64,000 bases of DNA from an uncultured Bacteroidia bacterium (lineage in GTDB: Bacteria > Bacteroidota > Bacteroidia > Bacteroidales > UBA932). Positions 1-64,000 of this stretch are shown here, piece after piece. The notes beneath the pieces are model-generated. The model saw nothing but the letters and a program-made list of their open reading frames with translations, did no database searches and was not told the origin of the DNA. The stretch lies in contig CADASN010000004.1 in assembly GCA_902790635.1 (NCBI GenBank), positions 87,428 to 151,427 on the forward strand, given 5' to 3'. The translations under genes were made by a program, and so were the position numbers. The number at the start of each line of letters is the position of its first letter. Positions within the stretch are counted from its first letter, which is position 1.

Positions 1-558
1 CTTGCGTCCGACGGACGCACCGATCTGCGGGTAGGTGATGTCCCCGACGGGCATGATCATCGGCGGCAGGACCCGGTCCGGGTCGGACAGCGTCTGGAAG
101 ACCCGGCGGAATGCGGCCTCAACGGCCCGGCTCCGGTCCAGCAGGCTGTCGGCCTTGTTCTTCGTATAATCAACCAGCTGCGTGTCGGGGATGGAATCGG
201 CCATCGACAGGGAGCCCAGGTCCGCCATCGGGTCGAGGCCCGGCGCGCCGGAATGGAACACCAGCCCGTAGATCTCGTCGTCCTTGTGCTGCAGGTTCGC
301 GATCGCGTCGCCCAGCAGCTGCTCCCGCTCCTCCAGTCCCGGGTAGAGGCGCTCGTACATCCGGATCTCCCGGCGGAGCCGCCGCTCCGTATCGGTCCGG
401 AAGACCAGGGAGAAAGCAAGGTAGGTCAGCACGGCCAGCGTGAAGGTCAGCAGCATGTACAGCAGGACCATCAGCAGGGTCTTGCCGACCTTGCGGGGAA
501 CTTCGCCGAAGTGGATGCTCTCCGAATCGAATATGAACAGTTTCTTCCGTCTAGCCAT
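1..558 (-). CDS. M23-type peptidase paralogue, C-terminus beyond window
   Basis: The gene reads off the window edge, so only the first 186 residues are seen. They hold a short cytoplasmic segment starting MARRKKLFIFDSESIHFG, one membrane helix (about residues 30-52) and a coiled periplasmic stretch. The block LQHKDDEIYG aligns with IEQRDDEVYR of the gene just upstream, so this is very likely a paralogue. Its catalytic LytM domain would lie past base 1 and is not visible. The start ATG overlaps the stop of the upstream gene by 8 bases, suggesting translational coupling. A second periplasmic murein hydrolase or regulator is inferred. Confidence 0.7.
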   Translation of the reverse strand, partial: MARRKKLFIFDSESIHFGEVPRKVGKTLLMVLLYMLLTFTLAVLTYLAFSLVFRTDTERRLRREIRMYERLYPGLEEREQLLGDAIANLQHKDDEIYGLVFHSGAPGLDPMADLGSLSMADSIPDTQLVDYTKNKADSLLDRSRAVEAAFRRVFQTLSDPDRVLPPMIMPVGDITYPQIGASVGRK

Positions 559-1573
559 TTCCCCTGTTCCTCCTGCGGAGCAGCTCCGTGGTGCTGGACC
601 GCTTGCCGACCGGCGAGTCTTCCCGGCGCGTATCGATCATCGCGCGGTACTCGTCGAGCGGCATGTTGAAATCAAAATAATTCATCGGGTTCACCCGGTC
701 GCCCCGGTAAACCACCTCGTAGTGGAGGTGCGGGCCGGTGGACTTGCCGGTGGAGCCCACGTTGCCGATCTGGTCCCCGCGCTTGACGCGGATCCCTTCG
801 GCCACGGTAATCACGCTCAGGTGCGCGTAGCGGGTCTGGTAGCCGAACCCGTGGTCGATGACGATCTGGTTGCCGTAACCGTTGGACTTGAACTCGGCCA
901 TGACGACCAGGCCGTCGCCGGTGGCGAAGACCGGTGTCCCCGTAGGGGCGGCCAGGTCCTGTCCGCCGTGCCGTTCGCCGCCTCCGAAGACGGGGTCCGT
1001 ACGGTAGCCGAAGCCGCTGGAGAGGTGGACCTTCTTGTGGTCCGGCAGCACCGGCGGCACGCTCGGCACGCAGGAGAGCATATCGCCTGCCTCACGGGAG
1101 AGCTGTCCCACTTCGTCCAGGGCCTTTCCCTGGATATAGGCGCGCTTGGTGAGGTTGTCCAGCCGGCGTACGGTCCAGCTCAGGAAGGAATTCGTCCCCA
1201 GCCGGTCGAGCTCGGCGTAACGGTTGATACCGCCCAGGCCGGAATTCTTGACTTCGTCCGGGATCTCCCCGAGGCCGTAGATGGACCGGTACACCTCGTC
1301 GTCCCGCTGCTCGATCCCCGTCAGGGTCCGCTCGTAGAGATCCAGCCGGCTCCCCAGCACTTCAATCCGGGCCTCCCAGGCCGCCGCGCGCCGCTTGAGC
1401 ACCGCCGTCCGCGGGAGATCCCAGTGAAATACGGAAATGTAGAGCCAGAAATACAGGAACACAGAGCCGACGGCGACCAGTGTGGCCACCGCTATCCGGA
1501 TGTGTCTGAGGTACTTGGGTTCTACCTTCTCCTCATACAACAGGGTCTCTGGATTGAGGACGTATTTTGGCAT
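551..1573 (-). CDS. M23 family metallopeptidase (LytM domain)
   Basis: A 340-residue membrane-anchored murein endopeptidase. The start at MPKYVLNPETLLYE matches the usual N-terminus of this Bacteroidota family; the longer frame to 1603 would run through the promoter. One membrane helix lies at about residues 26-47, followed by a coiled region. The C-terminal LytM domain keeps the zinc ligands H202 and D206 (RHGGQD), H251 (YAHL) and H282/H284 (PHLHYEV), so it should be active on cross-linked peptidoglycan. It diverges from alaS and overlaps the following paralogue by 8 bases. A -7 box ends 8 bases before the ATG, so the mRNA has almost no leader. Confidence 0.9.
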   Translation of the reverse strand: MPKYVLNPETLLYEEKVEPKYLRHIRIAVATLVAVGSVFLYFWLYISVFHWDLPRTAVLKRRAAAWEARIEVLGSRLDLYERTLTGIEQRDDEVYRSIYGLGEIPDEVKNSGLGGINRYAELDRLGTNSFLSWTVRRLDNLTKRAYIQGKALDEVGQLSREAGDMLSCVPSVPPVLPDHKKVHLSSGFGYRTDPVFGGGERHGGQDLAAPTGTPVFATGDGLVVMAEFKSNGYGNQIVIDHGFGYQTRYAHLSVITVAEGIRVKRGDQIGNVGSTGKSTGPHLHYEVVYRGDRVNPMNYFDFNMPLDEYRAMIDTRREDSPVGKRSSTTELLRRRNRGNG

Positions 1574-1580
1574 AGGGATG

Positions 1581-1588
1581 CAAATATA
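1581..1588 (-). promoter_or_regulatory. -7 box of the M23 gene pair
   Basis: TATATTTG on the minus strand fits the Bacteroidota -7 consensus TAnnTTTG. It ends 8 bases before the ATG at 1573. No clean TTG -33 element at the usual spacing is visible. Confidence 0.6.
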
Positions 1589-1665
1589 CTCATTTTTTGA
1601 CAATTACACGTGTTTATCTCAAGCACATTCGCGCCCGCGCGTTTCTTTATTTGTGAATAATTTGC

Positions 1666-1673
1666 TACTTTTG
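1666..1673 (+). promoter_or_regulatory. -7 box of alaS
   Basis: TACTTTTG matches TAnnTTTG and lies 25 bases before the alaS ATG. It is in divergent arrangement with the M23 promoter. Confidence 0.55.
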
Positions 1674-1698
1674 TGGTTCGTTTATAATATGCAATGAC

Positions 1699-4332
1699 AT
1701 GACCTCCAAGGAAATCAGACAAAAATTCCTCGAATTCTTCGCATCGAAGGGCCACACCATCGTGCCGTCCGCGCCGATGGTCGTCAAGAACGACCCGACC
1801 CTGATGTTCACCAACGCCGGCATGAACCAGTTCAAAGACATCTTCCTGGGCAATGCCAAGGCCCCCTACCTGCGGGCTACCGACTCCCAGAAATGCCTCC
1901 GTGTCAGCGGCAAGCACAACGACCTCGAAGAGGTGGGGCACGACACCTACCACCACACGATGTTCGAGATGCTGGGCAACTGGAGCTTCGGCGACTATTT
2001 CAAGTCCGAAGCGATCGACTGGGCCTGGGAGCTGCTGACCGGCGTGTACGGAATCGACAAGAACCTCCTCTACGCCACCGTGTTCGAGGGCTCCGCCGAC
2101 GACGGCACCGAACTCGACACCGAGGCGCAGCAGGCCTGGCGCAAATACCTGCCCGAGGACCATATCCTCCTCGGCAACAAGCATGACAACTTCTGGGAGA
2201 TGGGCGAGACCGGCCCCTGCGGTCCCTGCTCCGAGATCCACATCGACATCCGCACCCCGGAAGAGAAGGCCGCTACCGGCCTGCCGGGCCGCGAGCTGGT
2301 CAACAAGTCCGACCCGCACGTCATCGAGATCTGGAACCTCGTCTTCATGCAGTTCCAGCGCATGGCCGACGGCCACCTCGAGCCGCTTCCCGCCCGCAAC
2401 ATCGACACCGGCATGGGCTTCGAACGCCTCTGCGCCGTACTCCAGGGCAAGAACAGCAACTACGACTCCGACGTCTTCACCGGGATGCTCACCCGCATCG
2501 GCGAACTCTCCGGCCACCGCTACGGCGAGGCAGACAAGACCGACGTCGCGATGCGCGTGATCGCGGACCACATCCGCGCCATCAGCTTCAGCATCGCGGA
2601 CGGCCAGCTGCCTTCGAACGTCAAGGCCGGCTATGTCATCCGCCGCATCCTGCGCCGCGCCGTCCGCTACGGCTACACCTTCCTCGGCTTCACCGAGCCG
2701 TTCCTCTGCCGCCTGGTGCAGCAGCTCGTGGACGACATGGGAGAAGCCTACCCGGAGATCGCCAAGCAGCAGACCTTCATCGAGAGCGTCATCCGCGAAG
2801 AGGAGATGGCCTTCCTGCGTACCCTGGACCGCGGTATCCGCCTGATGGACGAGTGCATGGAACGCAGCCGCGACAGCAAGGTCATCGCCGGCTCAGACGC
2901 CTTCAAGCTCTACGACACCTACGGCTTCCCGATCGACCTGACGGAGCTGATCGCCGCCGAGAACGGCTACACCGTGGACCAGGAAGGCTTCCGGACCGAG
3001 CTCGAGCAGCAGAAGAACCGCGCCCGCAACGCCACGGCCAACTCGTTCGGCGACTGGACCGCCTACCACGAAGGCGAGGACGTGGAGTTCGTCGGCTTCG
3101 ACACCACCGAGGTCGAGGGAGCACGCCTCCTCCGGCAGCGCACCGTCGTGCAGAAGAACAAGGAGATGCTCCAGCTCGTCTTCGACCGCACCCCGTTCTA
3201 CGGGGAAATGGGCGGCGAGGTCGGCGACACCGGCACCATCACCTCCGCGGACGGCGAGCAGATCCGCATCCTCAACACGGTCAAGGAGAACAACCTGACC
3301 CTGCACATCGCCGAGCGGCTGCCGCAAGACTGCAGCGGCACCTTCCGCCTCAGCGTGGATGCAGCGCGCCGCCAGCGCATCGCGAACAACCACAGCTGCA
3401 CGCACCTGCTGCACCGCGCCCTGCGCGAGATCCTCGGCACCCATGTCGAGCAGAAGGGGTCCTTCGTGGGCGACAAGAGCTTCCGCTTCGATTTCTCGCA
3501 TTTCGAGAAGCTCTCCGACGAGCAGCTCGCGCAAGTGGAGAAGCGCGTCAACGAGCTGATCCGCAGCAACTTCCCTCTCGATGAGAACCGCTGCGCCACG
3601 ATGGAGGAAGCCCGCGGGATGGGCGCGATGGCGCTCTTCGGCGAGAAGTACGGCAACCGCGTCCGCGTAATCCGCTTCGGCCCCAGCGTCGAGCTCTGCG
3701 GCGGCTGCCACACGTCCGCCACGGGCAACATCGGCCTGTTCAAGATCACGTCCGAGTCTGCCATCGCCGCCGGCATCCGCCGCATCGAGGCGGTCACCGG
3801 CGAGCAGGCCGAAGACCTCGTACTGGCACTCCAGGGCCTCGTCAGGACGGCCCGGGCCTTCTTCAACAACGTCCCAGACCTCACCGGCGCCATCCAGAAG
3901 ATGATCGAGGACAATGCCGCCTTCAAAAAGCAAGCGGAAGAATTCGCCCGCCAGAAGGCCGTCGATTTCGCCCGCATCCTCACGGAGCGGGCGGAGGTGA
4001 TCAACGGCACCCGGATCATCATTGCAGGCATGCCCGGGCAGGACATCGATCCCGCCCTGCTCCGCAACGCGGCGCTTGCCCTGCAGAAAGAATTGAAGGA
4101 GACGGCCCTCGTGGCCGCCTACCAGCACGACGGCAAGCCGCAGCTGGCCCTGATGTACTCCGACGACCTCGTGGCCGCCGGCCGCAACGCCGGCAAGGAC
4201 ATCCGCGATGCCGCCAAATTCATCCAGGGCGGCGGCGGCGGACAGCCCGGTCTGGCCACGGCCGGCGGCAAGAACGCCGACGGGCTCAGGCAGGCGCTTG
4301 ACACCCTCGTCGAGACGGCAACCCGCTCATAA
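1699..4332 (+). CDS. alaS: alanine--tRNA ligase
   Basis: An 877-residue cytoplasmic class II synthetase that charges tRNA-Ala; full length for the family. The N-terminal catalytic core starts [14 protein letters not shown] and carries the characteristic GHTIVPSAP and [10 protein letters not shown] blocks. The editing domain has HxxxH at H565/H569 (NHSCTHLLH) and the zinc ligands C667 and H671 of CGGCH. The C-terminal region ends with a glycine run (about residues 848-852) in the C-Ala domain. The gene is followed after 15 bases by the permease-Fmt fusion and is probably co-transcribed with it. Confidence 0.98.
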
Positions 4333-4347
4333 AACCGGCATCCCGGG

Positions 4348-6756
4348 ATGAAAAAGCTCGACCGCTTCATATTGAAAGCCTTCATCGGACCGTTCATCGC
4401 GATCCTGTTCGTCGTGGTTTTCATCCTGATGATGCAGACCCTCTGGCTCTACATCGACGAGCTGGTAGGCAAGGGACTCGGACTGCGCACCATCCTGGAA
4501 TTCCTGTTCTGGGGGGTGTGCAGCCTGGCGCTCCCCCTGGCGCTGCCGCTCGCGACCCTGCTCGCGGCCACGATGACCATCGGCCAGCTGGCCGAGAACA
4601 CCGAGCTGATGGCGATCAAGGCCTCCGGCATCTCGTTCGGCCGCATCATCGTCCCGATTGCCTTCGCTTCCGCGCTGATTGCCGTCGGCACCTACATCGT
4701 CTGTTCGAACGTGGTGCCCTACGCCTTCAACCAGATCTACACCCTGCGCGACGACATCGCCAAGACCAAGGACGAGATCAAGATCCCGCCCGGGACCTTC
4801 TACGACGGCATCGAAGGCTACATCCTCCGGGTGGACGACCAGAACAAGGACAGCAAGATGCTCTACGGCGTGCAGGTCTATGACCACACCGCCCACAAGG
4901 GCAACATCTCCGTCACCATCGCAGACTCCGCCATCCTCAAGATGGCCAAGAGCAAGGAATACCTGACTTTCTCCCTCTACAACGGCTCCACCTACCGCGA
5001 GGACAACACCCTGCGCTACAACGACACGAGCCTCGTGCTGCAGCACATCGACTTCGCCCGGCAGGAGCTTCTGATCCCGCTCAAGAACTACAGTTTCGAG
5101 AAGTCGGATTCCGCCCGCTTCGACGACCAGATCAAGACCAAGCAGGCAGCCGAGCTCAGGCACCTGAGCGACTCGCTGCGCCACGAGTTGGACTCCCTGC
5201 ACCGGATCCACTACGAACAGATCCGGCGCTCCTCCTCCTTCCAGCTCGGAAGGCAGCTGGATACGGCTTCGCGCAACGCCGACCGGCAGTTCTTCTCCGA
5301 TCCCGACTTCCTCCGCTGGAAAGACCGCCAGAAAGAAGCGGAAGCCTGGAACAAGGCGGCCGACAATGCGATGAAACTCACCGGCGAGGTCAACAACATG
5401 CGCTTCGAATCCTACGACCGGAGCTACAGCCTGCGGCAGTCCGATCTCTCGTATCTTGAGAAATTCGCCCAGGGACTCGCCTGCTTCCTGCTCTTCTTCA
5501 TCGGCGCCCCGATGGGCGCGCTGGTCAAGAGCAAGCGCGGCGGGCTCGGCGTGGGACTCATCATTTCCGTGCTGTTCTTCGTCCTCTATTATGTCGTCAA
5601 CATCTCCGGGACCAAGCTGGCACGCGACGGCGCGGTAGAGACTCCCGTCGGGGTCTTCATCTCCGCCGCCGTGATCGCGCCGCTCGGCGCATTCTTCACC
5701 TGGAAAGCACTCAAAGACTCCGAACTCTTCAACATGGACCAATTCAAGATCTGGCGGCGACGGTTCTTCAGCAAGATCCAGCGGATCTTCCGCCCGACGC
5801 GCATCGTTTACATGGGTACGCCCGAATTCGCGGTCAAACCCCTGGACACCCTCGTCCAGGCCGGGTACAAGGTCGTGGGGGTCGTCACTGTGGCCGACAA
5901 GCCCAGCGGGCGTGGCCTCAAAGTCAACGAGAGCGCCGTCAAGCAATACGCGGTCGCCCACGGCATCCCCGTCTTGCAGCCGGTCAAGCTCAAGGATCCG
6001 GAGTTCCTGGAGGCCCTGAAGGCCTGGAAGGCCGATCTCTTCGTCGTGGTGGCGTTCCGCATGCTCCCCGAAGAAGTCTGGTCCATGCCCCGGCTCGGCA
6101 CCTTCAACCTCCATGCGGCCCTGCTCCCGCAGTACCGCGGCGCCGCCCCGATCAACTGGGCCGTCATCAACGGCGAGAAGATGTCCGGCGTGACCACCTT
6201 CATGATCGACAAGGACATCGACACCGGCGGCATCATCCTGCGCCAGGAGTGCCGCATCCGGCCGGACGAGACGGCAGGCGAACTGCACGACGAACTGATG
6301 CAGATCGGCTCCGACCTGGTCCTGCAGACCGTCGAGGGCCTGATCCAGCACAATGTCGAACTGCGCGTCCAGCGCTCCTTCATCCAGGGTTCCGAGGAGC
6401 TCAAGCCCGCCCCGAAGCTCACCAAGGAGCTCTGTCACATCGACTGGACGCAGCCCACGGACAAGGTTTACAACCTCATCCGCGGCCTCAGCCCGTATCC
6501 AACCGCCTATACGGAGCTCTGTCATCCTGAGCGAAGCGAAGGATCTGCGACCCTGAAGATTTTCCGGACGGAAAAGCGGGATGACCTGCACGCCGAGCCC
6601 GGCACCGTCCTCTCCGACGGCAAGACCTACCTGGCCATCGCCACCGCCGACGGCGCCCTCGAGATCACCGATCTCCAGCTCGCCGGCAAGAAGCGCATGG
6701 GCGCCGCGGACTTCCTCAAGGGTTTCCGCGACCCGGAATCCTGGCGCGCGGCGTGA
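4348..6756 (+). CDS. LptF/LptG-type permease fused to methionyl-tRNA formyltransferase
   Basis: One open frame of 802 residues holds two unrelated full-length proteins. Residues 1 to about 480 are a YjgP/YjgQ (LptF/G) permease of the LPS export ABC system: three N-terminal helices, a large periplasmic part with a charged insert (about 265-370), and three C-terminal helices. Residues 485-802 are a complete Fmt: IVYMGTPEFAV at 486, the GRGLKVNESAVKQY block, the FNLHAALLPQYRGAAPIN active-site segment with catalytic Asn/His, and DIDTGG with the catalytic Asp. No stop and no good separate start lies between them; the only nearby Met, in LFNMDQFK, is about 25 residues ahead of the Fmt core. A repeat is translated inside the Fmt C-terminal domain. 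A cytoplasmic tail position of Fmt is topologically plausible. A point change in a stop codon is an alternative explanation. Confidence 0.9.
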   Translation: MKKLDRFILKAFIGPFIAILFVVVFILMMQTLWLYIDELVGKGLGLRTILEFLFWGVCSLALPLALPLATLLAATMTIGQLAENTELMAIKASGISFGRIIVPIAFASALIAVGTYIVCSNVVPYAFNQIYTLRDDIAKTKDEIKIPPGTFYDGIEGYILRVDDQNKDSKMLYGVQVYDHTAHKGNISVTIADSAILKMAKSKEYLTFSLYNGSTYREDNTLRYNDTSLVLQHIDFARQELLIPLKNYSFEKSDSARFDDQIKTKQAAELRHLSDSLRHELDSLHRIHYEQIRRSSSFQLGRQLDTASRNADRQFFSDPDFLRWKDRQKEAEAWNKAADNAMKLTGEVNNMRFESYDRSYSLRQSDLSYLEKFAQGLACFLLFFIGAPMGALVKSKRGGLGVGLIISVLFFVLYYVVNISGTKLARDGAVETPVGVFISAAVIAPLGAFFTWKALKDSELFNMDQFKIWRRRFFSKIQRIFRPTRIVYMGTPEFAVKPLDTLVQAGYKVVGVVTVADKPSGRGLKVNESAVKQYAVAHGIPVLQPVKLKDPEFLEALKAWKADLFVVVAFRMLPEEVWSMPRLGTFNLHAALLPQYRGAAPINWAVINGEKMSGVTTFMIDKDIDTGGIILRQECRIRPDETAGELHDELMQIGSDLVLQTVEGLIQHNVELRVQRSFIQGSEELKPAPKLTKELCHIDWTQPTDKVYNLIRGLSPYPTAYTELCHPERSEGSATLKIFRTEKRDDLHAEPGTVLSDGKTYLAIATADGALEITDLQLAGKKRMGAADFLKGFRDPESWRAA
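6521..6585 (+). repeat. dispersed repeat translated in frame inside fmt (CHPERSEGS peptide)
   Basis: GTCATCCTGAGCGAAGCGAA at 6521, continuing GGATCT, reads CHPERSEGS in the Fmt frame. I recognise this string from memory as a recurrent intergenic repeat in Bacteroidota. GTCATCC at 6521-6527 is mirrored by GGATGAC at 6579-6585, which may mark the two ends. The right end could instead be ordinary Fmt sequence, because LKIFRTEK resembles a normal Fmt segment. The reading frame is intact on both sides. Confidence 0.65.
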
Positions 6757-6794
6757 CGGAGCGCAGACAGGGGTAGTTTTTTTGCGAAAAATGA

Positions 6795-6802
6795 TATATT
6801 TG
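6795..6802 (+). promoter_or_regulatory. -7 box of the polyferredoxin operon
   Basis: TATATTTG lies 26 bases before the ATG at 6829, preceded by a T-run ending in TTTG at 6784, closer than the usual -33 spacing. Confidence 0.55.
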
Positions 6803-6828
6803 CATAGCACACCGTTTTTATCCATCGT

Positions 6829-8328
6829 ATGTTAAAGAAAATCCGCATCGCCCTGGCAGCAATCTTCTTCGTGGGGATCACCCTGCTCTTCGTGGGCATC
6901 GGGCATAACTGGTGGGGCTGGATGGCCAAACTCCAATTCCTGCCTTCGGCCCTGGCCCTGAATCTCGTCGTGGTCGCCGTCATCCTGCTGGCCAATTTCA
7001 TCTTCGGCCGCCTTTACTGCTCCGTCATCTGCCCGATGGGCGTCTTCCAGGACGTGGTCATCTGGCTCCGCCGCACCTGCGGGAAGTGGCTGCAGAATGC
7101 CCAGACCCGCAAACTCAAGAAGCTCAAGGAGAACGGCTCCACGGAAAAGCCGAAAGTGAACCAATATCTCAAGCGCTTCAATTACGTGCCGGAGCACAAA
7201 TGGGTACGCTACGGCGTACTGCTGCTCGCTATCGTCTCGATCGTCGTCAGCGGCCAGATGCTGATCGCCCTCATTGCCCCGTACAGCGCCTACGGGCGCA
7301 TCGTCCGCAGCATCGTGGGCGTGGCCTCCGGCTCCGTCGTCCCGGCGCTGCTGATCACCGGCCTGGTGACCCTCGTGCTCATCTTCTGCTGCGCATGGCT
7401 CTGGGGCCGCGAGTACTGCAACACCATCTGCCCCGTCGGCACAACCCTCAGCCTGGTGAGCCGCTTCGCCCTGTTCCGCCCGACCATTGACACCTCGAAG
7501 TGCATCAACTGCGGACGTTGCGGCAAAGGCTGCAAGGCTTCCTGCATCGATACCCAGAACCACCGGATCGACTACGCCCGCTGCGTGGTCTGCTTCGACT
7601 GCTTGGACAATTGCTCTGAAGGAGCGATCCAGTACCGCTTCGTGGGGCTGAAAGGGAAGGACGCGTCGCCGGCCAAGCCGGCAAATGACGACAAGCAGGC
7701 CGGGGCTGACAGCGGCAGGCGGGCGTTCCTCGCCACGACGGCACTGGTCGGCACGGCCCTGGCTGCCAAGGCGCAGGACCACATGCAGGGCGGTCTCGCC
7801 CCTGTCATCGACAAGCAGAATCCGGAGCGCGGCACACGCCTCGTGCCGTTCGGTGCCGGGAGCGTCAAGTCTTTCTACGACCATTGCACCGCCTGCCAGC
7901 TATGCGTGAGCGCCTGCCCCAACGGAGTGCTGCGCCCCTCGACGGATTTTGAACATTTCCTCCAGCCCGTGATGGGCTATGAGCACGGCTACTGCCGTCC
8001 GGAGTGCAACGCCTGCAGCCAGGTTTGCCCGGCCGGCGCCATCCGGCCCGTGGCTCCCGGGCAGAAACAGACGATCCAGATCGGTCTGGCGCATGTCAAT
8101 CTCGAACTCTGCTTTGCCGCCAAGGGCGAAGCAAGCTGCGGCAACTGCGCCTACCACTGCCCGTCCGGTGCCATCCGCATGGTCGAGCAGGAGGGCATGC
8201 AGTACAAAGTCCCGACCGTCGCCGAGGCCCAGTGCATCGGCTGCGGTGCCTGCGAGAACCTGTGCCCGTCCCGCCCGATCAGCGCCATCACCGTTCGCGG
8301 CATCGCCGTTCACCACACCAACGCATAA
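6829..8328 (+). CDS. membrane polyferredoxin, NapH-like part joined to NapG-like part
   Basis: A 499-residue electron-transfer membrane protein. The N-terminal half has about four helices and the two cytoplasmic motifs CSVICPMG and CNTICPVG typical of NapH/NosR-type proteins, then the 4Fe-4S sets CINCGRCGKGC and CVVCFDCLDNC. In the middle sits RRAFLATTALVGTALAAKA, which looks like a twin-arginine signal, followed by four more cysteine clusters (CTACQLCVSACP, CNACSQVCP, CGNCAYHCP, CIGCGACENLCP). The second half thus resembles NapG, the exported partner of NapH, in one chain. It is followed after 5 bases by an Fe-S aldo/keto reductase, its likely redox partner. The substrate is unknown. Confidence 0.8.
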   Translation: MLKKIRIALAAIFFVGITLLFVGIGHNWWGWMAKLQFLPSALALNLVVVAVILLANFIFGRLYCSVICPMGVFQDVVIWLRRTCGKWLQNAQTRKLKKLKENGSTEKPKVNQYLKRFNYVPEHKWVRYGVLLLAIVSIVVSGQMLIALIAPYSAYGRIVRSIVGVASGSVVPALLITGLVTLVLIFCCAWLWGREYCNTICPVGTTLSLVSRFALFRPTIDTSKCINCGRCGKGCKASCIDTQNHRIDYARCVVCFDCLDNCSEGAIQYRFVGLKGKDASPAKPANDDKQAGADSGRRAFLATTALVGTALAAKAQDHMQGGLAPVIDKQNPERGTRLVPFGAGSVKSFYDHCTACQLCVSACPNGVLRPSTDFEHFLQPVMGYEHGYCRPECNACSQVCPAGAIRPVAPGQKQTIQIGLAHVNLELCFAAKGEASCGNCAYHCPSGAIRMVEQEGMQYKVPTVAEAQCIGCGACENLCPSRPISAITVRGIAVHHTNA

Positions 8329-8333
8329 GCCCT

Positions 8334-9671
8334 ATGGACAGAAGAGAATTTATAAAATCTGCAGGTCTGGGCGTCGCTGCGCTCGGTGTTGCCGCCTGCG
8401 CACCCAAAGCCGCCGAACAGATCGCCGGCTCCACCTTCCAAGGCAACAAGGAACTCAAAGGCGAGATGCTCCGGAACTACCCGGGCATCGGCACCCTCGG
8501 CTACGGCTGCATGCGCTGGCCCATGGTCAAGGGCGAAGACGGCAAGAACCACATCAACCAGGAGGAGGTCAACCGCATGGTGGACTTCGCCCTGGCGCAT
8601 GGGGTCAATTATTTCGACACCTCTCCCGTCTATCTGGGCGGCGACAGCGAGCGTGCCACCGCGGAAGCTCTCAACCGCCATCCGCGCGAGAGCTGGAAGA
8701 TCGCGACCAAGTTGTCCATTTTCAACCCGACTCCGCTGGAGGATTGTATCAAAATGTACAAGCGTTCGTTCGAAATCTTCAAGACGGACTACATCGACTA
8801 TTATCTCCTTCACGCCATCAGTTCAGGCGAAGACTTCAAATCCCGCTTCGAGGACTCCGGTGTCGTCGACTATCTGGTCAAAGAGCGCGAAGCCGGCCGG
8901 ATCAAGCATTTCGGTTTCTCCTTCCACGGTCACCAGGAAGGCTTCGACCAGATGATGGCCCTGCACGACAAGTACCACTGGGACTTTGTGCAGATCCAGA
9001 TGAACTACATTGACTGGGAGCACCCCTCCGGACGCAACACCCGCGCCGACTATCTCTACGCCGAGCTGGACAAGCGGGAGATCCCCATCGTCATCATGGA
9101 GCCGCTGCGCGGCGGCGCCCTGGCCAACATCCCGGCCGACCTGGCCGACCGGCTCAAGGCCCGCGAGCCCCAGCGCTCCATCGCCTCCTGGGCCTTCCGC
9201 TACGTGGGCAGTTTCCCGCGCGTGATGTGCGCCCTCAGCGGTATGACCTACATGGAGCACCTGCAGGACAACCTGGAGAGTTTCCTGGACTTCCAGCCGC
9301 TGAACGACGAGGAGAAGCAGCTTCTCTGGGATATCGCCGACCGGATGGAGAACTATCCGCTCGTGCCCTGCACGGGCTGCCAGTACTGCATGCCCTGCCC
9401 CTACGGTATCAACATCCCGGGCATCTTCAAGTTCTACAACGACAACGTCACCGCCGGCACTTACGTGGAGAGCAAGGAGCAGGAGGGCTATGCCAAGGCA
9501 CGCCGCAAGTATCTGCTGGCGTACAACGAAGCCATCCCGACCGTCCGTCAGGCCGACCACTGCATCGCCTGCCGCAAATGTGAGAAGGATTGTCCGCAGA
9601 ACATCCGCATCCCCGACCAGTTGCGGCGCATCGACCGCTACATCGAGAGTCTCAAGCAGGAAACGCTCTAG
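8334..9671 (+). CDS. Tat-exported aldo/keto reductase with C-terminal 4Fe-4S domain
   Basis: 445 residues. The N-terminus MDRREFIKSAGLGVAAL is a twin-arginine signal and is followed by a lipobox-like GVAAC, so an exported lipoprotein is likely. The aldo/keto reductase barrel shows the tetrad in YFDTSPVY (Asp, Tyr), ATKLS (Lys) and LLHAI (His). The C-terminus has CTGCQYCMPCPYGINIP and CIACRKCEKDCPQNIRIP, two ferredoxin-like clusters. It probably exchanges electrons with the polyferredoxin five bases upstream. This oxidoreductase class is common in Bacteroidota but its substrate is not known. The stop overlaps the end of the convergent trmB remnant. Confidence 0.85.
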   Translation: MDRREFIKSAGLGVAALGVAACAPKAAEQIAGSTFQGNKELKGEMLRNYPGIGTLGYGCMRWPMVKGEDGKNHINQEEVNRMVDFALAHGVNYFDTSPVYLGGDSERATAEALNRHPRESWKIATKLSIFNPTPLEDCIKMYKRSFEIFKTDYIDYYLLHAISSGEDFKSRFEDSGVVDYLVKEREAGRIKHFGFSFHGHQEGFDQMMALHDKYHWDFVQIQMNYIDWEHPSGRNTRADYLYAELDKREIPIVIMEPLRGGALANIPADLADRLKAREPQRSIASWAFRYVGSFPRVMCALSGMTYMEHLQDNLESFLDFQPLNDEEKQLLWDIADRMENYPLVPCTGCQYCMPCPYGINIPGIFKFYNDNVTAGTYVESKEQEGYAKARRKYLLAYNEAIPTVRQADHCIACRKCEKDCPQNIRIPDQLRRIDRYIESLKQETL

Positions 9672-9905
9672 TCGGATTCTGCTCCGGCATGAAGCTTCTG
9701 GCGGCGGGTCTCGGCGGAATCGTGGCCGAAGAGCAGCCGCGGGCCCTCGGCGGCCCGCCAGGCCTTGCTGTCAAAATCCTCCGGATCCCGGGGACTTACG
9801 TACGGCCCTTCATGGTCGATCACGAACGACAGGTACGTGATCGGATAGCCCTGCTCCAGGAACAACTGCTCATAGAACGTCTGCACCTCCCGTACTTCAT
9901 TCGGG

Positions 9906-10115
9906 ATGTCCGATTGCGTTGGGCTGGACGACAGCTCGCCCCTGCAAACGTCTCGCTGCGCTCGACCCCACCGCTGCGCTTGCTGTACCCCACAAATCTG
10001 AGATTTGCGGGGGCCCCACACCTCGCTTGCGGTCCCCCCTCTTACTTACGATGCCGAGGGTGGCACGGTTTGCTGGGGCGACTGCCGCTCCAGCCTTGTC
10101 ACCGCAATCGGACAT
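9906..10115 (-). repeat. hairpin repeat copy A, inside trmB
   Basis: A 210-base segment with perfect 13-base inverted ends ATGTCCGATTGCG, inside imperfect complementary arms of about 45-50 bases. The core (about 9946-10072) matches copies B and C, including GTCTCGCTGCGCTCGACCCC and the small palindrome CAAATCTGAGATTTG. It interrupts trmB between the DLYGMSD and VQTFYEQ segments. Confidence 0.85.
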
Positions 10116-10536
10116 GCCATAAAGATCAGATGTACAGGCAAGGATCTGCAAGTTATTGCAGCGGCAGACAGCGAGGGCGTATTCGTGCAGGAAGCGGGAG
10201 TCGGTCTTAAGGTGGACGATGCCGCCTGGCCGCAGGAAGCTGCGGTAGCGCTCCAGGAAAAGCGGCGAGCACAGGCGGGAATTCTCGCTGCGGTACTGCG
10301 GATCCGAGAAAGTCAACCAGACCTCGGACACCTCGCCGGGAGCAAAAAACGCCGTGATGAACTCCACCCGCGTCCGCAGGAACGCCACGTTCGGCAGGCG
10401 GTGCTCCGTCGCATACTTCGCTCCCTTCCACAACCGCGCCCCCTTGATATCCACGCCGATATAATTCTGATCCGGATTCCGCTCCGCCAGCGCGATCGTG
10501 TACTCCCCCTTGCCGCATCCCAACTCCAAGATTAAC

Positions 10537-10686
10537 TTCTTTTCCTGCTTGCAGTTCGGCAGCTCCCCCCTGAAAACGTCTCGCTGCGCTCGACCCCACC
10601 GCTGCGCTTGCTGTACCCCACAAATCTGAGATTTGCGGGGGCCCCACACCTCGCTTGCGGTCCCCCCTCTTACGATCGGAAAAGAA
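10537..10686 (-). repeat. hairpin repeat copy B, inside trmB
   Basis: The core (10574-10677) is nearly identical to copy A over about 100 bases but lacks the GATGCCGAGGGTGGCACGG extension on one side. Its inverted ends are TTCTTTTCC / GGAAAAGAA, unlike those of copy A. It interrupts trmB between WNDFFSD and KKLILELGCG. Confidence 0.85.
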
Positions 10687-10807
10687 ATCGTTCCAGCGGC
10701 CTTTGACGGCGTGATCGCGGAGGTGAAAATAACCGTCGGCGAGGAGTTCCTGCGCAGAGGGCTGCAGGAGACAGGAGAACGTCTCGTTCTCCGCGAACTT
10801 GCGTAAC

Positions 10808-11236
10808 TTATCGTGTCCCATCCTGTTTCTTATACACTACACCAATCCCCAGGAGATCCTCCCCCACGTCCACCGGCCGCACACTCAGCTGCCAGTCCCC
10901 GGCTTCCGCAGGCACCATCCCGCTCCGGTAGCGCTCCCGGGTCCCACGGGTATCCACAGAGCGCATATAGACCGTCTCCGAGAAGCCGTTGCCGGACGGG
11001 GCCAGCCACTGCACGTTTAACTGGACGTTGCTGATCGGCGTCTTTCCGACCCGGCTGTAAAACCAGAAATCATACCGCGCCGTCGTATCCGTAAGCGGTA
11101 GGGAAAAGACATAGACCCCGTCGCGGGCATCCTTCCGGAAGATAAAGGTCTCCATCCCGTCCGGCTCCGAACAGGCAGGCAGCAGGCATCCCAGGACGCA
11201 TGCCACTAGCAAGGCTCCCAGAATCCGGAATTTCAT
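10808..11236 (-). CDS. gldH: GldH-like lipoprotein
   Basis: 142 residues. The signal peptide MKFRILGALLVACVLGCLLPAC ends in the lipobox LPAC, so an envelope lipoprotein is predicted. Size, the FWFYSRVGKTPISNVQLNVQ core and position directly after ricT match the GldH family, first described in gliding motility of Flavobacterium but also present in non-gliding Bacteroidales. No other gld genes are in the window, so its role here is unknown. The start follows the ricT stop with no gap, and its end overlaps the trmB start by 14 bases. Confidence 0.75.
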   Translation of the reverse strand: MKFRILGALLVACVLGCLLPACSEPDGMETFIFRKDARDGVYVFSLPLTDTTARYDFWFYSRVGKTPISNVQLNVQWLAPSGNGFSETVYMRSVDTRGTRERYRSGMVPAEAGDWQLSVRPVDVGEDLLGIGVVYKKQDGTR

Positions 11237-12535
11237 CTACTCGGCGGGATTCTTCGGCTTCGGGCCCTGGCCGCGTCCGCCGCCGGGCCGGTGAGCGCGT
11301 CCGCGCTTGCCACCGTTGCCGCCGGATCCGGCATTGCCACCGTTCCCGCCATTGCCGCCATTGCCGCTATTACCGCCGTTGCCGCCGCCACTGGCCTCCC
11401 GGCTCTTCGCGCGATTCTTCCCGCCCCGGGACTTTTTGCGCTTCGGCGCATCGAAACGGCTGATGCTGTCGTCCCCGACCGCCGTCACGAACTCGGGCAC
11501 ATACGGCTCCGGCTCCGTGCGCAGCGACTCGGGGCGCTCGCCCCGGCGGTTCATCTCGATGATGTCCCACACCTCGGCGGCATCCAGCGGGAAGAGTTCC
11601 GCATCGGAGGTCTTGTCATAGGAGAAATACATCACCTCGCGGAGGATGTCCGTCTTGCGCAGCCAGGCCTGGCCGTCCTCGAACTCCAGCGGCTCCGTGA
11701 CCCTGGGAATCCGCGACTGGGCGTCCAGGTAGGTGGCGACCTCGTAGTTGAGGCAGCATTTGAGCTTGCCGCACTGGCCCGCCAGTTTCTGCGGGTTCAG
11801 CGACAGGTCCTGGCAGCGGGCAGCCGCCGTGGAAATGCTCTGGAAAGAGGAAATATAATTGGCGCAGCACAACTCGCGGCCGCAGATGCCCAGGCCTCCG
11901 ATGAGGCCGGCCTCCTGCCGCGCGCCGATCTGCTTCATCTCGATGCGGATGCGGAACTCTTCGGCAAACACCTTGATCAGCTGGCGGAAGTCCACGCGGC
12001 CGTCCGCGATGTAGTAGAAGATGGCCTTGCTGCCGTCGCCCTGGAACTCCACGTCGCCAATCTTCATCTCCAGGCCCATCTCCGCAGCGATGCGGCGGGC
12101 CTTGATCATCGTGTCCTGCTCCCGGGCAATGGCTTCCTGCCATTTCTCGATATCGCTCTGGCGGGCCTTGCGGTAGATCTTCCGGAGCTGGGTAGTCTCC
12201 GGATCGATCCCGCGGGCTTGCATCTGGCGCCCCACGATCGGCCCCTCGAGGGTCACGATGCCGAGGTCCTGCCCCGTCACGGCTTCCACCATCACCAGGT
12301 CGCCCTGGCGGATGCTCTGCGCAGAGTCATTGACATAAAAGCCCTTGCGGGTATTCTTGAACCGCACTTCGTAGAGATTGCGGTAGGTGCCGTCAGCGGC
12401 ATATTTGAGCCAATTGAAGTCTCCCAGCTTGCAGCAGCCGGCACGATAGGTACAGCGGGTCTCGCCCGACTCTTCCTCGTGCGTCACCACGCAGCCGCGG
12501 GAGCAATCATATTGGATGGTTTCGTTCGTTGTCAT
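11237..12535 (-). CDS. ricT: RicT/PSP1-domain protein
   Basis: 432 residues. The start MTTNETIQYDCSRGC is chosen because its ATG overlaps the holB stop as ATGA; a longer frame runs back through holB. The PSP1 domain carries the cysteine blocks CGRELCCANY and CGKLKCCLNYE. In Bacillus the homologue (YaaT/RicT) is part of an Fe-S complex affecting RNase Y; the role in Bacteroidota is less clear. The last 60 or so residues are basic, then low complexity with repeated GGN units (about 380-410), likely disordered and possibly RNA-binding. Next genes are holB upstream and gldH downstream. Confidence 0.88.
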   Translation of the reverse strand: MTTNETIQYDCSRGCVVTHEEESGETRCTYRAGCCKLGDFNWLKYAADGTYRNLYEVRFKNTRKGFYVNDSAQSIRQGDLVMVEAVTGQDLGIVTLEGPIVGRQMQARGIDPETTQLRKIYRKARQSDIEKWQEAIAREQDTMIKARRIAAEMGLEMKIGDVEFQGDGSKAIFYYIADGRVDFRQLIKVFAEEFRIRIEMKQIGARQEAGLIGGLGICGRELCCANYISSFQSISTAAARCQDLSLNPQKLAGQCGKLKCCLNYEVATYLDAQSRIPRVTEPLEFEDGQAWLRKTDILREVMYFSYDKTSDAELFPLDAAEVWDIIEMNRRGERPESLRTEPEPYVPEFVTAVGDDSISRFDAPKRKKSRGGKNRAKSREASGGGNGGNSGNGGNGGNGGNAGSGGNGGKRGRAHRPGGGRGQGPKPKNPAE

Positions 12536-13515
12536 ATCAATAAAAACAAGCGGTCGGTCATGTCGGCGAAGAGGATCTTCAGGTTGACATTGCGTCCGAT
12601 CAGGGTCACGGCCCGGTCCAGCACCTCCAGGGCCTGGCGCGGGAAGGTTTTGCGGCATTTGCCGGCCCAGCGCTCCACCTCCGGGGCGCAGGTCCCGAGG
12701 CCCTGCACGCCCTGCTGGCAGAGGAACATCTGCCGCAGCCGGTCTGCTGCAAAGATACAAAAAGCTTTGGCACATTCACGCGATGGCAGGGAAGCGATCC
12801 GCTCGGACACCTCCAGCGCCCCCAGCAGGTCCTTTCCCAGCAGTGCCGTCATCAGCTCGTCCAGCAGGCCCGCTTCCGCAAAACCCGCTTCCGCAGCCTG
12901 CCCCGCGGGCTGGATGCGGATCCGCTGGCAACGGGACGAGATCGTCACCAGCACTTTCTCCACCTGGTGCGAGATCAGCAGGAACTGCGTCTGCTGCGGC
13001 GGCTCCTCGATCATCTTGAGCAGGCGGTTGGCCGCCTCGGCGTTCATCCGCTCCGGCAGATAGATCACCACCGCCCGGTATCCACCTTCCAGCGCACTCA
13101 GGGACAGTTTCTCCAACAGGCGGCGGGACTCCGCGACCGCGATCATCGGGATCTTGCCTTCGAGGCCCAGCGCCTCCAGCAGTTCCGCTTCGCTGAAAGA
13201 CGGGTGCTCCGCCACCAGCCGCCGCAGCGGCTCCATATATTGCTCCGACAGGACGCCGGATGCCGTCGGAAAGACGAAATGCACATCCGGATGGATGAGC
13301 TTCGCGATCTTGCCGCAGGAAGGGCACTGTCCGCAGGAATCTCCGTCACTGCGATGCTTGCAGTAGAGGTATTGCAGGAAAGCCAGCACCAGGGGGAACG
13401 CCCCGCCGCCGTCATCCTCATGGAAAAGGATGGCATGCGGTACACGCCCGGCATCGACCATGCCGATGAGCGCCTGCTTGACTTCCTGGTTGCCCTGCAC
13501 CTGCGCGAACGTCAT
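12532..13515 (-). CDS. holB: DNA polymerase III delta' subunit-like protein
   Basis: 327 residues from MTFAQVQGNQEVKQALIGM; this ATG overlaps the upstream stop as ATGA. It belongs to the clamp-loader AAA+ family: the zinc module CGQCPSCGKI, the VIYLPERMNAEAANRLLKMI segment with EEPP, and SSRCQRIRI. The P-loop is degenerate (HEDDGGGAF in place of GxxGxGK), as expected for delta', which does not hydrolyse ATP. It acts in the replicase clamp loader. Tightly coupled to the genes on both sides. Confidence 0.88.
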   Translation of the reverse strand: MTFAQVQGNQEVKQALIGMVDAGRVPHAILFHEDDGGGAFPLVLAFLQYLYCKHRSDGDSCGQCPSCGKIAKLIHPDVHFVFPTASGVLSEQYMEPLRRLVAEHPSFSEAELLEALGLEGKIPMIAVAESRRLLEKLSLSALEGGYRAVVIYLPERMNAEAANRLLKMIEEPPQQTQFLLISHQVEKVLVTISSRCQRIRIQPAGQAAEAGFAEAGLLDELMTALLGKDLLGALEVSERIASLPSRECAKAFCIFAADRLRQMFLCQQGVQGLGTCAPEVERWAGKCRKTFPRQALEVLDRAVTLIGRNVNLKILFADMTDRLFLLI

Positions 13516-14480
13516 ACTTCCCTCCACAGATTGTAACGGGCGATCTCCGTCAGGGATTCCTTCGCCGGACCGTCCGGGAAGGCTGCCAGCGCTTCCTCCG
13601 CCCGGGCGACCCAGACTTCCAGCCGCCGGATGGCGTAATCGATGCCCCGGCGCTCCTGCACGAACTGGCGGATCCCGTCGCAATACTCCGGGTGGGACGG
13701 GACCTCCCGGACCATCCGCCGGATCTCCGCTTCACGCGGAGAGTCCGCCAGGGCTCCCAGCAGCGGCAAGGTGATCTTCTGCTCACGCAGGTCCACCCCG
13801 ACCGGCTTCCCGAGAGCATCCGTGCCGGCATAGTCCAGGATGTCGTCCTTGATCTGGAACGCGATGCCGAAAGCATCGGCGAAAGCATGTGCTGCCGCGG
13901 ACTGCCCGGAAGAAGCTCCCACGGAGAGCGCCCCCGTCTCGGCCGCGGCGCAGAAAAGCGCTGCGGTCTTGCAATGGATAATGCGCAGGTAATCCGCCAC
14001 GGTCGTATCGCCGGAGGAAGCCTTCTCCATCTGGAGCATCTCGCCCTCGGCCAGTTCCGTCAAAGTCCTGGAATACAGGTGGATCGCCTCGCAACAATGC
14101 TCCGTTTGGACCACCAGGTCCACGGCGCGGGCCAGCCAGTAGTCACCCACCAGCACGGCTCCGGAGGGGCCCAGCAGGGCGGCGACAGTCGGACGCCCGC
14201 GCCGTTCCGTCCCTTTATCGGCCACATCGTCGTGCATCAGCGTGGCGTTATGGAACAACTCGGACGCGGCCGCGTAATGATGACTGTCCTCCGTCGGGGA
14301 AGCGATCGACTTGGCAACCAGCAGGGAGATCATCGGCCGGAGCAGCTTCCCGGTATTCGCCAGGATCCGGTCGTTAGTGTCCTGCAGCAGCGTGACATCC
14401 GAATGCAGGTGCGACCGGATCAGGGCCAAGGTCCGGTCCCAATCCGCTCCGAGATATGCCAGTATGTCCTGCCTGTTCAC
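13512..14480 (-). CDS. polyprenyl (octaprenyl/heptaprenyl-type) diphosphate synthase
   Basis: 322 residues. The gene starts with GTG, which overlaps the upstream stop as GTGA. The first aspartate-rich motif is LMHDDVADKGTERRG and the second KDDILDYAGT, the Mg-diphosphate sites of trans-prenyltransferases. It builds the long isoprenoid chain, probably for menaquinone, from FPP/GPP and isopentenyl diphosphate. Exact chain length cannot be read from sequence. Operon member between LOG and holB. Confidence 0.9.
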   Translation of the reverse strand: MNRQDILAYLGADWDRTLALIRSHLHSDVTLLQDTNDRILANTGKLLRPMISLLVAKSIASPTEDSHHYAAASELFHNATLMHDDVADKGTERRGRPTVAALLGPSGAVLVGDYWLARAVDLVVQTEHCCEAIHLYSRTLTELAEGEMLQMEKASSGDTTVADYLRIIHCKTAALFCAAAETGALSVGASSGQSAAAHAFADAFGIAFQIKDDILDYAGTDALGKPVGVDLREQKITLPLLGALADSPREAEIRRMVREVPSHPEYCDGIRQFVQERRGIDYAIRRLEVWVARAEEALAAFPDGPAKESLTEIARYNLWREV

Positions 14481-15007
14481 AAAAGACTGACTAATTCTTC
14501 GACCGTCTCCGGGAAATAAACCATAGCCCGGGAAGCCTCATCCATCATCCCCCGCTCCACGTAGAGATCCAACTGCGCCTTGAACGGATCGTAGAAACCG
14601 TTCATGTTGAAGATGACGACACGCCCGGCATATTTGCCGAGTTTGGCCAGGCAATAGGTCTCAGCCACTTCATCCAGGGTGCCGATCCCGCCCGGAAGGG
14701 CGATGGCCAGGCTGGTCCCCTCCCGCATCACATCTTTCCGCTCCGACATGCGGTCCGTCCAGATGCACTCCGTCAGGCGGGGGTGCTCAAATCCCTTCAT
14801 GAAGCGGGGGACCACGCCGATCACCCGCACACCATGCTGCAACGCTTCATCGCAGACGTGACCCATCGTGCCGCGCCACGAACCTCCCGAGACGATATCA
14901 TATCCTGCCAAACAGGCTGCGCGGACGATTCGCCGCGCAGCCTCGTTGTAGACAGGATCGATGCCGGAACTGGAGGAGCAATAGATTACTGCCCGCTTGT
15001 CCGACAT
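14477..15007 (-). CDS. LOG family protein (TIGR00730)
   Basis: 176 residues with a Rossmann fold and the diagnostic PGGIGTLDEVAE motif of cytokinin riboside 5'-monophosphate phosphoribohydrolases (LOG) and related nucleotide hydrolases. The usual first glycine motif (GGGxxGLMG) reads SGGSWRGTMG here, a modest deviation. The bacterial physiological substrate is generally unknown. It follows the beta-barrel gene after 6 bases and overlaps the prenyl synthase by 4. Confidence 0.85.
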   Translation of the reverse strand: MSDKRAVIYCSSSSGIDPVYNEAARRIVRAACLAGYDIVSGGSWRGTMGHVCDEALQHGVRVIGVVPRFMKGFEHPRLTECIWTDRMSERKDVMREGTSLAIALPGGIGTLDEVAETYCLAKLGKYAGRVVIFNMNGFYDPFKAQLDLYVERGMMDEASRAMVYFPETVEELVSLL

Positions 15008-15013
15008 AAGATA

Positions 15014-15640
15014 CTAGAAGAGAAGGACGACGGAAGCCATGATACCGGAGGCCTTCTGGGTGCGGACGGCGTCATAAGCCGTAGCAATGTTGGCATTGCT
15101 GGCGTTGCCGAGGTTCCAGAAGTAACGGACGGCCACCTGGACGTGCTCGATCAGTTCGACACCGGCGCCGAGGCCGACACCATACTCGAGCTTGTTCTTC
15201 ACTTCGCTCCACTTCACATCGATCTTGGTACCGCCGGTAGTCTGGGCCGTGTTGGTGATCTGGTAGCCGACAAACGGCTCCAGGATACCGTACGCACGGA
15301 CGATGCCCAGGTCGAGGCCGGCCTGCAGCTGGACAGGAACCTCGATGGAACCGGTCTTGTACTCAAAGTCACCGGCAGTGACGGCGCCTTCCGTAGCCTT
15401 GTTGATGATGTTCCCCACCTTGGAGCCCTTCACATTGTAGATGATGGCCGGCTGGATTTTGATCAGGCCGAGATCCATCTTGTAAGCGACACCCACGTGA
15501 TAGGAAGTGGCGTTCTTGACATCGGCATAAGCCTCTTTGAGATCAGCCTTGGAAGAGGTGATACCAGCCATGACACCCAGCTGGGCGTGCGCGCTCACTG
15601 CAACGAGCAGGGAAGCGACGATGACGATTAATTTTTTCAT
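15014..15640 (-). CDS. outer-membrane beta-barrel protein
   Basis: 208 residues. It has a clear signal peptide MKKLIVIVASLLVAVSAHAQ, alternating amphipathic strands, and a C-terminal phenylalanine typical of outer-membrane barrels. It resembles the PorT/OmpW-like 'porin family' small barrels of Bacteroidota; no function is known. It lies 23 bases after trxA and 6 before LOG, probably in one transcript. Confidence 0.75.
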   Translation of the reverse strand: MKKLIVIVASLLVAVSAHAQLGVMAGITSSKADLKEAYADVKNATSYHVGVAYKMDLGLIKIQPAIIYNVKGSKVGNIINKATEGAVTAGDFEYKTGSIEVPVQLQAGLDLGIVRAYGILEPFVGYQITNTAQTTGGTKIDVKWSEVKNKLEYGVGLGAGVELIEHVQVAVRYFWNLGNASNANIATAYDAVRTQKASGIMASVVLLF

Positions 15641-15663
15641 TTCGTGTTTTTTGGTTAAAAGGT

Positions 15664-15978
15664 TTACATCAGGTTCTCGAGCCGGGTGACGATCTCCTGC
15701 TTGGAGACCACGCCGACTGTGCGGTCCGCCAGCTCACCGCCCTTGAAGTAGAGCAGGGTCGGGATGTTGCGGATCCCGTATTTGACCGCAATCTCCTCGC
15801 AGTCATCTACGTTGCATTTGGCGACGACGGCCTTTCCGTCCAATTCGGCGGCCACTTCGTCCACGGTCGGGCTCAGGACGCGGCAGGGACCGCACCAGGT
15901 AGCCCAGAAGTCGATCAGAACAGGCACCGGCGATGCCAGGACCTCTCCGATATTGTTGTCGTTAATGACGATTTCCAT
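15664..15978 (-). CDS. trxA: thioredoxin
   Basis: 104 residues, the normal thioredoxin length, with the active site WCGPC in LIDFWATWCGPCRVL and the cis-Pro segment IRNIPTLLYF. A cytoplasmic disulfide reductase. The start MEIVINDNNIG is chosen over an upstream extension that would read through the promoter and into the previous gene. A textbook Bacteroidota promoter lies 46-75 bases upstream. Confidence 0.95.
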   Translation of the reverse strand: MEIVINDNNIGEVLASPVPVLIDFWATWCGPCRVLSPTVDEVAAELDGKAVVAKCNVDDCEEIAVKYGIRNIPTLLYFKGGELADRTVGVVSKQEIVTRLENLM

Positions 15979-16023
15979 AAAAAAAAGATGTGTTATTAAT
16001 CCGCACATTATGTGCAGCAACTG

Positions 16024-16053
16024 CAAAGATAGTAAATTAATAGAAAGTTTCAA
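16024..16053 (-). promoter_or_regulatory. promoter of trxA operon (TTG-N19-TATCTTTG)
   Basis: On the minus strand TTG (16053-16051) is followed after exactly 19 bases by TATCTTTG (16031-16024), a full match to the Bacteroidota -33/-7 pattern. It overlaps the 3' end of the PG0541-like gene. Confidence 0.85.
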
Positions 16054-16330
16054 CCCCCCACACGAAAGCGCGGAGTCCCAGGTCCGGCGCCTCCTTGTCT
16101 TTCGCCTTGAGCGCGGCGAGCAGCGGCTCCACCTTTTCATCCTTCATCATGACGAGCAGGGCATGGTTCATCTCAGGCCAGGCATGGCTGCCCAGGCGCG
16201 GGATGCCGTTGAAGTCTCCCTTGCCTTCGACATCCTCCCAGCGGGTGAATCCCCGCTGGCCGTGGGCGGCAAGCAACTCCACGATCTCTTCGTTGTAGGC
16301 CTGGTTGTAGGCTATGAACATCGCTTTCAT
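16037..16330 (-). CDS. PG0541-like, PII-superfamily transporter-associated protein
   Basis: 97 residues from MKAMFIAYNQAYNEEIVELL, with the ATG overlapping the RND pump stop as ATGA. Small proteins of this type follow RND permease genes in Bacteroidota and resemble nitrogen-PII-like signalling proteins; a role in controlling the pump is inferred from position only. Features include NHALLVMMKDEKVEPLLAAL, a PII-like strand-helix unit. Last gene of the efflux operon. Confidence 0.75.
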   Translation of the reverse strand: MKAMFIAYNQAYNEEIVELLAAHGQRGFTRWEDVEGKGDFNGIPRLGSHAWPEMNHALLVMMKDEKVEPLLAALKAKDKEAPDLGLRAFVWGVETFY

Positions 16331-19300
16331 TTCCGGTTCCTCCTTTTTTCCATCCGGGTAGTCAGTGAGCAATAGAGCGTCGGGATCAGCACGAGGGTGA
16401 TGAGTGTGGAGATGGTCAGACCCCAGACCACCGTGACACCCAGCGAGCGCCACAGTTCGGAGCCTTCGCCCGTTCCGAGGGCCATCGGGAGCATACCCAG
16501 GACCGTGGTGAGCGTCGTCATCAGGATCGGGCGCAGACGGCTCTTGGCCGCCGTGGTGGAAGCGTCCCGGATGTTCATCCCGCGCTCGCGGCACAGGATC
16601 GTGTAGTCGATGAGCACGATACCGTTCTTCACCACGATACCGATCAGGATGATGATGCCGATGATGGACATCACGCCGAGGGCCGAACCCGTCACACGCA
16701 GGCCGAGCAGCACGCCCACCAGGGCGAACGGCACGGAGAACATGATCACGAACGGGCCCATCAGGGACTCGAACTGCGAAGCCATCACCATATAGACAAG
16801 CAGGATCATCAGCAGGATCAGGGTCAGCATCTGGCCGAACATCTCCTGCTGGTCTTCGTAGTCACCCGCGATGACGGTGGAGATCTCGGAAGGCATGTCC
16901 ATGCCGTCGATCGCCCGGCCCGCCGCATCCACGGCATCGCTCAGGGCGGCGCCCTTCGCCACGATACCGCTCACCGTGATCAGGCGGGAGCGGTCCTTGC
17001 GTTCGATCGTCGGAGGCACCAGGCCCTCGACCACCGTGCCGAGTTCCTTCATCTTCACGCTGGCGCCGGTCGGCGTCGTGACGGTGATGTTCTCCATATC
17101 CTCCACACTGGTGCGGAACTCCGGCGCATAGCGCACCCGGATGTTGTATTCCTCGCCGTCCTCGCGGTAGAGCGAGGCGACGGTGCCGCTCATGGCAGCG
17201 CTGAAAGCCGCCGCGGCCGTCGTTGAATTCAGGCCGTGCAGGGCCAGCTTGGTCCGGTCGAAGTCCATCTGGAGCTCGGGCGTATATTCTTCCCGGCTGA
17301 CAGTCACCTGCGTGAAAGACGGATCCTGCATCAGCCGGGCCTGGAGCTCCTGCGCCACGCGGTCCGTCTGCGCAAAATCATAACCATACACCTCCACGTC
17401 CACGGTAGATGCGCCGCCCATGCCCATGCCTTCCGAGACCATCGCCCGGCGGATCTCCGGATAGCGGGCGCAGATGCCGCGCAGCACGTCCGAGATCTCG
17501 GCTGAACTGCGCTTGCGCGTGCTCGACGTGCCGATGTTGATATTCATCGAGAGGATGTGCGTGCCGTTGCTCTGCATGCTCGCGAAGGTATTGTCCGTGT
17601 CGGCCTGGCCGAAGGTGGCGTTGAGCACCTGGATCTCCGGGACCGCCTCGCGCATGTCCGCGTAGATGCGCTCGTAAAAGTCGCGCGTAACCTCCTGCGC
17701 CGTGCCCATCGGGAGGTTGATCGTCACGGTAAGCCGCTCGGAATCGCCCCGCGGGAAATATTCGGTCTTGAGCCCCGGCACCAGCAGGACCAGGGCCAGT
17801 ACGAAAATCCCGGCAAAGGACAGGATGACCACCTTGCGGCGCTTGGTCGCCCAGTGGATCACGTGGGCGTAGCCGCGGGAGACCTTGTCGATGGCCTTGT
17901 TGATCGGGATGAAAATGGCATTGTACAGCTTGCCGTGGCTGACATCGCGCCTGAGCCAGCGCGAGCAGAGCATCGGCACGAAAGTCAGGGCCGCTGTCGT
18001 GGACACGATCATGATGATGGAGACGATCCAGCCCAGCTGGCGGAACATGATGCCGGCCATGCCGTTGATCATCGTCAGCGGCAGGAAGACGCAGAGCATC
18101 GTCAGGGTGGAAGCGATGACGGAGATGCCCACCTCGCCCGTCCCGTGCACGGCCGCCTCCTTGGGCTTCTCGCCGCGCGCGATGTGCGTGGAGATGTTCT
18201 CCAGCACCACGATGGCGTCGTCCACCACCATGCCGATCGCGATGGCGAGCGCGGACATCGAGATGATGTTCAGCGTGTTGCCGGTCGCGTAGAGATACAT
18301 CAGCGAGGCCAGCAGGGCCAGCGGGATGGACAGGACGATGATAAAGGTGGATTTCCAGTTGCCCAGGAAGACGAAGACCACGAGCATCACCACGAGGAAG
18401 GTGATGAGGATGGTCTCGATCAGGGTGTGGATCGTATTGATGATCTCCCGGGAGCCGTCCACGATGGTCGTGATCTTGACGTCGGCGGGAAGGTTCTTTT
18501 CGATCTGGGCCATCTGCTTCTTGATACCGCGGATGACGTTGACCGTATTGGCGCCGCTCTGCTTCTGGATCACGATCCGGGCAGCGCGGCTGCCATTGGT
18601 ATAGGACTCCTGTTCGCGCTCCTGCTGGCCGTCCGTCACCGTGGCGACGTCGCGCAGATAGACCACCCGGCCGTTCGCCGCGCCGACCACGATGTCCAGC
18701 AGTTCGGACGGGTCTGCGAACTCCTTGTGCACGCGCAGGGTGTAGGTCTCGGAGCCGATGTCGATATTTCCCGAAGGGAGGTTGCGGTTCTCCGAACCGA
18801 TCACGGCGGCAATCGCGCTGATGCTCAGGCCGTAGGCTTGCAGTTTGCTGGGATCGCAGTAAACCTGGATCTCGCGGCTCGGGGCGCCGCTCACGGACAC
18901 CGTGCCCACCCCGGAGACGCGCGCCAGCGGCGTCGCGACCTTGTCATCCAGGATCTTGTCCAGACCCGGAAGGCTTTCCTCCGCCGTGGCGGAGAGCAGC
19001 ATGATCGGCATGTCGGAGGCGCTGAACTTGAAGATGACCGGCATCGACACGCCGTCGGGAAGCATCGAATTGACCATGTCCAGCTTGTCGCGGACACTGT
19101 TGGTCGCAGCCTCGATATCCACACCGTAGTTGAAGGTCAGGGTCAGCAGGGAGATGTTCTCCTTGGACTGGGAATTCAGTTCCTTGAGGTCCTCGACGCC
19201 GTTGAGGGCATTCTCCAGGACCTTGGTGAGGTTGGTCTCAATATCCTGCGCATTCGCTCCCTGATAGGACGACATCACCATGATCGTGTTGGAGTCGAAC

Positions 19301-19416
19301 TCCGGGAACTGGGCGATGGACGTCCGGCTCAGGGAGAACAGACCCAGGATGGCCAGGGCGATGAAGATCAGCGAGGTCGTGACGGGATGCTCGACCGCGG
19401 AACGGTAGATACTCAT
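16327..19416 (-). CDS. RND efflux pump permease subunit (HAE1/AcrB family)
   Basis: 1029 residues, full length. The family architecture is intact: the N-terminal helix MSIYRSAVEHPVTTSLIFIA, two large periplasmic loops and 12 membrane helices. The proton-relay aspartates sit in GMVVDDAIVVLENIS and the partner lysine in GIVVKNGIVLIDY. It exports drugs or other amphiphiles through the envelope, driven by proton flow, with the adaptor and TolC-like genes upstream. The start overlaps the adaptor stop by 4 bases. Confidence 0.95.
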   Translation of the reverse strand: MSIYRSAVEHPVTTSLIFIALAILGLFSLSRTSIAQFPEFDSNTIMVMSSYQGANAQDIETNLTKVLENALNGVEDLKELNSQSKENISLLTLTFNYGVDIEAATNSVRDKLDMVNSMLPDGVSMPVIFKFSASDMPIMLLSATAEESLPGLDKILDDKVATPLARVSGVGTVSVSGAPSREIQVYCDPSKLQAYGLSISAIAAVIGSENRNLPSGNIDIGSETYTLRVHKEFADPSELLDIVVGAANGRVVYLRDVATVTDGQQEREQESYTNGSRAARIVIQKQSGANTVNVIRGIKKQMAQIEKNLPADVKITTIVDGSREIINTIHTLIETILITFLVVMLVVFVFLGNWKSTFIIVLSIPLALLASLMYLYATGNTLNIISMSALAIAIGMVVDDAIVVLENISTHIARGEKPKEAAVHGTGEVGISVIASTLTMLCVFLPLTMINGMAGIMFRQLGWIVSIIMIVSTTAALTFVPMLCSRWLRRDVSHGKLYNAIFIPINKAIDKVSRGYAHVIHWATKRRKVVILSFAGIFVLALVLLVPGLKTEYFPRGDSERLTVTINLPMGTAQEVTRDFYERIYADMREAVPEIQVLNATFGQADTDNTFASMQSNGTHILSMNINIGTSSTRKRSSAEISDVLRGICARYPEIRRAMVSEGMGMGGASTVDVEVYGYDFAQTDRVAQELQARLMQDPSFTQVTVSREEYTPELQMDFDRTKLALHGLNSTTAAAAFSAAMSGTVASLYREDGEEYNIRVRYAPEFRTSVEDMENITVTTPTGASVKMKELGTVVEGLVPPTIERKDRSRLITVSGIVAKGAALSDAVDAAGRAIDGMDMPSEISTVIAGDYEDQQEMFGQMLTLILLMILLVYMVMASQFESLMGPFVIMFSVPFALVGVLLGLRVTGSALGVMSIIGIIILIGIVVKNGIVLIDYTILCRERGMNIRDASTTAAKSRLRPILMTTLTTVLGMLPMALGTGEGSELWRSLGVTVVWGLTISTLITLVLIPTLYCSLTTRMEKRRNRK

Positions 19417-20438
19417 TGCTTGACCTCCACTTTATCGCCGGACTTGAGGTTGGTGTGGCCGCCGGTCAGCACCAGCGTGCCTTCTTCCAACCCGGAGAGG
19501 ATCTCGTAGTTCATGCCGAAATGGCGGCCCGGGGTCACGGTCCGGATCGAAACGGTCTGGTCCGGTTCCAGCACATACACGATGCGCTGCCCGGAACCCT
19601 GCTGCTTCAGCACGGCGGCATCCGGCACGACGATGCTGTCGCTGGCGCCGAAGTCCACCGTCACCCGGGCGTACATCCCGGGGCGCAGTTCGCGCTTGGC
19701 GTTGGCCACGCGGACTTCCGCATTGAACGTGTGCGTGGCCGCATCCATGGTCGGGTACAGCCGGACGATGGAGCCCGTGAAGGTCTTGCCCGGCAGGGCA
19801 TCGACGGTCAGGGACACCTTGTCCCCCCGCTTGACCCGGGTATAATCTGTCTCGGAGATGGCGACGAGCAGCTTCACCGGAGTGATCTGCTGCACGGTAT
19901 AAACCGGCTGTCCCATCGTGTACAGGTCGCCGCGGTCGTAGTTACGGGCCGACACCACGCCGCCTACCGGCGCGCGCAGGATGGTATTCTCCAGCAGGTT
20001 CTGGTAGCTGCTCTTCGACACGTTGAAGGCGAGTTCAAGCGCCTCGTAGTCCGACTGCGACACACCGCCTTCAGCCTGCAGCTGCTTCACGCGGGCGAGC
20101 TCGGTCTCGTCGTTCTTGAGCTTGAGGCCAGCCTGGTCGAGCTGGACACGGTCCATCTCGGCCAGGATCTGGCCGGCGGACACGAAGTCTCCCACTTCGA
20201 CATTCAGTTTCTGGATGCGCCCTGTGCTCTGCGGGGCGATATTGTTGACCACGTTGGCCTGCACCGTGGAGGAATAGACGGCATCCTGCGGCACCATTTG
20301 CCGGACGGCCGGCGTCACGGAGACGACCGGGGTGACCGCTTCCATCGCGAGGGGTGCGGGCTGTTCATTGTTCTGCTGGCCGCAAGCGGCGCATACCAGT
20401 GCGCAGAGAGCCAGTCCGAGGCGGAATTGCTTATTCAT
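19413..20438 (-). CDS. RND efflux periplasmic adaptor (membrane fusion protein)
   Basis: 341 residues. The signal peptide ends with a lipobox in ALVCAACGQQ, so it is a lipid-anchored adaptor like AcrA. It shows the lipoyl/barrel-sandwich halves (STGRIQKLNVEVGDFVSAGQ and LRAPVGGVVSARNYDRGD) around a short helical hairpin, then beta-barrel and membrane-proximal domains (LRPGMYARVTVDFG). It joins the RND permease to the outer-membrane channel. Its start overlaps the TolC-like gene by 8 bases. Confidence 0.93.
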   Translation of the reverse strand: MNKQFRLGLALCALVCAACGQQNNEQPAPLAMEAVTPVVSVTPAVRQMVPQDAVYSSTVQANVVNNIAPQSTGRIQKLNVEVGDFVSAGQILAEMDRVQLDQAGLKLKNDETELARVKQLQAEGGVSQSDYEALELAFNVSKSSYQNLLENTILRAPVGGVVSARNYDRGDLYTMGQPVYTVQQITPVKLLVAISETDYTRVKRGDKVSLTVDALPGKTFTGSIVRLYPTMDAATHTFNAEVRVANAKRELRPGMYARVTVDFGASDSIVVPDAAVLKQQGSGQRIVYVLEPDQTVSIRTVTPGRHFGMNYEILSGLEEGTLVLTGGHTNLKSGDKVEVKQ

Positions 20439-21930
20439 GGATGTATGTTTTATTCAGTTGGACATTGCCCCCGGCGTCGATGAAATCAGCACCGAGCGTA
20501 CTCTCCAGGTTGGCCTTGGCCACCACGAAGTTGAAGACGGCCTGCGAGACACCGAGCCGGGCCTGGGTCAGGGCCAGCTGCGCATCGTTGAGGTCGGTCA
20601 GCGTGCTGCGGCCCACATCATAGGACTTGGATGCGATGTCGTAGGCCTTCTGGGCCGTCCCGGCGGCGCTTTCCGCAGAGGCATAACTCTTCATCGCCGT
20701 CTCCATCTGGTTGAGGTACTGGCGGATGGCGATCTTCAGCTGGCGCTCCGTATTGGCCCGCTGGAGATCCAGCTCACCGGCCTGGACCCGCGCCTGGCGC
20801 ACGGCGTTCAGCCGCTGTCCGCCGGCGAAGATCGGGATGGACAGGTTGAGTCCCACGAAAGAATAGGGAGACCAGCGGTATTCGCTGAACTTGAAGTCGT
20901 TGGCCATGGCGTTGAGGCTGTAATTGAAAGACAGCGAAAGCGTCGGCAGGGCCGCGTACTGCTGGACCTTGATGGTATTGGCCAGCTGCTCCGCCTGGAG
21001 GGCGAGCTGGCGCAGCGAGGAGTTGTTTTCCAGCGACAGCTCCCCGCTTTCGTGCAGGTCGTAGAGCATGTGCTGGGCATAATCGCTGAGCGAACCGGCC
21101 ACGTCGAAGTTCTCTTCCAGATCCACGCCCATCACGGCCTTGAGCTGCCACAGCGACAGGATCATGGAACTTTCCGCATCATAGACATTGGGGATGGCGT
21201 TGGCCAGGGTCGTCTTGGCGCGGGTCAGGTCCAGTTCGGACGCCTTCTGGGCGTTGTAGCGCCGCTGGATCTGGTTGCAGTTCTCCAGGGCGTTCTCGTA
21301 AGCGGATTTGTACACCTCGAAGGCCTCGCGCGCCAGCAGGCAGGCGAAGAAAGCCTGCTTGACCTGGTTGACCGTCTCGAGGCGGGAACTGCGTGCTTTC
21401 TCCACCGCCAGCTCCACGTCCTGGTCGGAGATGCGCAGGGTCTTCCAGAGCTGCGCGTTGACCAGCGGCATGCTGGCGTTGATGCCGGCGGACCAGGTGT
21501 TCCAACGACCGACGGAGAAGCCTTCGTTGGAAGAGGAAGACTCTTCTTCCGAAGGTACCGCCGGCGTCGGGAACGGGACGTCCGGGTGCTGCGCGTACAG
21601 GGGCAGCAGATAGGTGGCCATCGTCTCGGCCATCATGCTGGACATATCGAAACCGCCGCCGTCCATGTACATCACCTGCTTCTTGATGGTACGCTGGTAG
21701 GATGCGGAGCCGTTGATCTGCGGGAAAAGGGCGGAATACGTGCCCTTGCGGGCATAACCCGTCCGTTCGACTTCCCTGTCCGCCACCTTGACGGAAACGT
21801 TCTCACTCAACGCGATACGCAGCGCATCCTCCAGGGTGAGCAGCGTCGGGGCAGCCGTCGTATCAACGGCCTGCGCAAGGGCAAGAAAGGGAAGGAAAAC
21901 TGAAACTACTAACGATATTGTTTTTCTCAT
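20431..21930 (-). CDS. TolC-like outer-membrane efflux protein
   Basis: 499 residues from MRKTISLVVSVFLPFLALAQ, a signal peptide; an upstream extension overlaps lgt and is rejected. It has the two-fold repeated TolC architecture: TLEDALRIALSENVSVKVAD in the first half, FAGGQRLNAVRQARVQAGEL and SYDVGRSTLTDLNDAQLALT in the second. The first strand-loop holds an acidic-serine insert (EEESSSSNEG). First gene of the efflux operon. Confidence 0.93.
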   Translation of the reverse strand: MRKTISLVVSVFLPFLALAQAVDTTAAPTLLTLEDALRIALSENVSVKVADREVERTGYARKGTYSALFPQINGSASYQRTIKKQVMYMDGGGFDMSSMMAETMATYLLPLYAQHPDVPFPTPAVPSEEESSSSNEGFSVGRWNTWSAGINASMPLVNAQLWKTLRISDQDVELAVEKARSSRLETVNQVKQAFFACLLAREAFEVYKSAYENALENCNQIQRRYNAQKASELDLTRAKTTLANAIPNVYDAESSMILSLWQLKAVMGVDLEENFDVAGSLSDYAQHMLYDLHESGELSLENNSSLRQLALQAEQLANTIKVQQYAALPTLSLSFNYSLNAMANDFKFSEYRWSPYSFVGLNLSIPIFAGGQRLNAVRQARVQAGELDLQRANTERQLKIAIRQYLNQMETAMKSYASAESAAGTAQKAYDIASKSYDVGRSTLTDLNDAQLALTQARLGVSQAVFNFVVAKANLESTLGADFIDAGGNVQLNKTYIHE

Positions 21931-21945
21931 AATAATAAACGCGCG

Positions 21946-21953
21946 CAAAGATA
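21946..21953 (-). promoter_or_regulatory. -7 box of the efflux operon
   Basis: TATCTTTG on the minus strand, 16 bases before the TolC-like ATG. It is back to back with the lgt promoter. I see no TetR-type operator in this short space. Confidence 0.6.
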
Positions 21954-21996
21954 TGCAAATTTTACACCATTCAGGCAGTCTGTCAGCATTATTTAG

Positions 21997-22004
21997 TATA
22001 TTTG
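21997..22004 (+). promoter_or_regulatory. -7 box of lgt
   Basis: TATATTTG, 21 bases before the lgt ATG. Confidence 0.6.
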
Positions 22005-22024
22005 TCAGATTTAAAAAATGAATT

Positions 22025-22903
22025 ATGCTGACCCTGCTCTCCATCCACTGGCACGTCAATCCCATACTCTTCCACATCGGTTCCCTGGAGATCCGCTGGT
22101 ACGGCCTGCTGTTCGTGTCCGGCTTCGTCATCGGCTGGTATCTTTTCCGCTGGTTTTTCATCCGCGAGAAGCTTGATACCAAGCTGATGGACCCGCTGCT
22201 CTACACCCTGCTGATCGCTACCATCGTGGGTGCCCGCCTCGGACACTGCATCTTCTACCAGCCAGACTATTATTTCGGCTCCTGGCAGGGATTCTGGGAG
22301 ATTTTCATGCCCTGGAAGGGCGGCCTGGCCAGCCACGGCGGCGCCATCGCGCTGCTGCTTGCCATGTGGTGGTTTGCCCGCCATTACGGCAGGAAAAACG
22401 ATTTCGACTACCTTTGGCTGATGGACCGGCTGTGCATCACGGTCGCCTTCGCCGGCTGCATGATCCGCCTCGGCAACCTCTTCAATTCAGAGATTTACGG
22501 CGATGTCACGACGCTCCCCTGGGGCTTCATCTTCGACCTGCGCGGCGAGACGGAGCCCAAGCACCCGACCCAGCTCTACGAGGCATTCTCCTACCTGATC
22601 CTCGGCCTGGTGATGGTCTGGATCTACAAGAACAAGCTGGACAAGGTCCACCGGGGTTTCTTCTTCGGGCTCTTCCTGGTCGGCTGCTTCGGTGCCCGCT
22701 TCCTCATCGAGTTCATCAAGGAGCCGCAGGTCGAGTTCGAGCAGACGATGCTCCTGGACATGGGCCAGCTCCTCTCCATCCCCTTCATCCTCGCCGGCAT
22801 CGGCCTGCTCATCTACGCCGCCAAGGCGAAAAAACCGGCCGCGGTCGTCCACCCGCAGCCGGTCAAGAAAGCCGATACGCACTACGCCCGCCCGCTGAAA
22901 TAG
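22025..22903 (+). CDS. lgt: prolipoprotein diacylglyceryl transferase
   Basis: 292 residues, an inner-membrane enzyme with seven helices. It moves diacylglyceryl from phosphatidylglycerol to the lipobox cysteine, the first step for the many lipoproteins in this window. Signature segments are GGLASHGGAIA with the essential His region, MIRLGNLFNSEIYG, and HPTQLYEAFSYLI. The C-terminal 25 residues are a basic soluble tail. It stands alone; the next gene is convergent. Confidence 0.95.
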   Translation: MLTLLSIHWHVNPILFHIGSLEIRWYGLLFVSGFVIGWYLFRWFFIREKLDTKLMDPLLYTLLIATIVGARLGHCIFYQPDYYFGSWQGFWEIFMPWKGGLASHGGAIALLLAMWWFARHYGRKNDFDYLWLMDRLCITVAFAGCMIRLGNLFNSEIYGDVTTLPWGFIFDLRGETEPKHPTQLYEAFSYLILGLVMVWIYKNKLDKVHRGFFFGLFLVGCFGARFLIEFIKEPQVEFEQTMLLDMGQLLSIPFILAGIGLLIYAAKAKKPAAVVHPQPVKKADTHYARPLK

Positions 22904-22969
22904 TTTCCCTGCCTTCCGGTTTTATCCGCAACTGCACCAGCCCCGTATCAGGGACCGGCGCAGCAACCA

Positions 22970-24169
22970 TCATGATTTCCGGCTGCGGAATTCCGCGGTG
23001 GCGGTGAAGAAGGCGTCGCCGCTGGAGTTGAGGGCCGTTTCCACGGAGTCCTGCACGACGCTGATGATGAAGCCCACGCCCACGGCCTGCATCGCAATAT
23101 CATTTCCGATGCCCAGGAAGGAGCAGGCCATCGGGATGAGGAGCAGCGAGCCGCCCGCCACCCCGGAGGCCCCGCAGGCGCCCAGCGTGGCGATGACGCT
23201 CAGCAGCAGCGCCGCCACGAAGCTGACTTCCACCCCGACCGTATGCGCCACCGCGAGGGTCATCACGGTGATGGTGACCGCCGCGCCGTTCATGTTGATG
23301 GTGGCGCCCAGCGGGATGCTCACGGAGTAGAAATCCTCATCCACGCCCAGCTTTTTGCAGAGGGCCATGTTCACGGGGATGTTGGCTGCAGACGAGCGGG
23401 TGAAAAAAGCATTGAGGCCGCTCTCTTTCAGGCAGGTCCAAAGCAGCGGATAAGGGTTCTTATGACAAGCAAGGAACGACCACAGAGGGTTCAGGATCAA
23501 CGCATTGAAAAGCATGCATCCAACCAGCAGCAGGATCAGTTTCCCGTAAGTCGTAAAGATCTCCAGGCCGCTGGAAGAAACGGCGGAGAACACCAGGCCC
23601 AGGATGCCGAACGGGGCGAACTGAATGACCCATTTGACCATCAGGGAAACCACGTCCGCCAGGTCCGATACCACCCGGATTGTCTCCTTGGAGGCGAGGA
23701 GCTTCAGCCCCAGGCCCAGCAGGATGGCCCAGAACAGGATACCGATGTAATTGGCTTGCGCAATGGACTGCAGGGGGTTGGCCACCATGTTCGTGAGCAG
23801 GTTCTTGAACACGTCCGTCAGGGCGCTGGGAGCACTGCCTTCGGCAACATCCTGCAGCTGGAGCGTGACGGGGAACAGGGTGCTGCCGACCACCGCCACC
23901 AGCGCAGCGCACAGAGTACTCACCAGGTACAAGGTGATCACCGTCCGGAAACGCGACCCCAGGCCACCGCCCGCCCTGGCGATGGAGGCGGCCACGAGGA
24001 TGGCCACCAGCACCGGGGCAATGGCCCGGAGGGCGCTCACGAAGATGGTCCCGAGGATGCCGATCCACGACCATCCCGGCAGGGTCAGCCCCAGGACGGC
24101 ACCGATGACAAGTCCGACCAGGATGCGAAGCACCAGGCTCGTCCGGGCCCACTTCTGGAAGATATTCAT
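22970..24169 (-). CDS. sstT: serine/threonine:sodium symporter
   Basis: 399 residues of the dicarboxylate/amino-acid:cation symporter family. It matches SstT: starting MNIFQKWARTSLVLRILVGL, with the serine-rich re-entrant loop FFTRSSAANIPVNMALC, the sodium/substrate site SIPLGATINMNGAA, and GASGVAGGSLLLIPMACS. Imports serine and threonine with Na+. Single gene; a weak TATCTTAG at 24193-24200 may be its -7 box. Confidence 0.9.
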   Translation of the reverse strand: MNIFQKWARTSLVLRILVGLVIGAVLGLTLPGWSWIGILGTIFVSALRAIAPVLVAILVAASIARAGGGLGSRFRTVITLYLVSTLCAALVAVVGSTLFPVTLQLQDVAEGSAPSALTDVFKNLLTNMVANPLQSIAQANYIGILFWAILLGLGLKLLASKETIRVVSDLADVVSLMVKWVIQFAPFGILGLVFSAVSSSGLEIFTTYGKLILLLVGCMLFNALILNPLWSFLACHKNPYPLLWTCLKESGLNAFFTRSSAANIPVNMALCKKLGVDEDFYSVSIPLGATINMNGAAVTITVMTLAVAHTVGVEVSFVAALLLSVIATLGACGASGVAGGSLLLIPMACSFLGIGNDIAMQAVGVGFIISVVQDSVETALNSSGDAFFTATAEFRSRKS

Positions 24170-24230
24170 ACGCTCTCTGGATTATCGTACCGCTAAGATA
24201 CAAAAATCCGGGGAATCGTTCTATCGGTCT

Positions 24231-24431
24231 CTACGGATGTTTCACCGGGCGGACGGGCATACCGTAACGCCTCGCATCGTGCGGCATGGAATTGAGCGTC
24301 AATGGGTTGCTTCCGTTCACGGCAGCTTCATAGGTGGAGAACTTTTTGTCTTCTTTAAAACAATAGGCTTCGAAACTGACCGGATAGGAATTGGGGAAGG
24401 CATAGAGTGTGGAAGACAAAAGGCTTTCTAC
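24231..24431 (-). pseudogene. C-terminal fragment of a fimbrillin/FISUMP-type surface protein
   Basis: An open stretch closed by a stop just upstream (24432-24434) and ending NSMPHDARRYGMPVRPVKHP. The RxxGxxVRPV ending is typical of the C-terminus of Bacteroidales fimbrillin-like and 'Fibrobacter succinogenes major paralogous domain' proteins. No start, signal peptide or N-terminal domain is attached. It is probably the tail of a lost paralogue of the adjacent lipoprotein, or its own former C-terminus cut off by a mutation near 24470. Confidence 0.5.
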
Positions 24432-24469
24432 CTAAAAACCAGATGAATACACTGGATGAGTCTGTTTGT

Positions 24470-25744
24470 CTAAGGAGTAGTCGTGTCTAGGAGTCGAAGC
24501 GGCCAAGTGAAATACTTCGGGTTAGTCGCCCAAGACGGGGCAGTATTGGTATTGAACTCAAGATCCCACACCAAACTAGTATTTCCCGTATATTCCGAAC
24601 AGGAAAGAATCCCTCCAGAGGTGCCGTACTGACCAGGAATAAACAGGAAGGTACCGGTATACCCTGCAAACACATAACCCCACTGCCCATGAATTGACAC
24701 AGGATTTTTTTGCGTTTTTTCAATCATATTATTAAGTTGATCATACGTCGGAGTTCCTGTGATGGACGTGGCCGCACTAAAAGAATAGCGTTTATTCTCG
24801 TCCGCTCCCTCAGGAACTGTCTCTCCGTAGTTGCAAGTAAACCATGTTCCCAAGTCCTGGTCAGTTTTGCTCCTCAGGTTGACACTTTCCGTTTCACCCA
24901 CCTTCTGCCAGGAACCGCTTCCGTTAGCAGGTAGTTTCACGGCATCGTGAGATTGTAATCTTAGACCAAATTGGCTGACGAAATAATCCTCTCGGCTCTG
25001 GTCGGATACTTTTGTTTTTGCAAAATAATAGTTTCCATAATATGTCGTGTAATACGTACTTAAAATCAAACCACTAAACAAATAACCACCGTGGTAGGCG
25101 TAACCAGGCAAATCATCACTATATTCTTTGTCGGTCGTTTCTTTAATGGTGCCATTGCTGGAAATGTAGGCGATGCCAGTTGGGATTACCGCATCGCAAC
25201 CAAGCGTGTATGCCTCGTCGACTGCTTCTGAATCCTCAATATAGAACTGCACATAATCAGCAGGAATCTTCATGTCGAACGCTCCGGATACGGTATTGCC
25301 GCAGACCGTATAGTTGAGTGTGGCCGTCAAATAATAGGTGTACTGGACCTTGCTGAAAACGAAACGTCCTTCGCTGACGGAGACGGTGAGGTCGTTGCCA
25401 AAAGGCAGAAAGACCGCCCGCATGCTCCCGGAAGCCCCATTAGCGAGGCCAAGGGCGCCAGGAGTGGGTGTGTCGCCATCGTACTCGGTGCTTTTCCAGG
25501 ATGTGCCGTCAAAAGTCATTTTTAAGTGCCTGGGAGCGGCAACGTTATCGAAAAACACGAAAATAGCATCACCGGATTCCCAGCCGGTTTTCACAGCCTT
25601 GGTCCCTTCGTCCGGATGATTGGCTGCAAGATTGAAAGAAATGGGGGTCGCTACAACACTTTCTGTCTCAGGTGCCAGACTATCCTTTCCGCAGGAAAGC
25701 AAGGCAGCACACATCGCAAGAAGAATAACCGGATTCTTTTTCAT
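24470..25744 (-). CDS. fimbrillin-like surface lipoprotein
   Basis: 424 residues. The signal MKKNPVILLAMCAALLSCGK has a lipobox (LLSC). The N-terminal half (about 30-110: ISFNLAANHP, TGWESGDAIFVFFDN) looks like fimbrillin-family domains. The C-terminal part (GYVFAGYTGTFLFIPGQY, then SCSEYTGNTSLVWDLEF) resembles the FISUMP fold. It ends LRLLDTTTP instead of the usual VRPV tail, while a VRPV-ending fragment lies just downstream, so it may be truncated. A strong Shine-Dalgarno AGGAGGAA (25751-25758 region) precedes it. Sequence is more AT-rich than its neighbours, as often seen in horizontally moved surface genes. Likely surface exposed. Confidence 0.7.
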   Translation of the reverse strand: MKKNPVILLAMCAALLSCGKDSLAPETESVVATPISFNLAANHPDEGTKAVKTGWESGDAIFVFFDNVAAPRHLKMTFDGTSWKSTEYDGDTPTPGALGLANGASGSMRAVFLPFGNDLTVSVSEGRFVFSKVQYTYYLTATLNYTVCGNTVSGAFDMKIPADYVQFYIEDSEAVDEAYTLGCDAVIPTGIAYISSNGTIKETTDKEYSDDLPGYAYHGGYLFSGLILSTYYTTYYGNYYFAKTKVSDQSREDYFVSQFGLRLQSHDAVKLPANGSGSWQKVGETESVNLRSKTDQDLGTWFTCNYGETVPEGADENKRYSFSAATSITGTPTYDQLNNMIEKTQKNPVSIHGQWGYVFAGYTGTFLFIPGQYGTSGGILSCSEYTGNTSLVWDLEFNTNTAPSWATNPKYFTWPLRLLDTTTP

Positions 25745-25759
25745 AACACGTTCCTCCTG

Positions 25760-25903
25760 TTACCAGCTTTTTTCAGAATTCATTCCTTCGAAATCCGGAG
25801 ACCCTGTGGTCTCTGTAGGGCTTGCACAGAGCATGCTTTCCTGTGCGATTAAGAACACCTCCACCAGAGGGGCCTCATAGCGTTCTTTTCGTTTTGTCTC
25901 CAT
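25760..25903 (-). CDS. 47-residue small protein upstream of the fimbrillin-like gene
   Basis: A short open frame starting METKRKERYEAPLVEVFLIA and ending PDFEGMNSEKSW, with stop TAA 15 bases before the lipoprotein ATG. Small proteins beginning MK..YxxPxxEVxxxxxE are, from memory, common next to fimbrillin-type genes in Bacteroidales. Function is unknown. The following Shine-Dalgarno sits in the 15-base gap, so the two genes are likely co-translated. No signal peptide is visible. Confidence 0.65.
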   Translation of the reverse strand: METKRKERYEAPLVEVFLIAQESMLCASPTETTGSPDFEGMNSEKSW

Positions 25904-25988
25904 ATGCTTTATAATTATGATAATCTTTTGTTAACCGTGTAAAATTATGGATTCTCTTCCAGCGGTGAAACAGGCGAAAGGGGCATTT

Positions 25989-26040
25989 TGACGAAGTGCC
26001 CCCTGCGGATGACGAAAGTGCGTTTCTACATGACGAAAGG
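25989..26040 (+). promoter_or_regulatory. three direct repeats TGACGAA(A)GTG with 21-bp period, probable LytTR operator
   Basis: TGACGAAGTG at 25989, TGACGAAAGTG at 26010 and TGACGAAAGG at 26031 start exactly 21 bases apart, two helix turns. The last one ends 27 bases before the -7 box at 26067, where an activator next to RNA polymerase would sit. No TTG -33 element is present. Direct repeats of this period are the usual target form of LytTR regulators, and such a regulator is the second gene downstream. Confidence 0.65.
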
Positions 26041-26066
26041 GGAAGGCAGGTATGCGGTAAAAATCG

Positions 26067-26074
26067 TAAATTTG
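26067..26074 (+). promoter_or_regulatory. -7 box of the sensor kinase gene
   Basis: TAAATTTG, ending 7 bases before the ATG at 26081, so the transcript is nearly leaderless. The -33 position lacks TTG, in line with activator dependence. Confidence 0.7.
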
Positions 26075-26080
26075 CACTTG

Positions 26081-28687
26081 ATGGGAAAAAGGATACGATA
26101 TGGTCTGATCCTACTCTGCCTCGCGACCCTTTGCGGGCAGGCGGGCGCTGCGGTCATGGAGAGCAACCTGAGCTACCGGCGCTTCACGACACTCGACGCA
26201 CTGCCGCAGATGCAGACGGAAACGGTCTGGCAGGACTCCCGCGGCTATATCTATATCGGCACGCTCTCGGGTTTCGTCCGCTATGACGGCCTTTCGATGA
26301 AAACCTTCCTGGGCGGTCAGCGGGAGAATATCGTCATGTTCCGGGAAGCGGAAGGGAAGGTGCGCGCGATGGGATTCGTCCGGCAGTGGCGCGTCAAAGG
26401 CGACGAAGCGGAGATGTCCCAGATCGACCCGACCGGGCAGCTGCTGCTCAACAACCTCAACGCTGCCGACCTGCCTGCGGATTATGTCCTGCTGGAAGAC
26501 CGGCAGGAGCAGAACCGTGTGCTCTGCCGGCTCGGCGACGACGGTCCGGCAAAGGTGCTGGAGTCGCCGGTGCTGGACGACATGACCCCTGACCGTAAAT
26601 TGTATCTCGACTCGACGGGCGTCTATATCCCCACCCCCCGCGGGCTCTACGCTGCGCAGGGCGGCAAGGTCCGCGAACTCAGCGACAAACCCGACGTTTT
26701 CTCTTTAATCCGCACCGGTGGCGGACTCTTAGCCATCGCGGCCGACGGCATCTACCGACTCGCCGCGGACAGCCTGGTGCTCGTCTGCGCACACCGCTTC
26801 GAAGCCCCTGATTACGGCATCTCGGTTCGGGAGAACCAACAGGGGGAGCTCCTCCTCGCCGATTCGCACACGATCTGGCGCTACGACGGTACCGCCGGCG
26901 AACCCCTGCACCAACTCGCGACGGGCTTCAACCTCATCCGCGGAATCTTCATTGACAAATGGAACCGCCTGTGGGCAGCCACCTACCAGGGCGCGTACTG
27001 CTTCTTCCACTGCAACTTCACCAACCACCGCCTGACGGACCGCAACGACATCGCCCGGGCGATCGCCTTCTGCAACGGACAGCAGGTCCTGGGCACGCTC
27101 AACGGCAAGGTCATTGCCGACGGGCAGCTCATCAGCGAACTGGACGGCAACTTCTATGCGCCCGGTGCCGTCACCCTCGGCGACCGGGTCTACCTGGCGG
27201 GAAATGGTGACGTGGCCTCCGTCCAGGGCAACACGCTGCGATGGTTGGGACTGCCCGACGACCGCTACCGCTTCGTGGCCGGCACCGAGGACCACCTCAT
27301 CATCGGCACGCTCCGCAGCGTGCTGGAATACGATCCGGTCAGCGGCCGGCTCGACACGCTCTCCACCGGGATCGCGCATCCGTGGTGCGCCGCCCCCGGC
27401 TCGCAGGGACGCCTTTGGGTGAGCGGCAACCCCGGCCTGTTCTGCCTGACGCAGGAAGAAAACGGCGGCATATCCGCCGAAAAGCTGATCAGCACCCCGA
27501 CCACCCCGGTCATCACAGCCATGGCGGCCGACGACCGGGGCCGGGTCTGCTATGCGCTCGGCGACGCCCTCTATTTCATTTGCGACGAACAAATCAGCCC
27601 GATTACTGAACTAAACGCCGTTCTGGCAGGCCATGAGATCCGCTCCCTGCACATCTCGCCGCGGGGTTATCTGGTCGTCGCAGCCATCGATGGCCTGCTG
27701 GTCGCCAGCCTGGATGCGGCCGGCCGCACGCCGGACTTCCACTGGTTCGACGCGCGCAACGGCTTCACCACCATCGAGCCGCTGATGGGCGCGATGGCCG
27801 AGAGCGAAGACGGGACGGTCTGGCTGGCGGGGCTGGAGGACATGATCTCATTCCGCCCTGCAGATCTTTTGTCCGACAACCGGCAGTCCACCGTGGTAGA
27901 GAAGCCGCTTCCGTGGTGGCAGCGCTGGTGGGCGATCCTGATCGCAGTCGCCCTGCTCTCAGCAGTCGTCTGGGAACTGACCCGTTGGTCGGTGCAGCGG
28001 CAGACGCGCAAAAAGATGGCCCGCCTGGAGCGGGAGAAAGCCCAGAAAGAGCTGCAACTGCGCGCCGTCCGGCTGAAGGCCATCCCCCATTTCCACTCGA
28101 ACGTGCTCTCCAGCATCGAGTACTTCGTCATGAACAAATCCTCTGACGACGCTTCCTACTATCTCAAGCTCTACTCGGACTTCACCAACCAAACGCTGAC
28201 TGACATCGACCGCCCGGCCCGTCCGGTCTCGGGCGAAGTGGACTATGTGCGCCGCTATCTGGAATTGGAGCAGCTACGCTACGGAGAGCGCTTGCAGTAC
28301 CGGATCAACGTGGCCCCGGACGTGGACCAGAACGTACTGTTGCCCACCATGCTGCTCCACACCTACTGCCAGAACGCCGTCAAGCACGGCATCGCCTCCA
28401 AGGCCGGCGTAGGGACGGTGGAAGTCACTGTCAGCCGTCAGCAGCGGGACGGAGCGGACGGCGTACTCGTGTCGGTACGGGATGACGGGGTGGGACGCGC
28501 GGAGGCGGCCCGCTCCGGCAAGCGCTCGACCGGGCAGGGGCTGACCATACTCCGGCAGCAGATCGATTTGTACAACCAGGCCAACGCCCATCCCATCGTG
28601 CAGCAAGTGACGGACCTGACCGACGGTCAGGGTCGCCCCGCCGGCACGTGTTTCGAGACCTGGGTGCCGGCGGACTATCAATATTGA
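26081..28687 (+). CDS. sensor histidine kinase with periplasmic beta-propeller (LytS-type kinase domain)
   Basis: 868 residues. The start MGKRIRYGLILLCLATLCGQ gives a signal/anchor; the longer frame to 25988 would include the operator. Residues 30-600 contain propeller-like repeats (VWQDSRGYIYIGTLSGFVRY, IFIDKWNRLWAATYQGAY, ESEDGTVWLAGLEDMISF). One helix lies at about 615-635. The cytoplasmic part is a His_kinase (LytS) domain: AIPHFHSNVLSSIE with phospho-acceptor H670, the N-box HTYCQNAVKHG and ATP-lid DDGVG/GQGLTI. No Y_Y_Y domain is obvious. It pairs with the LytTR regulator six bases downstream and probably senses an envelope or glycan signal. Confidence 0.88.
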   Translation: MGKRIRYGLILLCLATLCGQAGAAVMESNLSYRRFTTLDALPQMQTETVWQDSRGYIYIGTLSGFVRYDGLSMKTFLGGQRENIVMFREAEGKVRAMGFVRQWRVKGDEAEMSQIDPTGQLLLNNLNAADLPADYVLLEDRQEQNRVLCRLGDDGPAKVLESPVLDDMTPDRKLYLDSTGVYIPTPRGLYAAQGGKVRELSDKPDVFSLIRTGGGLLAIAADGIYRLAADSLVLVCAHRFEAPDYGISVRENQQGELLLADSHTIWRYDGTAGEPLHQLATGFNLIRGIFIDKWNRLWAATYQGAYCFFHCNFTNHRLTDRNDIARAIAFCNGQQVLGTLNGKVIADGQLISELDGNFYAPGAVTLGDRVYLAGNGDVASVQGNTLRWLGLPDDRYRFVAGTEDHLIIGTLRSVLEYDPVSGRLDTLSTGIAHPWCAAPGSQGRLWVSGNPGLFCLTQEENGGISAEKLISTPTTPVITAMAADDRGRVCYALGDALYFICDEQISPITELNAVLAGHEIRSLHISPRGYLVVAAIDGLLVASLDAAGRTPDFHWFDARNGFTTIEPLMGAMAESEDGTVWLAGLEDMISFRPADLLSDNRQSTVVEKPLPWWQRWWAILIAVALLSAVVWELTRWSVQRQTRKKMARLEREKAQKELQLRAVRLKAIPHFHSNVLSSIEYFVMNKSSDDASYYLKLYSDFTNQTLTDIDRPARPVSGEVDYVRRYLELEQLRYGERLQYRINVAPDVDQNVLLPTMLLHTYCQNAVKHGIASKAGVGTVEVTVSRQQRDGADGVLVSVRDDGVGRAEAARSGKRSTGQGLTILRQQIDLYNQANAHPIVQQVTDLTDGQGRPAGTCFETWVPADYQY

Positions 28688-28693
28688 CACGAC

Positions 28694-29425
28694 ATGAACC
28701 GACTCAAGACCATCATCGTAGAGGACGAACGCCTGCCCCGCCTGTCCTTGCTGGCGAAACTGGAGGATCATCAGGAGGAACTGGAGATCGTCGATGCCTG
28801 CGAGGACTATGACTCTGCCCTGGAGAGCATCCTCCAGCACCGTCCCGACCTGCTCTTCCTCGATATCCAGCTGCATGGACGCGATTCCATCCAACTGCTC
28901 GAAGCGCTCCGGCAGACGATCTCCCTGCCCTATGTGATTTTCACGACGGCCTATTCGGACCGGGAGTATCTGATGAGCGCCATCAAGCTCTCCGCGGTCG
29001 ATTATCTGCTCAAGCCTGTCGGCAAAGCCGAACTCGCGCTCGCCATCGCGAAAGTCCGGGAACGGGCAAAAGCATCAGCTGCCACCCTTCCCGGAGGGCA
29101 GCAGCTGAAATTGAGTTTCAAGTCGGTGAACTGTAAACTATTCTTCCCGGCAGAGGACATCGCCTGGTTCAAGGCCGAAGGGAACTACGCCACCCTTGTC
29201 ACTTTTCACGGCGAACACCTGGTGCTGGAGAACCTCCTTTCGCTGGAGCAGCGGCTGCCGGGTGACCGTTTTCTCCGGGTGGACCGCAGTACGATTGTCA
29301 ACATCGGCCATGTCTGCCGGGTCGATCCGCAGCAGCATAGCTGCACATTGCGCTCGAGCGACGGCCGCACCCTGGAGCTGAAACTGTCGGGAAGCGGGAC
29401 GGAAGCCCTGCTCGCAGCCGTCTAG
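28694..29425 (+). CDS. LytTR-family response regulator
   Basis: 243 residues. The receiver domain has the acidic pocket VEDER, phospho-acceptor D57 in LLFLDIQL, TTAY and the conserved lysine in LLKPVGK. A short linker (about 120-135) leads to a LytTR DNA-binding domain: EDIAWFKAEGNYATLVTF, and FLRVDRSTIVNIGHV, a hallmark of the family. It is co-transcribed with the kinase. The 21-bp-spaced repeats upstream of the kinase are the obvious candidate target (inference). Confidence 0.92.
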   Translation: MNRLKTIIVEDERLPRLSLLAKLEDHQEELEIVDACEDYDSALESILQHRPDLLFLDIQLHGRDSIQLLEALRQTISLPYVIFTTAYSDREYLMSAIKLSAVDYLLKPVGKAELALAIAKVRERAKASAATLPGGQQLKLSFKSVNCKLFFPAEDIAWFKAEGNYATLVTFHGEHLVLENLLSLEQRLPGDRFLRVDRSTIVNIGHVCRVDPQQHSCTLRSSDGRTLELKLSGSGTEALLAAV

Positions 29426-30897
29426 TCCACGTAGACGTACCACTGCTCCTCGCTGAAGGGCTGGAGCTGGTCGCCCTGCTGGCGCAGGCCGAAGAGATTC
29501 TTGCTCTCGGGAGCCCCGTGGTTGAACCAGAGGATGACGTTGTCGTGCAGGTCGAACGCGACGCAGAGAAGGTCAGGAATACCGTAGGTACCGTCGTCGT
29601 CAACGTTCCAGGTACTTCCCTCGCCATACGACGGATCGAGTTCGGTCGTCTTCACGTACGTGGCCTTGAGCTTGCCGCCCTGCGTCCAGGCGATGACAAT
29701 CATCGCCTCGCCGTCCTTGGGCTCGAGTTCGAAGATACCCACGCGGCCATCCTCTTCGCGCAGATGGCCGATGTAACGGGACTGGAAGACCTTGCGGCCA
29801 TAACGGGTCTCGACCGCCTTGACGAGCGAAGCGCTCATCTGCTGCTCTTTCTCGCCCCCTTTCCAACGGCTGAACGGCGGGAAGCGGTGGAATGCCGCGA
29901 AGCGGCCCCCCATGACCAAGCCGATCACCTCGAATGCCTCATAACCGCGGAACATATCCTTCTTCACGGCGCTCGGTACGCGCATCTCGTAGTACACGCC
30001 CTGCATCTGGTCGGCAAGCATGGGGTTGTAGCCCCAGCGGGCCGACTCGTCCTTCAGACGGTCCTTGATGAAAGTCAGGGGTGCGTAATTGTGCTTGAAG
30101 AACATCCACAAGGGAGTATTCTGATCCCAATCATACACCTCTTCCTGACGTACGAACAACATGAAGTCGTTGCTGGGATAGATATAGCCGGGCAGGCTGT
30201 AACCGCTTTCCCAATAATAATGCATGCCGCTCCGGTAGAACGCGGACGGGCCAACATACTGCGTGCCGTGGTCCCAGACCACATCCGTCACGGCTTTGTT
30301 GCCCCAGAATGCCTTCTCGGCGATACCTGCCACCCGCAGGTCCTTGCCTTGCACGCTGACGGTTTCCGGCACCTGGATCGTCCCGGCATAGCGGCCGCCC
30401 GCACAAAGCTCCAGCTCTGTCGCTTCGGAGACATACCTGTACATGAATCCCTTGGTATCAGGGACATAAGCGCCAAGCCGCTCATACTCGCCCATCAGGG
30501 TCATCCCCTTCTCGAAAGGGGACCCGCCGGCGCCGAAATTCTCGGTGATCACCAATTTGTCGGCAGAGACGAGATTGGCTTCAAAGGTGTAGTCCAACAC
30601 GTCGGACCGCAGGCTGCGACGGAATCTGCTGCCCTCCGCGGGAATCCACTCCCCGTTCTCCGTACCGAACTGGGCCGTCACACCGTCGGCGCGGTCGAGC
30701 TTGATCTCGAACCACACGTTGCCGCTGCCGTCAAAGATCACGGAAATCTGCCCGCTGCGGGCCTGTTCCCCCTCTTCGGGGTCCGCCACCTTGCGGAACA
30801 CCCCGCCGGCAGCCTCTACGTTCGGCTGCGCCTGCAGGGCGAAGACACCGGCCGCGAAGAGCGACAGCGCCAGGGTCATCATTCTAAAAATCTTCAT
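29422..30897 (-). CDS. secreted protein with one BspA-like leucine-rich unit
   Basis: About 491 residues from MKIFRMMTLALSLFAAGVFALQAQ, a signal peptide (a start at 30906 is also possible). A segment VAGIAEKAFWGNKAVTDVVW followed by YVGPSAFYRS looks like one BspA-type leucine-rich repeat. The rest, including GGRFAAFHRFPPFSRWKG, is not recognised. It overlaps the upstream lipoprotein by about 14 bases and the convergent regulator gene by 4. Envelope location is supported by the signal; function is unknown. Confidence 0.6.
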   Translation of the reverse strand: MKIFRMMTLALSLFAAGVFALQAQPNVEAAGGVFRKVADPEEGEQARSGQISVIFDGSGNVWFEIKLDRADGVTAQFGTENGEWIPAEGSRFRRSLRSDVLDYTFEANLVSADKLVITENFGAGGSPFEKGMTLMGEYERLGAYVPDTKGFMYRYVSEATELELCAGGRYAGTIQVPETVSVQGKDLRVAGIAEKAFWGNKAVTDVVWDHGTQYVGPSAFYRSGMHYYWESGYSLPGYIYPSNDFMLFVRQEEVYDWDQNTPLWMFFKHNYAPLTFIKDRLKDESARWGYNPMLADQMQGVYYEMRVPSAVKKDMFRGYEAFEVIGLVMGGRFAAFHRFPPFSRWKGGEKEQQMSASLVKAVETRYGRKVFQSRYIGHLREEDGRVGIFELEPKDGEAMIVIAWTQGGKLKATYVKTTELDPSYGEGSTWNVDDDGTYGIPDLLCVAFDLHDNVILWFNHGAPESKNLFGLRQQGDQLQPFSEEQWYVYVD

Positions 30898-32239
30898 ATC
30901 CTGCATCTGCTTCTGAATCCATTATCCTAGCATCCCGGAACTCCGTCCCGGAAGGGAACACGTCAGACCCGGAGAGGTCGACCACATAGGACAAACCCTT
31001 CTCGCGGGCCGTGAAAGTACCTGTGCGGACCGTTTCGTCCGTCACGTCGTTGCCGTCTTCGAAACGGCTGTAGGTAGTCTGGCGGAACGCGAACTTGAAG
31101 ACATCGTCTTCGGACTCCAGTTCCTGGAAATAACCATTGCACATCTCGGCCCTGTCGGGCGAGAAGGAGCGGAACGCGAACTGCCAGTCCGGCGTGAGGA
31201 TTACCTCGAATTCCCCGTCTTCCCGGGGAGCGCGGTACACGCCGTAATTGGCAAAATACGGGATCTCCGTACGGCCTCCGCGGGCATCCAGGGCAAAGAC
31301 GGACTGGTATTCGTAGAAGGTCTCACCGGACTCCGGGTCCACCCATTCGCCGGCAGGACCGCTCTCGAAGCCCGTGGCATCCTTGATGCCCGGAAGGGCG
31401 TCGCTGAGGTCGGGTCCGCCGTACTGGCTGGCGAAGAGAACGCTGCTCATCTTGACATCGCCATTGTCCATCACGACACAGACAACGGGGTTGTAGTCCT
31501 GTCCGATGTCGCCCAGGAACACACCTTTGCACAAGCCGTTGATGCCGCCGAAGGTCTTGTCCCCGTCGGCCAGCACGATGGATTCCTCGGGATAGCCGAG
31601 TTGCGTGAGCGGTTCGGTCGAACTCGTGAGGATGGGCTGGCCAGCCTCCAGACGCACGCTGATGCCCAGGTCCCCGCCGTCGAAGATCTCTCCATAGTCG
31701 AAGGAGGTGAAGCCTTTCATCGGCTCCGGCATGGGCAAGGAGATATCGTGGACGCTCCCGTCGCCGGGGACGACCAGGGAGCCGCTGGTGTCGATCGCGG
31801 GCGTGTAGAGCGCCGCATGGCCCTCGTTGTCCACGATACTGATCAGGCTGTTCTCTTCATACCAATTGTTGAGGAGCAGCACCGGCTTGCCTTCTTCGCT
31901 GCGGTAATACACTTCCCGGTTCTCGTCGGTGACATACTCGCCGTCCTCGTTGACGGCGAGGGAAGCCATCGGATCCCGCGGGATGACCAGATAGATCTGA
32001 CGGCCTACGCCACAGTCCACCTTGGCAGCCTCCACGATCTGCGGATACTTCTTGGTCAACTGCAGATAGGAAGGAGCGTTCTCAAATGCGCTGAACGAGT
32101 CATAGTAGCCCAGGAACCCCACGGCCACCATTTCGCCTTCCTGCCAATCGATATCGACCGGACCGGCGGGCTGGCCCGAACAAGCGACAAGGGCTGGCAG
32201 CAACAAGGCTGCCAGCCCAAGATAGAATCGTTTGCCCAT
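30884..32239 (-). CDS. lipoprotein of unknown function
   Basis: 451 residues from MGKRFYLGLAALLLPALVAC, with a clear lipobox LVAC. This start leaves one base to the preceding stop; a start 12 bases earlier is possible. The mature protein is acidic with no domain I recognise; FLGYYDSFSAFENAPSYLQL near the N-terminus suggests an ordered domain. It lies between the TMEM43-like gene and the secreted LRR-like gene in one operon. Confidence 0.6.
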   Translation of the reverse strand: MGKRFYLGLAALLLPALVACSGQPAGPVDIDWQEGEMVAVGFLGYYDSFSAFENAPSYLQLTKKYPQIVEAAKVDCGVGRQIYLVIPRDPMASLAVNEDGEYVTDENREVYYRSEEGKPVLLLNNWYEENSLISIVDNEGHAALYTPAIDTSGSLVVPGDGSVHDISLPMPEPMKGFTSFDYGEIFDGGDLGISVRLEAGQPILTSSTEPLTQLGYPEESIVLADGDKTFGGINGLCKGVFLGDIGQDYNPVVCVVMDNGDVKMSSVLFASQYGGPDLSDALPGIKDATGFESGPAGEWVDPESGETFYEYQSVFALDARGGRTEIPYFANYGVYRAPREDGEFEVILTPDWQFAFRSFSPDRAEMCNGYFQELESEDDVFKFAFRQTTYSRFEDGNDVTDETVRTGTFTAREKGLSYVVDLSGSDVFPSGTEFRDARIMDSEADAGYEDF

Positions 32240-32240
32240 A

Positions 32241-33467
32241 TTATTCGGCATCGGTCTTCGGAGCCTCGGGAGCTGCAGGAGTCACGGTCACCTCGGGGGC
32301 TGCGGGAGCCGCAGGGGCAGCAGGGGCCTCGGGAGCCGGCTCGGGTGCTTTCTTGCTCTTCGTGATGAGGAACGCCACCAGCAGGCAGATGACCACGGCC
32401 AGTACGATGGCCAGTACCGGCCTCCAGACCACCCAGGCTACCAGGATCACGAGCAACGCCCAGATGAAACCGACGACAGCGGTCACCAGGTTGATACCCA
32501 GTTCGCCGACCTTGGCCAACGGCGGGAGGACCTTGAGGATCGTGACGAGGATGCTGAACATCGCACGGAGAGCAGCGATGATGAGGATGATGCCGAGGAT
32601 ACGGATGAGCCAGAGCATGAACTTGTTGGCTGCCTTCTGGGCCTCATACATCTCCTCCATCGAACGGTTGCCCATCGACAGGACGCAGAGGGATTTGCCG
32701 TTCTTGTGGGTATAGGGCTCGAACGTATTGCCTTTGACCTTGGCCAGGATAGAGGCGGTGCCGCCGTCGGCCTGCATGAAGGTCACGCGGACATCACCGA
32801 CCGCCGGGGAGTTCGGGGTGCCGTAGTAGAGCACATTGCCCTGGGCGAAGACCTCGTAGCCGTCACCGAGGGACTGCGGCAGGTTCACGGGCGTCTCCGC
32901 GGGGATAGAGCGGACCAGGTTGTCCGGCAGGACATAGCCGCCGTAGCTGACATTCTTGGCAGCGAACGAGGCATCCTCGATCGTAGTGCGCACGGTGTTG
33001 GCACCCTGATAGTCAGGATCATGGAAGTTATTGGAATTGACCGGGCTGCCCACCCATTCCTTCGAATAGGTGTAGGTCGTGACGGTCTCCTGGCCACCGC
33101 CGATCTTGTCCTTCGACTCGGAAGTGGAATGCTCCACCCACTGATAATACTCGACCTCACGCGTCAGGCGGATGGCATTGACCTGGATCCCGTAAGTAGG
33201 ATCGGTCAGGATCTCGTCGGTCTTGGCATCGGCCACGGCATGGATCAGCTTGCCGTTGAGGGAAGCATCCACCGTGGAGATGTCGGCGACGTCCACGCAC
33301 TCCTTCTCGGAGTCCTTGAGCATCTTGGAGGTTTTCACAGCACGTCCCTCGTTCCACCACAGGAGGGCGGTAGCGGCGACGAAGAGCACCAGGCCGGTCA
33401 CAATCCCGCGTGCGGAATTGCCGAGACGCTGGCCATAGCTTGTCTTGGTAACTTCTTGATAGGCCAT
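32241..33467 (-). CDS. TMEM43-family membrane protein
   Basis: 408 residues. The N-terminal helix GIVTGLVLFVAATALLWW is followed by NEGRAVKTSKML, the TMEM43 family signature. A large extracytoplasmic part and about four C-terminal helices (about 285-375) follow, and the last 40 residues are Pro/Ala/Glu-rich (APEAPAAPAAPAAP). The family is named after a human nuclear-membrane protein; the bacterial role is unknown. First gene of a three-gene envelope operon. Confidence 0.8.
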   Translation of the reverse strand: MAYQEVTKTSYGQRLGNSARGIVTGLVLFVAATALLWWNEGRAVKTSKMLKDSEKECVDVADISTVDASLNGKLIHAVADAKTDEILTDPTYGIQVNAIRLTREVEYYQWVEHSTSESKDKIGGGQETVTTYTYSKEWVGSPVNSNNFHDPDYQGANTVRTTIEDASFAAKNVSYGGYVLPDNLVRSIPAETPVNLPQSLGDGYEVFAQGNVLYYGTPNSPAVGDVRVTFMQADGGTASILAKVKGNTFEPYTHKNGKSLCVLSMGNRSMEEMYEAQKAANKFMLWLIRILGIILIIAALRAMFSILVTILKVLPPLAKVGELGINLVTAVVGFIWALLVILVAWVVWRPVLAIVLAVVICLLVAFLITKSKKAPEPAPEAPAAPAAPAAPEVTVTPAAPEAPKTDAE

Positions 33468-33516
33468 AATACTTTAGATTTAAGAATTAGTGAATTGCAC
33501 GTTATGTTCGTCCGGA

Positions 33517-34770
33517 TCAGCCGCGGATGGCCGCGATACCCGGCAGGTCTTTGCCTTCGAGGGCCTCGAGCATGGCACCGCCGCCGGTGGAGACATAGCT
33601 CACCTTGTCGGCATAGCCCATCTGGGTCACGGCTGCGACGGAGTCGCCACCGCCCACGAGCGTGTAGGCTCCCTTCGCCGTGGCTTCGGCGAGGTCTTCG
33701 GCGATCTGGAGCGTACCCTTGGCGAAGTTCGGCATCTCGAACACGCCGACGGGACCGTTCCACAGGATGGTCTTGGAGTTGAGGATCGCATCCTTCCAGG
33801 CCGCGAGGGTCGCCGGTCCGACATCCATGCCCTCCCAACCGTCGGGAATCTCGGTGGAAGGAACGACCTTGCTGTTGGCTTCGTTGCTGAATTCATCCGC
33901 AATGACGGTCTCCTTGGGGAGATAGATGGCCACGCCTTTCTCCTTCGCCTTGGCGAGGATCTCGAGTGCCTGCGGCATCAGGTCATCCTCATGCAGGGAG
34001 TTGCCGATGGTGCCGCCCTGGGCCTTGATGAAGGTGTAGCTCATGCCGCCGCCGATGATCAGGTTGTCCACCCGCTCGAGCATGTTCTCGAGCACGGCAA
34101 GCTTCGATGAGACCTTGGCGCCGCCGATGATGGCGGTGAAGGGACGGCGGGCGTTCTTGAGGACATTGTCGATGGCCTTGATCTCACCTTCCATCAGGTA
34201 GCCGAACATCTTGTCGTTGGGGAAGTAGTCGGCGATGAGGGCGGTGGAGCCATGGGCGCGGTGAGCCGTACCGAAAGCATCGTTGATGTAGCAGTCAGCA
34301 TAGGAGGCGAGGGTCTTCACGAAGTCCTTCTGGCTCTCCTTGACGGCCTTCTTGGCCGCTTTCTTCTCCTCTTCGGAAGCATCCTCGGCGAGTCCGCGGG
34401 GTTTGCCTTCCTCCTCGGCATAGAAGCGGAGGTTCTCGAGAAGCAGGGCTTCGCCCGGCTTGAGGGCGGCGACTTCCGCCTGGGCCTTCTGGCAGTCAGG
34501 GGCGAACTTGACGGGGGCGCCGAGGCATTCGGCCACATGGTCCACGATGTGCTTCAGGGAATACTTGTCCGTCACGCCCTTGGGACGTCCGAGGTGGGAC
34601 ATGATGATGAGGGAACCACCCCCGGCGAGGACCTTCTTGAGGGTCGGCATCGCCCGGCGGATGCGGGTGTCGTCAGTAATCTCGAAATTCTCGTTGAGGG
34701 GAACGTTGAAATCTACGCGCACGATCGCCTTCTTGCCGGCGAAATCGTAGGAATCGATGTTTTGCTGCAT
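33517..34770 (-). CDS. pgk: phosphoglycerate kinase
   Basis: 417 residues. Glycolytic kinase converting 1,3-bisphosphoglycerate and ADP to 3-phosphoglycerate and ATP. Signatures are [67 protein letters not shown] and [12 protein letters not shown]. An insert with [15 protein letters not shown] (about 140-160) is common in Bacteroidota. The start [10 protein letters not shown] is chosen because the upstream extension crosses the promoter. Monocistronic. Confidence 0.97.
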
Positions 34771-34813
34771 ATCGCTATAAGGTGTTAAATTGAATCCGCT
34801 TGTTTCCAGAATA

Positions 34814-34821
34814 CAAATATA
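34814..34821 (-). promoter_or_regulatory. -7 box of pgk
   Basis: TATATTTG on the minus strand, 44 bases before the pgk ATG. No TTG at the -33 position. Confidence 0.6.
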
Positions 34822-34893
34822 TAAAATAATTTGATTACTTGTTCGCACTAGTCTGAACGGGGGGCTTTCTCTCCCCGACAACCCCTTTCCTTC

Positions 34894-34975
34894 TTTTCAG
34901 TCATCCCGCCAGAAAGGCACTTCGTCATCCCCGGACCCCACTTCGTCATAATGCCCCTTCCGCCGGTTTCACCGA
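34894..34975 (-). promoter_or_regulatory. second copy of the TGACGAAG repeat region, inverted
   Basis: Read on the minus strand, GGTGAAAC-GGCG-AAGGGGCATT is followed by TGACGAAGTG (34948), TGACGAAGTG (34927) and a degenerate TGACTGAAAA (34903). The order and about 26 bases of leading sequence match 25963-26040. It lies 70-150 bases upstream of the pgk -7 box, further than at the kinase gene, so its target is unclear. Confidence 0.5.
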
Positions 34976-35014
34976 TCTGGGAGAGCCCATAATAAGTTCC
35001 TTGTTACCAATCAA

Positions 35015-35260
35015 CTACTGCCAGGAGCTAATATCGGGCTGTTTTGCCCCTGGCGACACGTTTCCGCCGCCGGGGGCAAAATCAATTACCCCTGCCCCTG
35101 GCAAAAACAAATCAACATCTTCTCCGAGTTTAGAGTGGTACAGCAGAAGCGGAGTACCTCCGAATAGCAGGTAAGCGGCGTAAGATGATAAGGTCCTTAC
35201 CCACCGAGTTCCAAGGCGTAGAAGATCAAACGATTGACCATCAACCAACAGCAAAAACAC
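35015..35260 (-). pseudogene. possible remnant of an AbiEii-type nucleotidyltransferase
   Basis: An 81-residue open stretch contains YLLFGGTPLLLYHS followed by KLGEDVDLF. This matches the GGTxLxL...H..S.DvDLF core of the AbiEii/AbiGii toxin nucleotidyltransferase family. The sequence breaks off into a Gly/Pro-rich nonsense tail after DVDLFLPG. No partner antitoxin is present. Probably a decayed toxin-type gene. Confidence 0.4.
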
Positions 35261-35427
35261 GGGTACTATTTTCGAATACCCGTGTTTTCATTTATTATTG
35301 AAAATCAGCGAATTTGTATGCCACGCCATACAACGGAGTTGAGGGGAAGGGGTGGCGTAGTGATTCAAACTACTAACTATCAATCAATAACAAAAACACG
35401 GGTACTATTTTCGAGTACCCGTGTTTT
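35254..35427. repeat. 139-bp tandem duplication carrying two terminator-like hairpins
   Basis: AAAACACGGGTA...TACCCGTGTTTT occurs at 35254-35288 and again at 35393-35427 with almost the same loop (CTATTTTCGA). Flanks also agree in part (CATTTAT, TATGCCAC/CATACCAC). Each hairpin is A-rich before and T-rich after the stem, as in a bidirectional terminator. Confidence 0.75.
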
Positions 35428-35562
35428 CATTTATCGTTAGTGATCACCGGATTCGCATACCACGGCACAAAGTAATATTATGAGGAAAGATTTGGAGCGC
35501 AGCGACCGAGGAGGTGCGGGGGATTCTTCCCCGGATCATAAAGCCCGGTACGGCCCGGTCAA

Positions 35563-35802
35563 TCAAGGCACCGGATCATAACCCGATCCGCCCCAGGGGT
35601 GGCAGCGAAGGATGCGCTTCAGGCTGAGCCAGAAGCCTTTGAACGGTCCGTATTTGCGGAAGGCCTCGAGGGCGTACTGCGAACAGGTGGGCGTAAAGCG
35701 GCAGCTCGGCGGTTTGAGCGGCGAGATGCAGAGCTGATAGAACTTGATCAGCAGGATGAAGGGCGCGGAGAGCACCCGTTTGCAGACCTCGACGAAACTC
35801 AT
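35563..35802 (-). CDS. yidD: membrane protein insertion efficiency factor YidD
   Basis: 79 residues. A small amphipathic inner-membrane protein assisting YidC-dependent insertion. It shows the full signature [20 protein letters not shown], then [12 protein letters not shown] and [17 protein letters not shown]. The start ATG overlaps the rnpA stop as ATGA. The conserved pairing with rnpA supports both calls. Confidence 0.95.
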
Positions 35803-36236
35803 AGGGACGGAGATTTGCTTTCCGGGAGACCGGCCGCATCCGCGTCGCCGGTGATGCCTGCAGGTGCTGAGGAAAGCTTCTGCGTGATGCGGTGCAGAAT
35901 CTCGGCAACTTCGGCGCGCAGGATGGCGAAGTCCGCGATCTCCGGGTGAGAATACGCGAGCATCAGGTCTACCCCGGTGGCCGCAAGCAGCTCCTTCTGC
36001 AGGCGGTAGGCTTCGCGCAGACGCCGCTTGAGGAGATTGCGCCGGACGGCGCGCTTGAAAAACTTCTTGGGCACGGACACCATCAGACGGTTGCGTCCGC
36101 TGTCCCGGCCGGATGCCCAGCAATAGCGCAGATGCGCCGTAGCGCCCCATTTCCCATCGGAAATGAGTGCGGCGACCGTCGTCTTCCCGCACAGCCTTTC
36201 CTCCTTGGGGAGGGTATGGCCTTGCGGAGCGGTCAT
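35799..36236 (-). CDS. rnpA: ribonuclease P protein component
   Basis: 145 residues starting [15 protein letters not shown]. The RNR motif [17 protein letters not shown] binds RNase P RNA, and [11 protein letters not shown] precedes it. It supports tRNA 5' maturation. The last 25 residues ([15 protein letters not shown]) are a variable tail. The start follows the hemD stop with no gap. Confidence 0.93.
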
Positions 36237-36968
36237 TTAGCAGGACTGGATATAGAGTTCGACCGCTTTGCTGATGGAAGTGGCCTCGGGAGTCGGGGCC
36301 TGGAGGGCGATCTGGAAACCGGCCTCCTCGAGCGAACGGACCACCGCCTTGCCGAAAGAGATGAACTTGAGGCTTTCCTGCTTGAAATCAGGGAAGTTCT
36401 CGCGCAGGGACGCGACGTCTGCCGGGTTGCACAGGACGGCGACGTCGAAGGAAGCGATATCCACGCTGCGGAGATCCTGGGAGACGGGCTTGACCAGCAC
36501 GCCGACGGTGTAATCCAGCTTGGCGGCCGCGAAGAGCGTCGTGATCTGGGTGGTGTCGGAGCCCTCCGTGGTGGTGATCAGGAACTTCTCGCCCTTGTGC
36601 TTGGCGGTGACCAGGGCGATGATGGAAGCAGGGGTGCCGGTGCCATAGAAAATCTTGCGCTTCCGGTACACGATGTGCTTCTGCAGATACATCGCCACAG
36701 CCTCCGTGGAGCAGAAGTATTTCATGGTCTCGGGGACCTTGAAACGCATCTCCTCACAGAGCTTGAAATATGCGTCGATGGCATGACGGGAAGAGAAAAC
36801 GATCGCAGTATAGTCGGGGAGATTGATGTGCTCCGCACGGAATTCCTTGGCAGAAAGCGGTTCGATGAGGAAGAAAGGGTGGAATGCGAGCTCAGCCCCG
36901 AACTTCTTCTGCAACTGCTCGTAAGGCGTCAGATTGGACGGAACATGCTGGGATATCAGGATCTTCAT
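36237..36968 (-). CDS. hemD: uroporphyrinogen-III synthase
   Basis: 243 residues with the two-domain HemD fold: [20 protein letters not shown], the [13 protein letters not shown] segment and a second domain ending [17 protein letters not shown]. It closes hydroxymethylbilane to uroporphyrinogen III in haem synthesis. The family is poorly conserved, so the call also rests on the conserved Bacteroidota order DUF4271-hemD-rnpA-yidD. Confidence 0.85.
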
Positions 36969-36983
36969 CTTGCTGCAAATTGA

Positions 36984-37691
36984 TCATAAAAACTTAACAA
37001 CTGCTACCATCAGGGCAGCCGGTATCATTTCGAGCCCGCAAAGATACAAAAATGTTGGAAATCCCATACCAAATGTACTCAAAAATTGTCCGGAGCGGAA
37101 GAGCGCAAACAGGTAAAAGACGGCCATTTCCACCCACAGGACCGTCCGGATGACGGCGTCCGGAAGATGCAGCAAACTGAGGATCCCGACACTGACGAGC
37201 ATGAGCCCCGTCAGCAGGATAAAATAGTTATACAGATTGTGCCGGAGCGTCGCGTACGCCTCGGTATTCAGCCGTCTCGGCCGCCAGATCAGGTAGAAAA
37301 GGGCACGGACCAGCAGGAAGGCCACCAGCAGGCCCAGTGTGGCCGGCGCACTCCACTGCGCCGGGATCTGTGCCCAGAAGCCGGGACGCATCAGCGCATA
37401 ACGGTCGGCCATCAGGCAGAAAGGAAGCGCGCAGGCAAGGGCCACCAGGTTGCGTGTGCGCGCCATGCCGAGGCTGTGCTCGAGCGCGGCGGCGCCGCGG
37501 GAGCGGTCGAAACTGTACAGCAGATGCGGGGCCAGCCGGAACAAGTCGGGCAGGCCCGCCAGCAGAAGCAGGACGGCCACGACGGTCAGGATCCGGTTGG
37601 TCAGCAGGTCACCCCATGCGGGAAATGCCTCCAGCCCCGGTATCGGACTGGCGGACATGTCCAGCGTGCCGCTCTTGAAGACCTCTTCCAT
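36984..37691 (-). CDS. DUF4271 membrane protein
   Basis: 235 residues with about seven membrane helices, including ILTVVAVLLLLAGLPDLFRL and YNYFILLTGLMLVSVGILSL. Position directly upstream of hemD and overall pattern fit DUF4271, a Bacteroidota-specific family of unknown function. It follows the SUI1 gene after 7 bases. Confidence 0.75.
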   Translation of the reverse strand: MEEVFKSGTLDMSASPIPGLEAFPAWGDLLTNRILTVVAVLLLLAGLPDLFRLAPHLLYSFDRSRGAAALEHSLGMARTRNLVALACALPFCLMADRYALMRPGFWAQIPAQWSAPATLGLLVAFLLVRALFYLIWRPRRLNTEAYATLRHNLYNYFILLTGLMLVSVGILSLLHLPDAVIRTVLWVEMAVFYLFALFRSGQFLSTFGMGFPTFLYLCGLEMIPAALMVAVVKFL

Positions 37692-37698
37692 CCAACGA

Positions 37699-38046
37699 CT
37701 AGTTGCCCCGTTTGGCCTGGTAACCCATCCCTGTCAGCAGGGTGACGAGTTTGTCGCGCAGGTCGCCCTGGATGGTGATCTCCCCGTCCTTTGCGGTCCC
37801 GCCTACCCCGCAGCGGGTCTTGAGGGTCTTGGCGAGTGCGGCGAGGTCGTCGGCGCGTCCGACGAAGCCTTCCACGAGCGTAACCTGCTTTCCGGCGCGC
37901 TGGCGCCGGTCGATGCGGACGATGAGGCGCTGCTTCTCCGGCGGCAGGGTGTCCGCCTCGGGAGCCGCCTGCGCGGTCTGATATTGGTAGTCGGGGTTCG
38001 TGGAATAAACGACACCCAAACGGCTTTTCCAGTCTTGTTGTGCCAT
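37699..38046 (-). CDS. SUI1/eIF1-family translation factor (YciH-like)
   Basis: 115 residues. The C-terminal SUI1 domain shows RQRAGKQVTLVEGFVGRADD, LKTRCGVGGTAKDGEITIQG and the ending GYQAKRGN. Bacterial YciH-type proteins bind the small ribosomal subunit and can act on initiation accuracy. First gene of the hemD-rnpA-yidD operon; divergent from the DUF2723 gene. Confidence 0.9.
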   Translation of the reverse strand: MAQQDWKSRLGVVYSTNPDYQYQTAQAAPEADTLPPEKQRLIVRIDRRQRAGKQVTLVEGFVGRADDLAALAKTLKTRCGVGGTAKDGEITIQGDLRDKLVTLLTGMGYQAKRGN

Positions 38047-38063
38047 CGGTGGGATAATTTTTG

Positions 38064-38071
38064 CAAAGATA
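38064..38071 (-). promoter_or_regulatory. -7 box of the SUI1-hemD-rnpA operon
   Basis: TATCTTTG on the minus strand, 18 bases before the ATG at 38046, back to back with the DUF2723 promoter. Confidence 0.6.
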
Positions 38072-38085
38072 AGGATTTTTAATTG

Positions 38086-38093
38086 TACCTTTG
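38086..38093 (+). promoter_or_regulatory. -7 box of the DUF2723 gene
   Basis: TACCTTTG, ending 7 bases before the ATG at 38100. A TTG at 38061-38063 is 22 bases upstream. Near-leaderless transcript. Confidence 0.65.
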
Positions 38094-38099
38094 TGGGTT

Positions 38100-41000
38100 A
38101 TGGACAGTAAGAAATTTACCCTGTGGAACAGAATCTGCGCAGCCCTGGCCTTCGTGGTCTCGACTGTCACCTATCTGTTGACCATCGAACCTTCCGCCTC
38201 CTTCTGGGATTGCGGCGAATTCATAGCATCTTCCTACAAACTCGAAGTCGGCCACCCGCCGGGAAACCCGGTCTTCCAGCTGTTCGCCCGCTTCTTCACG
38301 ATGTTCGGGGACAACATGCATGCGGCCATCCTCGTCAACGCGATGAGTGCCCTGTGCTCCGGCCTGACGATCCTGTTCCTGTACCTGACGGTCGTCTGGC
38401 TGGCGAAGCGCCTGGTCCGCCCCGATGCGGCGGGCGGCTATAGCACGGCGAAAGCCGTCGCCATCTTCGGCTCCGGACTTGTCGGGGCGCTGGTGTATGC
38501 CTTCTCGGACACCTTCTGGTTCTCCGCCGTCGAGGGCGAAGTCTATGCCATGTCCTCCCTGTTCACGGCCGCGGTCTTCTGGCTGATGACGCTCTGGTAT
38601 GACCGCGCCGACGAACCGCACGCCCTGCGCTGGGTGGTGCTGATCGCCTTCCTGATGGGTCTGAGCATCGGTGTGCACCTGCTCAACCTGCTGGCGATCC
38701 CGGCCATGTTCTTCATGTACTACTACCGCAAGCGCGAAGACAAGCCCTTCACCTTCTGGGAGTTGGTCAAGATCATGCTGGGAAGCATCGTGGTCCTGGG
38801 CCTGCTGGTCTTCCTGTTCGTCCCGTACCTGCCGAAGATCGCCGCCTACTGTGACCTCTTCTTCGTCAACGTGCTCGGCCTGCCGTACAACAGCGGCGCC
38901 GCCTTCTTCCTGCTCGCGCTGCTCGCCCTGCTGTTCTGGGGGCTGTTCCGCACGCTCAAGAACGAGAAAGTCTTCCTCAACACGGTACTGCTCTGCACGA
39001 CCACGATCGTGATCGGTTTCTCCGTGTTCAGCATCGATATCATCCGCTCCTGCGCCAAGACGCCGACCAACGAATACCAGCCGGACAACGCCTTCACCCT
39101 CGTCCGCTACCTTTCCCGCGAGCAGTACGGCTCCACGCCGCTCATCTACGGACAGTACTACGGTGCACCCTACGAACTGAAGACGACGACCTACTGGGCG
39201 CCGCTGGACGGCAAATACAAGAAAGTCGAAGGCCCGATCGACGCCAGCTACAAGCCTTCCGGCAAAATGCTCTTCCCGCGCATGTGGAGCACCAGCACCG
39301 ACGGAAGCTACGAGCACTTCTACGAGACCTACACGGACGGCAAGGGCCGCCGCGTCCCCGGAGCCAGCGCCCGCAAGCCGACGATGGGAGCCAACCTCTA
39401 CTATTTCTTCGACTACCAGCTGAACTGGATGTACTGGCGCTATTTCATGTGGAATTTCGTCGGGCGCCAGAACCAGATCCACGCCCCCAACCCGGGGGAT
39501 ATCTTCCACGGCAACTGGGAGAGCGGCGTCAAGTTCATCGACGACCTGCGGCTCGGCGACCAGTCCGACGCCCCGTCCACGCTCGCGGACGACAAAGGCA
39601 AGAACCACTACTTCTTCCTGCCGCTGCTGCTCGGCCTGCTGGGCCTCTTCTTCCAGTTCGACCGGGACAAGCGGGGCTGCTGGCTGACCTTCCTGATGTT
39701 CTTCATGACGGGCATCGCGATCGTCATCTACCTCAACCAGCCGCCTTACCAGGTCCGGGAGCGGGACTACGCCTACGCCGGTTCGTTCTACTTCTTCAGC
39801 GCCTGGGCCGGCCTGGCCGTCGCAGCGCTCTTCACCTGGATCGATGACGCCCGCAAGGGCCGCGGCGGCCTGTTGACCGCCGGCGTGCTGACGGGCCTGT
39901 GCCTGCTGGTGCCGGTCCAGATGGCAGCCCAGAACTGGGACGACCACGACCGCTCCAACCGCCGCACGGCCGTGGAGATGGCGCGCAACTACCTCAATTC
40001 CGTCGGCAAGGACGGCATCCTGATCACCCACGGCGACAACGATACCTTCCCGCTCTGGTACGCCCAGGAGGTGGAAAATGTCCGGACCGACGTGCGCATC
40101 TGCAACACCTCGCTGCTGGGCACCGACTGGCACATTGACCAGATGAAATGGGCGGTCAACGAATCCGCACCCCTGCCGCTGAGCGTGGGTCCCGACCAGT
40201 ATCTCTACGGCACCAACGAGTGGATCCCGATTTATGACACGCAGGAGCGCGAGATGACCATCCAGGACGTGATGGCCGTCTTCAAGCACCCCCAGATCAA
40301 GGCCCCGATGACCAGCGGGCGCAAGGTGGACTACATCCCCTCGCGCAAGATCGTCGTCCCCGTGAACCGGGAGAATGTCATCAAGTACGGCATCCTGGAC
40401 GCCAAGTATGCCGCCCAGATTCCCGACTCGATCGTGCTGACCATCTCCAAGGACAAGGAGTATCTCAGCAAGCCCGAACTCTTCATGCTGGACCTGCTGT
40501 CCGGCTACCAGTGGGACCGTCCGCTGCACCTGCTCAATATGGGCGGCGACATCAACATCGGCATCAAGGAGTATTTCGAGTATTGCGGCTATTCCTTCAA
40601 GTTCGTCCCGATCAAGAACAAGACCACCAGTACCGAGGCCGGCTTTGTCGATACCGACGAGCTCTACCACCTGCTCACGCAGGCCTACAGCTGGGATGCC
40701 GTGGCCCGGGATGACTATTTCATCGACTACCAGAACGAATACACACACCTCGGTGTGATGTCCATCCGGAGCCTGTTCGTCACCTGCGCCGACGCCTTCA
40801 TGCGCGCGGGCGAGAACGACCGGGCCCTCGAGATGGTGGACAAGTGCTGCGAGGTGATGCAGCACTACCCGCTGGAGACGGTCCCGCTCGGCTTCTCCGG
40901 CAACGACTATATGATCGTCACCCTCGTCGAGGACTACTACAAGCTCGGCCAGCCCGACAAAGCCCGGCAGCTGGCCACCCGGCTGGGCTCGGACCTGCTC

Positions 41001-41186
41001 GTCAGCGCCAAATTTTACATCGAGTTCTACGACTGGGCCCGCGACGAGTTCGAACTGGTCGGCCAGTACATCTACTTCCTCGCCGACGTGATGAAGCAGG
41101 GCGGCGACGCCGAACTGGCGAAGAAACTGACGGACGGTCTCGTGGCCCTGGTGGACCAGGCGTCCGAAACCGTGGATGCATCCTAA
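38100..41186 (+). CDS. DUF2723 membrane protein (putative O-mannosyltransferase-like)
   Basis: 1028 residues. The family hallmark is at the N-terminus: TYLLTIEPSASFWDCGEFIA followed by SSYKLEVGHPPGNP. About 12 membrane helices follow in the first 600 residues, and a large soluble C-terminal part (about 640-1028). The acidic CGEF region resembles the catalytic loop of GT-C glycosyltransferases, and some members have been linked to O-glycosylation of exported proteins in Bacteroidota. The start ATG at 38100 is preferred over a TTG at 38091 that lies in the -7 box. Confidence 0.88.
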   Translation: MDSKKFTLWNRICAALAFVVSTVTYLLTIEPSASFWDCGEFIASSYKLEVGHPPGNPVFQLFARFFTMFGDNMHAAILVNAMSALCSGLTILFLYLTVVWLAKRLVRPDAAGGYSTAKAVAIFGSGLVGALVYAFSDTFWFSAVEGEVYAMSSLFTAAVFWLMTLWYDRADEPHALRWVVLIAFLMGLSIGVHLLNLLAIPAMFFMYYYRKREDKPFTFWELVKIMLGSIVVLGLLVFLFVPYLPKIAAYCDLFFVNVLGLPYNSGAAFFLLALLALLFWGLFRTLKNEKVFLNTVLLCTTTIVIGFSVFSIDIIRSCAKTPTNEYQPDNAFTLVRYLSREQYGSTPLIYGQYYGAPYELKTTTYWAPLDGKYKKVEGPIDASYKPSGKMLFPRMWSTSTDGSYEHFYETYTDGKGRRVPGASARKPTMGANLYYFFDYQLNWMYWRYFMWNFVGRQNQIHAPNPGDIFHGNWESGVKFIDDLRLGDQSDAPSTLADDKGKNHYFFLPLLLGLLGLFFQFDRDKRGCWLTFLMFFMTGIAIVIYLNQPPYQVRERDYAYAGSFYFFSAWAGLAVAALFTWIDDARKGRGGLLTAGVLTGLCLLVPVQMAAQNWDDHDRSNRRTAVEMARNYLNSVGKDGILITHGDNDTFPLWYAQEVENVRTDVRICNTSLLGTDWHIDQMKWAVNESAPLPLSVGPDQYLYGTNEWIPIYDTQEREMTIQDVMAVFKHPQIKAPMTSGRKVDYIPSRKIVVPVNRENVIKYGILDAKYAAQIPDSIVLTISKDKEYLSKPELFMLDLLSGYQWDRPLHLLNMGGDINIGIKEYFEYCGYSFKFVPIKNKTTSTEAGFVDTDELYHLLTQAYSWDAVARDDYFIDYQNEYTHLGVMSIRSLFVTCADAFMRAGENDRALEMVDKCCEVMQHYPLETVPLGFSGNDYMIVTLVEDYYKLGQPDKARQLATRLGSDLLVSAKFYIEFYDWARDEFELVGQYIYFLADVMKQGGDAELAKKLTDGLVALVDQASETVDAS

Positions 41187-41196
41187 ACGACAAGGT

Positions 41197-42096
41197 ATGG
41201 CGGAATTCCCTTCTCCCGACTGGAAAGACTACGAACTGATCGACAGCGGCGAGGGCGAAAAGCTGGAGCGCTTCGGCAGCTACATCCTGGCCCGCCCCGA
41301 GCCCAAGGCCCTCTGGGGCAAGTCCCTGCCTGCGGCGGAATGGCGCCGGCTCGCGCACACGACCTTCACCCCCGGAGCCGGATTCGGCAAGGCCGGCAAG
41401 GAAGACAGCGGCACCTGGAACCGGCTCAAGCGCATGGACGACCAGTGGTATATCGGCTATCGCAATGCGGAAGGGCTTTCGCTCGACTTGCGCCTCGGCT
41501 TGACCTCATTCAAACACGTCGGCGTCTTCCCGGAGCAGGCCCCCAACTGGGACTGGATCTGGCGCCAGACGCGTGCGCTTGCGGCGAAAGGCCGCACCCC
41601 GCGCGTGCTCAACCTCTTCGCCTACACCGGCGCAGCCTCCCTTGCGGCGAAAGCCGCCGGGGCCGACGTGACCCATCTGGACTCCGTCCGCCAGGTAGTC
41701 ACCTGGGCCCGCGGCAACATGGAGCGCAGCGGGCTCGACGGCATCCGCTGGGTGGTCGAGGACGCGATGAAATTTGCCCGTCGCGAAGCGAAACGGGGCA
41801 ATGTCTATGACGGCATCATCCTCGATCCGCCCGCCTACGGACACGGTCCGGACGGAGAGAAATGGAAACTGGACGAGTGCCTGTTCGAGATGCTCCGGAC
41901 GGTCGGGGAGATCCTGGCCCCGCAGGACGCATTCCTGGTGCTCAATCTCTACTCCAACGGCTATTCCGCCCTCCTGGGCGAGACGGTGGTTCGCCAGGCC
42001 ATGCGCACCGGCAGCCTCGAGAGCGGGGAACTCGCCCTCGGGGACCGCTTCGGCAAGGCGCTCCCGCTGTCCATCGTCGTCCGGATGACCCGGTAG
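41197..42096 (+). CDS. class I SAM-dependent methyltransferase (RlmI/RlmK-like)
   Basis: 299 residues from MAEFPSPDWKDYELIDSGEG. The SAM-binding motif is VLNLFAYTGAASLAAKAAGA and the catalytic-type motif ILDPPAYGHG (DPPxYG), as in 23S rRNA m5C/m7G methyltransferases of the RlmI/K group. An N-terminal PUA-like part is not obvious. Exact target unknown. It starts 10 bases after the DUF2723 gene and is probably co-transcribed. Confidence 0.82.
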   Translation: MAEFPSPDWKDYELIDSGEGEKLERFGSYILARPEPKALWGKSLPAAEWRRLAHTTFTPGAGFGKAGKEDSGTWNRLKRMDDQWYIGYRNAEGLSLDLRLGLTSFKHVGVFPEQAPNWDWIWRQTRALAAKGRTPRVLNLFAYTGAASLAAKAAGADVTHLDSVRQVVTWARGNMERSGLDGIRWVVEDAMKFARREAKRGNVYDGIILDPPAYGHGPDGEKWKLDECLFEMLRTVGEILAPQDAFLVLNLYSNGYSALLGETVVRQAMRTGSLESGELALGDRFGKALPLSIVVRMTR

Positions 42097-42132
42097 TACA
42101 CCGCCTTCGGCATCCGGCGCGCCGCAAAAGCC

Positions 42133-42162
42133 TTGGGAATGACAAAAAAATGGTTATATTTG
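42133..42162 (+). promoter_or_regulatory. promoter of tkt (TTG-N19-TATATTTG)
   Basis: TTG at 42133-42135 and TATATTTG at 42155-42162 with a 19-base spacer; a leader of about 40 bases follows before the tkt ATG. Confidence 0.85.
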
Positions 42163-42205
42163 TAAGCTATGGAATTTTCCGAATTAACTAACTAATACTA
42201 CCAAT

Positions 42206-44227
42206 ATGGCAAATCCTCACAGTGTACTCAAACACGCGGCAGACAACATCCGTATCCTGGCTGCCGCTTCCGTCGAAAAGGCCAAGTCCGGACACCCGGG
42301 CGGCGCCATGGGCGGAGCCGATTTCATCAACGTCCTTTATTCCGAGTATCTCAAATACGACCCCAAGGATGCTGCCTGGGCCGGTCGTGACCGCTTCTTC
42401 CTCGATCCGGGACACATGGCTCCGATGCTCTACAGCCAGCTCTGCCTCGCCGGCAAGTTCACCCTCGAAGAGCTCGCCAACCTCCGCCAGTGGGACGCCC
42501 CTACCACCGGACACCCCGAGCTGAACGTCGAGCGCGGCATCGAGAACACCTCCGGTCCGCTCGGACAGGGACATGTCCTCGCCATCGGTGCTGCCATCGC
42601 CGCCAAGTTCCTGGCCGCCCACACCGGCAACCCGACCTTCTCCCGCGAGACCATCTACGCCTACATCTCCGACGGCGGCATCGAGGAGGAGATCAGCCAG
42701 GGCGGTGCCCGCATCGCTTCCGTGCTCGGTCTGGACAACCTCATCGTCTTCTACGACTCCAACGACATCCAGCTCTCTTCCACGACTGACGTGGTGATGA
42801 ACGAAGACACGGCTGCCAAGTACCGTGCCCTCGGCTGGGAGGTCTTCGAGATCAACGGCCATGACATCGACCAGATCCGCAAGGCCATCGAAGCTGCCCA
42901 GAAGGTCCAGGGCAAGCCTTCCATGATCATCGGCAAGTGCATTATGGGCAAGGGCGCCCTCAAGGAGGACGGCAGCTCCTACGAGAACAACTGCAAGACC
43001 CACGGCGCCCCGCTCGGCGGCGGTGCTTTCGTCAATACGGTCAAGAACCTCGGCGGCGATCCCGAGAATCCTTTCGCCATCTTCGACGACGTCAAGGAGC
43101 TCTACGCCAAGCGCGCCAAGGAACTCGAGGCCATCGCGGCAGAGCGCAAGGCCGAGGAGAAAGCCTGGGCTGACGCCAATCCCGAGAAGGCCGCCCAGCT
43201 CGCTGACTGGTTCAGCGGCAAGGCCCCGAAGATCGACTGGAGCAAGGTCGTCCAGAAGGACAACGACTCCACCCGTTCCGCTTCCGCAGCCTGCCTGTCC
43301 GTCCTCGCGGAGCAGGTGCCCAACATGATCTGCGCTTCCGCAGACCTGTCCAACTCCGACAAGACCGACGGATTCCTCAAAAAGACCACCGCCTTCAAGG
43401 CCGGTGACTTCTCCGGCGCCTTCTTCCAGGCCGGTGTCGCCGAGCTCACGATGGCCTGCTGCTGCATGGGTATGGCCCTGCACGGCGGCGTCATCCCTGC
43501 CTGCGGTACCTTCTTCGTCTTCTCCGACTACATGAAGCCGGCCGTCCGCATGGCCGCCCTGATGGAGATTCCCGTCAAGTTCATCTGGACCCACGACGCC
43601 TTCCGTGTGGGTGAGGACGGTCCTACCCATGAGCCTGTCGAGCAGGAGGCCCAGATCCGCCTGCTGGAGAAGCTCAAGAACCACCACGGCCGCAACTCCG
43701 TGCTGGTCCTGCGTCCCGCCGATGCCAAGGAGACGACCGAAGCCTGGGCGATCGCCATGGCCAACACCGCCACCCCGACGGCCCTGATCTTCTCCCGCCA
43801 GAACATCGCCAACCTCCCCGAGGGCAACGACTACAGCCAGGTCGCCAAGGGCGGTTACATCGTTGCCGGTTCCGATCCGGATCCCGATGTCATCCTCGTG
43901 GCTTCCGGCTCCGAAGTCTCCACCCTGGAGGCCGGTGCCAAGCTCCTTCGCGCCGACGGCAAAAAGGTCCGCGTGGTCAGCGTCCCGTCCGAGGGCCTCT
44001 TCCGCCAGCAGTCCAAGGAGTACCAGCAGAGCGTCCTGCCCGCAGGTGTCAAGAAGTTCGGCATGACCGCCGGCCTGCCTGTCACCCTGCAGGGTCTCGT
44101 ACCTGAGTCCGAGGGCACCATCTGGGGCCTCGAGTCCTTCGGTTTCTCCGCTCCCTACAAGGTGCTTGACCAGAAGCTGGGCTACACCGCCGAGAACGTA
44201 TACGAGCAAGTGAACAAGCTCTTCTAG
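42206..44227 (+). CDS. tkt: transketolase
   Basis: 673 residues, full length. Moves two-carbon units between pentose-phosphate sugars with thiamine diphosphate. Seen are VEKAKSGHPGGAMGGADFI, the GPLGQGHVLAIGAA block, the ThDP/Mg motif written ISDGGIEEEISQGGARIAS (SDG where GDG is usual), FYDSNDIQLS, and in the second domain WTHDAFRVGEDGPTHEPVEQ. A good promoter precedes it; lepA follows after 7 bases and may share the transcript. Confidence 0.96.
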   Translation: MANPHSVLKHAADNIRILAAASVEKAKSGHPGGAMGGADFINVLYSEYLKYDPKDAAWAGRDRFFLDPGHMAPMLYSQLCLAGKFTLEELANLRQWDAPTTGHPELNVERGIENTSGPLGQGHVLAIGAAIAAKFLAAHTGNPTFSRETIYAYISDGGIEEEISQGGARIASVLGLDNLIVFYDSNDIQLSSTTDVVMNEDTAAKYRALGWEVFEINGHDIDQIRKAIEAAQKVQGKPSMIIGKCIMGKGALKEDGSSYENNCKTHGAPLGGGAFVNTVKNLGGDPENPFAIFDDVKELYAKRAKELEAIAAERKAEEKAWADANPEKAAQLADWFSGKAPKIDWSKVVQKDNDSTRSASAACLSVLAEQVPNMICASADLSNSDKTDGFLKKTTAFKAGDFSGAFFQAGVAELTMACCCMGMALHGGVIPACGTFFVFSDYMKPAVRMAALMEIPVKFIWTHDAFRVGEDGPTHEPVEQEAQIRLLEKLKNHHGRNSVLVLRPADAKETTEAWAIAMANTATPTALIFSRQNIANLPEGNDYSQVAKGGYIVAGSDPDPDVILVASGSEVSTLEAGAKLLRADGKKVRVVSVPSEGLFRQQSKEYQQSVLPAGVKKFGMTAGLPVTLQGLVPESEGTIWGLESFGFSAPYKVLDQKLGYTAENVYEQVNKLF

Positions 44228-44234
44228 ATTTTAG

Positions 44235-46025
44235 ATGAAACACATTCGGAACTTCTGCATCATCGCGCACATCGACCACGGCAAGAGCACGCTGGCAGAC
44301 CGCCTGCTGGAGTTGACCTCGACGCTGGGGGTGCGCGATATGGAGAACCAGGTCCTGGACGACATGGACCTGGAGAAGGAGAAAGGCATCACGATCAAGA
44401 GCCACGCCATCCAGATGGTCCACCAGTATCACGGGGAGGCCTACAAGCTCAACCTCATCGATACCCCGGGCCACGTGGATTTCTCCTATGAAGTTTCGAG
44501 AAGCATTGCATCCTGCGAAGGCGCCCTCCTCGTCGTGGACGCCTCGCAGGGCGTGCAAGCACAGACCATTTCCAACCTCTACATGGCCATCGACCATGGA
44601 CTGGAGATCATCCCGGTCCTCAACAAGATCGACATGGAATCCGCCCAGGTCGAAGTCGTCACCGACGAGATCTGCGACCTGCTGGGCTGCGATCCTTCGG
44701 ATGTCTTCAAGGTGTCCGCCCGTACGGGCGAAGGCGTGGCCCCCATCCTCGATGCCATCGTAGAGAAGATCCCCGCGCCGGAGGGCGACCCCCAGGGGCC
44801 GCTCCAGGCGCTCATCTTCGACTCCGTCTTCAATTCCTTCCGCGGGGTGATCGCCTATTTCAAGATCAAGAACGGCTCCATCCGCAAAGGCGACAAGGTC
44901 AAGTTCTTCGCCACCGGGATGGACTACGAGGTCGAAGAAGTGGGTATCCTCAAGATGAAGCTCATCCCCACGGCAGAGGTCGGCTGCGGGGATGTCGGTT
45001 ACGTGATCACCGGCATCAAGAGCGCCACGGAAGTCAAGGTGGGTGACACCATCACCCATGTGGCCCGGCCTTGCTCGCAGGCCATCGCCGGCTTCGAGGA
45101 GGTCAAGCCCATGGTTTTCGCGGGCATGTACCCGGTGCAGGCCGACAAGTTCGAGGAACTGCGCGCCGTACTGGAGAAGTTCCAGCTCAACGACGCCTCC
45201 TTCGTCTATGAGCCCGAAAGCTCGCTCGCGCTGGGTTCCGGCTTCCGCTGCGGCTTCCTGGGCCTGCTGCACCTCGAGATCGTGCAGGAGCGGCTTTTCC
45301 GCGAATTCGACATGGACGTGATCACCACCGTCCCGAACGTCTCGTACAAGGTCTATACGACGCAGGGCGAGGTGGTGGACGTGCACAACCCCTCTGGGCT
45401 GCCGCCCCAGACGCTCATCGACCATATCGAGGAGCCGTACATCCGGGCGCAGATCATCTCCAAGTCGGACTTCTTCGGTCCCATCATGAAGCTTTGCCTG
45501 GACCGGCGCGGCACGCTCATCGGCCAGCACTACATCACGGCCGACCGCGTGGAGCTCACCTATGACATGCCCCTGTCCGAGATCGTCTTCGACTTCTACG
45601 ACAAGCTCAAGACCATCTCCAAGGGCTATGCCTCCTTCGACTACCACGTGACGGGATTCCGCCCGGCGCGGCTCGTCAAGCTCGACATCCTGCTGAACGG
45701 CGACCCGGCCGACGCCCTCTCCACCCTCATCCACGAGGACAATGCCTACACGTTCGGCCGCAAGATGTGCGAGAAGCTCAAGGACCTGATCCCCCGCCAG
45801 CAGTTCGACATTCCCATCCAGGCGGCCATCGGCGCCAAGATCATCGCCCGTGAGACGGTCCGGCAGGTGCGCAAGGACGTGACCGCCAAGTGCTATGGCG
45901 GCGACGTGACGCGCAAGCGCAAACTGCTCGAGAAGCAGAAGGAGGGCAAGAAGCGGATGCGCCAGATCGGTACCGTGCAGGTGCCCCAGAGCGCCTTCAT
46001 GGCCGTTCTGAAACTGGATTCCTAG
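44235..46025 (+). CDS. lepA: elongation factor 4
   Basis: 596 residues, full length. A ribosome-associated GTPase thought to act on stalled or mistranslocated ribosomes. G1 AHIDHGKST, the G2-like switch [15 protein letters not shown]3 [12 protein letters not shown]4 NKID. LepA-specific C-terminal domain ends [20 protein letters not shown]. Three bases separate it from the HprK-like gene. Confidence 0.97.
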
Positions 46026-46028
46026 ACT

Positions 46029-47018
46029 ATGGTCCGTCGTTTCCAGGTAGCGGGACTCGTCTTCTCGCTCGACCTTCCGGAGCATCATCCGGCGACCGCT
46101 CACCTGCACAACTACGATCCTTTTGAGATAATGTCGCGTCCCGGCAGTCAGCCTCCGGAAACGTCTCGCTGCGCTCGACCCCACCGATGCGCTTCGCTTG
46201 CGGTCCCCCCTCTTACGATGCCGAGGGTGGCACGGTTTCCAGAGACTGCTGCCGAGGCCGCTCCGATTTTCAATTTACTATTGACCAACGAGCGGCCGGG
46301 GACGCCGGATGCGACCCTGTTCCGCAGCGCGGAGGAATCCGGAGAGCCGGTCGTCGGTTTTTATCGCTGCGGTGAGGGCTACCTGGCGGAGTTTTCTCCC
46401 ATGCCCGGGAGGCCCGTGTGCGGGGTGCTGGAGATCAGCGGCGATTTCCGGGAGGGGAAGCTTTTTGCCGAAGGCAGTCCGTCCGACCAGGTCTTTGCCA
46501 TCAACAACTCCCTGATGCTGCTGTTCGCCTTCGCGTCGGCCGCCCGGCAGGCGCTGGAGATGCACGCCTCCGTGGTAATGCACGGCGGTCGCGGATTCCT
46601 CTTCCTGGGGCGCAGCGGCACTGGCAAGAGCACCCACAGTTCTCTGTGGATCAAGCACATCGAGGGCACCGAACTGCTCAACGACGACAACCCAGTCGTC
46701 CGGATCGTAGACGGCACCGTCCGGGTCTTCGGTACGCCCTGGAGCGGCAAGACCCCCTGCTACAAGGCCCAGGATGTCCCGGTCGGGGCCATCGTCCGGC
46801 TCCGCCAGGCACCGGAGAACAGCATCGCACGACTCGGCACCGTCCAGGCCTATGCCTCCGTAATGGCGTCCTGCTCCGGCTACCGCCCGATCCGCGCCCT
46901 CGCTGACGCCCAGCATGAGACGCTCTCCGTGATCGCCACTGATATCCCCTGCTATGAACTGGGCTGCCTGCCCGACGAAGCCGCGGCCAGACTCTGCTGG
47001 CAGACTGTCGATGGATAA
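46029..47018 (+). CDS. HPr-kinase-like P-loop protein of a peptide-maturation cassette, carrying a repeat insert
   Basis: 329 residues. The kinase core has a Walker A GRSGTGKSTHSSLW (about 196), LLNDDNPVVRI, and the GTPWSGKT loop, the pattern of HPr kinase/PEP-carboxykinase-like proteins found beside PqqD genes. HASVVMHGGRGFLFLG leads into the P-loop. The N-terminus (FQVAGLVFSLDLPEHHP, NYDPFEIM) is interrupted at about residues 38-76 by the translated copy C of the hairpin repeat (SRCARPHRCASLAVPPLTMP), in frame. It may phosphorylate a peptide or protein substrate; none is visible nearby. Stop overlaps the peptidase start. Confidence 0.7.
   Translation: MVRRFQVAGLVFSLDLPEHHPATAHLHNYDPFEIMSRPGSQPPETSRCARPHRCASLAVPPLTMPRVARFPETAAEAAPIFNLLLTNERPGTPDATLFRSAEESGEPVVGFYRCGEGYLAEFSPMPGRPVCGVLEISGDFREGKLFAEGSPSDQVFAINNSLMLLFAFASAARQALEMHASVVMHGGRGFLFLGRSGTGKSTHSSLWIKHIEGTELLNDDNPVVRIVDGTVRVFGTPWSGKTPCYKAQDVPVGAIVRLRQAPENSIARLGTVQAYASVMASCSGYRPIRALADAQHETLSVIATDIPCYELGCLPDEAAARLCWQTVDG
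46141..46257 (+). repeat. hairpin repeat copy C, in frame inside the HprK-like gene
   Basis: The core 46157-46240 shares ACGTCTCGCTGCGCTCGACC and CGCTTGCGGTCCCCCCTCTT, then GATGCCGAGGGTGGCACGG, with copy A. It lacks about 36 central bases around the CAAATCTGAGATTTG palindrome. Arms GGAAACG / CGGTTTCC and CGGCAG / CTGCCG are complementary. Its orientation is opposite, relative to the host gene, to that of the trmB copies. Confidence 0.8.
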
Positions 47019-47436
47019 GAAGACCTTCCCCAACGCCTTGCTCCTCGGAGAGGTAGCGGCCGTCCTGGACGAGGGCCGGGAAGCCATCATCTCCCCTACC
47101 GGCAACAGCATGCTGCCCTTCATCCGGGGCGGCGTGGACCGCGTGGTGCTGCACCGGACGCCCGACGTGGCCGTCGGGGACATCGCGCTCGTGTACACCG
47201 ATGGCAGGTACCTCCTGCACCGCATCGTCGCCCGGAAGGGCGATGCGCTCACGCTGATGGGCGACGGCAACGTCCGCGGCCTGGAGCATTGCCGACGCGC
47301 GGACGTGATCGGCACCGTCGCGGAGATCATCCGTCCGGACGGCAGCAGGCGCAAGCCCGGGAAAGCAAGCCTCTGGCAGGCCCTGCGGCCTGTCCGGCGC
47401 TATTTGTTGGCATTTTACAAAAGAGTTCTGATATGA
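47011..47436 (+). CDS. S24/S26-family (signal-peptidase-like) serine peptidase
   Basis: 141 residues from MDKKTFPNALLLGEVAAVLD; its ATG overlaps the kinase stop. The nucleophile serine is in SPTGNSMLPFIRGGVD. The second motif reads YLLHRIVARKGD, with His where bacterial type I signal peptidases have Lys, as in the archaeal/ER-type Ser-His enzymes, and MGDGN follows. No membrane helix is evident. In this context it may process a peptide precursor. Confidence 0.75.
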   Translation: MDKKTFPNALLLGEVAAVLDEGREAIISPTGNSMLPFIRGGVDRVVLHRTPDVAVGDIALVYTDGRYLLHRIVARKGDALTLMGDGNVRGLEHCRRADVIGTVAEIIRPDGSRRKPGKASLWQALRPVRRYLLAFYKRVLI

Positions 47437-47702
47437 AGATTTGCGAAGGTATGGTGCTGAGGTCGCTCGCGGGCTGCTTCATCGTCACCGGAGACGGCCG
47501 TTCGCCGGTCGATTTCAGCAAGGTCATCTCCTTGAACGAGACGGCCGCCTATCTGTGGAACGAAGTGAAGGACAAGGAGTTCACCGTGGACGACCTGACC
47601 GCGCTGCTGACCGCCCGCTATGAGGTGGACGAAGCGACGGCGAAGGCCGATGCGCAAAAACTCACGGATACCTGGCGGGAAGCCGGCTTGCTGGAAGGAT
47701 AG
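47433..47702 (+). CDS. PqqD-like peptide chaperone
   Basis: 89 residues, the size of stand-alone PqqD / RiPP recognition-element proteins: MKICEGMVLRSLAGCFIVTG, then SKVISLNETAAYLWNEV and a winged helix (FTVDDLTALLTARYEVDEAT). The LNETAAxLW core is the PqqD signature. Such proteins bind leader peptides for a maturation enzyme. The ATG overlaps the peptidase stop as ATGA. No precursor peptide is seen within the cassette. Confidence 0.85.
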   Translation: MKICEGMVLRSLAGCFIVTGDGRSPVDFSKVISLNETAAYLWNEVKDKEFTVDDLTALLTARYEVDEATAKADAQKLTDTWREAGLLEG

Positions 47703-49334
47703 ATGATTCCGGTCCGGCAAGTGATCCAGGGCCTGCGGCCCATGGCCCGCCCCGTACGGGGACGGATGCTGGTGAGCATACTCATCGGCCTGGTCCGCAT
47801 TGCCGCATCCCTGGGCTTCGTCTGGATCTGCAAGCGGCTGGTGGACATCGCCACCGGCGAGATCGACGCCCCGCTGGGCCTGCATATCGGTATCATGCTG
47901 GGCATCATGTTCGTGCAGATGCTCTGCTCGATCGGCGCCTCCGCATGGGAGACCTACATCCAGGTCCGCACCGGCAACGACCTACGCAAGGATACCTTCG
48001 CACGGGTACTGCGCAGCCGCTGGACCGGGCAGGAGACCTTCCGCAGCGGTGACGCCGTCAACCGCCTAGAAGAGGATGTCCGCGTGGTCAACGACCTGCT
48101 CTGCGCCCGCATGCCGGAAGTCGTGATCACGCTGGTCCAGCTGCTCGCCGCTTCCGTTTACCTGATGATGATGGCACCCCGGCTCCTGTGGGTGCTGCTC
48201 ATCCTCATGGTCGTGGCGGTCGTCGGCTCGCGCTTGTTTTTCCGCAAACTGCGCGCGCTTACCGAGCGCATCCGCAAGCAGGAGGCCGAAGTCCAGCAGC
48301 TCATGCAGGAGAACCTGCAGAAGCGGCTGGTCGTGCTGACCCTGATCGGCGCGAAGCGCGTACTGACCCGTCTGGGCATCCTCCAGCAGGACGTCCAGGG
48401 CCAGACGGTCATGCGGCTGAAGTACAATGCCGTAGCCCGCGGCTTCATGATCCTGGGCTTCATGGGCGGCTATGCGGCCGCCTTCCTCTGGGGTGTGCTC
48501 GGCATCCGCAGCGGCGCGGTGACCTACGGCATGATGACCGCCTTCCTGCAGCTCGTCGGGCAGGTCCAGCGCCCCATCGCCGAACTGGCCCGGCAGGTCC
48601 CCGCCTTCATCCACGCCGCCACGTCCGTGGAGCGCCTGATGGAACTGCAGGCGCTGGAGCAGGAACCGGACGAAGCCCCCGTCAGCCTGTCCGGCGCCCC
48701 GGGCCTGCGCTGCACCGGCGTCAGTTTCGCCTATCCCGAACGGCCGGAGAAGATCCTGGACGGCTTCGACCACGATTTCGCCCCGGGCTCGATGACGGTC
48801 ATCATGGGCCCCACCGGTGCCGGCAAGAGCACCCTCAGCCGCCTGCTGCTCGGCTTGCTCCTGCCCTCGGCCGGCCGCATCGAACTCTACGGGGCCGAAG
48901 GCTCCTTCCCGGCCGGACCGGCCCTGCGGTGCAATTTCCTCTATGTCCCGCAAGGCAATTCGCTGCTCAGCGGCACGATACGCGAAAACCTGCTGCTCGC
49001 CCGCCACAACGCGACGGAGGAGCAGCTGCAGGAGGCCCTGCACACGGCGGTCGCGGACTTCGTGATGGAATTGCCCGAAGGGCTCGACACGCCTTGCGGC
49101 GAGACCGGCAGCGGCCTGAGCGAGGGGCAATGCCAGCGCATCGCCATCGCGCGCGCCCTGTTGCGCGAAGGGGGCATCCTCATCCTGGACGAAGCCACGT
49201 CCGCCCTCGACGTCCGGACCGAGGAGCTGCTGCTCGAGCGCCTCTACGAACGCTTCCACGGTCACAAAACCCTCATTTTCATCTCCCACCGGGAGGCTGT
49301 CACCGCCCGCGCGGACAGTCTGTTAAGCATGTAG
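47703..49334 (+). CDS. ABC exporter, membrane and ATPase domains fused
   Basis: 543 residues. Six helices (about 20-310), then an ATPase with Walker A MGPTGAGKSTLSRLL, signature GLSEGQCQR (LSEGQ in place of LSGGQ), Walker B GGILILDEATSALD and the H-loop ISHRE. There is no N-terminal C39 peptidase domain, so processing would need the S26-type enzyme next door. It starts at the base after the PqqD stop. Probable peptide exporter by context. Confidence 0.85.
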   Translation: MIPVRQVIQGLRPMARPVRGRMLVSILIGLVRIAASLGFVWICKRLVDIATGEIDAPLGLHIGIMLGIMFVQMLCSIGASAWETYIQVRTGNDLRKDTFARVLRSRWTGQETFRSGDAVNRLEEDVRVVNDLLCARMPEVVITLVQLLAASVYLMMMAPRLLWVLLILMVVAVVGSRLFFRKLRALTERIRKQEAEVQQLMQENLQKRLVVLTLIGAKRVLTRLGILQQDVQGQTVMRLKYNAVARGFMILGFMGGYAAAFLWGVLGIRSGAVTYGMMTAFLQLVGQVQRPIAELARQVPAFIHAATSVERLMELQALEQEPDEAPVSLSGAPGLRCTGVSFAYPERPEKILDGFDHDFAPGSMTVIMGPTGAGKSTLSRLLLGLLLPSAGRIELYGAEGSFPAGPALRCNFLYVPQGNSLLSGTIRENLLLARHNATEEQLQEALHTAVADFVMELPEGLDTPCGETGSGLSEGQCQRIAIARALLREGGILILDEATSALDVRTEELLLERLYERFHGHKTLIFISHREAVTARADSLLSM

Positions 49335-49337
49335 CCG

Positions 49338-49775
49338 ATGGAGTGGCTGGAGAGTCTCGGCCTGCTGGGCCTGTTCCTGGGAAGCGCGCTGGCGGCGTCC
49401 ATCGTGCCGTTCAGTTCGGATGTGCTGTACATTGCCATCCTGGCCACGACCGGCCAGTCATTGGGCTGCCTGGTCAGTGCAACCCTCGGCAGCTGGCTGG
49501 GCAGCCTGTTCACCTACTATCTGGGCTGGCTGGGGAAATGGGAATGGATCGAGAAATGGTTCAAGATCACGCGTGAGAAGCTGGAGAAGCAGCAGGAGAA
49601 AGTCAATAAATACGGCATCTGGCTGGCACTGTTCAGCTGGGTGCCCATCATCGGGGATGTCACGGTCCTGGCGCTGGGATTCTACAAAACCCCGCGCGGG
49701 TGGACCTTCCTGATGCTCTTGATCGGCAAGGCCCTCCGCTACTTGTTCTGGAACCTGATCGTCGGCTTGTTCTAG
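49338..49775 (+). CDS. YqaA/DedA-like (VTT) membrane protein
   Basis: 145 residues with the SNARE-associated (VTT) pattern: LGLFLGSALAASIVPFSSDV, then LGSWLGSLFTYYLGWLGKW and the re-entrant motif FSWVPIIGDVTVLALGFYK. Proteins of this group affect membrane lipid balance. It starts 3 bases after the ABC gene and may be read with it. Its end overlaps the convergent DUF456 gene by 4 bases. Confidence 0.82.
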   Translation: MEWLESLGLLGLFLGSALAASIVPFSSDVLYIAILATTGQSLGCLVSATLGSWLGSLFTYYLGWLGKWEWIEKWFKITREKLEKQQEKVNKYGIWLALFSWVPIIGDVTVLALGFYKTPRGWTFLMLLIGKALRYLFWNLIVGLF

Positions 49776-50263
49776 ATGAAAACGATGATGTAGTAGAGCA
49801 TCACCGCCGATGAGATAAGCTTGATCCCCGTACCGGAAAGGAAGCCCAGGAAAGCGCCCAGCGAAGACTTCAGCGAGGCGCCGGCGCCCTTGCCCGCCAG
49901 AAGGAATTCCGCGAGGAAAGCACCCAGCAGCGAAGTCACGATCATGCCGCCCGGCAGCGGGAAGATCAGACCGGCGAACAGTCCGATGATGGCGCCCCAG
50001 GAGGCGTATTTGCTCCCGCCGGTGAGCTTGGTGAACCAGGCCGGGATGATATAGTCCATCACTGTCACCACGATGGTGACCCCCAGCAGGACGAACAGCA
50101 GCGTCAGGGACATCGGGTCCCCGGCCTTGTCCGTGCCGCCGAAGAAATACATCAGCAGGATCCCGACCCAGCTGAAAGGCGGTCCCGGCAGTCCCGGCAC
50201 CACACTGCCGATGATGCCCAGGACACCCAGGATCACGGCCAAGATGATCATCACGGTATTCAT
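49772..50263 (-). CDS. DUF456 membrane protein
   Basis: 163 residues, hydrophobic throughout, with about four or five helices. It has the GSVVPGLPGPPFSWVGILL and GAIIGLFAGLIFPLPGGMIV segments typical of DUF456. Function unknown. Monocistronic; divergent from the LolD-like gene. Confidence 0.82.
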   Translation of the reverse strand: MNTVMIILAVILGVLGIIGSVVPGLPGPPFSWVGILLMYFFGGTDKAGDPMSLTLLFVLLGVTIVVTVMDYIIPAWFTKLTGGSKYASWGAIIGLFAGLIFPLPGGMIVTSLLGAFLAEFLLAGKGAGASLKSSLGAFLGFLSGTGIKLISSAVMLYYIIVFI

Positions 50264-50363
50264 ACCCTAAAGATACAAAGATTCCGGGAAACTGTTTCAA
50301 AAAGCTTGCCGACCGCCGTTTTTGCAGAACAATCAATAAATGCTTATCTTTATCCTTCGGATT

Positions 50364-51020
50364 ATGATCATCGACGCGAAAGGCATACGGAAGAGTTTCG
50401 GGACCCTGGAAGTCCTGAAGGGAATCGATTTCTGTGCGGAAGCACACGAGATCGTGGCCATCATGGGCGCATCCGGCGCCGGCAAGTCCACCCTCCTGCA
50501 GATCCTCGGCACGCTGTCCATGCCGGACAGTGGCAGCCTGCTGATTGACGGGGAGGATGTACTGAAGCTGAAAGGTGACAAGCTGGCCGCATTCCGCGGA
50601 CGGCGGATCGGGTTCGTCTTCCAGTCGCATCACCTGCTGCCGGAGTTCTCTGCCGTGGAGAATGTCCTGATCCCGGCGCTGATCGCCGGCGTGCCGATGA
50701 AGGAAGCACGCACCCGGGCGGTACGGCTGCTCGGCGAGGTCGGACTGGAGGGGCGCCTGGACCACAAGCCGGCCGAGCTCTCGGGCGGCGAGCAGCAGCG
50801 CGTCGCCATCGCACGCGCCCTGGTCAACGACCCGGCCGTGCTCTTCGCCGACGAGCCTACCGGCAACCTCGACTCCGCCACGAAGCAGGAGATCCACAAA
50901 CTCTTCTTTGCCCTGCGCGAACGCCTGGGGCAGACCATCGTCATCGTCACACACGACCCCGAACTGGCAGGGCTTTGCGACCGCTGCCTCGTCATGCGGG
51001 ACGGACAATTCATCCAATAA
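50364..51020 (+). CDS. LolD-like ABC transporter ATPase
   Basis: 218 residues from [20 protein letters not shown]. Walker [16 protein letters not shown], the Q-loop [18 protein letters not shown], signature [15 protein letters not shown], Walker [15 protein letters not shown]. [16 protein letters not shown] and the TGNLD end are typical of LolD/MacB-type ATPases releasing lipoproteins. No LolC/E permease is adjacent, so partners lie elsewhere. A near-consensus TATCTTTA box lies at 50345. Confidence 0.88.
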
Positions 51021-51023
51021 GGT

Positions 51024-52001
51024 CTAAGGAAGTTTCTCCAACAAAAGTTCAAACAGGCGGGGCTTGGCATAACGGTCAAGCTCCGTTTCTTCGATCCAGC
51101 GATATCCCTCGGGCAGGACCGGCTCCTGCTGCGGCTCCCAGAGGTAGAAGTCGCAGATCAGCGTCCGGTGGGTCAATTGGTGTTTCACGCCTGCTTGCAG
51201 CAGGGTCAAGCCCGGCCGCTGGTCGTTGACCAGCGGCTCATATAATCCCTCCCAAATGTCACCCGCGCCACGCCGGTGGATCGCGGTCTTCCCCTGAAAA
51301 CGCAAATAGACGTAGTCGAAGCGGCGTGTCTGCACGGCCGCCCCTTTCGCCTTGACCGGCAGCCGGTCCACCTGACCGGTGGCGAGGGCGGCACAGCTGC
51401 CCGCGAGCGGACAGAGCAGGCAGGCGGGTGCCGCGGGCGTGCACTGGACGGCACCGAAATCCATCATCCCCTGGTTGAAATCACCCGGGCGGTCGGCCGG
51501 CAGCAGCCGCGCGGCCAGGTCCGTGAATTCCTTCTTGGCGGCAGTGGAGCCGACCGGGGTCGCGATGCCGAAATGCCGGGCGAGCACCCGGTACACATTG
51601 CCATCCACGACGGCGGCAGGCAGGCCGAAAGCGATCGAGCCGATGGCTGCTGCCGTGTAGTCGCCGACACCCTTGAGCCCGCGGATCCCTTCCAGCGTGT
51701 CCGGGAAATGCCCCAGCTCCGCAATCTGCCGGGCCGCAGCGTGCAGGTTGCGGGCGCGGCTGTAGTAACCCAGCCCCTGCCAGAGCCGCAGGACTTCATC
51801 CTCGCTGGCGGCGGCCAGGGCCTGCACGTCCGGAAAGGCAGCCATGAACCGCTCCCAGTATGCCTGCCCCTGCGCGATGCGCGTCTGCTGGAGGATGATC
51901 TCGCTGAGCCAGATGGCATAAGGATTGCGGGTATGACGCCAGGGAAGGTCCCGACCGTTGGCTGCATACCAGTCCAGAATGGTTTCTGTGAAGGAAATCA
52001 T
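51024..52001 (-). CDS. mutY: A/G-specific adenine glycosylase
   Basis: 325 residues. It removes adenine paired with 8-oxoguanine. Present are the WLSEIILQQTRI segment with the catalytic Glu, the helix-hairpin-helix LKGVGDYTAAAIGSIAF, the catalytic Asp in NQGMMDFGAVQC, and the 4Fe-4S loop C-x6-C-x2-C-x5-C (CTPAAPACLLCPLAGSC). A C-terminal NUDIX-like domain (WEGLYEPLV...) recognises oxoG. Near-leaderless. Confidence 0.96.
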   Translation of the reverse strand: MISFTETILDWYAANGRDLPWRHTRNPYAIWLSEIILQQTRIAQGQAYWERFMAAFPDVQALAAASEDEVLRLWQGLGYYSRARNLHAAARQIAELGHFPDTLEGIRGLKGVGDYTAAAIGSIAFGLPAAVVDGNVYRVLARHFGIATPVGSTAAKKEFTDLAARLLPADRPGDFNQGMMDFGAVQCTPAAPACLLCPLAGSCAALATGQVDRLPVKAKGAAVQTRRFDYVYLRFQGKTAIHRRGAGDIWEGLYEPLVNDQRPGLTLLQAGVKHQLTHRTLICDFYLWEPQQEPVLPEGYRWIEETELDRYAKPRLFELLLEKLP

Positions 52002-52006
52002 GGCTG

Positions 52007-52014
52007 CAAAAATA
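52007..52014 (-). promoter_or_regulatory. -7 box of mutY
   Basis: TATTTTTG on the minus strand, ending 6 bases before the ATG at 52001. Confidence 0.6.
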
Positions 52015-52044
52015 CGAAAATGCGTCGGATATCCGTTTTTTTTC

Positions 52045-52052
52045 TAATTTTG
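52045..52052 (+). promoter_or_regulatory. -7 box of the beta-barrel gene at 52074
   Basis: TAATTTTG, 22 bases before the GTG start at 52074. Confidence 0.55.
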
Positions 52053-52073
52053 TAACAGATAAATCAGATTGCC

Positions 52074-52685
52074 GTGAGAAAGTTCAAGTTGATCCTGGTG
52101 CTGGCCGCCGCCCTGTTGGGCGGGACCGCCGCTTCCGCCCAGGCGGAATGGAACGCCAATTTCGGCTACGCCACGACCAGTTTCCGGGGGACGGAGTGCT
52201 CCGCTTTCCTGTCCTCCCATCCCTTGCGCGGTTTCTACGCCGGGTTGACCCATGAGTTCTACTTCTCCGCCCTCGCAGGCCTGACCTTCGAGCCGGGATT
52301 CTATTATTATTACCAGTCCGGGCAGAACGACTCCGGCTTGACGCCCAAGTTCTTCCGGATGCATTATTTCTCCGTCCCGCTCAACGTGAAGTATTCCTTC
52401 GAACTGAGCCCGAGCCTGATGGCCGCCTTCTACAGCGGTCCCGCCGTCAATGTGGGCTTCATGGGCAATCTTTTCGAAGACAACACCTTCGTGACGAGCA
52501 CCAACCTGCTGGATCCCATGCACCGCCTGACACGCGTCAATGCCCAGTGGGACTTCGGCGTGTCCCTCACGCTGGCCGGAGCCGTACAGATACGCGCCGG
52601 CTATGCCCTGGGGTTGAGCCGGCTCATCCGCGAGCAGAACGTTTACAACAACAGCTTCACCGTCGGCGTAGGTTTCCTCTTCTAA
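52074..52685 (+). CDS. small outer-membrane beta-barrel protein
   Basis: 203 residues, GTG start (VRKFKLILVLAAALLGGTAASAQ) giving a clear signal peptide. Alternating strands such as GFYAGLTHEFYFSALAGLTF, then FFRMHYFSVPLNVKYSFELS, and a final aromatic (VGVGFLF) indicate an 8- to 10-strand barrel. Function unknown. A strong hairpin follows at 52706. Confidence 0.72.
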   Translation: MRKFKLILVLAAALLGGTAASAQAEWNANFGYATTSFRGTECSAFLSSHPLRGFYAGLTHEFYFSALAGLTFEPGFYYYYQSGQNDSGLTPKFFRMHYFSVPLNVKYSFELSPSLMAAFYSGPAVNVGFMGNLFEDNTFVTSTNLLDPMHRLTRVNAQWDFGVSLTLAGAVQIRAGYALGLSRLIREQNVYNNSFTVGVGFLF

Positions 52686-52705
52686 ACGCCGTCCGCCAAT
52701 GACAG

Positions 52706-52734
52706 AGAAGCCCGGGATCAAGTCCCGGGCTTCT
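52706..52734. terminator. bidirectional terminator hairpin
   Basis: AGAAGCCCGGGA / TCCCGGGCTTCT, a perfect 12-bp stem with loop TCAAG between two convergent genes. T-tracts are weak on both sides. Confidence 0.75.
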
Positions 52735-52740
52735 GTGGTG

Positions 52741-53004
52741 TTAAGCGGTCTTTTCTTCTTTTTTCTTCTGGATCCTTTCTTTGGCGTCGGCATAGAGGTC
52801 CTTGACCTCTTCGCCGATCTCGGCCGCCTTGGCTTTGGCCTTCACGGCCACCTCCGCAGCTTCTTCTTTCAGCTCTGCCGCCTTGACTTTGGCTTTGCCT
52901 GCCAGTTCGGCCGCTTTTTCTTTTGCGTACTGTTTTGCTTCATCAAGGGTCACCTTGCCGTCTCCGTCAAGGTCCATCGCTTTCTTTTTGGGTTCGTCGC
53001 TCAT
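52741..53004 (-). CDS. small EF-hand protein with Lys/Ala/Glu-rich helix
   Basis: 87 residues. Residues 11-23 (DLDGDGKVTLDEA) are one complete EF-hand loop with Asp at positions 1, 3 and 5 and Glu at 12. The rest is a long charged helix (KEKAAELAGKAKVKAAELKE and onwards), resembling apolipoprotein- or YtxH-like stress proteins. No signal peptide, so cytoplasmic. A lone EF-hand in a bacterium suggests calcium response or only a structural motif. Function unknown. Confidence 0.7.
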   Translation of the reverse strand: MSDEPKKKAMDLDGDGKVTLDEAKQYAKEKAAELAGKAKVKAAELKEEAAEVAVKAKAKAAEIGEEVKDLYADAKERIQKKKEEKTA

Positions 53005-53069
53005 GGTGTGGTGTGTTAGTAATTACTGCTTACAAATATAATAAAATCTGTGGTTTTTCGGCGAGTATT

Positions 53070-53099
53070 TTGAATTCTCGCGAATCCGGGATACCTTTG
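53070..53099 (+). promoter_or_regulatory. promoter of tRNA-Pro (TTG-N19-TACCTTTG)
   Basis: TTG at 53070-53072 and TACCTTTG at 53092-53099, spacer 19, a perfect match. The tRNA starts about 145 bases downstream, so the primary transcript has a long structured leader. Confidence 0.8.
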
Positions 53100-53108
53100 T
53101 AAACAAAT

Positions 53109-53249
53109 GGGTCACAGGGGGCGGCCTAGCCCCCTTCAATCAAGTCGGCATCAGCCGACCGGCCGGCCCCGGGTATTTGACCGAAGGGCAAATACGGAAA
53201 GGGGTTTATGGCCGCAAGGGGTCACAGGGGGCGGCCTAGCCCCCTTCAA
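53109..53249 (+). repeat. two identical 31-base repeats in the tRNA-Pro leader
   Basis: The 31-base unit at 53109-53139 recurs exactly at 53219-53249, directly against the tRNA. Each contains the hairpin GGGGGC-ggccta-GCCCCC. Between them are GTCGG-catca-CCGAC and GTATTTG...CAAATAC stems. A structured leader, or the scar of a duplicated tRNA unit that lost one tRNA. Confidence 0.8.
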
Positions 53250-53250
53250 A

Positions 53251-53324
53251 CGGGGTGTGGCGCAGTTGGCTAGCGCATCTGGTTTGGGACCAGAGGGTCG
53301 TGTGTTCGAGTCACATCACCCCGA
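53251..53324 (+). tRNA. tRNA-Pro(TGG)
   Basis: Cloverleaf folds: acceptor CGGGGTG/CACCCCG, D-arm with AGTTGGCTAGC, anticodon stem TCTGG/CCAGA with loop TTTGGGA (anticodon TGG), T-arm GTGTGTTCGAGTCACAT. The discriminator is A; CCA is not encoded. Confidence 0.95.
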
Positions 53325-53333
53325 CCGGAACAA

Positions 53334-53366
53334 AAAATCCGTCCGCAGCGGCTGCGGACGGATTTT
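53334..53366. terminator. terminator shared by tRNA-Pro and mdh
   Basis: AAAATCCGTCCGCAG / CTGCGGACGGATTTT, a perfect 15-bp stem with a CGG loop, followed by TTTCTTTT-type sequence; works in both directions between convergent units. Confidence 0.9.
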
Positions 53367-53384
53367 CTTTTCAGGCCGTAAAGC

Positions 53385-54371
53385 CTACAGATTCGGATTG
53401 AGAAGCTTCCAGTCGGTGACGGGCGGGATGATGCCGAGGTTGATGATCTCGTCACGCATCTCGCAGAGGTGGTCATAGGATGCCTTGAGGTCTGCCAGCT
53501 CAGCAGGCGTGCCCTCGGGGTTGGTGAAGTGCACGCCGGTCTCGTCCATGACGGTCGGCATAGCCATCATCACATGCTGGAAAACCTCGTTGTTGACATA
53601 GCAGCCGGCGGGCAGGGTGAACTTCTCACCGCCCATCGCGGCCTCCATCATCTTGACGGCGTTGTAGGCAGGGCTCTGGAAAGAGCTGCGGCCACGGAGC
53701 CGGATGATGTTGCTACCGCCCTGGACCGTGTTGCGCTTGATAATGGGCCAATGGTCTTCGGGAATGTTCATCTCGGCAATCGGAGTACCGTCGATCTTGG
53801 CCTTGGAGGCGAAGATAGCCATCGCTTCACCGTGGCCGCCATAGGTATAGGCGCCAGTCACCTTGCACTGCTGCACATTCAGCTCACGGGCCAGAGACTC
53901 CTGCAGGCGGGTGGTGTCGAGAGCGGCAAGCGTGGTCACACACTCGGGACGGACGCCGGAGTGGAGGAGGACCACCAGACCGGTCAGGTCGGCCGGGTTG
54001 AAGATGACGACGATGTGCTTGACATCCGGGCAGTAGGTCTTGACATGCTGGCCGAATTCTTCGGCGATCTGGCAGTTGCCCTTGAGCAGGTCCTCACGGG
54101 TCATACCTTCTTTACGCGGGGCACCACCGGAGGAGATGATGTACTTGGCATCCTTGTATGCGACGGCGGGATCGGTCGTCCAGGTAATGTTTGCGCCGTC
54201 AAAACCGCAGTGGTCCATCTCGGCGACAACGCCGAGCAGACCGGGTTCATAAACGTCGTATAAACATAGGTTCGGGGTGAGTTTCAGCATCATGGCGGTC
54301 TGAGCCATATTGGAGCCGATCATACCGGCAGCACCCACAATCACCAGTTTTTCGTTAGAAAGATAGTTCAT
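53385..54371 (-). CDS. mdh: malate dehydrogenase
   Basis: 328 residues from MNYLSNEKLVIVGAAGMIGS, with the NAD-binding GAAGMIGSN. Catalytic segments are GAPRKEGMTREDLLKGN, VVIFNPADLTG and YGGHGEAMAIFA (active-site His). It interconverts malate and oxaloacetate; in Bacteroidales it works in the reductive branch to succinate. The upstream extension through the promoter is rejected. Confidence 0.93.
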   Translation of the reverse strand: MNYLSNEKLVIVGAAGMIGSNMAQTAMMLKLTPNLCLYDVYEPGLLGVVAEMDHCGFDGANITWTTDPAVAYKDAKYIISSGGAPRKEGMTREDLLKGNCQIAEEFGQHVKTYCPDVKHIVVIFNPADLTGLVVLLHSGVRPECVTTLAALDTTRLQESLARELNVQQCKVTGAYTYGGHGEAMAIFASKAKIDGTPIAEMNIPEDHWPIIKRNTVQGGSNIIRLRGRSSFQSPAYNAVKMMEAAMGGEKFTLPAGCYVNNEVFQHVMMAMPTVMDETGVHFTNPEGTPAELADLKASYDHLCEMRDEIINLGIIPPVTDWKLLNPNL

Positions 54372-54409
54372 ATTGAATGTATAAATTGTCGTCTGACCAA
54401 AAATTCTCG

Positions 54410-54417
54410 CAAATATA
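54410..54417 (-). promoter_or_regulatory. -7 box of mdh
   Basis: TATATTTG on the minus strand, 39 bases before the mdh ATG. Confidence 0.65.
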
Positions 54418-54428
54418 CAAAAAATCAT

Positions 54429-54436
54429 TATCTTTG
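54429..54436 (+). promoter_or_regulatory. -7 box of the phosphopantetheinyl transferase gene
   Basis: TATCTTTG, 19 bases before the ATG at 54455; divergent from mdh. Confidence 0.65.
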
Positions 54437-54454
54437 CGTTGTTATAAAGTTTTT

Positions 54455-55105
54455 ATGGCCCTATATCTTATCAAAGATCTGGACGACGACTACCACTCGC
54501 GGGTAGGGGTCTGGCAGATTACGGAGACAGAAGAAGAACTCCGAGCACTCACTTCCATCCCCTCCGACGAACTGGAGGAAATTTCCTACATCAAGAGCGA
54601 ATCCCTGCGCAAACAGAAGCTGGCCGTCCGTGCCCTCCTGGATGCGCTTTTCGAGGAGAAGGTGTACCTCAGCCACCACGATAACGGCAAGCCGTACATC
54701 GAGAACTCCGCCATGAATATCAGCATCACGCACACCACCCGCTATGTTGCCGTGATCCTCAATCCGACCGACGAGGTGGGTATCGACTGCGAGTCGCTGG
54801 ACCGCGACTTCTCCGCCGTCAAGAAAAAGGCCCTCTCGGAAGATGAGATCGAAGAAGTCGAAGACATCGACGAGGACAAACGCAACGAACAGCTGGCCAT
54901 CTACTGGTGCGCGAAGGAAGCTGTCTACAAGAAGATGTCCCAGTACAAGGTGGATTTCGCCGAGCAGATCGAAATCGAGAATTTCCGGATGCGCGGCGAG
55001 GGAGAGCTGGACGCCACCTTCACGGACAAGGACGGATTCGAAGAAGAACTGGAACTCCAGTACATCACCTTCGACCGCCACGTCCTGGTCTGGGTCGTCG
55101 GCTAG
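54455..55105 (+). CDS. 4'-phosphopantetheinyl transferase family protein
   Basis: 216 residues from MALYLIKDLDDDYHSRVGVW. The core shows ISITHTTRYVAVILNPTDEV, GIDCE (metal-binding Asp/Glu) and WCAKEAVYK (second Glu and Lys), the Sfp/AcpT-type active site. It transfers phosphopantetheine from CoA to an acyl or peptidyl carrier protein. Size fits the Sfp-like rather than the AcpS class. End overlaps the convergent EnvC-like gene by 4 bases. Confidence 0.85.
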   Translation: MALYLIKDLDDDYHSRVGVWQITETEEELRALTSIPSDELEEISYIKSESLRKQKLAVRALLDALFEEKVYLSHHDNGKPYIENSAMNISITHTTRYVAVILNPTDEVGIDCESLDRDFSAVKKKALSEDEIEEVEDIDEDKRNEQLAIYWCAKEAVYKKMSQYKVDFAEQIEIENFRMRGEGELDATFTDKDGFEEELELQYITFDRHVLVWVVG

Positions 55106-56328
55106 TGCCGCGGGCGCAGCCAGTTTTCAGGATTTTCCGGAGTCTTTTCCTGCCAGACCTCGAAATGCAGTTGGGTCTGGCCGTCGATTGTGTCCACACG
55201 GCCCAGGACCTGTCCCGTCGCCACCTTGTCCCCGGCCTTGACGTCCACTTGTCCCAGCTTGCAGTAGAAAGTGAAATAGCTGCCGTGCTGGACCAGGATG
55301 CAACGGCCGTAGCCGGGCATCACGATTACGTGCTTCACTTCCCCGTTGAACACCGCCTTGACCTCCGCCTGGGCGGACAGGCCGATATTGACGCCGTTGT
55401 TGGTCGGCATCACCAGCGTCGTATAGACCGGATGGTTGTGCTTGCCGAAGGTCTCGACGACGGGACCGTCAGCCGGCCACGGGAGCTTGCCCTTGTTGGC
55501 GGCGAAGTCCGCTGACAGTTTGTAATCGACGGGTTTGGTGTCCTTGGTGTTGTTCTTGTTGTTCTGCTGCCGGGCGGCTTCTTCTTTCTTGCGCGCCTCT
55601 TCGATGGCCTGCGCGATGATGCGCTCGATCTCCCGGTTGAGCGCCTCCACCTGCTTGCGCTTGGTTTCCAGCTGGCGCTGGTAGAGGTTCTTGTCTTTCT
55701 TGAGGCTGGTCACCAGCTCGTCCGAGCGGAGCTCCTCCTTGCGCAGTCCCTGCAGTTCCTGCTCGTGCTCCTGCCGGATCGTTTCGGCCTCCTCCCGCAA
55801 GGCGGCGAGTCGGGCGAGGTCTTCGTCCAGCCCCGTGCGGAGATCCTGGATCTTGCGTGCCTGGGTATTCATCTGCCGGGAGAGATCCCGCAGATAGGTA
55901 TAGCGGCGGGACGCCTGCCCAAGATCCTTGCTGGAAAGCAGGTAGGAGTACCACACCCGGACGTCGCGGTTCTTGTAGGCGTTGCGCACCAGGCGGCGGA
56001 AATACTCCTCCAGCGTCACCAGCCGCTGCCGGAGCCGCTCCGTCTCCGCCTGCTTGACGGCGATGGAATCATCCAGCTGCCGGATCTCCCGCGCACTCTC
56101 CTGCACGAGGCTCCGCCGCGTGGCGATCTGCCTGCGCACGAGCGTCAGCTCGTTGAGCGCATTCTCGCTCTTGGAGGCATTGTCCCGGATCTGCTTCTCC
56201 AACTGGGCGATCTCCTTCTGGAGGGCCGCCCGGCGGGACTCCTGCCTGGCCGTGTCCTGTGCCTGCGCCCCCAGGACGCCAAGCAGCAGGACGGCAGCGG
56301 CCGCCAGTATGCGGAGTCCGCGGATCAT
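55102..56328 (-). CDS. EnvC-like murein hydrolase activator (degenerate LytM domain)
   Basis: 408 residues. Signal MIRGLRILAAAAVLLLGVLG AQAQ, a long coiled coil (about 30-260), then a LytM domain. Zinc ligands are lost: the HxxxD position reads NNGVNIG, the usual YAHL reads FYCKL, and HLH reads QLHFEVW. EnvC-type proteins with this loss activate amidases at the division septum rather than cut murein. A linker at about 265 is Asn/Lys-rich. Its start overlaps the TPR gene as ATGA. Confidence 0.88.
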   Translation of the reverse strand: MIRGLRILAAAAVLLLGVLGAQAQDTARQESRRAALQKEIAQLEKQIRDNASKSENALNELTLVRRQIATRRSLVQESAREIRQLDDSIAVKQAETERLRQRLVTLEEYFRRLVRNAYKNRDVRVWYSYLLSSKDLGQASRRYTYLRDLSRQMNTQARKIQDLRTGLDEDLARLAALREEAETIRQEHEQELQGLRKEELRSDELVTSLKKDKNLYQRQLETKRKQVEALNREIERIIAQAIEEARKKEEAARQQNNKNNTKDTKPVDYKLSADFAANKGKLPWPADGPVVETFGKHNHPVYTTLVMPTNNGVNIGLSAQAEVKAVFNGEVKHVIVMPGYGRCILVQHGSYFTFYCKLGQVDVKAGDKVATGQVLGRVDTIDGQTQLHFEVWQEKTPENPENWLRPRH

Positions 56329-57569
56329 TTGTTCTTCTGCTCTGCCAGATTCTTATAATAAAGGGAAAGGTCCGTCTCGCCGAGCGCCTCGAGGACCTTC
56401 GAATAGTGCTCGAGGACCGTGGCGCTGTCCTTGCCCCCGTAGAGCATCGCATGCTTGAAATACGGCTTCGCATCCTTCGGACGCTTCAGCAGGTAGAGCA
56501 GCCAGCCGTAGGTGTCGAGATATGTGGCGTTGTCCGGCTCCAGTTCGATGGTCCGGGCGCTCATCTTGAGGGCTTTGCGAAGCGACTTGCCCTCCAGCGA
56601 GAGATAGTATGCGTAGTTGTTGAGCACGGAGGTGCGGTCGGGATCGGCCTTCAGAGCCTGTTCGTATGTCTCGTAGGCCTTCTTCTTGTCTCCCATCTCC
56701 TGGTACCAGACGTCTCCGGCGATGGAGAGCGCCTCGGCCAGATGATCCATGTCTCCCTGCGAACGGGCCAGGTCGGCCATCACGTCGCACTGCTGCAGCA
56801 CGCCCTCCCAGTCCTGCTTGATGTAGAGCATCCGGAGCTTCAGGAGCTGGATGGCGTAATCCTCGGGATGAAGCTCCCGGTCCAGGTCCACCAGGCGGTT
56901 GATCGTGTCGCCCCAGACCCAATAGAACGGGGAGTCGATGTTGTCCATCATCACCGTGAGGTAATTGCTCTTGATCTCAGGCCGGACGCCCCCGTTGCGG
57001 ACGAAGTCTTCCAGACTGGTGAAGAAAGCCGGGAAATTGCCCATCCGGCGGAGCAGTTCCGTCTTCCCGAGCTGGGCCGGAGCGTATTCCGGATCCAGTT
57101 CCAGCGCCTGGTTGTAATAACGCAGCGCCACGGAATCCTGGCGCGCGGCCACCTTCGAGTCCGCCACCATGGAGAGGGTATTGGGCGTATTGTACAATCC
57201 CGGATTCATCTTGATCAGCTTCTCCACATAGCGGCCGGCGCTGATCTGGTCCTGTTTGGCATCAAAGAGCGAAGCCATCGCATAGACATACCAGGTATTG
57301 GTCGAATCCGCCTGCACGGCCTGCGACAAGTGGCGCTCGGCGGCATCCAGGTCCCGGAGGGCCATCTCGCACAAGCCGAGGTAGTAATTGACCGCATCGT
57401 CCCCGGGATCCTCCCGGTTCAACTCCTGCAGGATGGCACGCGCCTGCGCGTAGTGTCCCTCCGCATATTCGGCCGTCGCCGTCAGGAAGCGGTCGGTGCT
57501 TCCGGGCTCCTGTGCCCGGAGGGAAAGGCCCGCCAGAAGCAAGACCAGGTATAGAAGGAGCTTACGCAT
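56325..57569 (-). CDS. secreted tetratricopeptide-repeat protein
   Basis: 414 residues from MRKLLLYLVLLLAGLSLRAQ, a signal peptide. At least six TPR units, for example DAVNYYLGLCEMALRDLDAA, SVALRYYNQALELDPEYAPA and KKAYETYEQALKADPDRTSV. TPR proteins scaffold envelope complexes; the adjacent EnvC-like gene, overlapping by 4 bases, suggests a cell-wall or division role. A -7 box TAATTTTG lies at 57585-57578 (minus). Confidence 0.8.
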   Translation of the reverse strand: MRKLLLYLVLLLAGLSLRAQEPGSTDRFLTATAEYAEGHYAQARAILQELNREDPGDDAVNYYLGLCEMALRDLDAAERHLSQAVQADSTNTWYVYAMASLFDAKQDQISAGRYVEKLIKMNPGLYNTPNTLSMVADSKVAARQDSVALRYYNQALELDPEYAPAQLGKTELLRRMGNFPAFFTSLEDFVRNGGVRPEIKSNYLTVMMDNIDSPFYWVWGDTINRLVDLDRELHPEDYAIQLLKLRMLYIKQDWEGVLQQCDVMADLARSQGDMDHLAEALSIAGDVWYQEMGDKKKAYETYEQALKADPDRTSVLNNYAYYLSLEGKSLRKALKMSARTIELEPDNATYLDTYGWLLYLLKRPKDAKPYFKHAMLYGGKDSATVLEHYSKVLEALGETDLSLYYKNLAEQKNK

Positions 57570-57643
57570 CGTGGACACAAAATTATGTATTTTTATGAGA
57601 AAATTTGGCTATTTTCGCATGAAATATTTTTTCGGGCAGCAGG

Positions 57644-58204
57644 ATGCAACTTTTCGGAAACAAAAAGCATCTTAACACTCGGGAAGCAGAATGGATCGAA
57701 GGGGCGAAGCACGGCGACCGCCGCTGCCAGAAAGCCATCTACGACCTCCTGTCCGCCAAAATGTTCGCAGTTTGCCTGCGCTACATGGGCGACCGGGACG
57801 CCGCTGAGGATATCCTTCAGGATGGTTTCGTGACTCTTTTTTCCAAACTGGACAGTTTTTCGGGAGAAGGCTCTTTCGAAGGCTGGGCCCGCAAGATCTT
57901 TGTGAATACTGCACTGATGAGTCTCCGCAAAAAGGACGCGCTCAAGAACTCGGAGGACGTGGATGCCGCATGGAACATCACCAGCGACGACCCGACCGCC
58001 ATCCAGCGGATCGGCTACGACGACCTGCTGAAAATGATCGCCGCGCTCCCGACCGGATTCCGGACGGTCTTCAACATGTACGTCATCGAAGGTTTTTCAC
58101 ACAAGGAGATCGCCGAAGCGCTCGGTATTTCAGAGACCACCTCCCGCTCGCAGCTACAGCGTGCGCGGGTATTGTTGCAGACAAAGATTAAAGAAAGGTA
58201 TTAA
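57644..58204 (+). CDS. ECF-type RNA polymerase sigma factor
   Basis: 186 residues. Region 2 is LLSAKMFAVCLRYMGDRDAA followed by EDILQDGFVTLFSKLDSF; region 4 is PTGFRTVFNMYVIEGFSHKE then IAEALGISETTSRSQLQRAR. Full length for the family. It is followed after 1 base by a membrane/beta-barrel protein that is its probable regulator or target. An imperfect -7 box TATTTTCG lies at 57610. Confidence 0.92.
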   Translation: MQLFGNKKHLNTREAEWIEGAKHGDRRCQKAIYDLLSAKMFAVCLRYMGDRDAAEDILQDGFVTLFSKLDSFSGEGSFEGWARKIFVNTALMSLRKKDALKNSEDVDAAWNITSDDPTAIQRIGYDDLLKMIAALPTGFRTVFNMYVIEGFSHKEIAEALGISETTSRSQLQRARVLLQTKIKERY

Positions 58205-58205
58205 G

Positions 58206-59414
58206 ATGCAGGACAAGCATTCCAACGATTTCGATCTCCAGGTGAGATCGATGCTCGCAGACGCCGGGATCAAGGCACCCCGCCGCGTCTGGAAAGCCGT
58301 GTCCTCGCGTCTGGATGCCGCCCAGGACGCTTCCGCAGCTCCCGTCTGGGGCTGGATGCGCTGGGCCGGCATGGCTGTCGCCGCGGCTGCCGTAGCCGCC
58401 GCCCTTTTCTTCACAGGCACGCAGAATTCTATTCCAACCAAAATTCATAACCAACCGCAAGCCCTGCTTGCACAAGCCGGCACCGACGCCGATACCCAGG
58501 TTCCCGCCGCAGTATCGGCGTCCGTCCCGGCCGGAGAGACGGCTGAACCGGCCGCCCCTTCCATCCCCAGCCCCCGGCGCGCGACCACCGTGCGCCCCGC
58601 CGGAAAGCCGGTCGTGAGCCCGGAAGTCTCCGTCAGCCCTGCTGATGCAGAGGCTTCCGCTCCGGCCGCCGCGGAGCCGCAGCCCGCCGCCGGACAGCAG
58701 GATCCCGCTCCGCGGGAGACCGCCCCTGCCGGGCAGAAGCAGCGTACGCAGCCGTCCCTGACGGTCGTGCCGGACCCGTTTGCAGATCCCATGGTCCCCA
58801 AGCAGGCCTTCAAGCCGCGGGTGGCCCTCTATGCACAAGGCGCTATCGGCAGCAACGAATCCGATTTCCGGCCGGCCGGAGCAATGATGGCCCCCGGCAA
58901 GTCCACCGGATTCTCCGAACTGGGCAGTTCCTCCTTCGGGGTGCCCTTCACCCTCGGTCTCGGCGTGCGGATCTATCTCCTGCCGCGCTTCTCCCTGGGC
59001 ACGGGCCTGGACTACTCCCTGCTGACCCGCTCCTTCACCGGCAGTTACGGGGATGTCTCAGGGACCGTCTCGCACACGCTCCAGTATCTCGGCGTACCCC
59101 TCAACCTCTACTACGACGTCCTTTCCTCCGACAGGATCAAGTTCTATGTCTATGGCGGCGGCGAGGTGGAGTACTGCCTGTCGAACAAATACCGGCTCTA
59201 TGCCAATCCTGACATCATCCGCAGCTATCCCGTCGAGGGCCTGCAGTTCTCCGTCGGCGGCGGCATCGGTGTCGAGTTCCTGCTCGGCCGCCACGTGGGC
59301 CTGTACCTGGATCCGGGCGTCAACTACTACTTCCCGGGCAACCAACCCAGAAATATCCGGACGGACAAGCCTTTCCTGCTGAACTTCGATGCAGGTCTGC
59401 GCTTCAACTTCTGA
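58206..59414 (+). CDS. N-terminal anti-sigma-like region, membrane helix and C-terminal outer-membrane barrel
   Basis: 402 residues from MQDKHSNDFDLQVRSMLADA. No signal peptide: about 50 cytoplasm-like residues (PRRVWKAVSSRLDAAQ resembles anti-sigma N-termini) precede one helix (WAGMAVAAAAVAAALFF, about 54-73). Then comes a Pro/Ala/Glu-rich linker (about 90-200). The last 190 residues look like an outer-membrane barrel (FGVPFTLGLGVRIYLLPRFS, ending AGLRFNF). Such sigma-linked chimeras are seen in Bacteroidota; they could span the periplasm. Inferred partner of the sigma factor one base upstream. Confidence 0.75.
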   Translation: MQDKHSNDFDLQVRSMLADAGIKAPRRVWKAVSSRLDAAQDASAAPVWGWMRWAGMAVAAAAVAAALFFTGTQNSIPTKIHNQPQALLAQAGTDADTQVPAAVSASVPAGETAEPAAPSIPSPRRATTVRPAGKPVVSPEVSVSPADAEASAPAAAEPQPAAGQQDPAPRETAPAGQKQRTQPSLTVVPDPFADPMVPKQAFKPRVALYAQGAIGSNESDFRPAGAMMAPGKSTGFSELGSSSFGVPFTLGLGVRIYLLPRFSLGTGLDYSLLTRSFTGSYGDVSGTVSHTLQYLGVPLNLYYDVLSSDRIKFYVYGGGEVEYCLSNKYRLYANPDIIRSYPVEGLQFSVGGGIGVEFLLGRHVGLYLDPGVNYYFPGNQPRNIRTDKPFLLNFDAGLRFNF

Positions 59415-59445
59415 TGATAAAAAAAAACAAAAACAGAAAAAAACG

Positions 59446-59495
59446 TATTTTTGTGATGAATTTCCCCGCGAAAAGGCACGGTTCTTTTCGCGGGG
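59446..59495 (+). promoter_or_regulatory. -7 box followed at once by a strong hairpin
   Basis: TATTTTTG at 59446-59453, then CCCCGCGAAAAG / CTTTTCGCGGGG (stem 59464-59475 / 59484-59495) and a TTCATTTTTT tract. The hairpin either ends the sigma-factor operon or sits at the very 5' end of the lipoprotein mRNA as an attenuator. Confidence 0.6.
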
Positions 59496-59529
59496 TCTTC
59501 ATTTTTTCGCTTCTTTTGCAGAAAAAACT

Positions 59530-60741
59530 ATGAAAACTCCCACTTTGCTTCTTCTCCTGGCAGCCACTGTCTCCGGCTGCATCTCCCTGGACGGCCTGGG
59601 CCGGGGCCCGAGCCGCACCGACTCCGAACGGAACGACCACCCTTCCTCCGACGAACGCACGCCCGATCTTCCCGGGCCCGCCGCGACCACGGACACGACC
59701 TTGTATTACACGGCAGTACGCTTCCCGGACTCGTATGACTGGCAGCGGGACACCGCCTACGGCAAGGTCGGCTTCGAACTGCTCCTCTGCCGCGAAGGCA
59801 CGACCCTGCTGACCCTCCCCAATGGACCTGAAGCGCCTTTCTGCGCAGATCCGGACCGGCACCACATCCTCGACGGACACCTCTATACAGAGCGGATGCT
59901 CGCGAATGAGACCCTCATCGGGCGCGACGGGGTGGAGCTGTTCCGCTTCGATGGACGCGAATTCCTGCTCGGCCTGCTGCAGGACGGGGAGGATCTGCAC
60001 ACCGTCTCCCGTCCCGTCTCCGGCAAGGGATTCTCCTATCGCGTGAATGGCAAACCCCTGCTCACCCGCTCCGACGGCAGCGTCTTCGGAAGTCTCACTG
60101 ACCCTTCATATGGTCCCGGAGGCGCCCTCTACCGAAATGACGGGCAGGTCGCATTCTGCTTCCGGTCGGGGTACGTCACGACCGCCGCCCACTACCTGGC
60201 CCGGGACGGCAAGGAAATCCATCTGGACAACATCCTGCCCGGACGCACTGTCCTGGACCTCAAACAACATGACGACCAGACCCTGATCCTGTACCCGTCC
60301 TTCATGAGGAATGTGATGTACGAGGGGAGGATCTGGCCCGGGGAGCGCGGGTATGCCGTCACCGGACGTTTCTCGGACGGGACGGGCGGATACATCCAGG
60401 GCCTGATAGAATCCAGCGGACTGAGCGACATGCGCCCCGTTTGCCGGGAAGAGAGTGCCGTCATGTACCATTCGGCGGAGGAGACTTGCGCCGTCTATCT
60501 CAGTCAGGACGGGACCGTCCGCTGGAACATGCTGGATGGGGGCGGAGCCGGCAGCAGCGGGGAACCCTGCCATTTCTTTTCAGGCGCCTGCGCCGCCCTG
60601 GCGGGCAGCCGTTTCGCGATTGCGCTGACCCCGAAGGACATACACCGCCCGCCGCGCATCCTGAACGGATCGCGGACCCTGGACACGGGGATATACGGCT
60701 ACGTGAGTTCGGTGGCGCTGGAGATCAGTCGTCCCAACTGA
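59530..60741 (+). CDS. lipoprotein of unknown function
   Basis: 403 residues from MKTPTLLLLLAATVSGCISL, with lipobox VSGC. The start is set by the signal peptide; the longer frame reads through the hairpin. A Ser/Asp/Pro-rich linker (about 25-55) follows, then a domain with repeated strand-turn units (LIGRDGVELFRFDGREFLLG, HYLARDGKEIHLDN, YLSQDGTVRWN) suggesting a beta-propeller. Function unknown. Its 3' end overlaps tsaE by 17 bases, tail to tail. Confidence 0.65.
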   Translation: MKTPTLLLLLAATVSGCISLDGLGRGPSRTDSERNDHPSSDERTPDLPGPAATTDTTLYYTAVRFPDSYDWQRDTAYGKVGFELLLCREGTTLLTLPNGPEAPFCADPDRHHILDGHLYTERMLANETLIGRDGVELFRFDGREFLLGLLQDGEDLHTVSRPVSGKGFSYRVNGKPLLTRSDGSVFGSLTDPSYGPGGALYRNDGQVAFCFRSGYVTTAAHYLARDGKEIHLDNILPGRTVLDLKQHDDQTLILYPSFMRNVMYEGRIWPGERGYAVTGRFSDGTGGYIQGLIESSGLSDMRPVCREESAVMYHSAEETCAVYLSQDGTVRWNMLDGGGAGSSGEPCHFFSGACAALAGSRFAIALTPKDIHRPPRILNGSRTLDTGIYGYVSSVALEISRPN

Positions 60742-61150
60742 GAATGCGGGAGCCGTCGGGCTCTACACTGATGTGCACCTTGAGCGTCTCTTCGGGCAGC
60801 AGGGCCTCGACGTTCTCCGGCCATTCCATTAAGCACAAGGCACCGCTGTCCAGATAGTCATAGAGGCCGATGTCCAAAGCCTCTTCCAGCTTGGTAATCC
60901 GATAGAAATCGAAATGGAAGACCGGCTCTCCGGCCGCCGTCCGGTATTCGTTGATGATGGCGAAAGTCGGGGAACTGACCGCATCCGACCGGACCCCCAG
61001 CTGCCGGCAAAGCGCCGTGGTGAACGTGGTCTTGCCCGCCCCCATCCCGGCATAGAACGCCACCAGCCTGCGGTCACCCAGGCGGCGGAGGAACTCCGCG
61101 GCAGCCGCGTCGATCCCGGACAGGGAAGGAATGACGATTTGTTGCAACAT
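60725..61150 (-). CDS. tsaE: tRNA threonylcarbamoyladenosine biosynthesis ATPase
   Basis: 141 residues. Walker A AGMGAGKTTFTTALCRQLG, then SSPTFAIINEY and FHFDFYRI, the TsaE signature; LMEWPENVEALLP near the end. It works with TsaB/TsaD in making the t6A base of ANN-decoding tRNAs. A TATCTTTG box (61158-61165) ends 8 bases before the ATG. Confidence 0.95.
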   Translation of the reverse strand: MLQQIVIPSLSGIDAAAAEFLRRLGDRRLVAFYAGMGAGKTTFTTALCRQLGVRSDAVSSPTFAIINEYRTAAGEPVFHFDFYRITKLEEALDIGLYDYLDSGALCLMEWPENVEALLPEETLKVHISVEPDGSRILSWDD

Positions 61151-61157
61151 ACCGCTG

Positions 61158-61165
61158 CAAAGATA
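61158..61165 (-). promoter_or_regulatory. -7 box of tsaE
   Basis: TATCTTTG on the minus strand, 8 bases from the tsaE ATG; near-leaderless. Confidence 0.6.
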
Positions 61166-61185
61166 CGAAAAACTATGATACTGCT

Positions 61186-62754
61186 ATGCTGACACACATT
61201 CATGGTGCGAAATGCATCGGAATCGACGCCGTCGAAGTGACGGTGGAGATCGACATCGACCGGGGGATCGGCATCCACCTGGTCGGACTGGCCGACGTGG
61301 CCGTCAAGGAGAGCCTGCTGCGCACGACCACGGCGCTGGAGGCCCTGGGGTTCCACATCCCCGGGAAACGGATTGTCATCAACCTCGCACCGGCCGACCT
61401 GCGCAAGAACGGCAGCGGCTACGACCTGCCGATTGCGGTCGGCATCATCGCCGCCTCCGGCCAGCGGGAGCTGCCGCTGGCAGAGCGATTCATCCTGATG
61501 GGCGAGCTCGGCCTGGACGGCAGCGTCCGGCCCATTCCGGGGGCGCTGCCCTTTGCCGAGATGGCCCGGCAGGCCGGGTTCGCGGGCATCATCCTCCCGG
61601 AGGAATCCGCGCTGGAGGCTGCCGAATTCAAGGAAATGCAGATCTACGGCGTCGGCGGACTCGGGGACGTAGTCCGGATCCTGGAGGGCCAGGAGGACTG
61701 CCAGGATCTGCTGATCTGGAACACCCAGCGCTACCGCAAAATCCACCGGGCGCGGATGGCCGCCCGCCCGGCGGAAGCGGGGGTGGATTTCTCCGACATC
61801 ATCGGCCAGGAAGGCGCCAAACGCGGGATCGAGATCGCGTCCGCGGGGGGCCACAACATCATTCTGGTCGGTGCCCCGGGATCCGGCAAGAGTTCCCTGG
61901 CCAAGGCCATGGCGGGCATCCTGCCTCCGATGACCATGGAAGAGGCGCTGGTCACAAGCAAGATCTACTCCGTGGCCGGCAAGTCCAACGCGCAGGATGG
62001 CCTAATCCGGCGCCGGCCGTTCCGCGCCCCGCACTACTCCGCCTCCATCGCCGCGATCATCGGCGGAGGCGGCGGGGACAACATCCTCCCGGGCGAGGTC
62101 TCCCTTGCCCACAACGGGGTGCTCTTCCTGGACGAGATCGGGCAGATGCCCAAATCGGTGCTCGAGGCCCTCCGGGGGCCGGTCGAGGACCGGTGCGTCA
62201 GCATTTCCCGCCTCAAGGCGAAAGTTGATTTCCCGTCCTCGTTCATGCTGGTAGCGGCCTCCAACCCCTGCCCCTGCGGCTACTACGGCGAGGGCGACCG
62301 CTGCATCTGCACACCGACCCAGCGGCAGAACTACCTAGCCCGCCTGTCAGGCCCCATGATGGACCGCATCGACCTGCATCTGTGGATGCACCCGGTCCCG
62401 GCCGAGCGCATCATGCGGGCGCAGAAGGCGGAGCCCAGCGAAGCCGTGGCGGCGCGGGTGCTGAAGGCCCGCATCGCGCAAAAGCACCGTTTCGCCACGG
62501 ACGACATCGCTGTCAACGCCGAGATGTCGCTCAAGCAGATCGAGCGTTACTGCCCACTCTCGGAAGCGTGCCGCACGACCCTAGAGAACCTGATGGTCAA
62601 GATGGGATTCTCGATGCGGGCGTATTTCCGCATCATCCGGGTCGCAAGGACGATCGCAGACCTGGAGGGAAGCGGCGACATCCGCCCAACCCACCTGCTG
62701 GAAGCCGCCTCTTACCGTTTCCTGGACAGGCAGAATCTGATGAACCTGGGTTGA
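61186..62754 (+). CDS. comM: YifB/ComM-type Mg-chelatase-like AAA+ ATPase
   Basis: 522 residues. N-terminal ChlI-like domain (GLADVAVKESLLRTTTALEA, KRIVINLAPADLRKNGSGYD), then AAA+ with Walker A GAPGSGKSS (229-237), the ENxxVA-like Walker B NGVLFLDEIGQ, and the cysteine block NPCPCGYYGEGDRCIC. ComM is a branch-migration helicase aiding natural transformation in some bacteria; the role in Bacteroidota is not settled. Confidence 0.9.
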   Translation: MLTHIHGAKCIGIDAVEVTVEIDIDRGIGIHLVGLADVAVKESLLRTTTALEALGFHIPGKRIVINLAPADLRKNGSGYDLPIAVGIIAASGQRELPLAERFILMGELGLDGSVRPIPGALPFAEMARQAGFAGIILPEESALEAAEFKEMQIYGVGGLGDVVRILEGQEDCQDLLIWNTQRYRKIHRARMAARPAEAGVDFSDIIGQEGAKRGIEIASAGGHNIILVGAPGSGKSSLAKAMAGILPPMTMEEALVTSKIYSVAGKSNAQDGLIRRRPFRAPHYSASIAAIIGGGGGDNILPGEVSLAHNGVLFLDEIGQMPKSVLEALRGPVEDRCVSISRLKAKVDFPSSFMLVAASNPCPCGYYGEGDRCICTPTQRQNYLARLSGPMMDRIDLHLWMHPVPAERIMRAQKAEPSEAVAARVLKARIAQKHRFATDDIAVNAEMSLKQIERYCPLSEACRTTLENLMVKMGFSMRAYFRIIRVARTIADLEGSGDIRPTHLLEAASYRFLDRQNLMNLG

Positions 62755-62761
62755 GCGGATG

Positions 62762-62792
62762 TTGCAGGAGCGGTATTTATTTCTTACCTTTG
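62762..62792 (+). promoter_or_regulatory. promoter of aldo/keto reductase (TTG-N20-TACCTTTG)
   Basis: TTG at 62762-62764 and TACCTTTG at 62785-62792; ends 7 bases before the ATG, so near-leaderless. Confidence 0.75.
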
Positions 62793-62798
62793 AATGAT

Positions 62799-63737
62799 AT
62801 GGAAGGATACAGACTCACCGAGCCTCGCTACGAGGCCATGAACTACCGGCGCTGCGGCCGGAGCGGACTGCTGCTGCCCGAGATTTCCCTGGGCTTCTGG
62901 CACAATTTCGGCGAAGCCGCCGACCCGGACCGTTGCCGGGAGATCGTCGAGACCGCTTTCGACAGCGGCATCACCTATTTCGACCTCGCGAACAACTACG
63001 GCCCGCCCTACGGCTCCGCTGAGACGATGTTCGGCTGGATCTACAACCGCTCCCTCAAGCCGCACCGCGACGAGATCCTGGTGGCCACGAAGGCCGGGCA
63101 TGACATGTGGCCGGGCCCCTATGGCGAGTGGGGCTCCCGCAAGAACCTGATGGCCTCGCTGGACCAGAGCCTGAAGCGCATGCAGCTGGACTACGTGGAT
63201 ATCTTCTATTCGCACCGTCCCGACCCGCAGACCCCGCTGGAAGAGACCATGCAGGCCCTCGTGGACATCGTCCGCCAGGGCAAGGCCCTCTACGTCGGCA
63301 TCTCCAAGTATCCGCCCGAGATGGCCGCGCGCGCCTATGCCTACCTGCGCGAGGCGCACGTCCCCTGCCTGGTGTACCAGGGCCGCTACAACATGCTCGA
63401 GCGCACGCACGAGGACGAGATCCTGCCGCAGGCGGCGGCCGAAGGGGTCGGGTACGTCGCCTTCTCGCCCCTGGCCCAGGGGCTGCTGACCGACCGTTAC
63501 CTCAATGGCATCCCGGAGGACTCCCGGATGCGCCACAGCAATTTCCTTAACGAAAGCGTGCTGACGCCGGAGCTCCTCACGCAACTGCGCGCGTGGAATG
63601 ATGAAGCCCGCGCCGAGGGCTTCACCCTCGCGCAATACGCCCTCCGCTGGATCCTCCACCGCCCGGAAGTCACGTCCGTGATTATCGGCGCCAGCAGCGT
63701 CAAGCAATTGCAGGACAATCTGAAAGCTATCCGATAA
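62799..63737 (+). CDS. aldo/keto reductase (YghZ/Kvbeta-like)
   Basis: 312 residues from MEGYRLTEPRYEAMNYRRCG. Barrel motifs: catalytic Asp in ITYFDLANNYGPPYGSAETM (with Tyr), Lys in LVATKAG, His in IFYSHRPD, and the NADPH-binding end SVIIGASSVKQLQDNLKAI. The WPGPYGEWGSRKNLMASLDQ insert matches glyceraldehyde-3-phosphate/methylglyoxal reductases of the YghZ type. No Fe-S domain, unlike the other aldo/keto reductase in this window. Confidence 0.88.
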   Translation: MEGYRLTEPRYEAMNYRRCGRSGLLLPEISLGFWHNFGEAADPDRCREIVETAFDSGITYFDLANNYGPPYGSAETMFGWIYNRSLKPHRDEILVATKAGHDMWPGPYGEWGSRKNLMASLDQSLKRMQLDYVDIFYSHRPDPQTPLEETMQALVDIVRQGKALYVGISKYPPEMAARAYAYLREAHVPCLVYQGRYNMLERTHEDEILPQAAAEGVGYVAFSPLAQGLLTDRYLNGIPEDSRMRHSNFLNESVLTPELLTQLRAWNDEARAEGFTLAQYALRWILHRPEVTSVIIGASSVKQLQDNLKAIR

Positions 63738-63823
63738 AGCCCTTCAGGATCCGGTGCCGCATGACCCCTTTTTACGGGTTTTGCAGCGTCGCGAAAAATA
63801 ATCTGAAAAATATTCGAAAAAAA

Positions 63824-64000
63824 TTTGGTGCTTTCAAAAAAGTGGTTTACCTTTGCAGTCCCTTTCCGAGAGGACTGGGAAAGATCATTGAAAATACTGA
63901 AAGATAAGTACAAGCAAGTACCGAGAAACTAAGAATCGAGAGCGTTGATTTCTTTATAGAGAATCAAGGTGTCAGGAGAGAACTAGAGTATAAGAAAATA
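63824..64000 (+). promoter_or_regulatory. probable rRNA operon promoter and leader
   Basis: TTTG (63824-63827), a 20-base spacer and TACCTTTG (63848-63855), preceded by an A-tract-rich stretch (63790-63823) like an UP element. The following leader has GATCATTGAAAATACTGAAA and a TTGATTTCT...AGAGAATCAA stem, a layout I associate with Bacteroidales 16S rRNA leaders. The 16S gene would begin just past the window. Confidence 0.65.

Follow-up and report, generated by a model that had tools for sequence, protein, structure and literature searches.

Palindromic repeats inserted in frame within protein-coding genes are best known from Rickettsia and Wolbachia. REP sequences and REPINs are likewise palindromic and multicopy, and their copies flank a RAYT gene. 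The Rickettsia palindromic element (RPE) is described as 105–146 bp long, with 19 reading frames carrying inserts and nearly half of its copies in ORFs (PMC2229807, PMC10969869). Bacterial MITEs (ERIC, Correia, YPAL and others) are characterised in one of these accounts as short, non-autonomous elements with terminal inverted repeats, some of which form in-frame ORF fusions (PMC2229807). Separately, template switching is reported to homogenise the arms of inverted repeats, to be able to lengthen them and to invert spacers in coding DNA (PMC8604942).

The DNA analysed here is a stretch of 64,000 nt (the window) from an uncultured Bacteroidia bacterium. A sequence-only reading had placed in it three copies of a hairpin-forming repeat, A (9906–10115), B (10537–10686) and C (46141–46257), all inside genes and with a conserved core between copy-specific matched arms. 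The three copies were re-located in the sequence at these positions, their alignments bore out the core and the arms, and A and B were found within trmB (minus strand) and C within an ORF on the plus strand. Copy A, assigned to the minus strand by the orientation of its pseudoknot, consists of a low-coordinate arm at 9906–9949 (outer end ATGTCCGATTGCG, 9906–9918), a core of 118 nt at 9950–10067 (minus strand) and a high-coordinate arm at 10068–10115 (outer end CGCAATCGGACAT, 10103–10115), no strand being assigned to the arms. The core comprises the P4 side, an extra CCCCGCAAATCT hairpin, P3 and the pseudoknot, whose helix S2 (10037–10060, minus strand) is predicted from the family alignments to pair CCCTC (10037–10041) with GAGGG (10056–10060; plus-strand letters). 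A 4 nt tandem duplication, TTACTTAC, lies at 10042–10049, inside the S2 interval. Copy B (minus strand; outer arms TTCTTTTCC at 10537–10545 and GGAAAAGAA at 10678–10686) is 97% identical to A across 117 nt, and its core is truncated, without the GCCACCCTCGGC side of the pseudoknot. Copy C was delimited to 46142–46254 on the minus strand, with a core of 72 nt (46163–46234) between arms at 46142–46162 and 46235–46254 that pair with bulges; it matches A at 85% over 53 nt on one side of its core and at 86% over 43 nt on the other.

Both A and B split the trmB gene region (9668–10821, minus strand), whose reading frame shifts at each insert, as the sequence-only reading had missed; the trmB frame is lost in the source genome. 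The host ORF of C (46029–47018, plus strand, 329 aa) remains open in frame across the element, which corresponds to residues 37–78 of a 330-residue open frame; a Pfam scan of this ORF at 1e-3 gave no match. RNA folding gave z = −7.0 for the minus strand and −6.3 for the plus strand of A, −4.4 and −2.8 for those of C, and a weak z = −1.1 for B, of which the plus strand only was folded.

When the genome and its relatives were searched, the dispersed family postulated from three copies proved to be larger. The family to which A, B and C belong had 22 model matches in the source genome and, as lower bounds from a search that scored up to 49 candidates per genome, at least 955 in the genus, distributed over at least 71 of the 81 genomes sampled (the source genome counted), with at least 43 in the richest. 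Elements are about 95–220 nt long, with cores of 44–151 nt. The hosts are uncultured gut bacteria, many from ruminants, and every record among the 80 named loci listed is titled Bacteroidales or Bacteroidia. A distant-mode search of plasmid and phage collections with copy A gave no match, and viral contigs gave 0 matches to one exact pattern. In genome G016, 13 of the 20 stretches fetched formed one near-identical subfamily with common arms, and the three G258 copies examined also had common arms. At the level of sequence, spread within genomes is demonstrated by such near-identical copies at different places and by near-identical cores at four places in G000, together with a site that is empty in a sister genome; no transposition event was seen among the genomes compared.

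The parallel with the RPE drawn earlier was upheld, in that this is a hairpin family within genes with a fixed core and real dispersal. Both are hairpin repeats of ~100–150 bp with inverted ends, lying between genes as well as in frame within conserved genes. The present family differs in being wider in size, in residing in Bacteroidales rather than Rickettsia, and in having a covarying pseudoknot core, arms that vary between copies, and a core that at a single site occurs in either orientation and in several frames; it also lacks the conserved encoded peptide described for the RPE (PMC10969869). By description, not by sequence, the element works like an RPE. It resembles MITEs in being short and non-autonomous, with terminal inverted repeats, and sometimes in frame within ORFs. 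However, its terminal repeats are not one fixed sequence family-wide, though single-genome subfamilies share arms, and neither a target-site duplication (trmB site) nor a cognate transposase (30 RAYT loci) was found.

Covariation supports a core that would form an H-type pseudoknot and then one or more hairpins, with long P1 arms around the whole. In the family alignments, helix S2 was paired in 99.5–100%, with two-sided changes at two of its five pairs, and helix S1 in only 82.9%. The covariation score was reached in 0 of 500 shuffles and was 2.4 to 18 times that of slid controls; the number of pair types did not exceed that of shuffles (321 of 500), while P1 covariation is inflated, the alignment rows having been picked for arm pairing. 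The element shares a structured, RNA-like core with Rfam families, but none matched it in the window at the gathering score. A permissive scan of three loci gave nothing credible, the one hairpin match on a copy being mir-1295 at 23.4 bits against a cut-off of 100. Conservation of the core may mean that the fold is needed for spreading, or that copies are homogenised.

Arms with a stem score of at least 36 were present at 112 of the 113 exact-core sites with room for them, and at 0 of 400 positions drawn at random from those loci. Over 179 copies the arms had low information at most positions and a weak consensus, such as C at −1 and A at −3 and −4. Between species, 60 copy pairs had homologous flanks on both sides and hence the same site; they are not independent of one another, and three or more of them (L001/L077, L077/L125 and L077/L213 included) compare trmB site A with site B. 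Since many copies share a site across species, much of the pattern is old. The same inserts at the same places had been named in advance as a finding that would speak against mobility; sharing is indeed extensive, yet the dispersal is real.

One explanation of the matched arms is that each copy is a functional RNA, acting in mRNA stability, termination or regulation and selected at its site, with arms changing by compensatory substitution. The pseudoknot covariation is consistent with this, as is the persistence of pairing between orthologous sites: among 460 inner positions from 23 pairs of like orientation, whose flanks were ≥75% identical, 222 were the same, 167 differed but paired in both, 49 paired in one only and 22 in neither, although this ungapped comparison inflates the differ-but-pair class where arms are out of register. 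The core, however, lay in opposite orientations in 21 of the 60 same-site pairs, which an RNA within an mRNA should not tolerate, and element sites are empty in many relatives. Furthermore, half of the mirrored arm changes were transversions, whereas G-U compensation passes mainly by transitions. A site-selected RNA is distinctly unlikely on these grounds.

The mirrored changes were counted in eight in-register orthologous pairs, hand-picked out of 39 same-orientation pairs, in which 22 arm positions had changed on both sides (11 transversions) and 14 on one side. An earlier count over 11 pairs (57 mirrored versus 15) was dropped because out-of-register arms had inflated it, and the removal of three pairs left the eight. 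One-sided changes, which count against template switching, were not rare (14 of 36 changed positions). Template switching is recognised by a spacer that has flipped between homologous arms within a single site, and an inverted core of this kind was found at L161/L233 and L207/L260. At L205/L207, with flanks 74.5% identical, 14 of 20 inner arm positions had changed yet paired in both; for diverged pairs such as this, a new insertion and divergence cannot be told apart.

Taken together, we lean towards a dispersed pseudoknot-core family whose arms would be kept matched by template switching after insertion and whose in-frame copies would be tolerated as protein inserts. Once inserted, the arms would act as an inverted repeat, one arm being copied from the other during replication; this would keep them matched, could extend them into flanking host DNA and would sometimes invert the core between them. 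These steps are postulated from the mirrored changes, the core inversions at orthologous sites and the published mechanism. Because inserts are shared, cores inverted and arm changes mirrored, template switching after insertion fits better than arms formed at insertion only. The re-matching of arms proposed earlier was thus seen, as matched divergence, and its cause looks like later template switching. Quasipalindromes are reported to show the same signs, namely arms that are homogenised and lengthened, and spacers inverted within coding DNA (PMC8604942, PMC8794818), but those of the yeast study are isolated short repeats with few-base spacers (PMC8604942), whereas the element is a multicopy family with a structured core of 44–151 nt.

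Alternatively, only the core might be mobile and the arms made from the local target at insertion, as could happen if one flank were copied by snap-back. In G000, near-identical cores (L007, L008, L009 and L014, 97–100% identical at four separate places) do have different matched arms, and those of L014 extend to CAGTTTGACGCAA on both sides, within the host ORF. At trmB a gain or loss is seen, the site being empty in G003 and occupied in its sister L213 (support 100/98); occupied genomes fall in three parts of the tree, some separating branches being weakly supported. Further evidence for local arms came from this site: on the left, the outer arms in L213, L224 and G053 matched the empty G003 site in register at 11/17, 10/17 and 10/15 positions, respectively, whereas their right arms had no in-register counterpart there (best 7/13, 7/13 and 6/12). 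This suggests that the outer arm may be partly host-derived, at the trmB site only. The G003 matches are nevertheless modest, the arms of G019 had none in register, and the weak consensus across 179 copies also tells against local origin. The common arms of the recent G016 subfamily (13 copies) and of the three G258 copies mean that arms can travel with the element, so the earlier proposal of arms built from local sequence at insertion is not the best account if taken alone, and a purely local origin appears rather unlikely. No target-site duplication was visible at trmB against empty G003, the one site compared. G049 had looked like an empty counterpart to G017, but one arm persists there and it was taken for a remnant; in G005 the outer arms are present and the core is not.

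Mobilisation in trans by a RAYT-type Y1 transposase, which would make the family a large functional relative of the REPIN, was also considered. Among 41 genomes of the genus, the median was 15 copies in the 30 with PF01797 and 3 in the 11 without (Mann–Whitney p = 0.005), in a test on incomplete drafts that took no account of relatedness or of multiple testing; copy number showed no such association with RVT_1 or DDE_Tnp_1 in these genomes (p = 0.46 and 0.66). The element is thus palindromic, multicopy and statistically linked to RAYT presence, as REP/REPIN sequences would be, but it is much longer, often intragenic and absent beside RAYT genes: by the model, 0 of 30 RAYT loci fetched out of a longer match list (up to about 1.5 kb each side) carried it. 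The sole fuzzy-motif match, in L120, was not an element. It is also abundant in genomes with no PF01797 match, namely the source genome (22 copies) and G014 (14 copies). RAYT proximity was rejected and the copy-number correlation kept as a lead, with RAYT mobilisation itself being unlikely. As to the absence of a transposase from the window, noted earlier, the whole genome gave no PF01797 or PF01609 match and a single PF00078 match, on another contig.

Between about one third and one half of the copies are located within open reading frames of conserved genes. A spanning open frame contained 56 of 106 named copies, compared with 303 of 400 random positions; a mostly intergenic location, which the sequence-only reading would have taken against mobility inside genes, is therefore not clearly the case. 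Pfam was scanned for 31 of these 56 copies (25, L181 among them, were left out), of which 28 matched in that frame and 18 showed matches that either flank the element on each side or extend across it. Host genes include those for RNase R, RibF, TruB, TruA, RsmH, TldD, TrmB and others. A codon-usage gene caller was dropped as too insensitive (in-frame calls for 3/17 G000 copies and 309/600 random positions). The trmB frame stays open across the element in G008, G015, G017, G019, G053 and G054 and likewise in L181, L213, L224, L239 and L259. Here L213 and L181/L239 read one strand of the element in different frames, and G015 and G017 read the other strand; given several frames and both strands, no conserved encoded peptide exists there. 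In-gene copies would persist where they are in frame and seated in tolerant loops, and from the frames seen they would be translated as inserts of ~35–70 residues. An AlphaFold model of the insert-bearing TrmB of L213 was set aside (mean pLDDT 48.6, with the insert lowest at about 25–30).

A bolder, doubtful extension casts the core as a mobile module of pseudoknotted RNA or ssDNA whose spread depends on its fold and not on terminal sequence, with replication rebuilding the arms from landing-site DNA. Each insertion might then act as an invertible hairpin that corrects itself, and housekeeping enzymes genus-wide would gain in-frame loops from it. The family itself places in-frame palindromic inserts in another phylum, throughout one genus of gut bacteria, where the enzymes that carry them include RNase R, RibF and several that modify tRNA or rRNA. 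Its hundreds of copies, many of them at orthologous sites, make it possible to test whether selection or template switching keeps the arms of long hairpins matched, and by what route mobile repeats contribute protein sequence.

The three copies that the sequence-only reading had placed inside genes were all recovered as described by sequence comparison of the window: copies A (9906-10115) and B (10537-10686) within trmB, a gene on the minus strand, and copy C (46142-46254) within an ORF at 46029-47018 that gave no match in a Pfam scan. Compared with shuffled sequence, A and C gave better folds, above all on the minus strand (z = -7.0 for A and -4.4 for C). The core of B was incomplete, and its plus-strand fold was unremarkable (z = -1.1). 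Other repeats seen in the window were a 114-nt repeat at 35215-35467, in two side-by-side copies of 79% identity with internal inverted repeats, and a 34-nt repeat at 53106-53249, in two copies (97%) immediately ahead of the tRNA gene at 53251-53324.

On the window's minus strand, the core starts with an H-type pseudoknot, in which the loop of stem S1 (e.g. TGTGGCC/GGCCACA), CCCTC, pairs with GAGGG downstream to form S2. This is followed by hairpin P3, sometimes by more hairpins, and then by hairpin P4 (e.g. GTCGC-GAA-GCGAC), with the arms (P1) surrounding all other elements of the fold. Pairing in S2 reached 99.5% across 43 sequences; two of the five base pairs had changed on both sides, one in 10 sequences and the other in 7, and the forms seen were CCCTC/GAGGG, CCCGT/ACGGG, CCCAT/ATGGG, CCCAC/GTGGG and CCCGC/GCGGG; S1 was 82.9% paired, with two-sided changes at five of seven pairs. 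The covariation score of 0.235 was matched by none of 500 shuffles (slid controls, 0.013-0.099), and the pair-type count was not above the shuffles for these 43 sequences. P1 showed two-sided changes at all 16 pairs in 40 longer sequences, a figure biased because these rows had been selected on their arm pairing. Free of this bias, matched arms were present at 112 of 113 exact-core sites vs 0 of 400 random positions.

The core was also run as a query against the whole genome, a check proposed in the sequence-only reading, and 23 matching pieces were found in the 2.24 Mb draft. With a covariance model derived from 40 copies, this genome had 22 matches and, at E <= 0.01, 71 of the 81 genomes taken as a sample of the genus, the source genome counted, had at least one (median 7, maximum 43, total 955, all lower bounds with up to 49 candidates scored per genome). 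In the order-level sample, 4 of 198 genomes had matches at E <= 0.001, namely the source genome, G206 (same family, another genus), and G108 and G258 (other families). The exact pattern occurred in at least 118 stretches of named genomes and had no match in viral contigs. All 80 matches listed for it came from uncultured or metagenome-assembled members of the Bacteroidales or Bacteroidia; gut samples of ruminants (goat, sheep, yak, water buffalo, deer) are named in the titles of many of them. Cryptobacteroides is among the rumen Bacteroidales of this kind. Presence of a RAYT gene (Y1 transposase, PF01797), a candidate mobiliser, went with copy number in 41 genomes (median 15 vs 3, p = 0.005, relatedness being ignored), and no such link was found for reverse transcriptase or DDE transposase. 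The source genome had no RAYT match, and the element was found in none of 30 RAYT loci examined.

In the source genome, 11 copies lay within 10 open frames, each uninterrupted through the element. Six of these frames (seven copies) had Pfam matches flanking both sides of the element or crossing it, and encode RNase R-type RNB, Radical_SAM_N, HI0933-like, RibF, TPR and FAD-dependent (two copies) proteins; for the frames of DsbD, QueH and an HHH_3 protein the matches shown were on one side. The tenth frame is the ORF of copy C, which is open through the element and had no Pfam match. Of the named copies, 106 had 600 nt on either side, and an open frame spanned 56 of these, compared to 303 of 400 random positions. 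When 31 of the 56 were scanned, a Pfam match in frame was found for 28, with matches shown on either side of the element or across it for 18, although these copies were selected for open frames and the frequency of out-of-frame inserts is not measurable from them. Two-sided hosts included TruB, TruA, RsmH (MraW), TldD, RibF, a UPF0004 radical SAM protein, an ABC transporter and a GH9 protein. Based on the open-frame counts and the Pfam scans, the element tends somewhat to avoid genes, with between about one third and one half of the copies in frame within them. The sequence-only reading would have lost its support for mobility inside genes had copies been mostly intergenic; on these counts they do not lie clearly for the most part outside genes. 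As a candidate pattern, many hosts looked to be enzymes of RNA modification or processing (TrmB, TruA, TruB, RsmH, QueH, a TsaD-family protein, UPF0004 radical SAM, RNase R). In five loci (L086, L151, L153, L191, L209), the ribF loop that separates the FAD synthetase domain from the riboflavin kinase domain contained the element, in both orientations and differing reading frames.

In TrmB, a variable loop flanked by DLYG and EVQTFYE contained the element, open in frame, in 6 of 37 other genomes with TrmB readable at that point (G008, G015, G017, G019, G053, G054), and also in five named loci that were located via their element (L181, L213, L224, L239, L259). Remnants were seen as outer arms alone in G005 and one arm in G049, and other inserts occupied the loop in G005, G006, G047 and G053. 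In the source genome, the trmB frame was lost at both inserts, A having a 4-base tandem duplication and B its truncated core. In a TrmB tree of 36 of 43 rows, which left out the source genome, occupied genomes fell in three parts, the separating branches not all being strong, and the empty G003 was sister to the occupied L213 (support 100/98). The core was oriented one way in the source genome, G015 and G017, and the opposite way in the others. A SAM-II riboswitch (Rfam RF01726, 59 bits) was observed at L213:3755-3814, close to element copies. Another palindromic repeat family, with GTCATTTCGAGCGAAG...GAGAAATC as well as CATTCTGAGCGGAG...GAAGAATC, seemingly sits in frame in the gene loops that host the element, at trmB site A of G005 (L289), G053 (L288) and G006 (L142) and in ribF of L153. 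Site A of G047 (L282) held a long Gly/Ala/Glu/Val-rich insert in the same loop that did not resemble the hairpin family.

Homologous flanks on both sides were shared by 60 copy pairs; the two copies had the same orientation in 39 pairs and opposite orientations in 21, and at least three of the 60 compare one trmB site with the other. Arms plainly homologous in genomic orientation enclosed an inverted core in L161/L233 and L207/L260. Eight in-register pairs, picked by hand, showed two-sided arm changes at 22 positions (11 transitions, 11 transversions) and one-sided changes at 14. Selection for pairing mediated by G-U would favour transitions. Template switching between inverted-repeat arms is reported to homogenize arms, to be able to extend them and to invert spacers (PMC8604942). 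The mirrored arm changes and core inversions are what such switching, with one arm copied from the other at replication, would produce.

In G016, 13 of 20 fetched stretches formed a recent subfamily with common arms, the remaining seven having other arms, and three copies in G258 had arms in common. These shared arms indicate that arms move together with the element and diverge afterwards. The sequence-only reading had held that the same inserts at the same places across a whole family would leave mobility unsupported; the 60 pairs with shared flanks show that much of the pattern is old, and spread is shown by amplification of copies within G016 and G258. The three G258 copies (L293, L297, L301), from another family of the order, shared about 185-400 nt of homologous sequence in addition to the arms, which points to a possible amplification, in this genome, of a composite repeat larger than the element.

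No title or abstract opening found in the open-licence literature described this hairpin family. The Rickettsia palindromic element, with which the three copies had originally been compared, still stands as the nearest functional analogue. The family is filed as an apparently undescribed variety of protein-coding palindromic repeats; its pseudoknot core, its copy-specific arms and the inversion of its core set it apart from the known ones.
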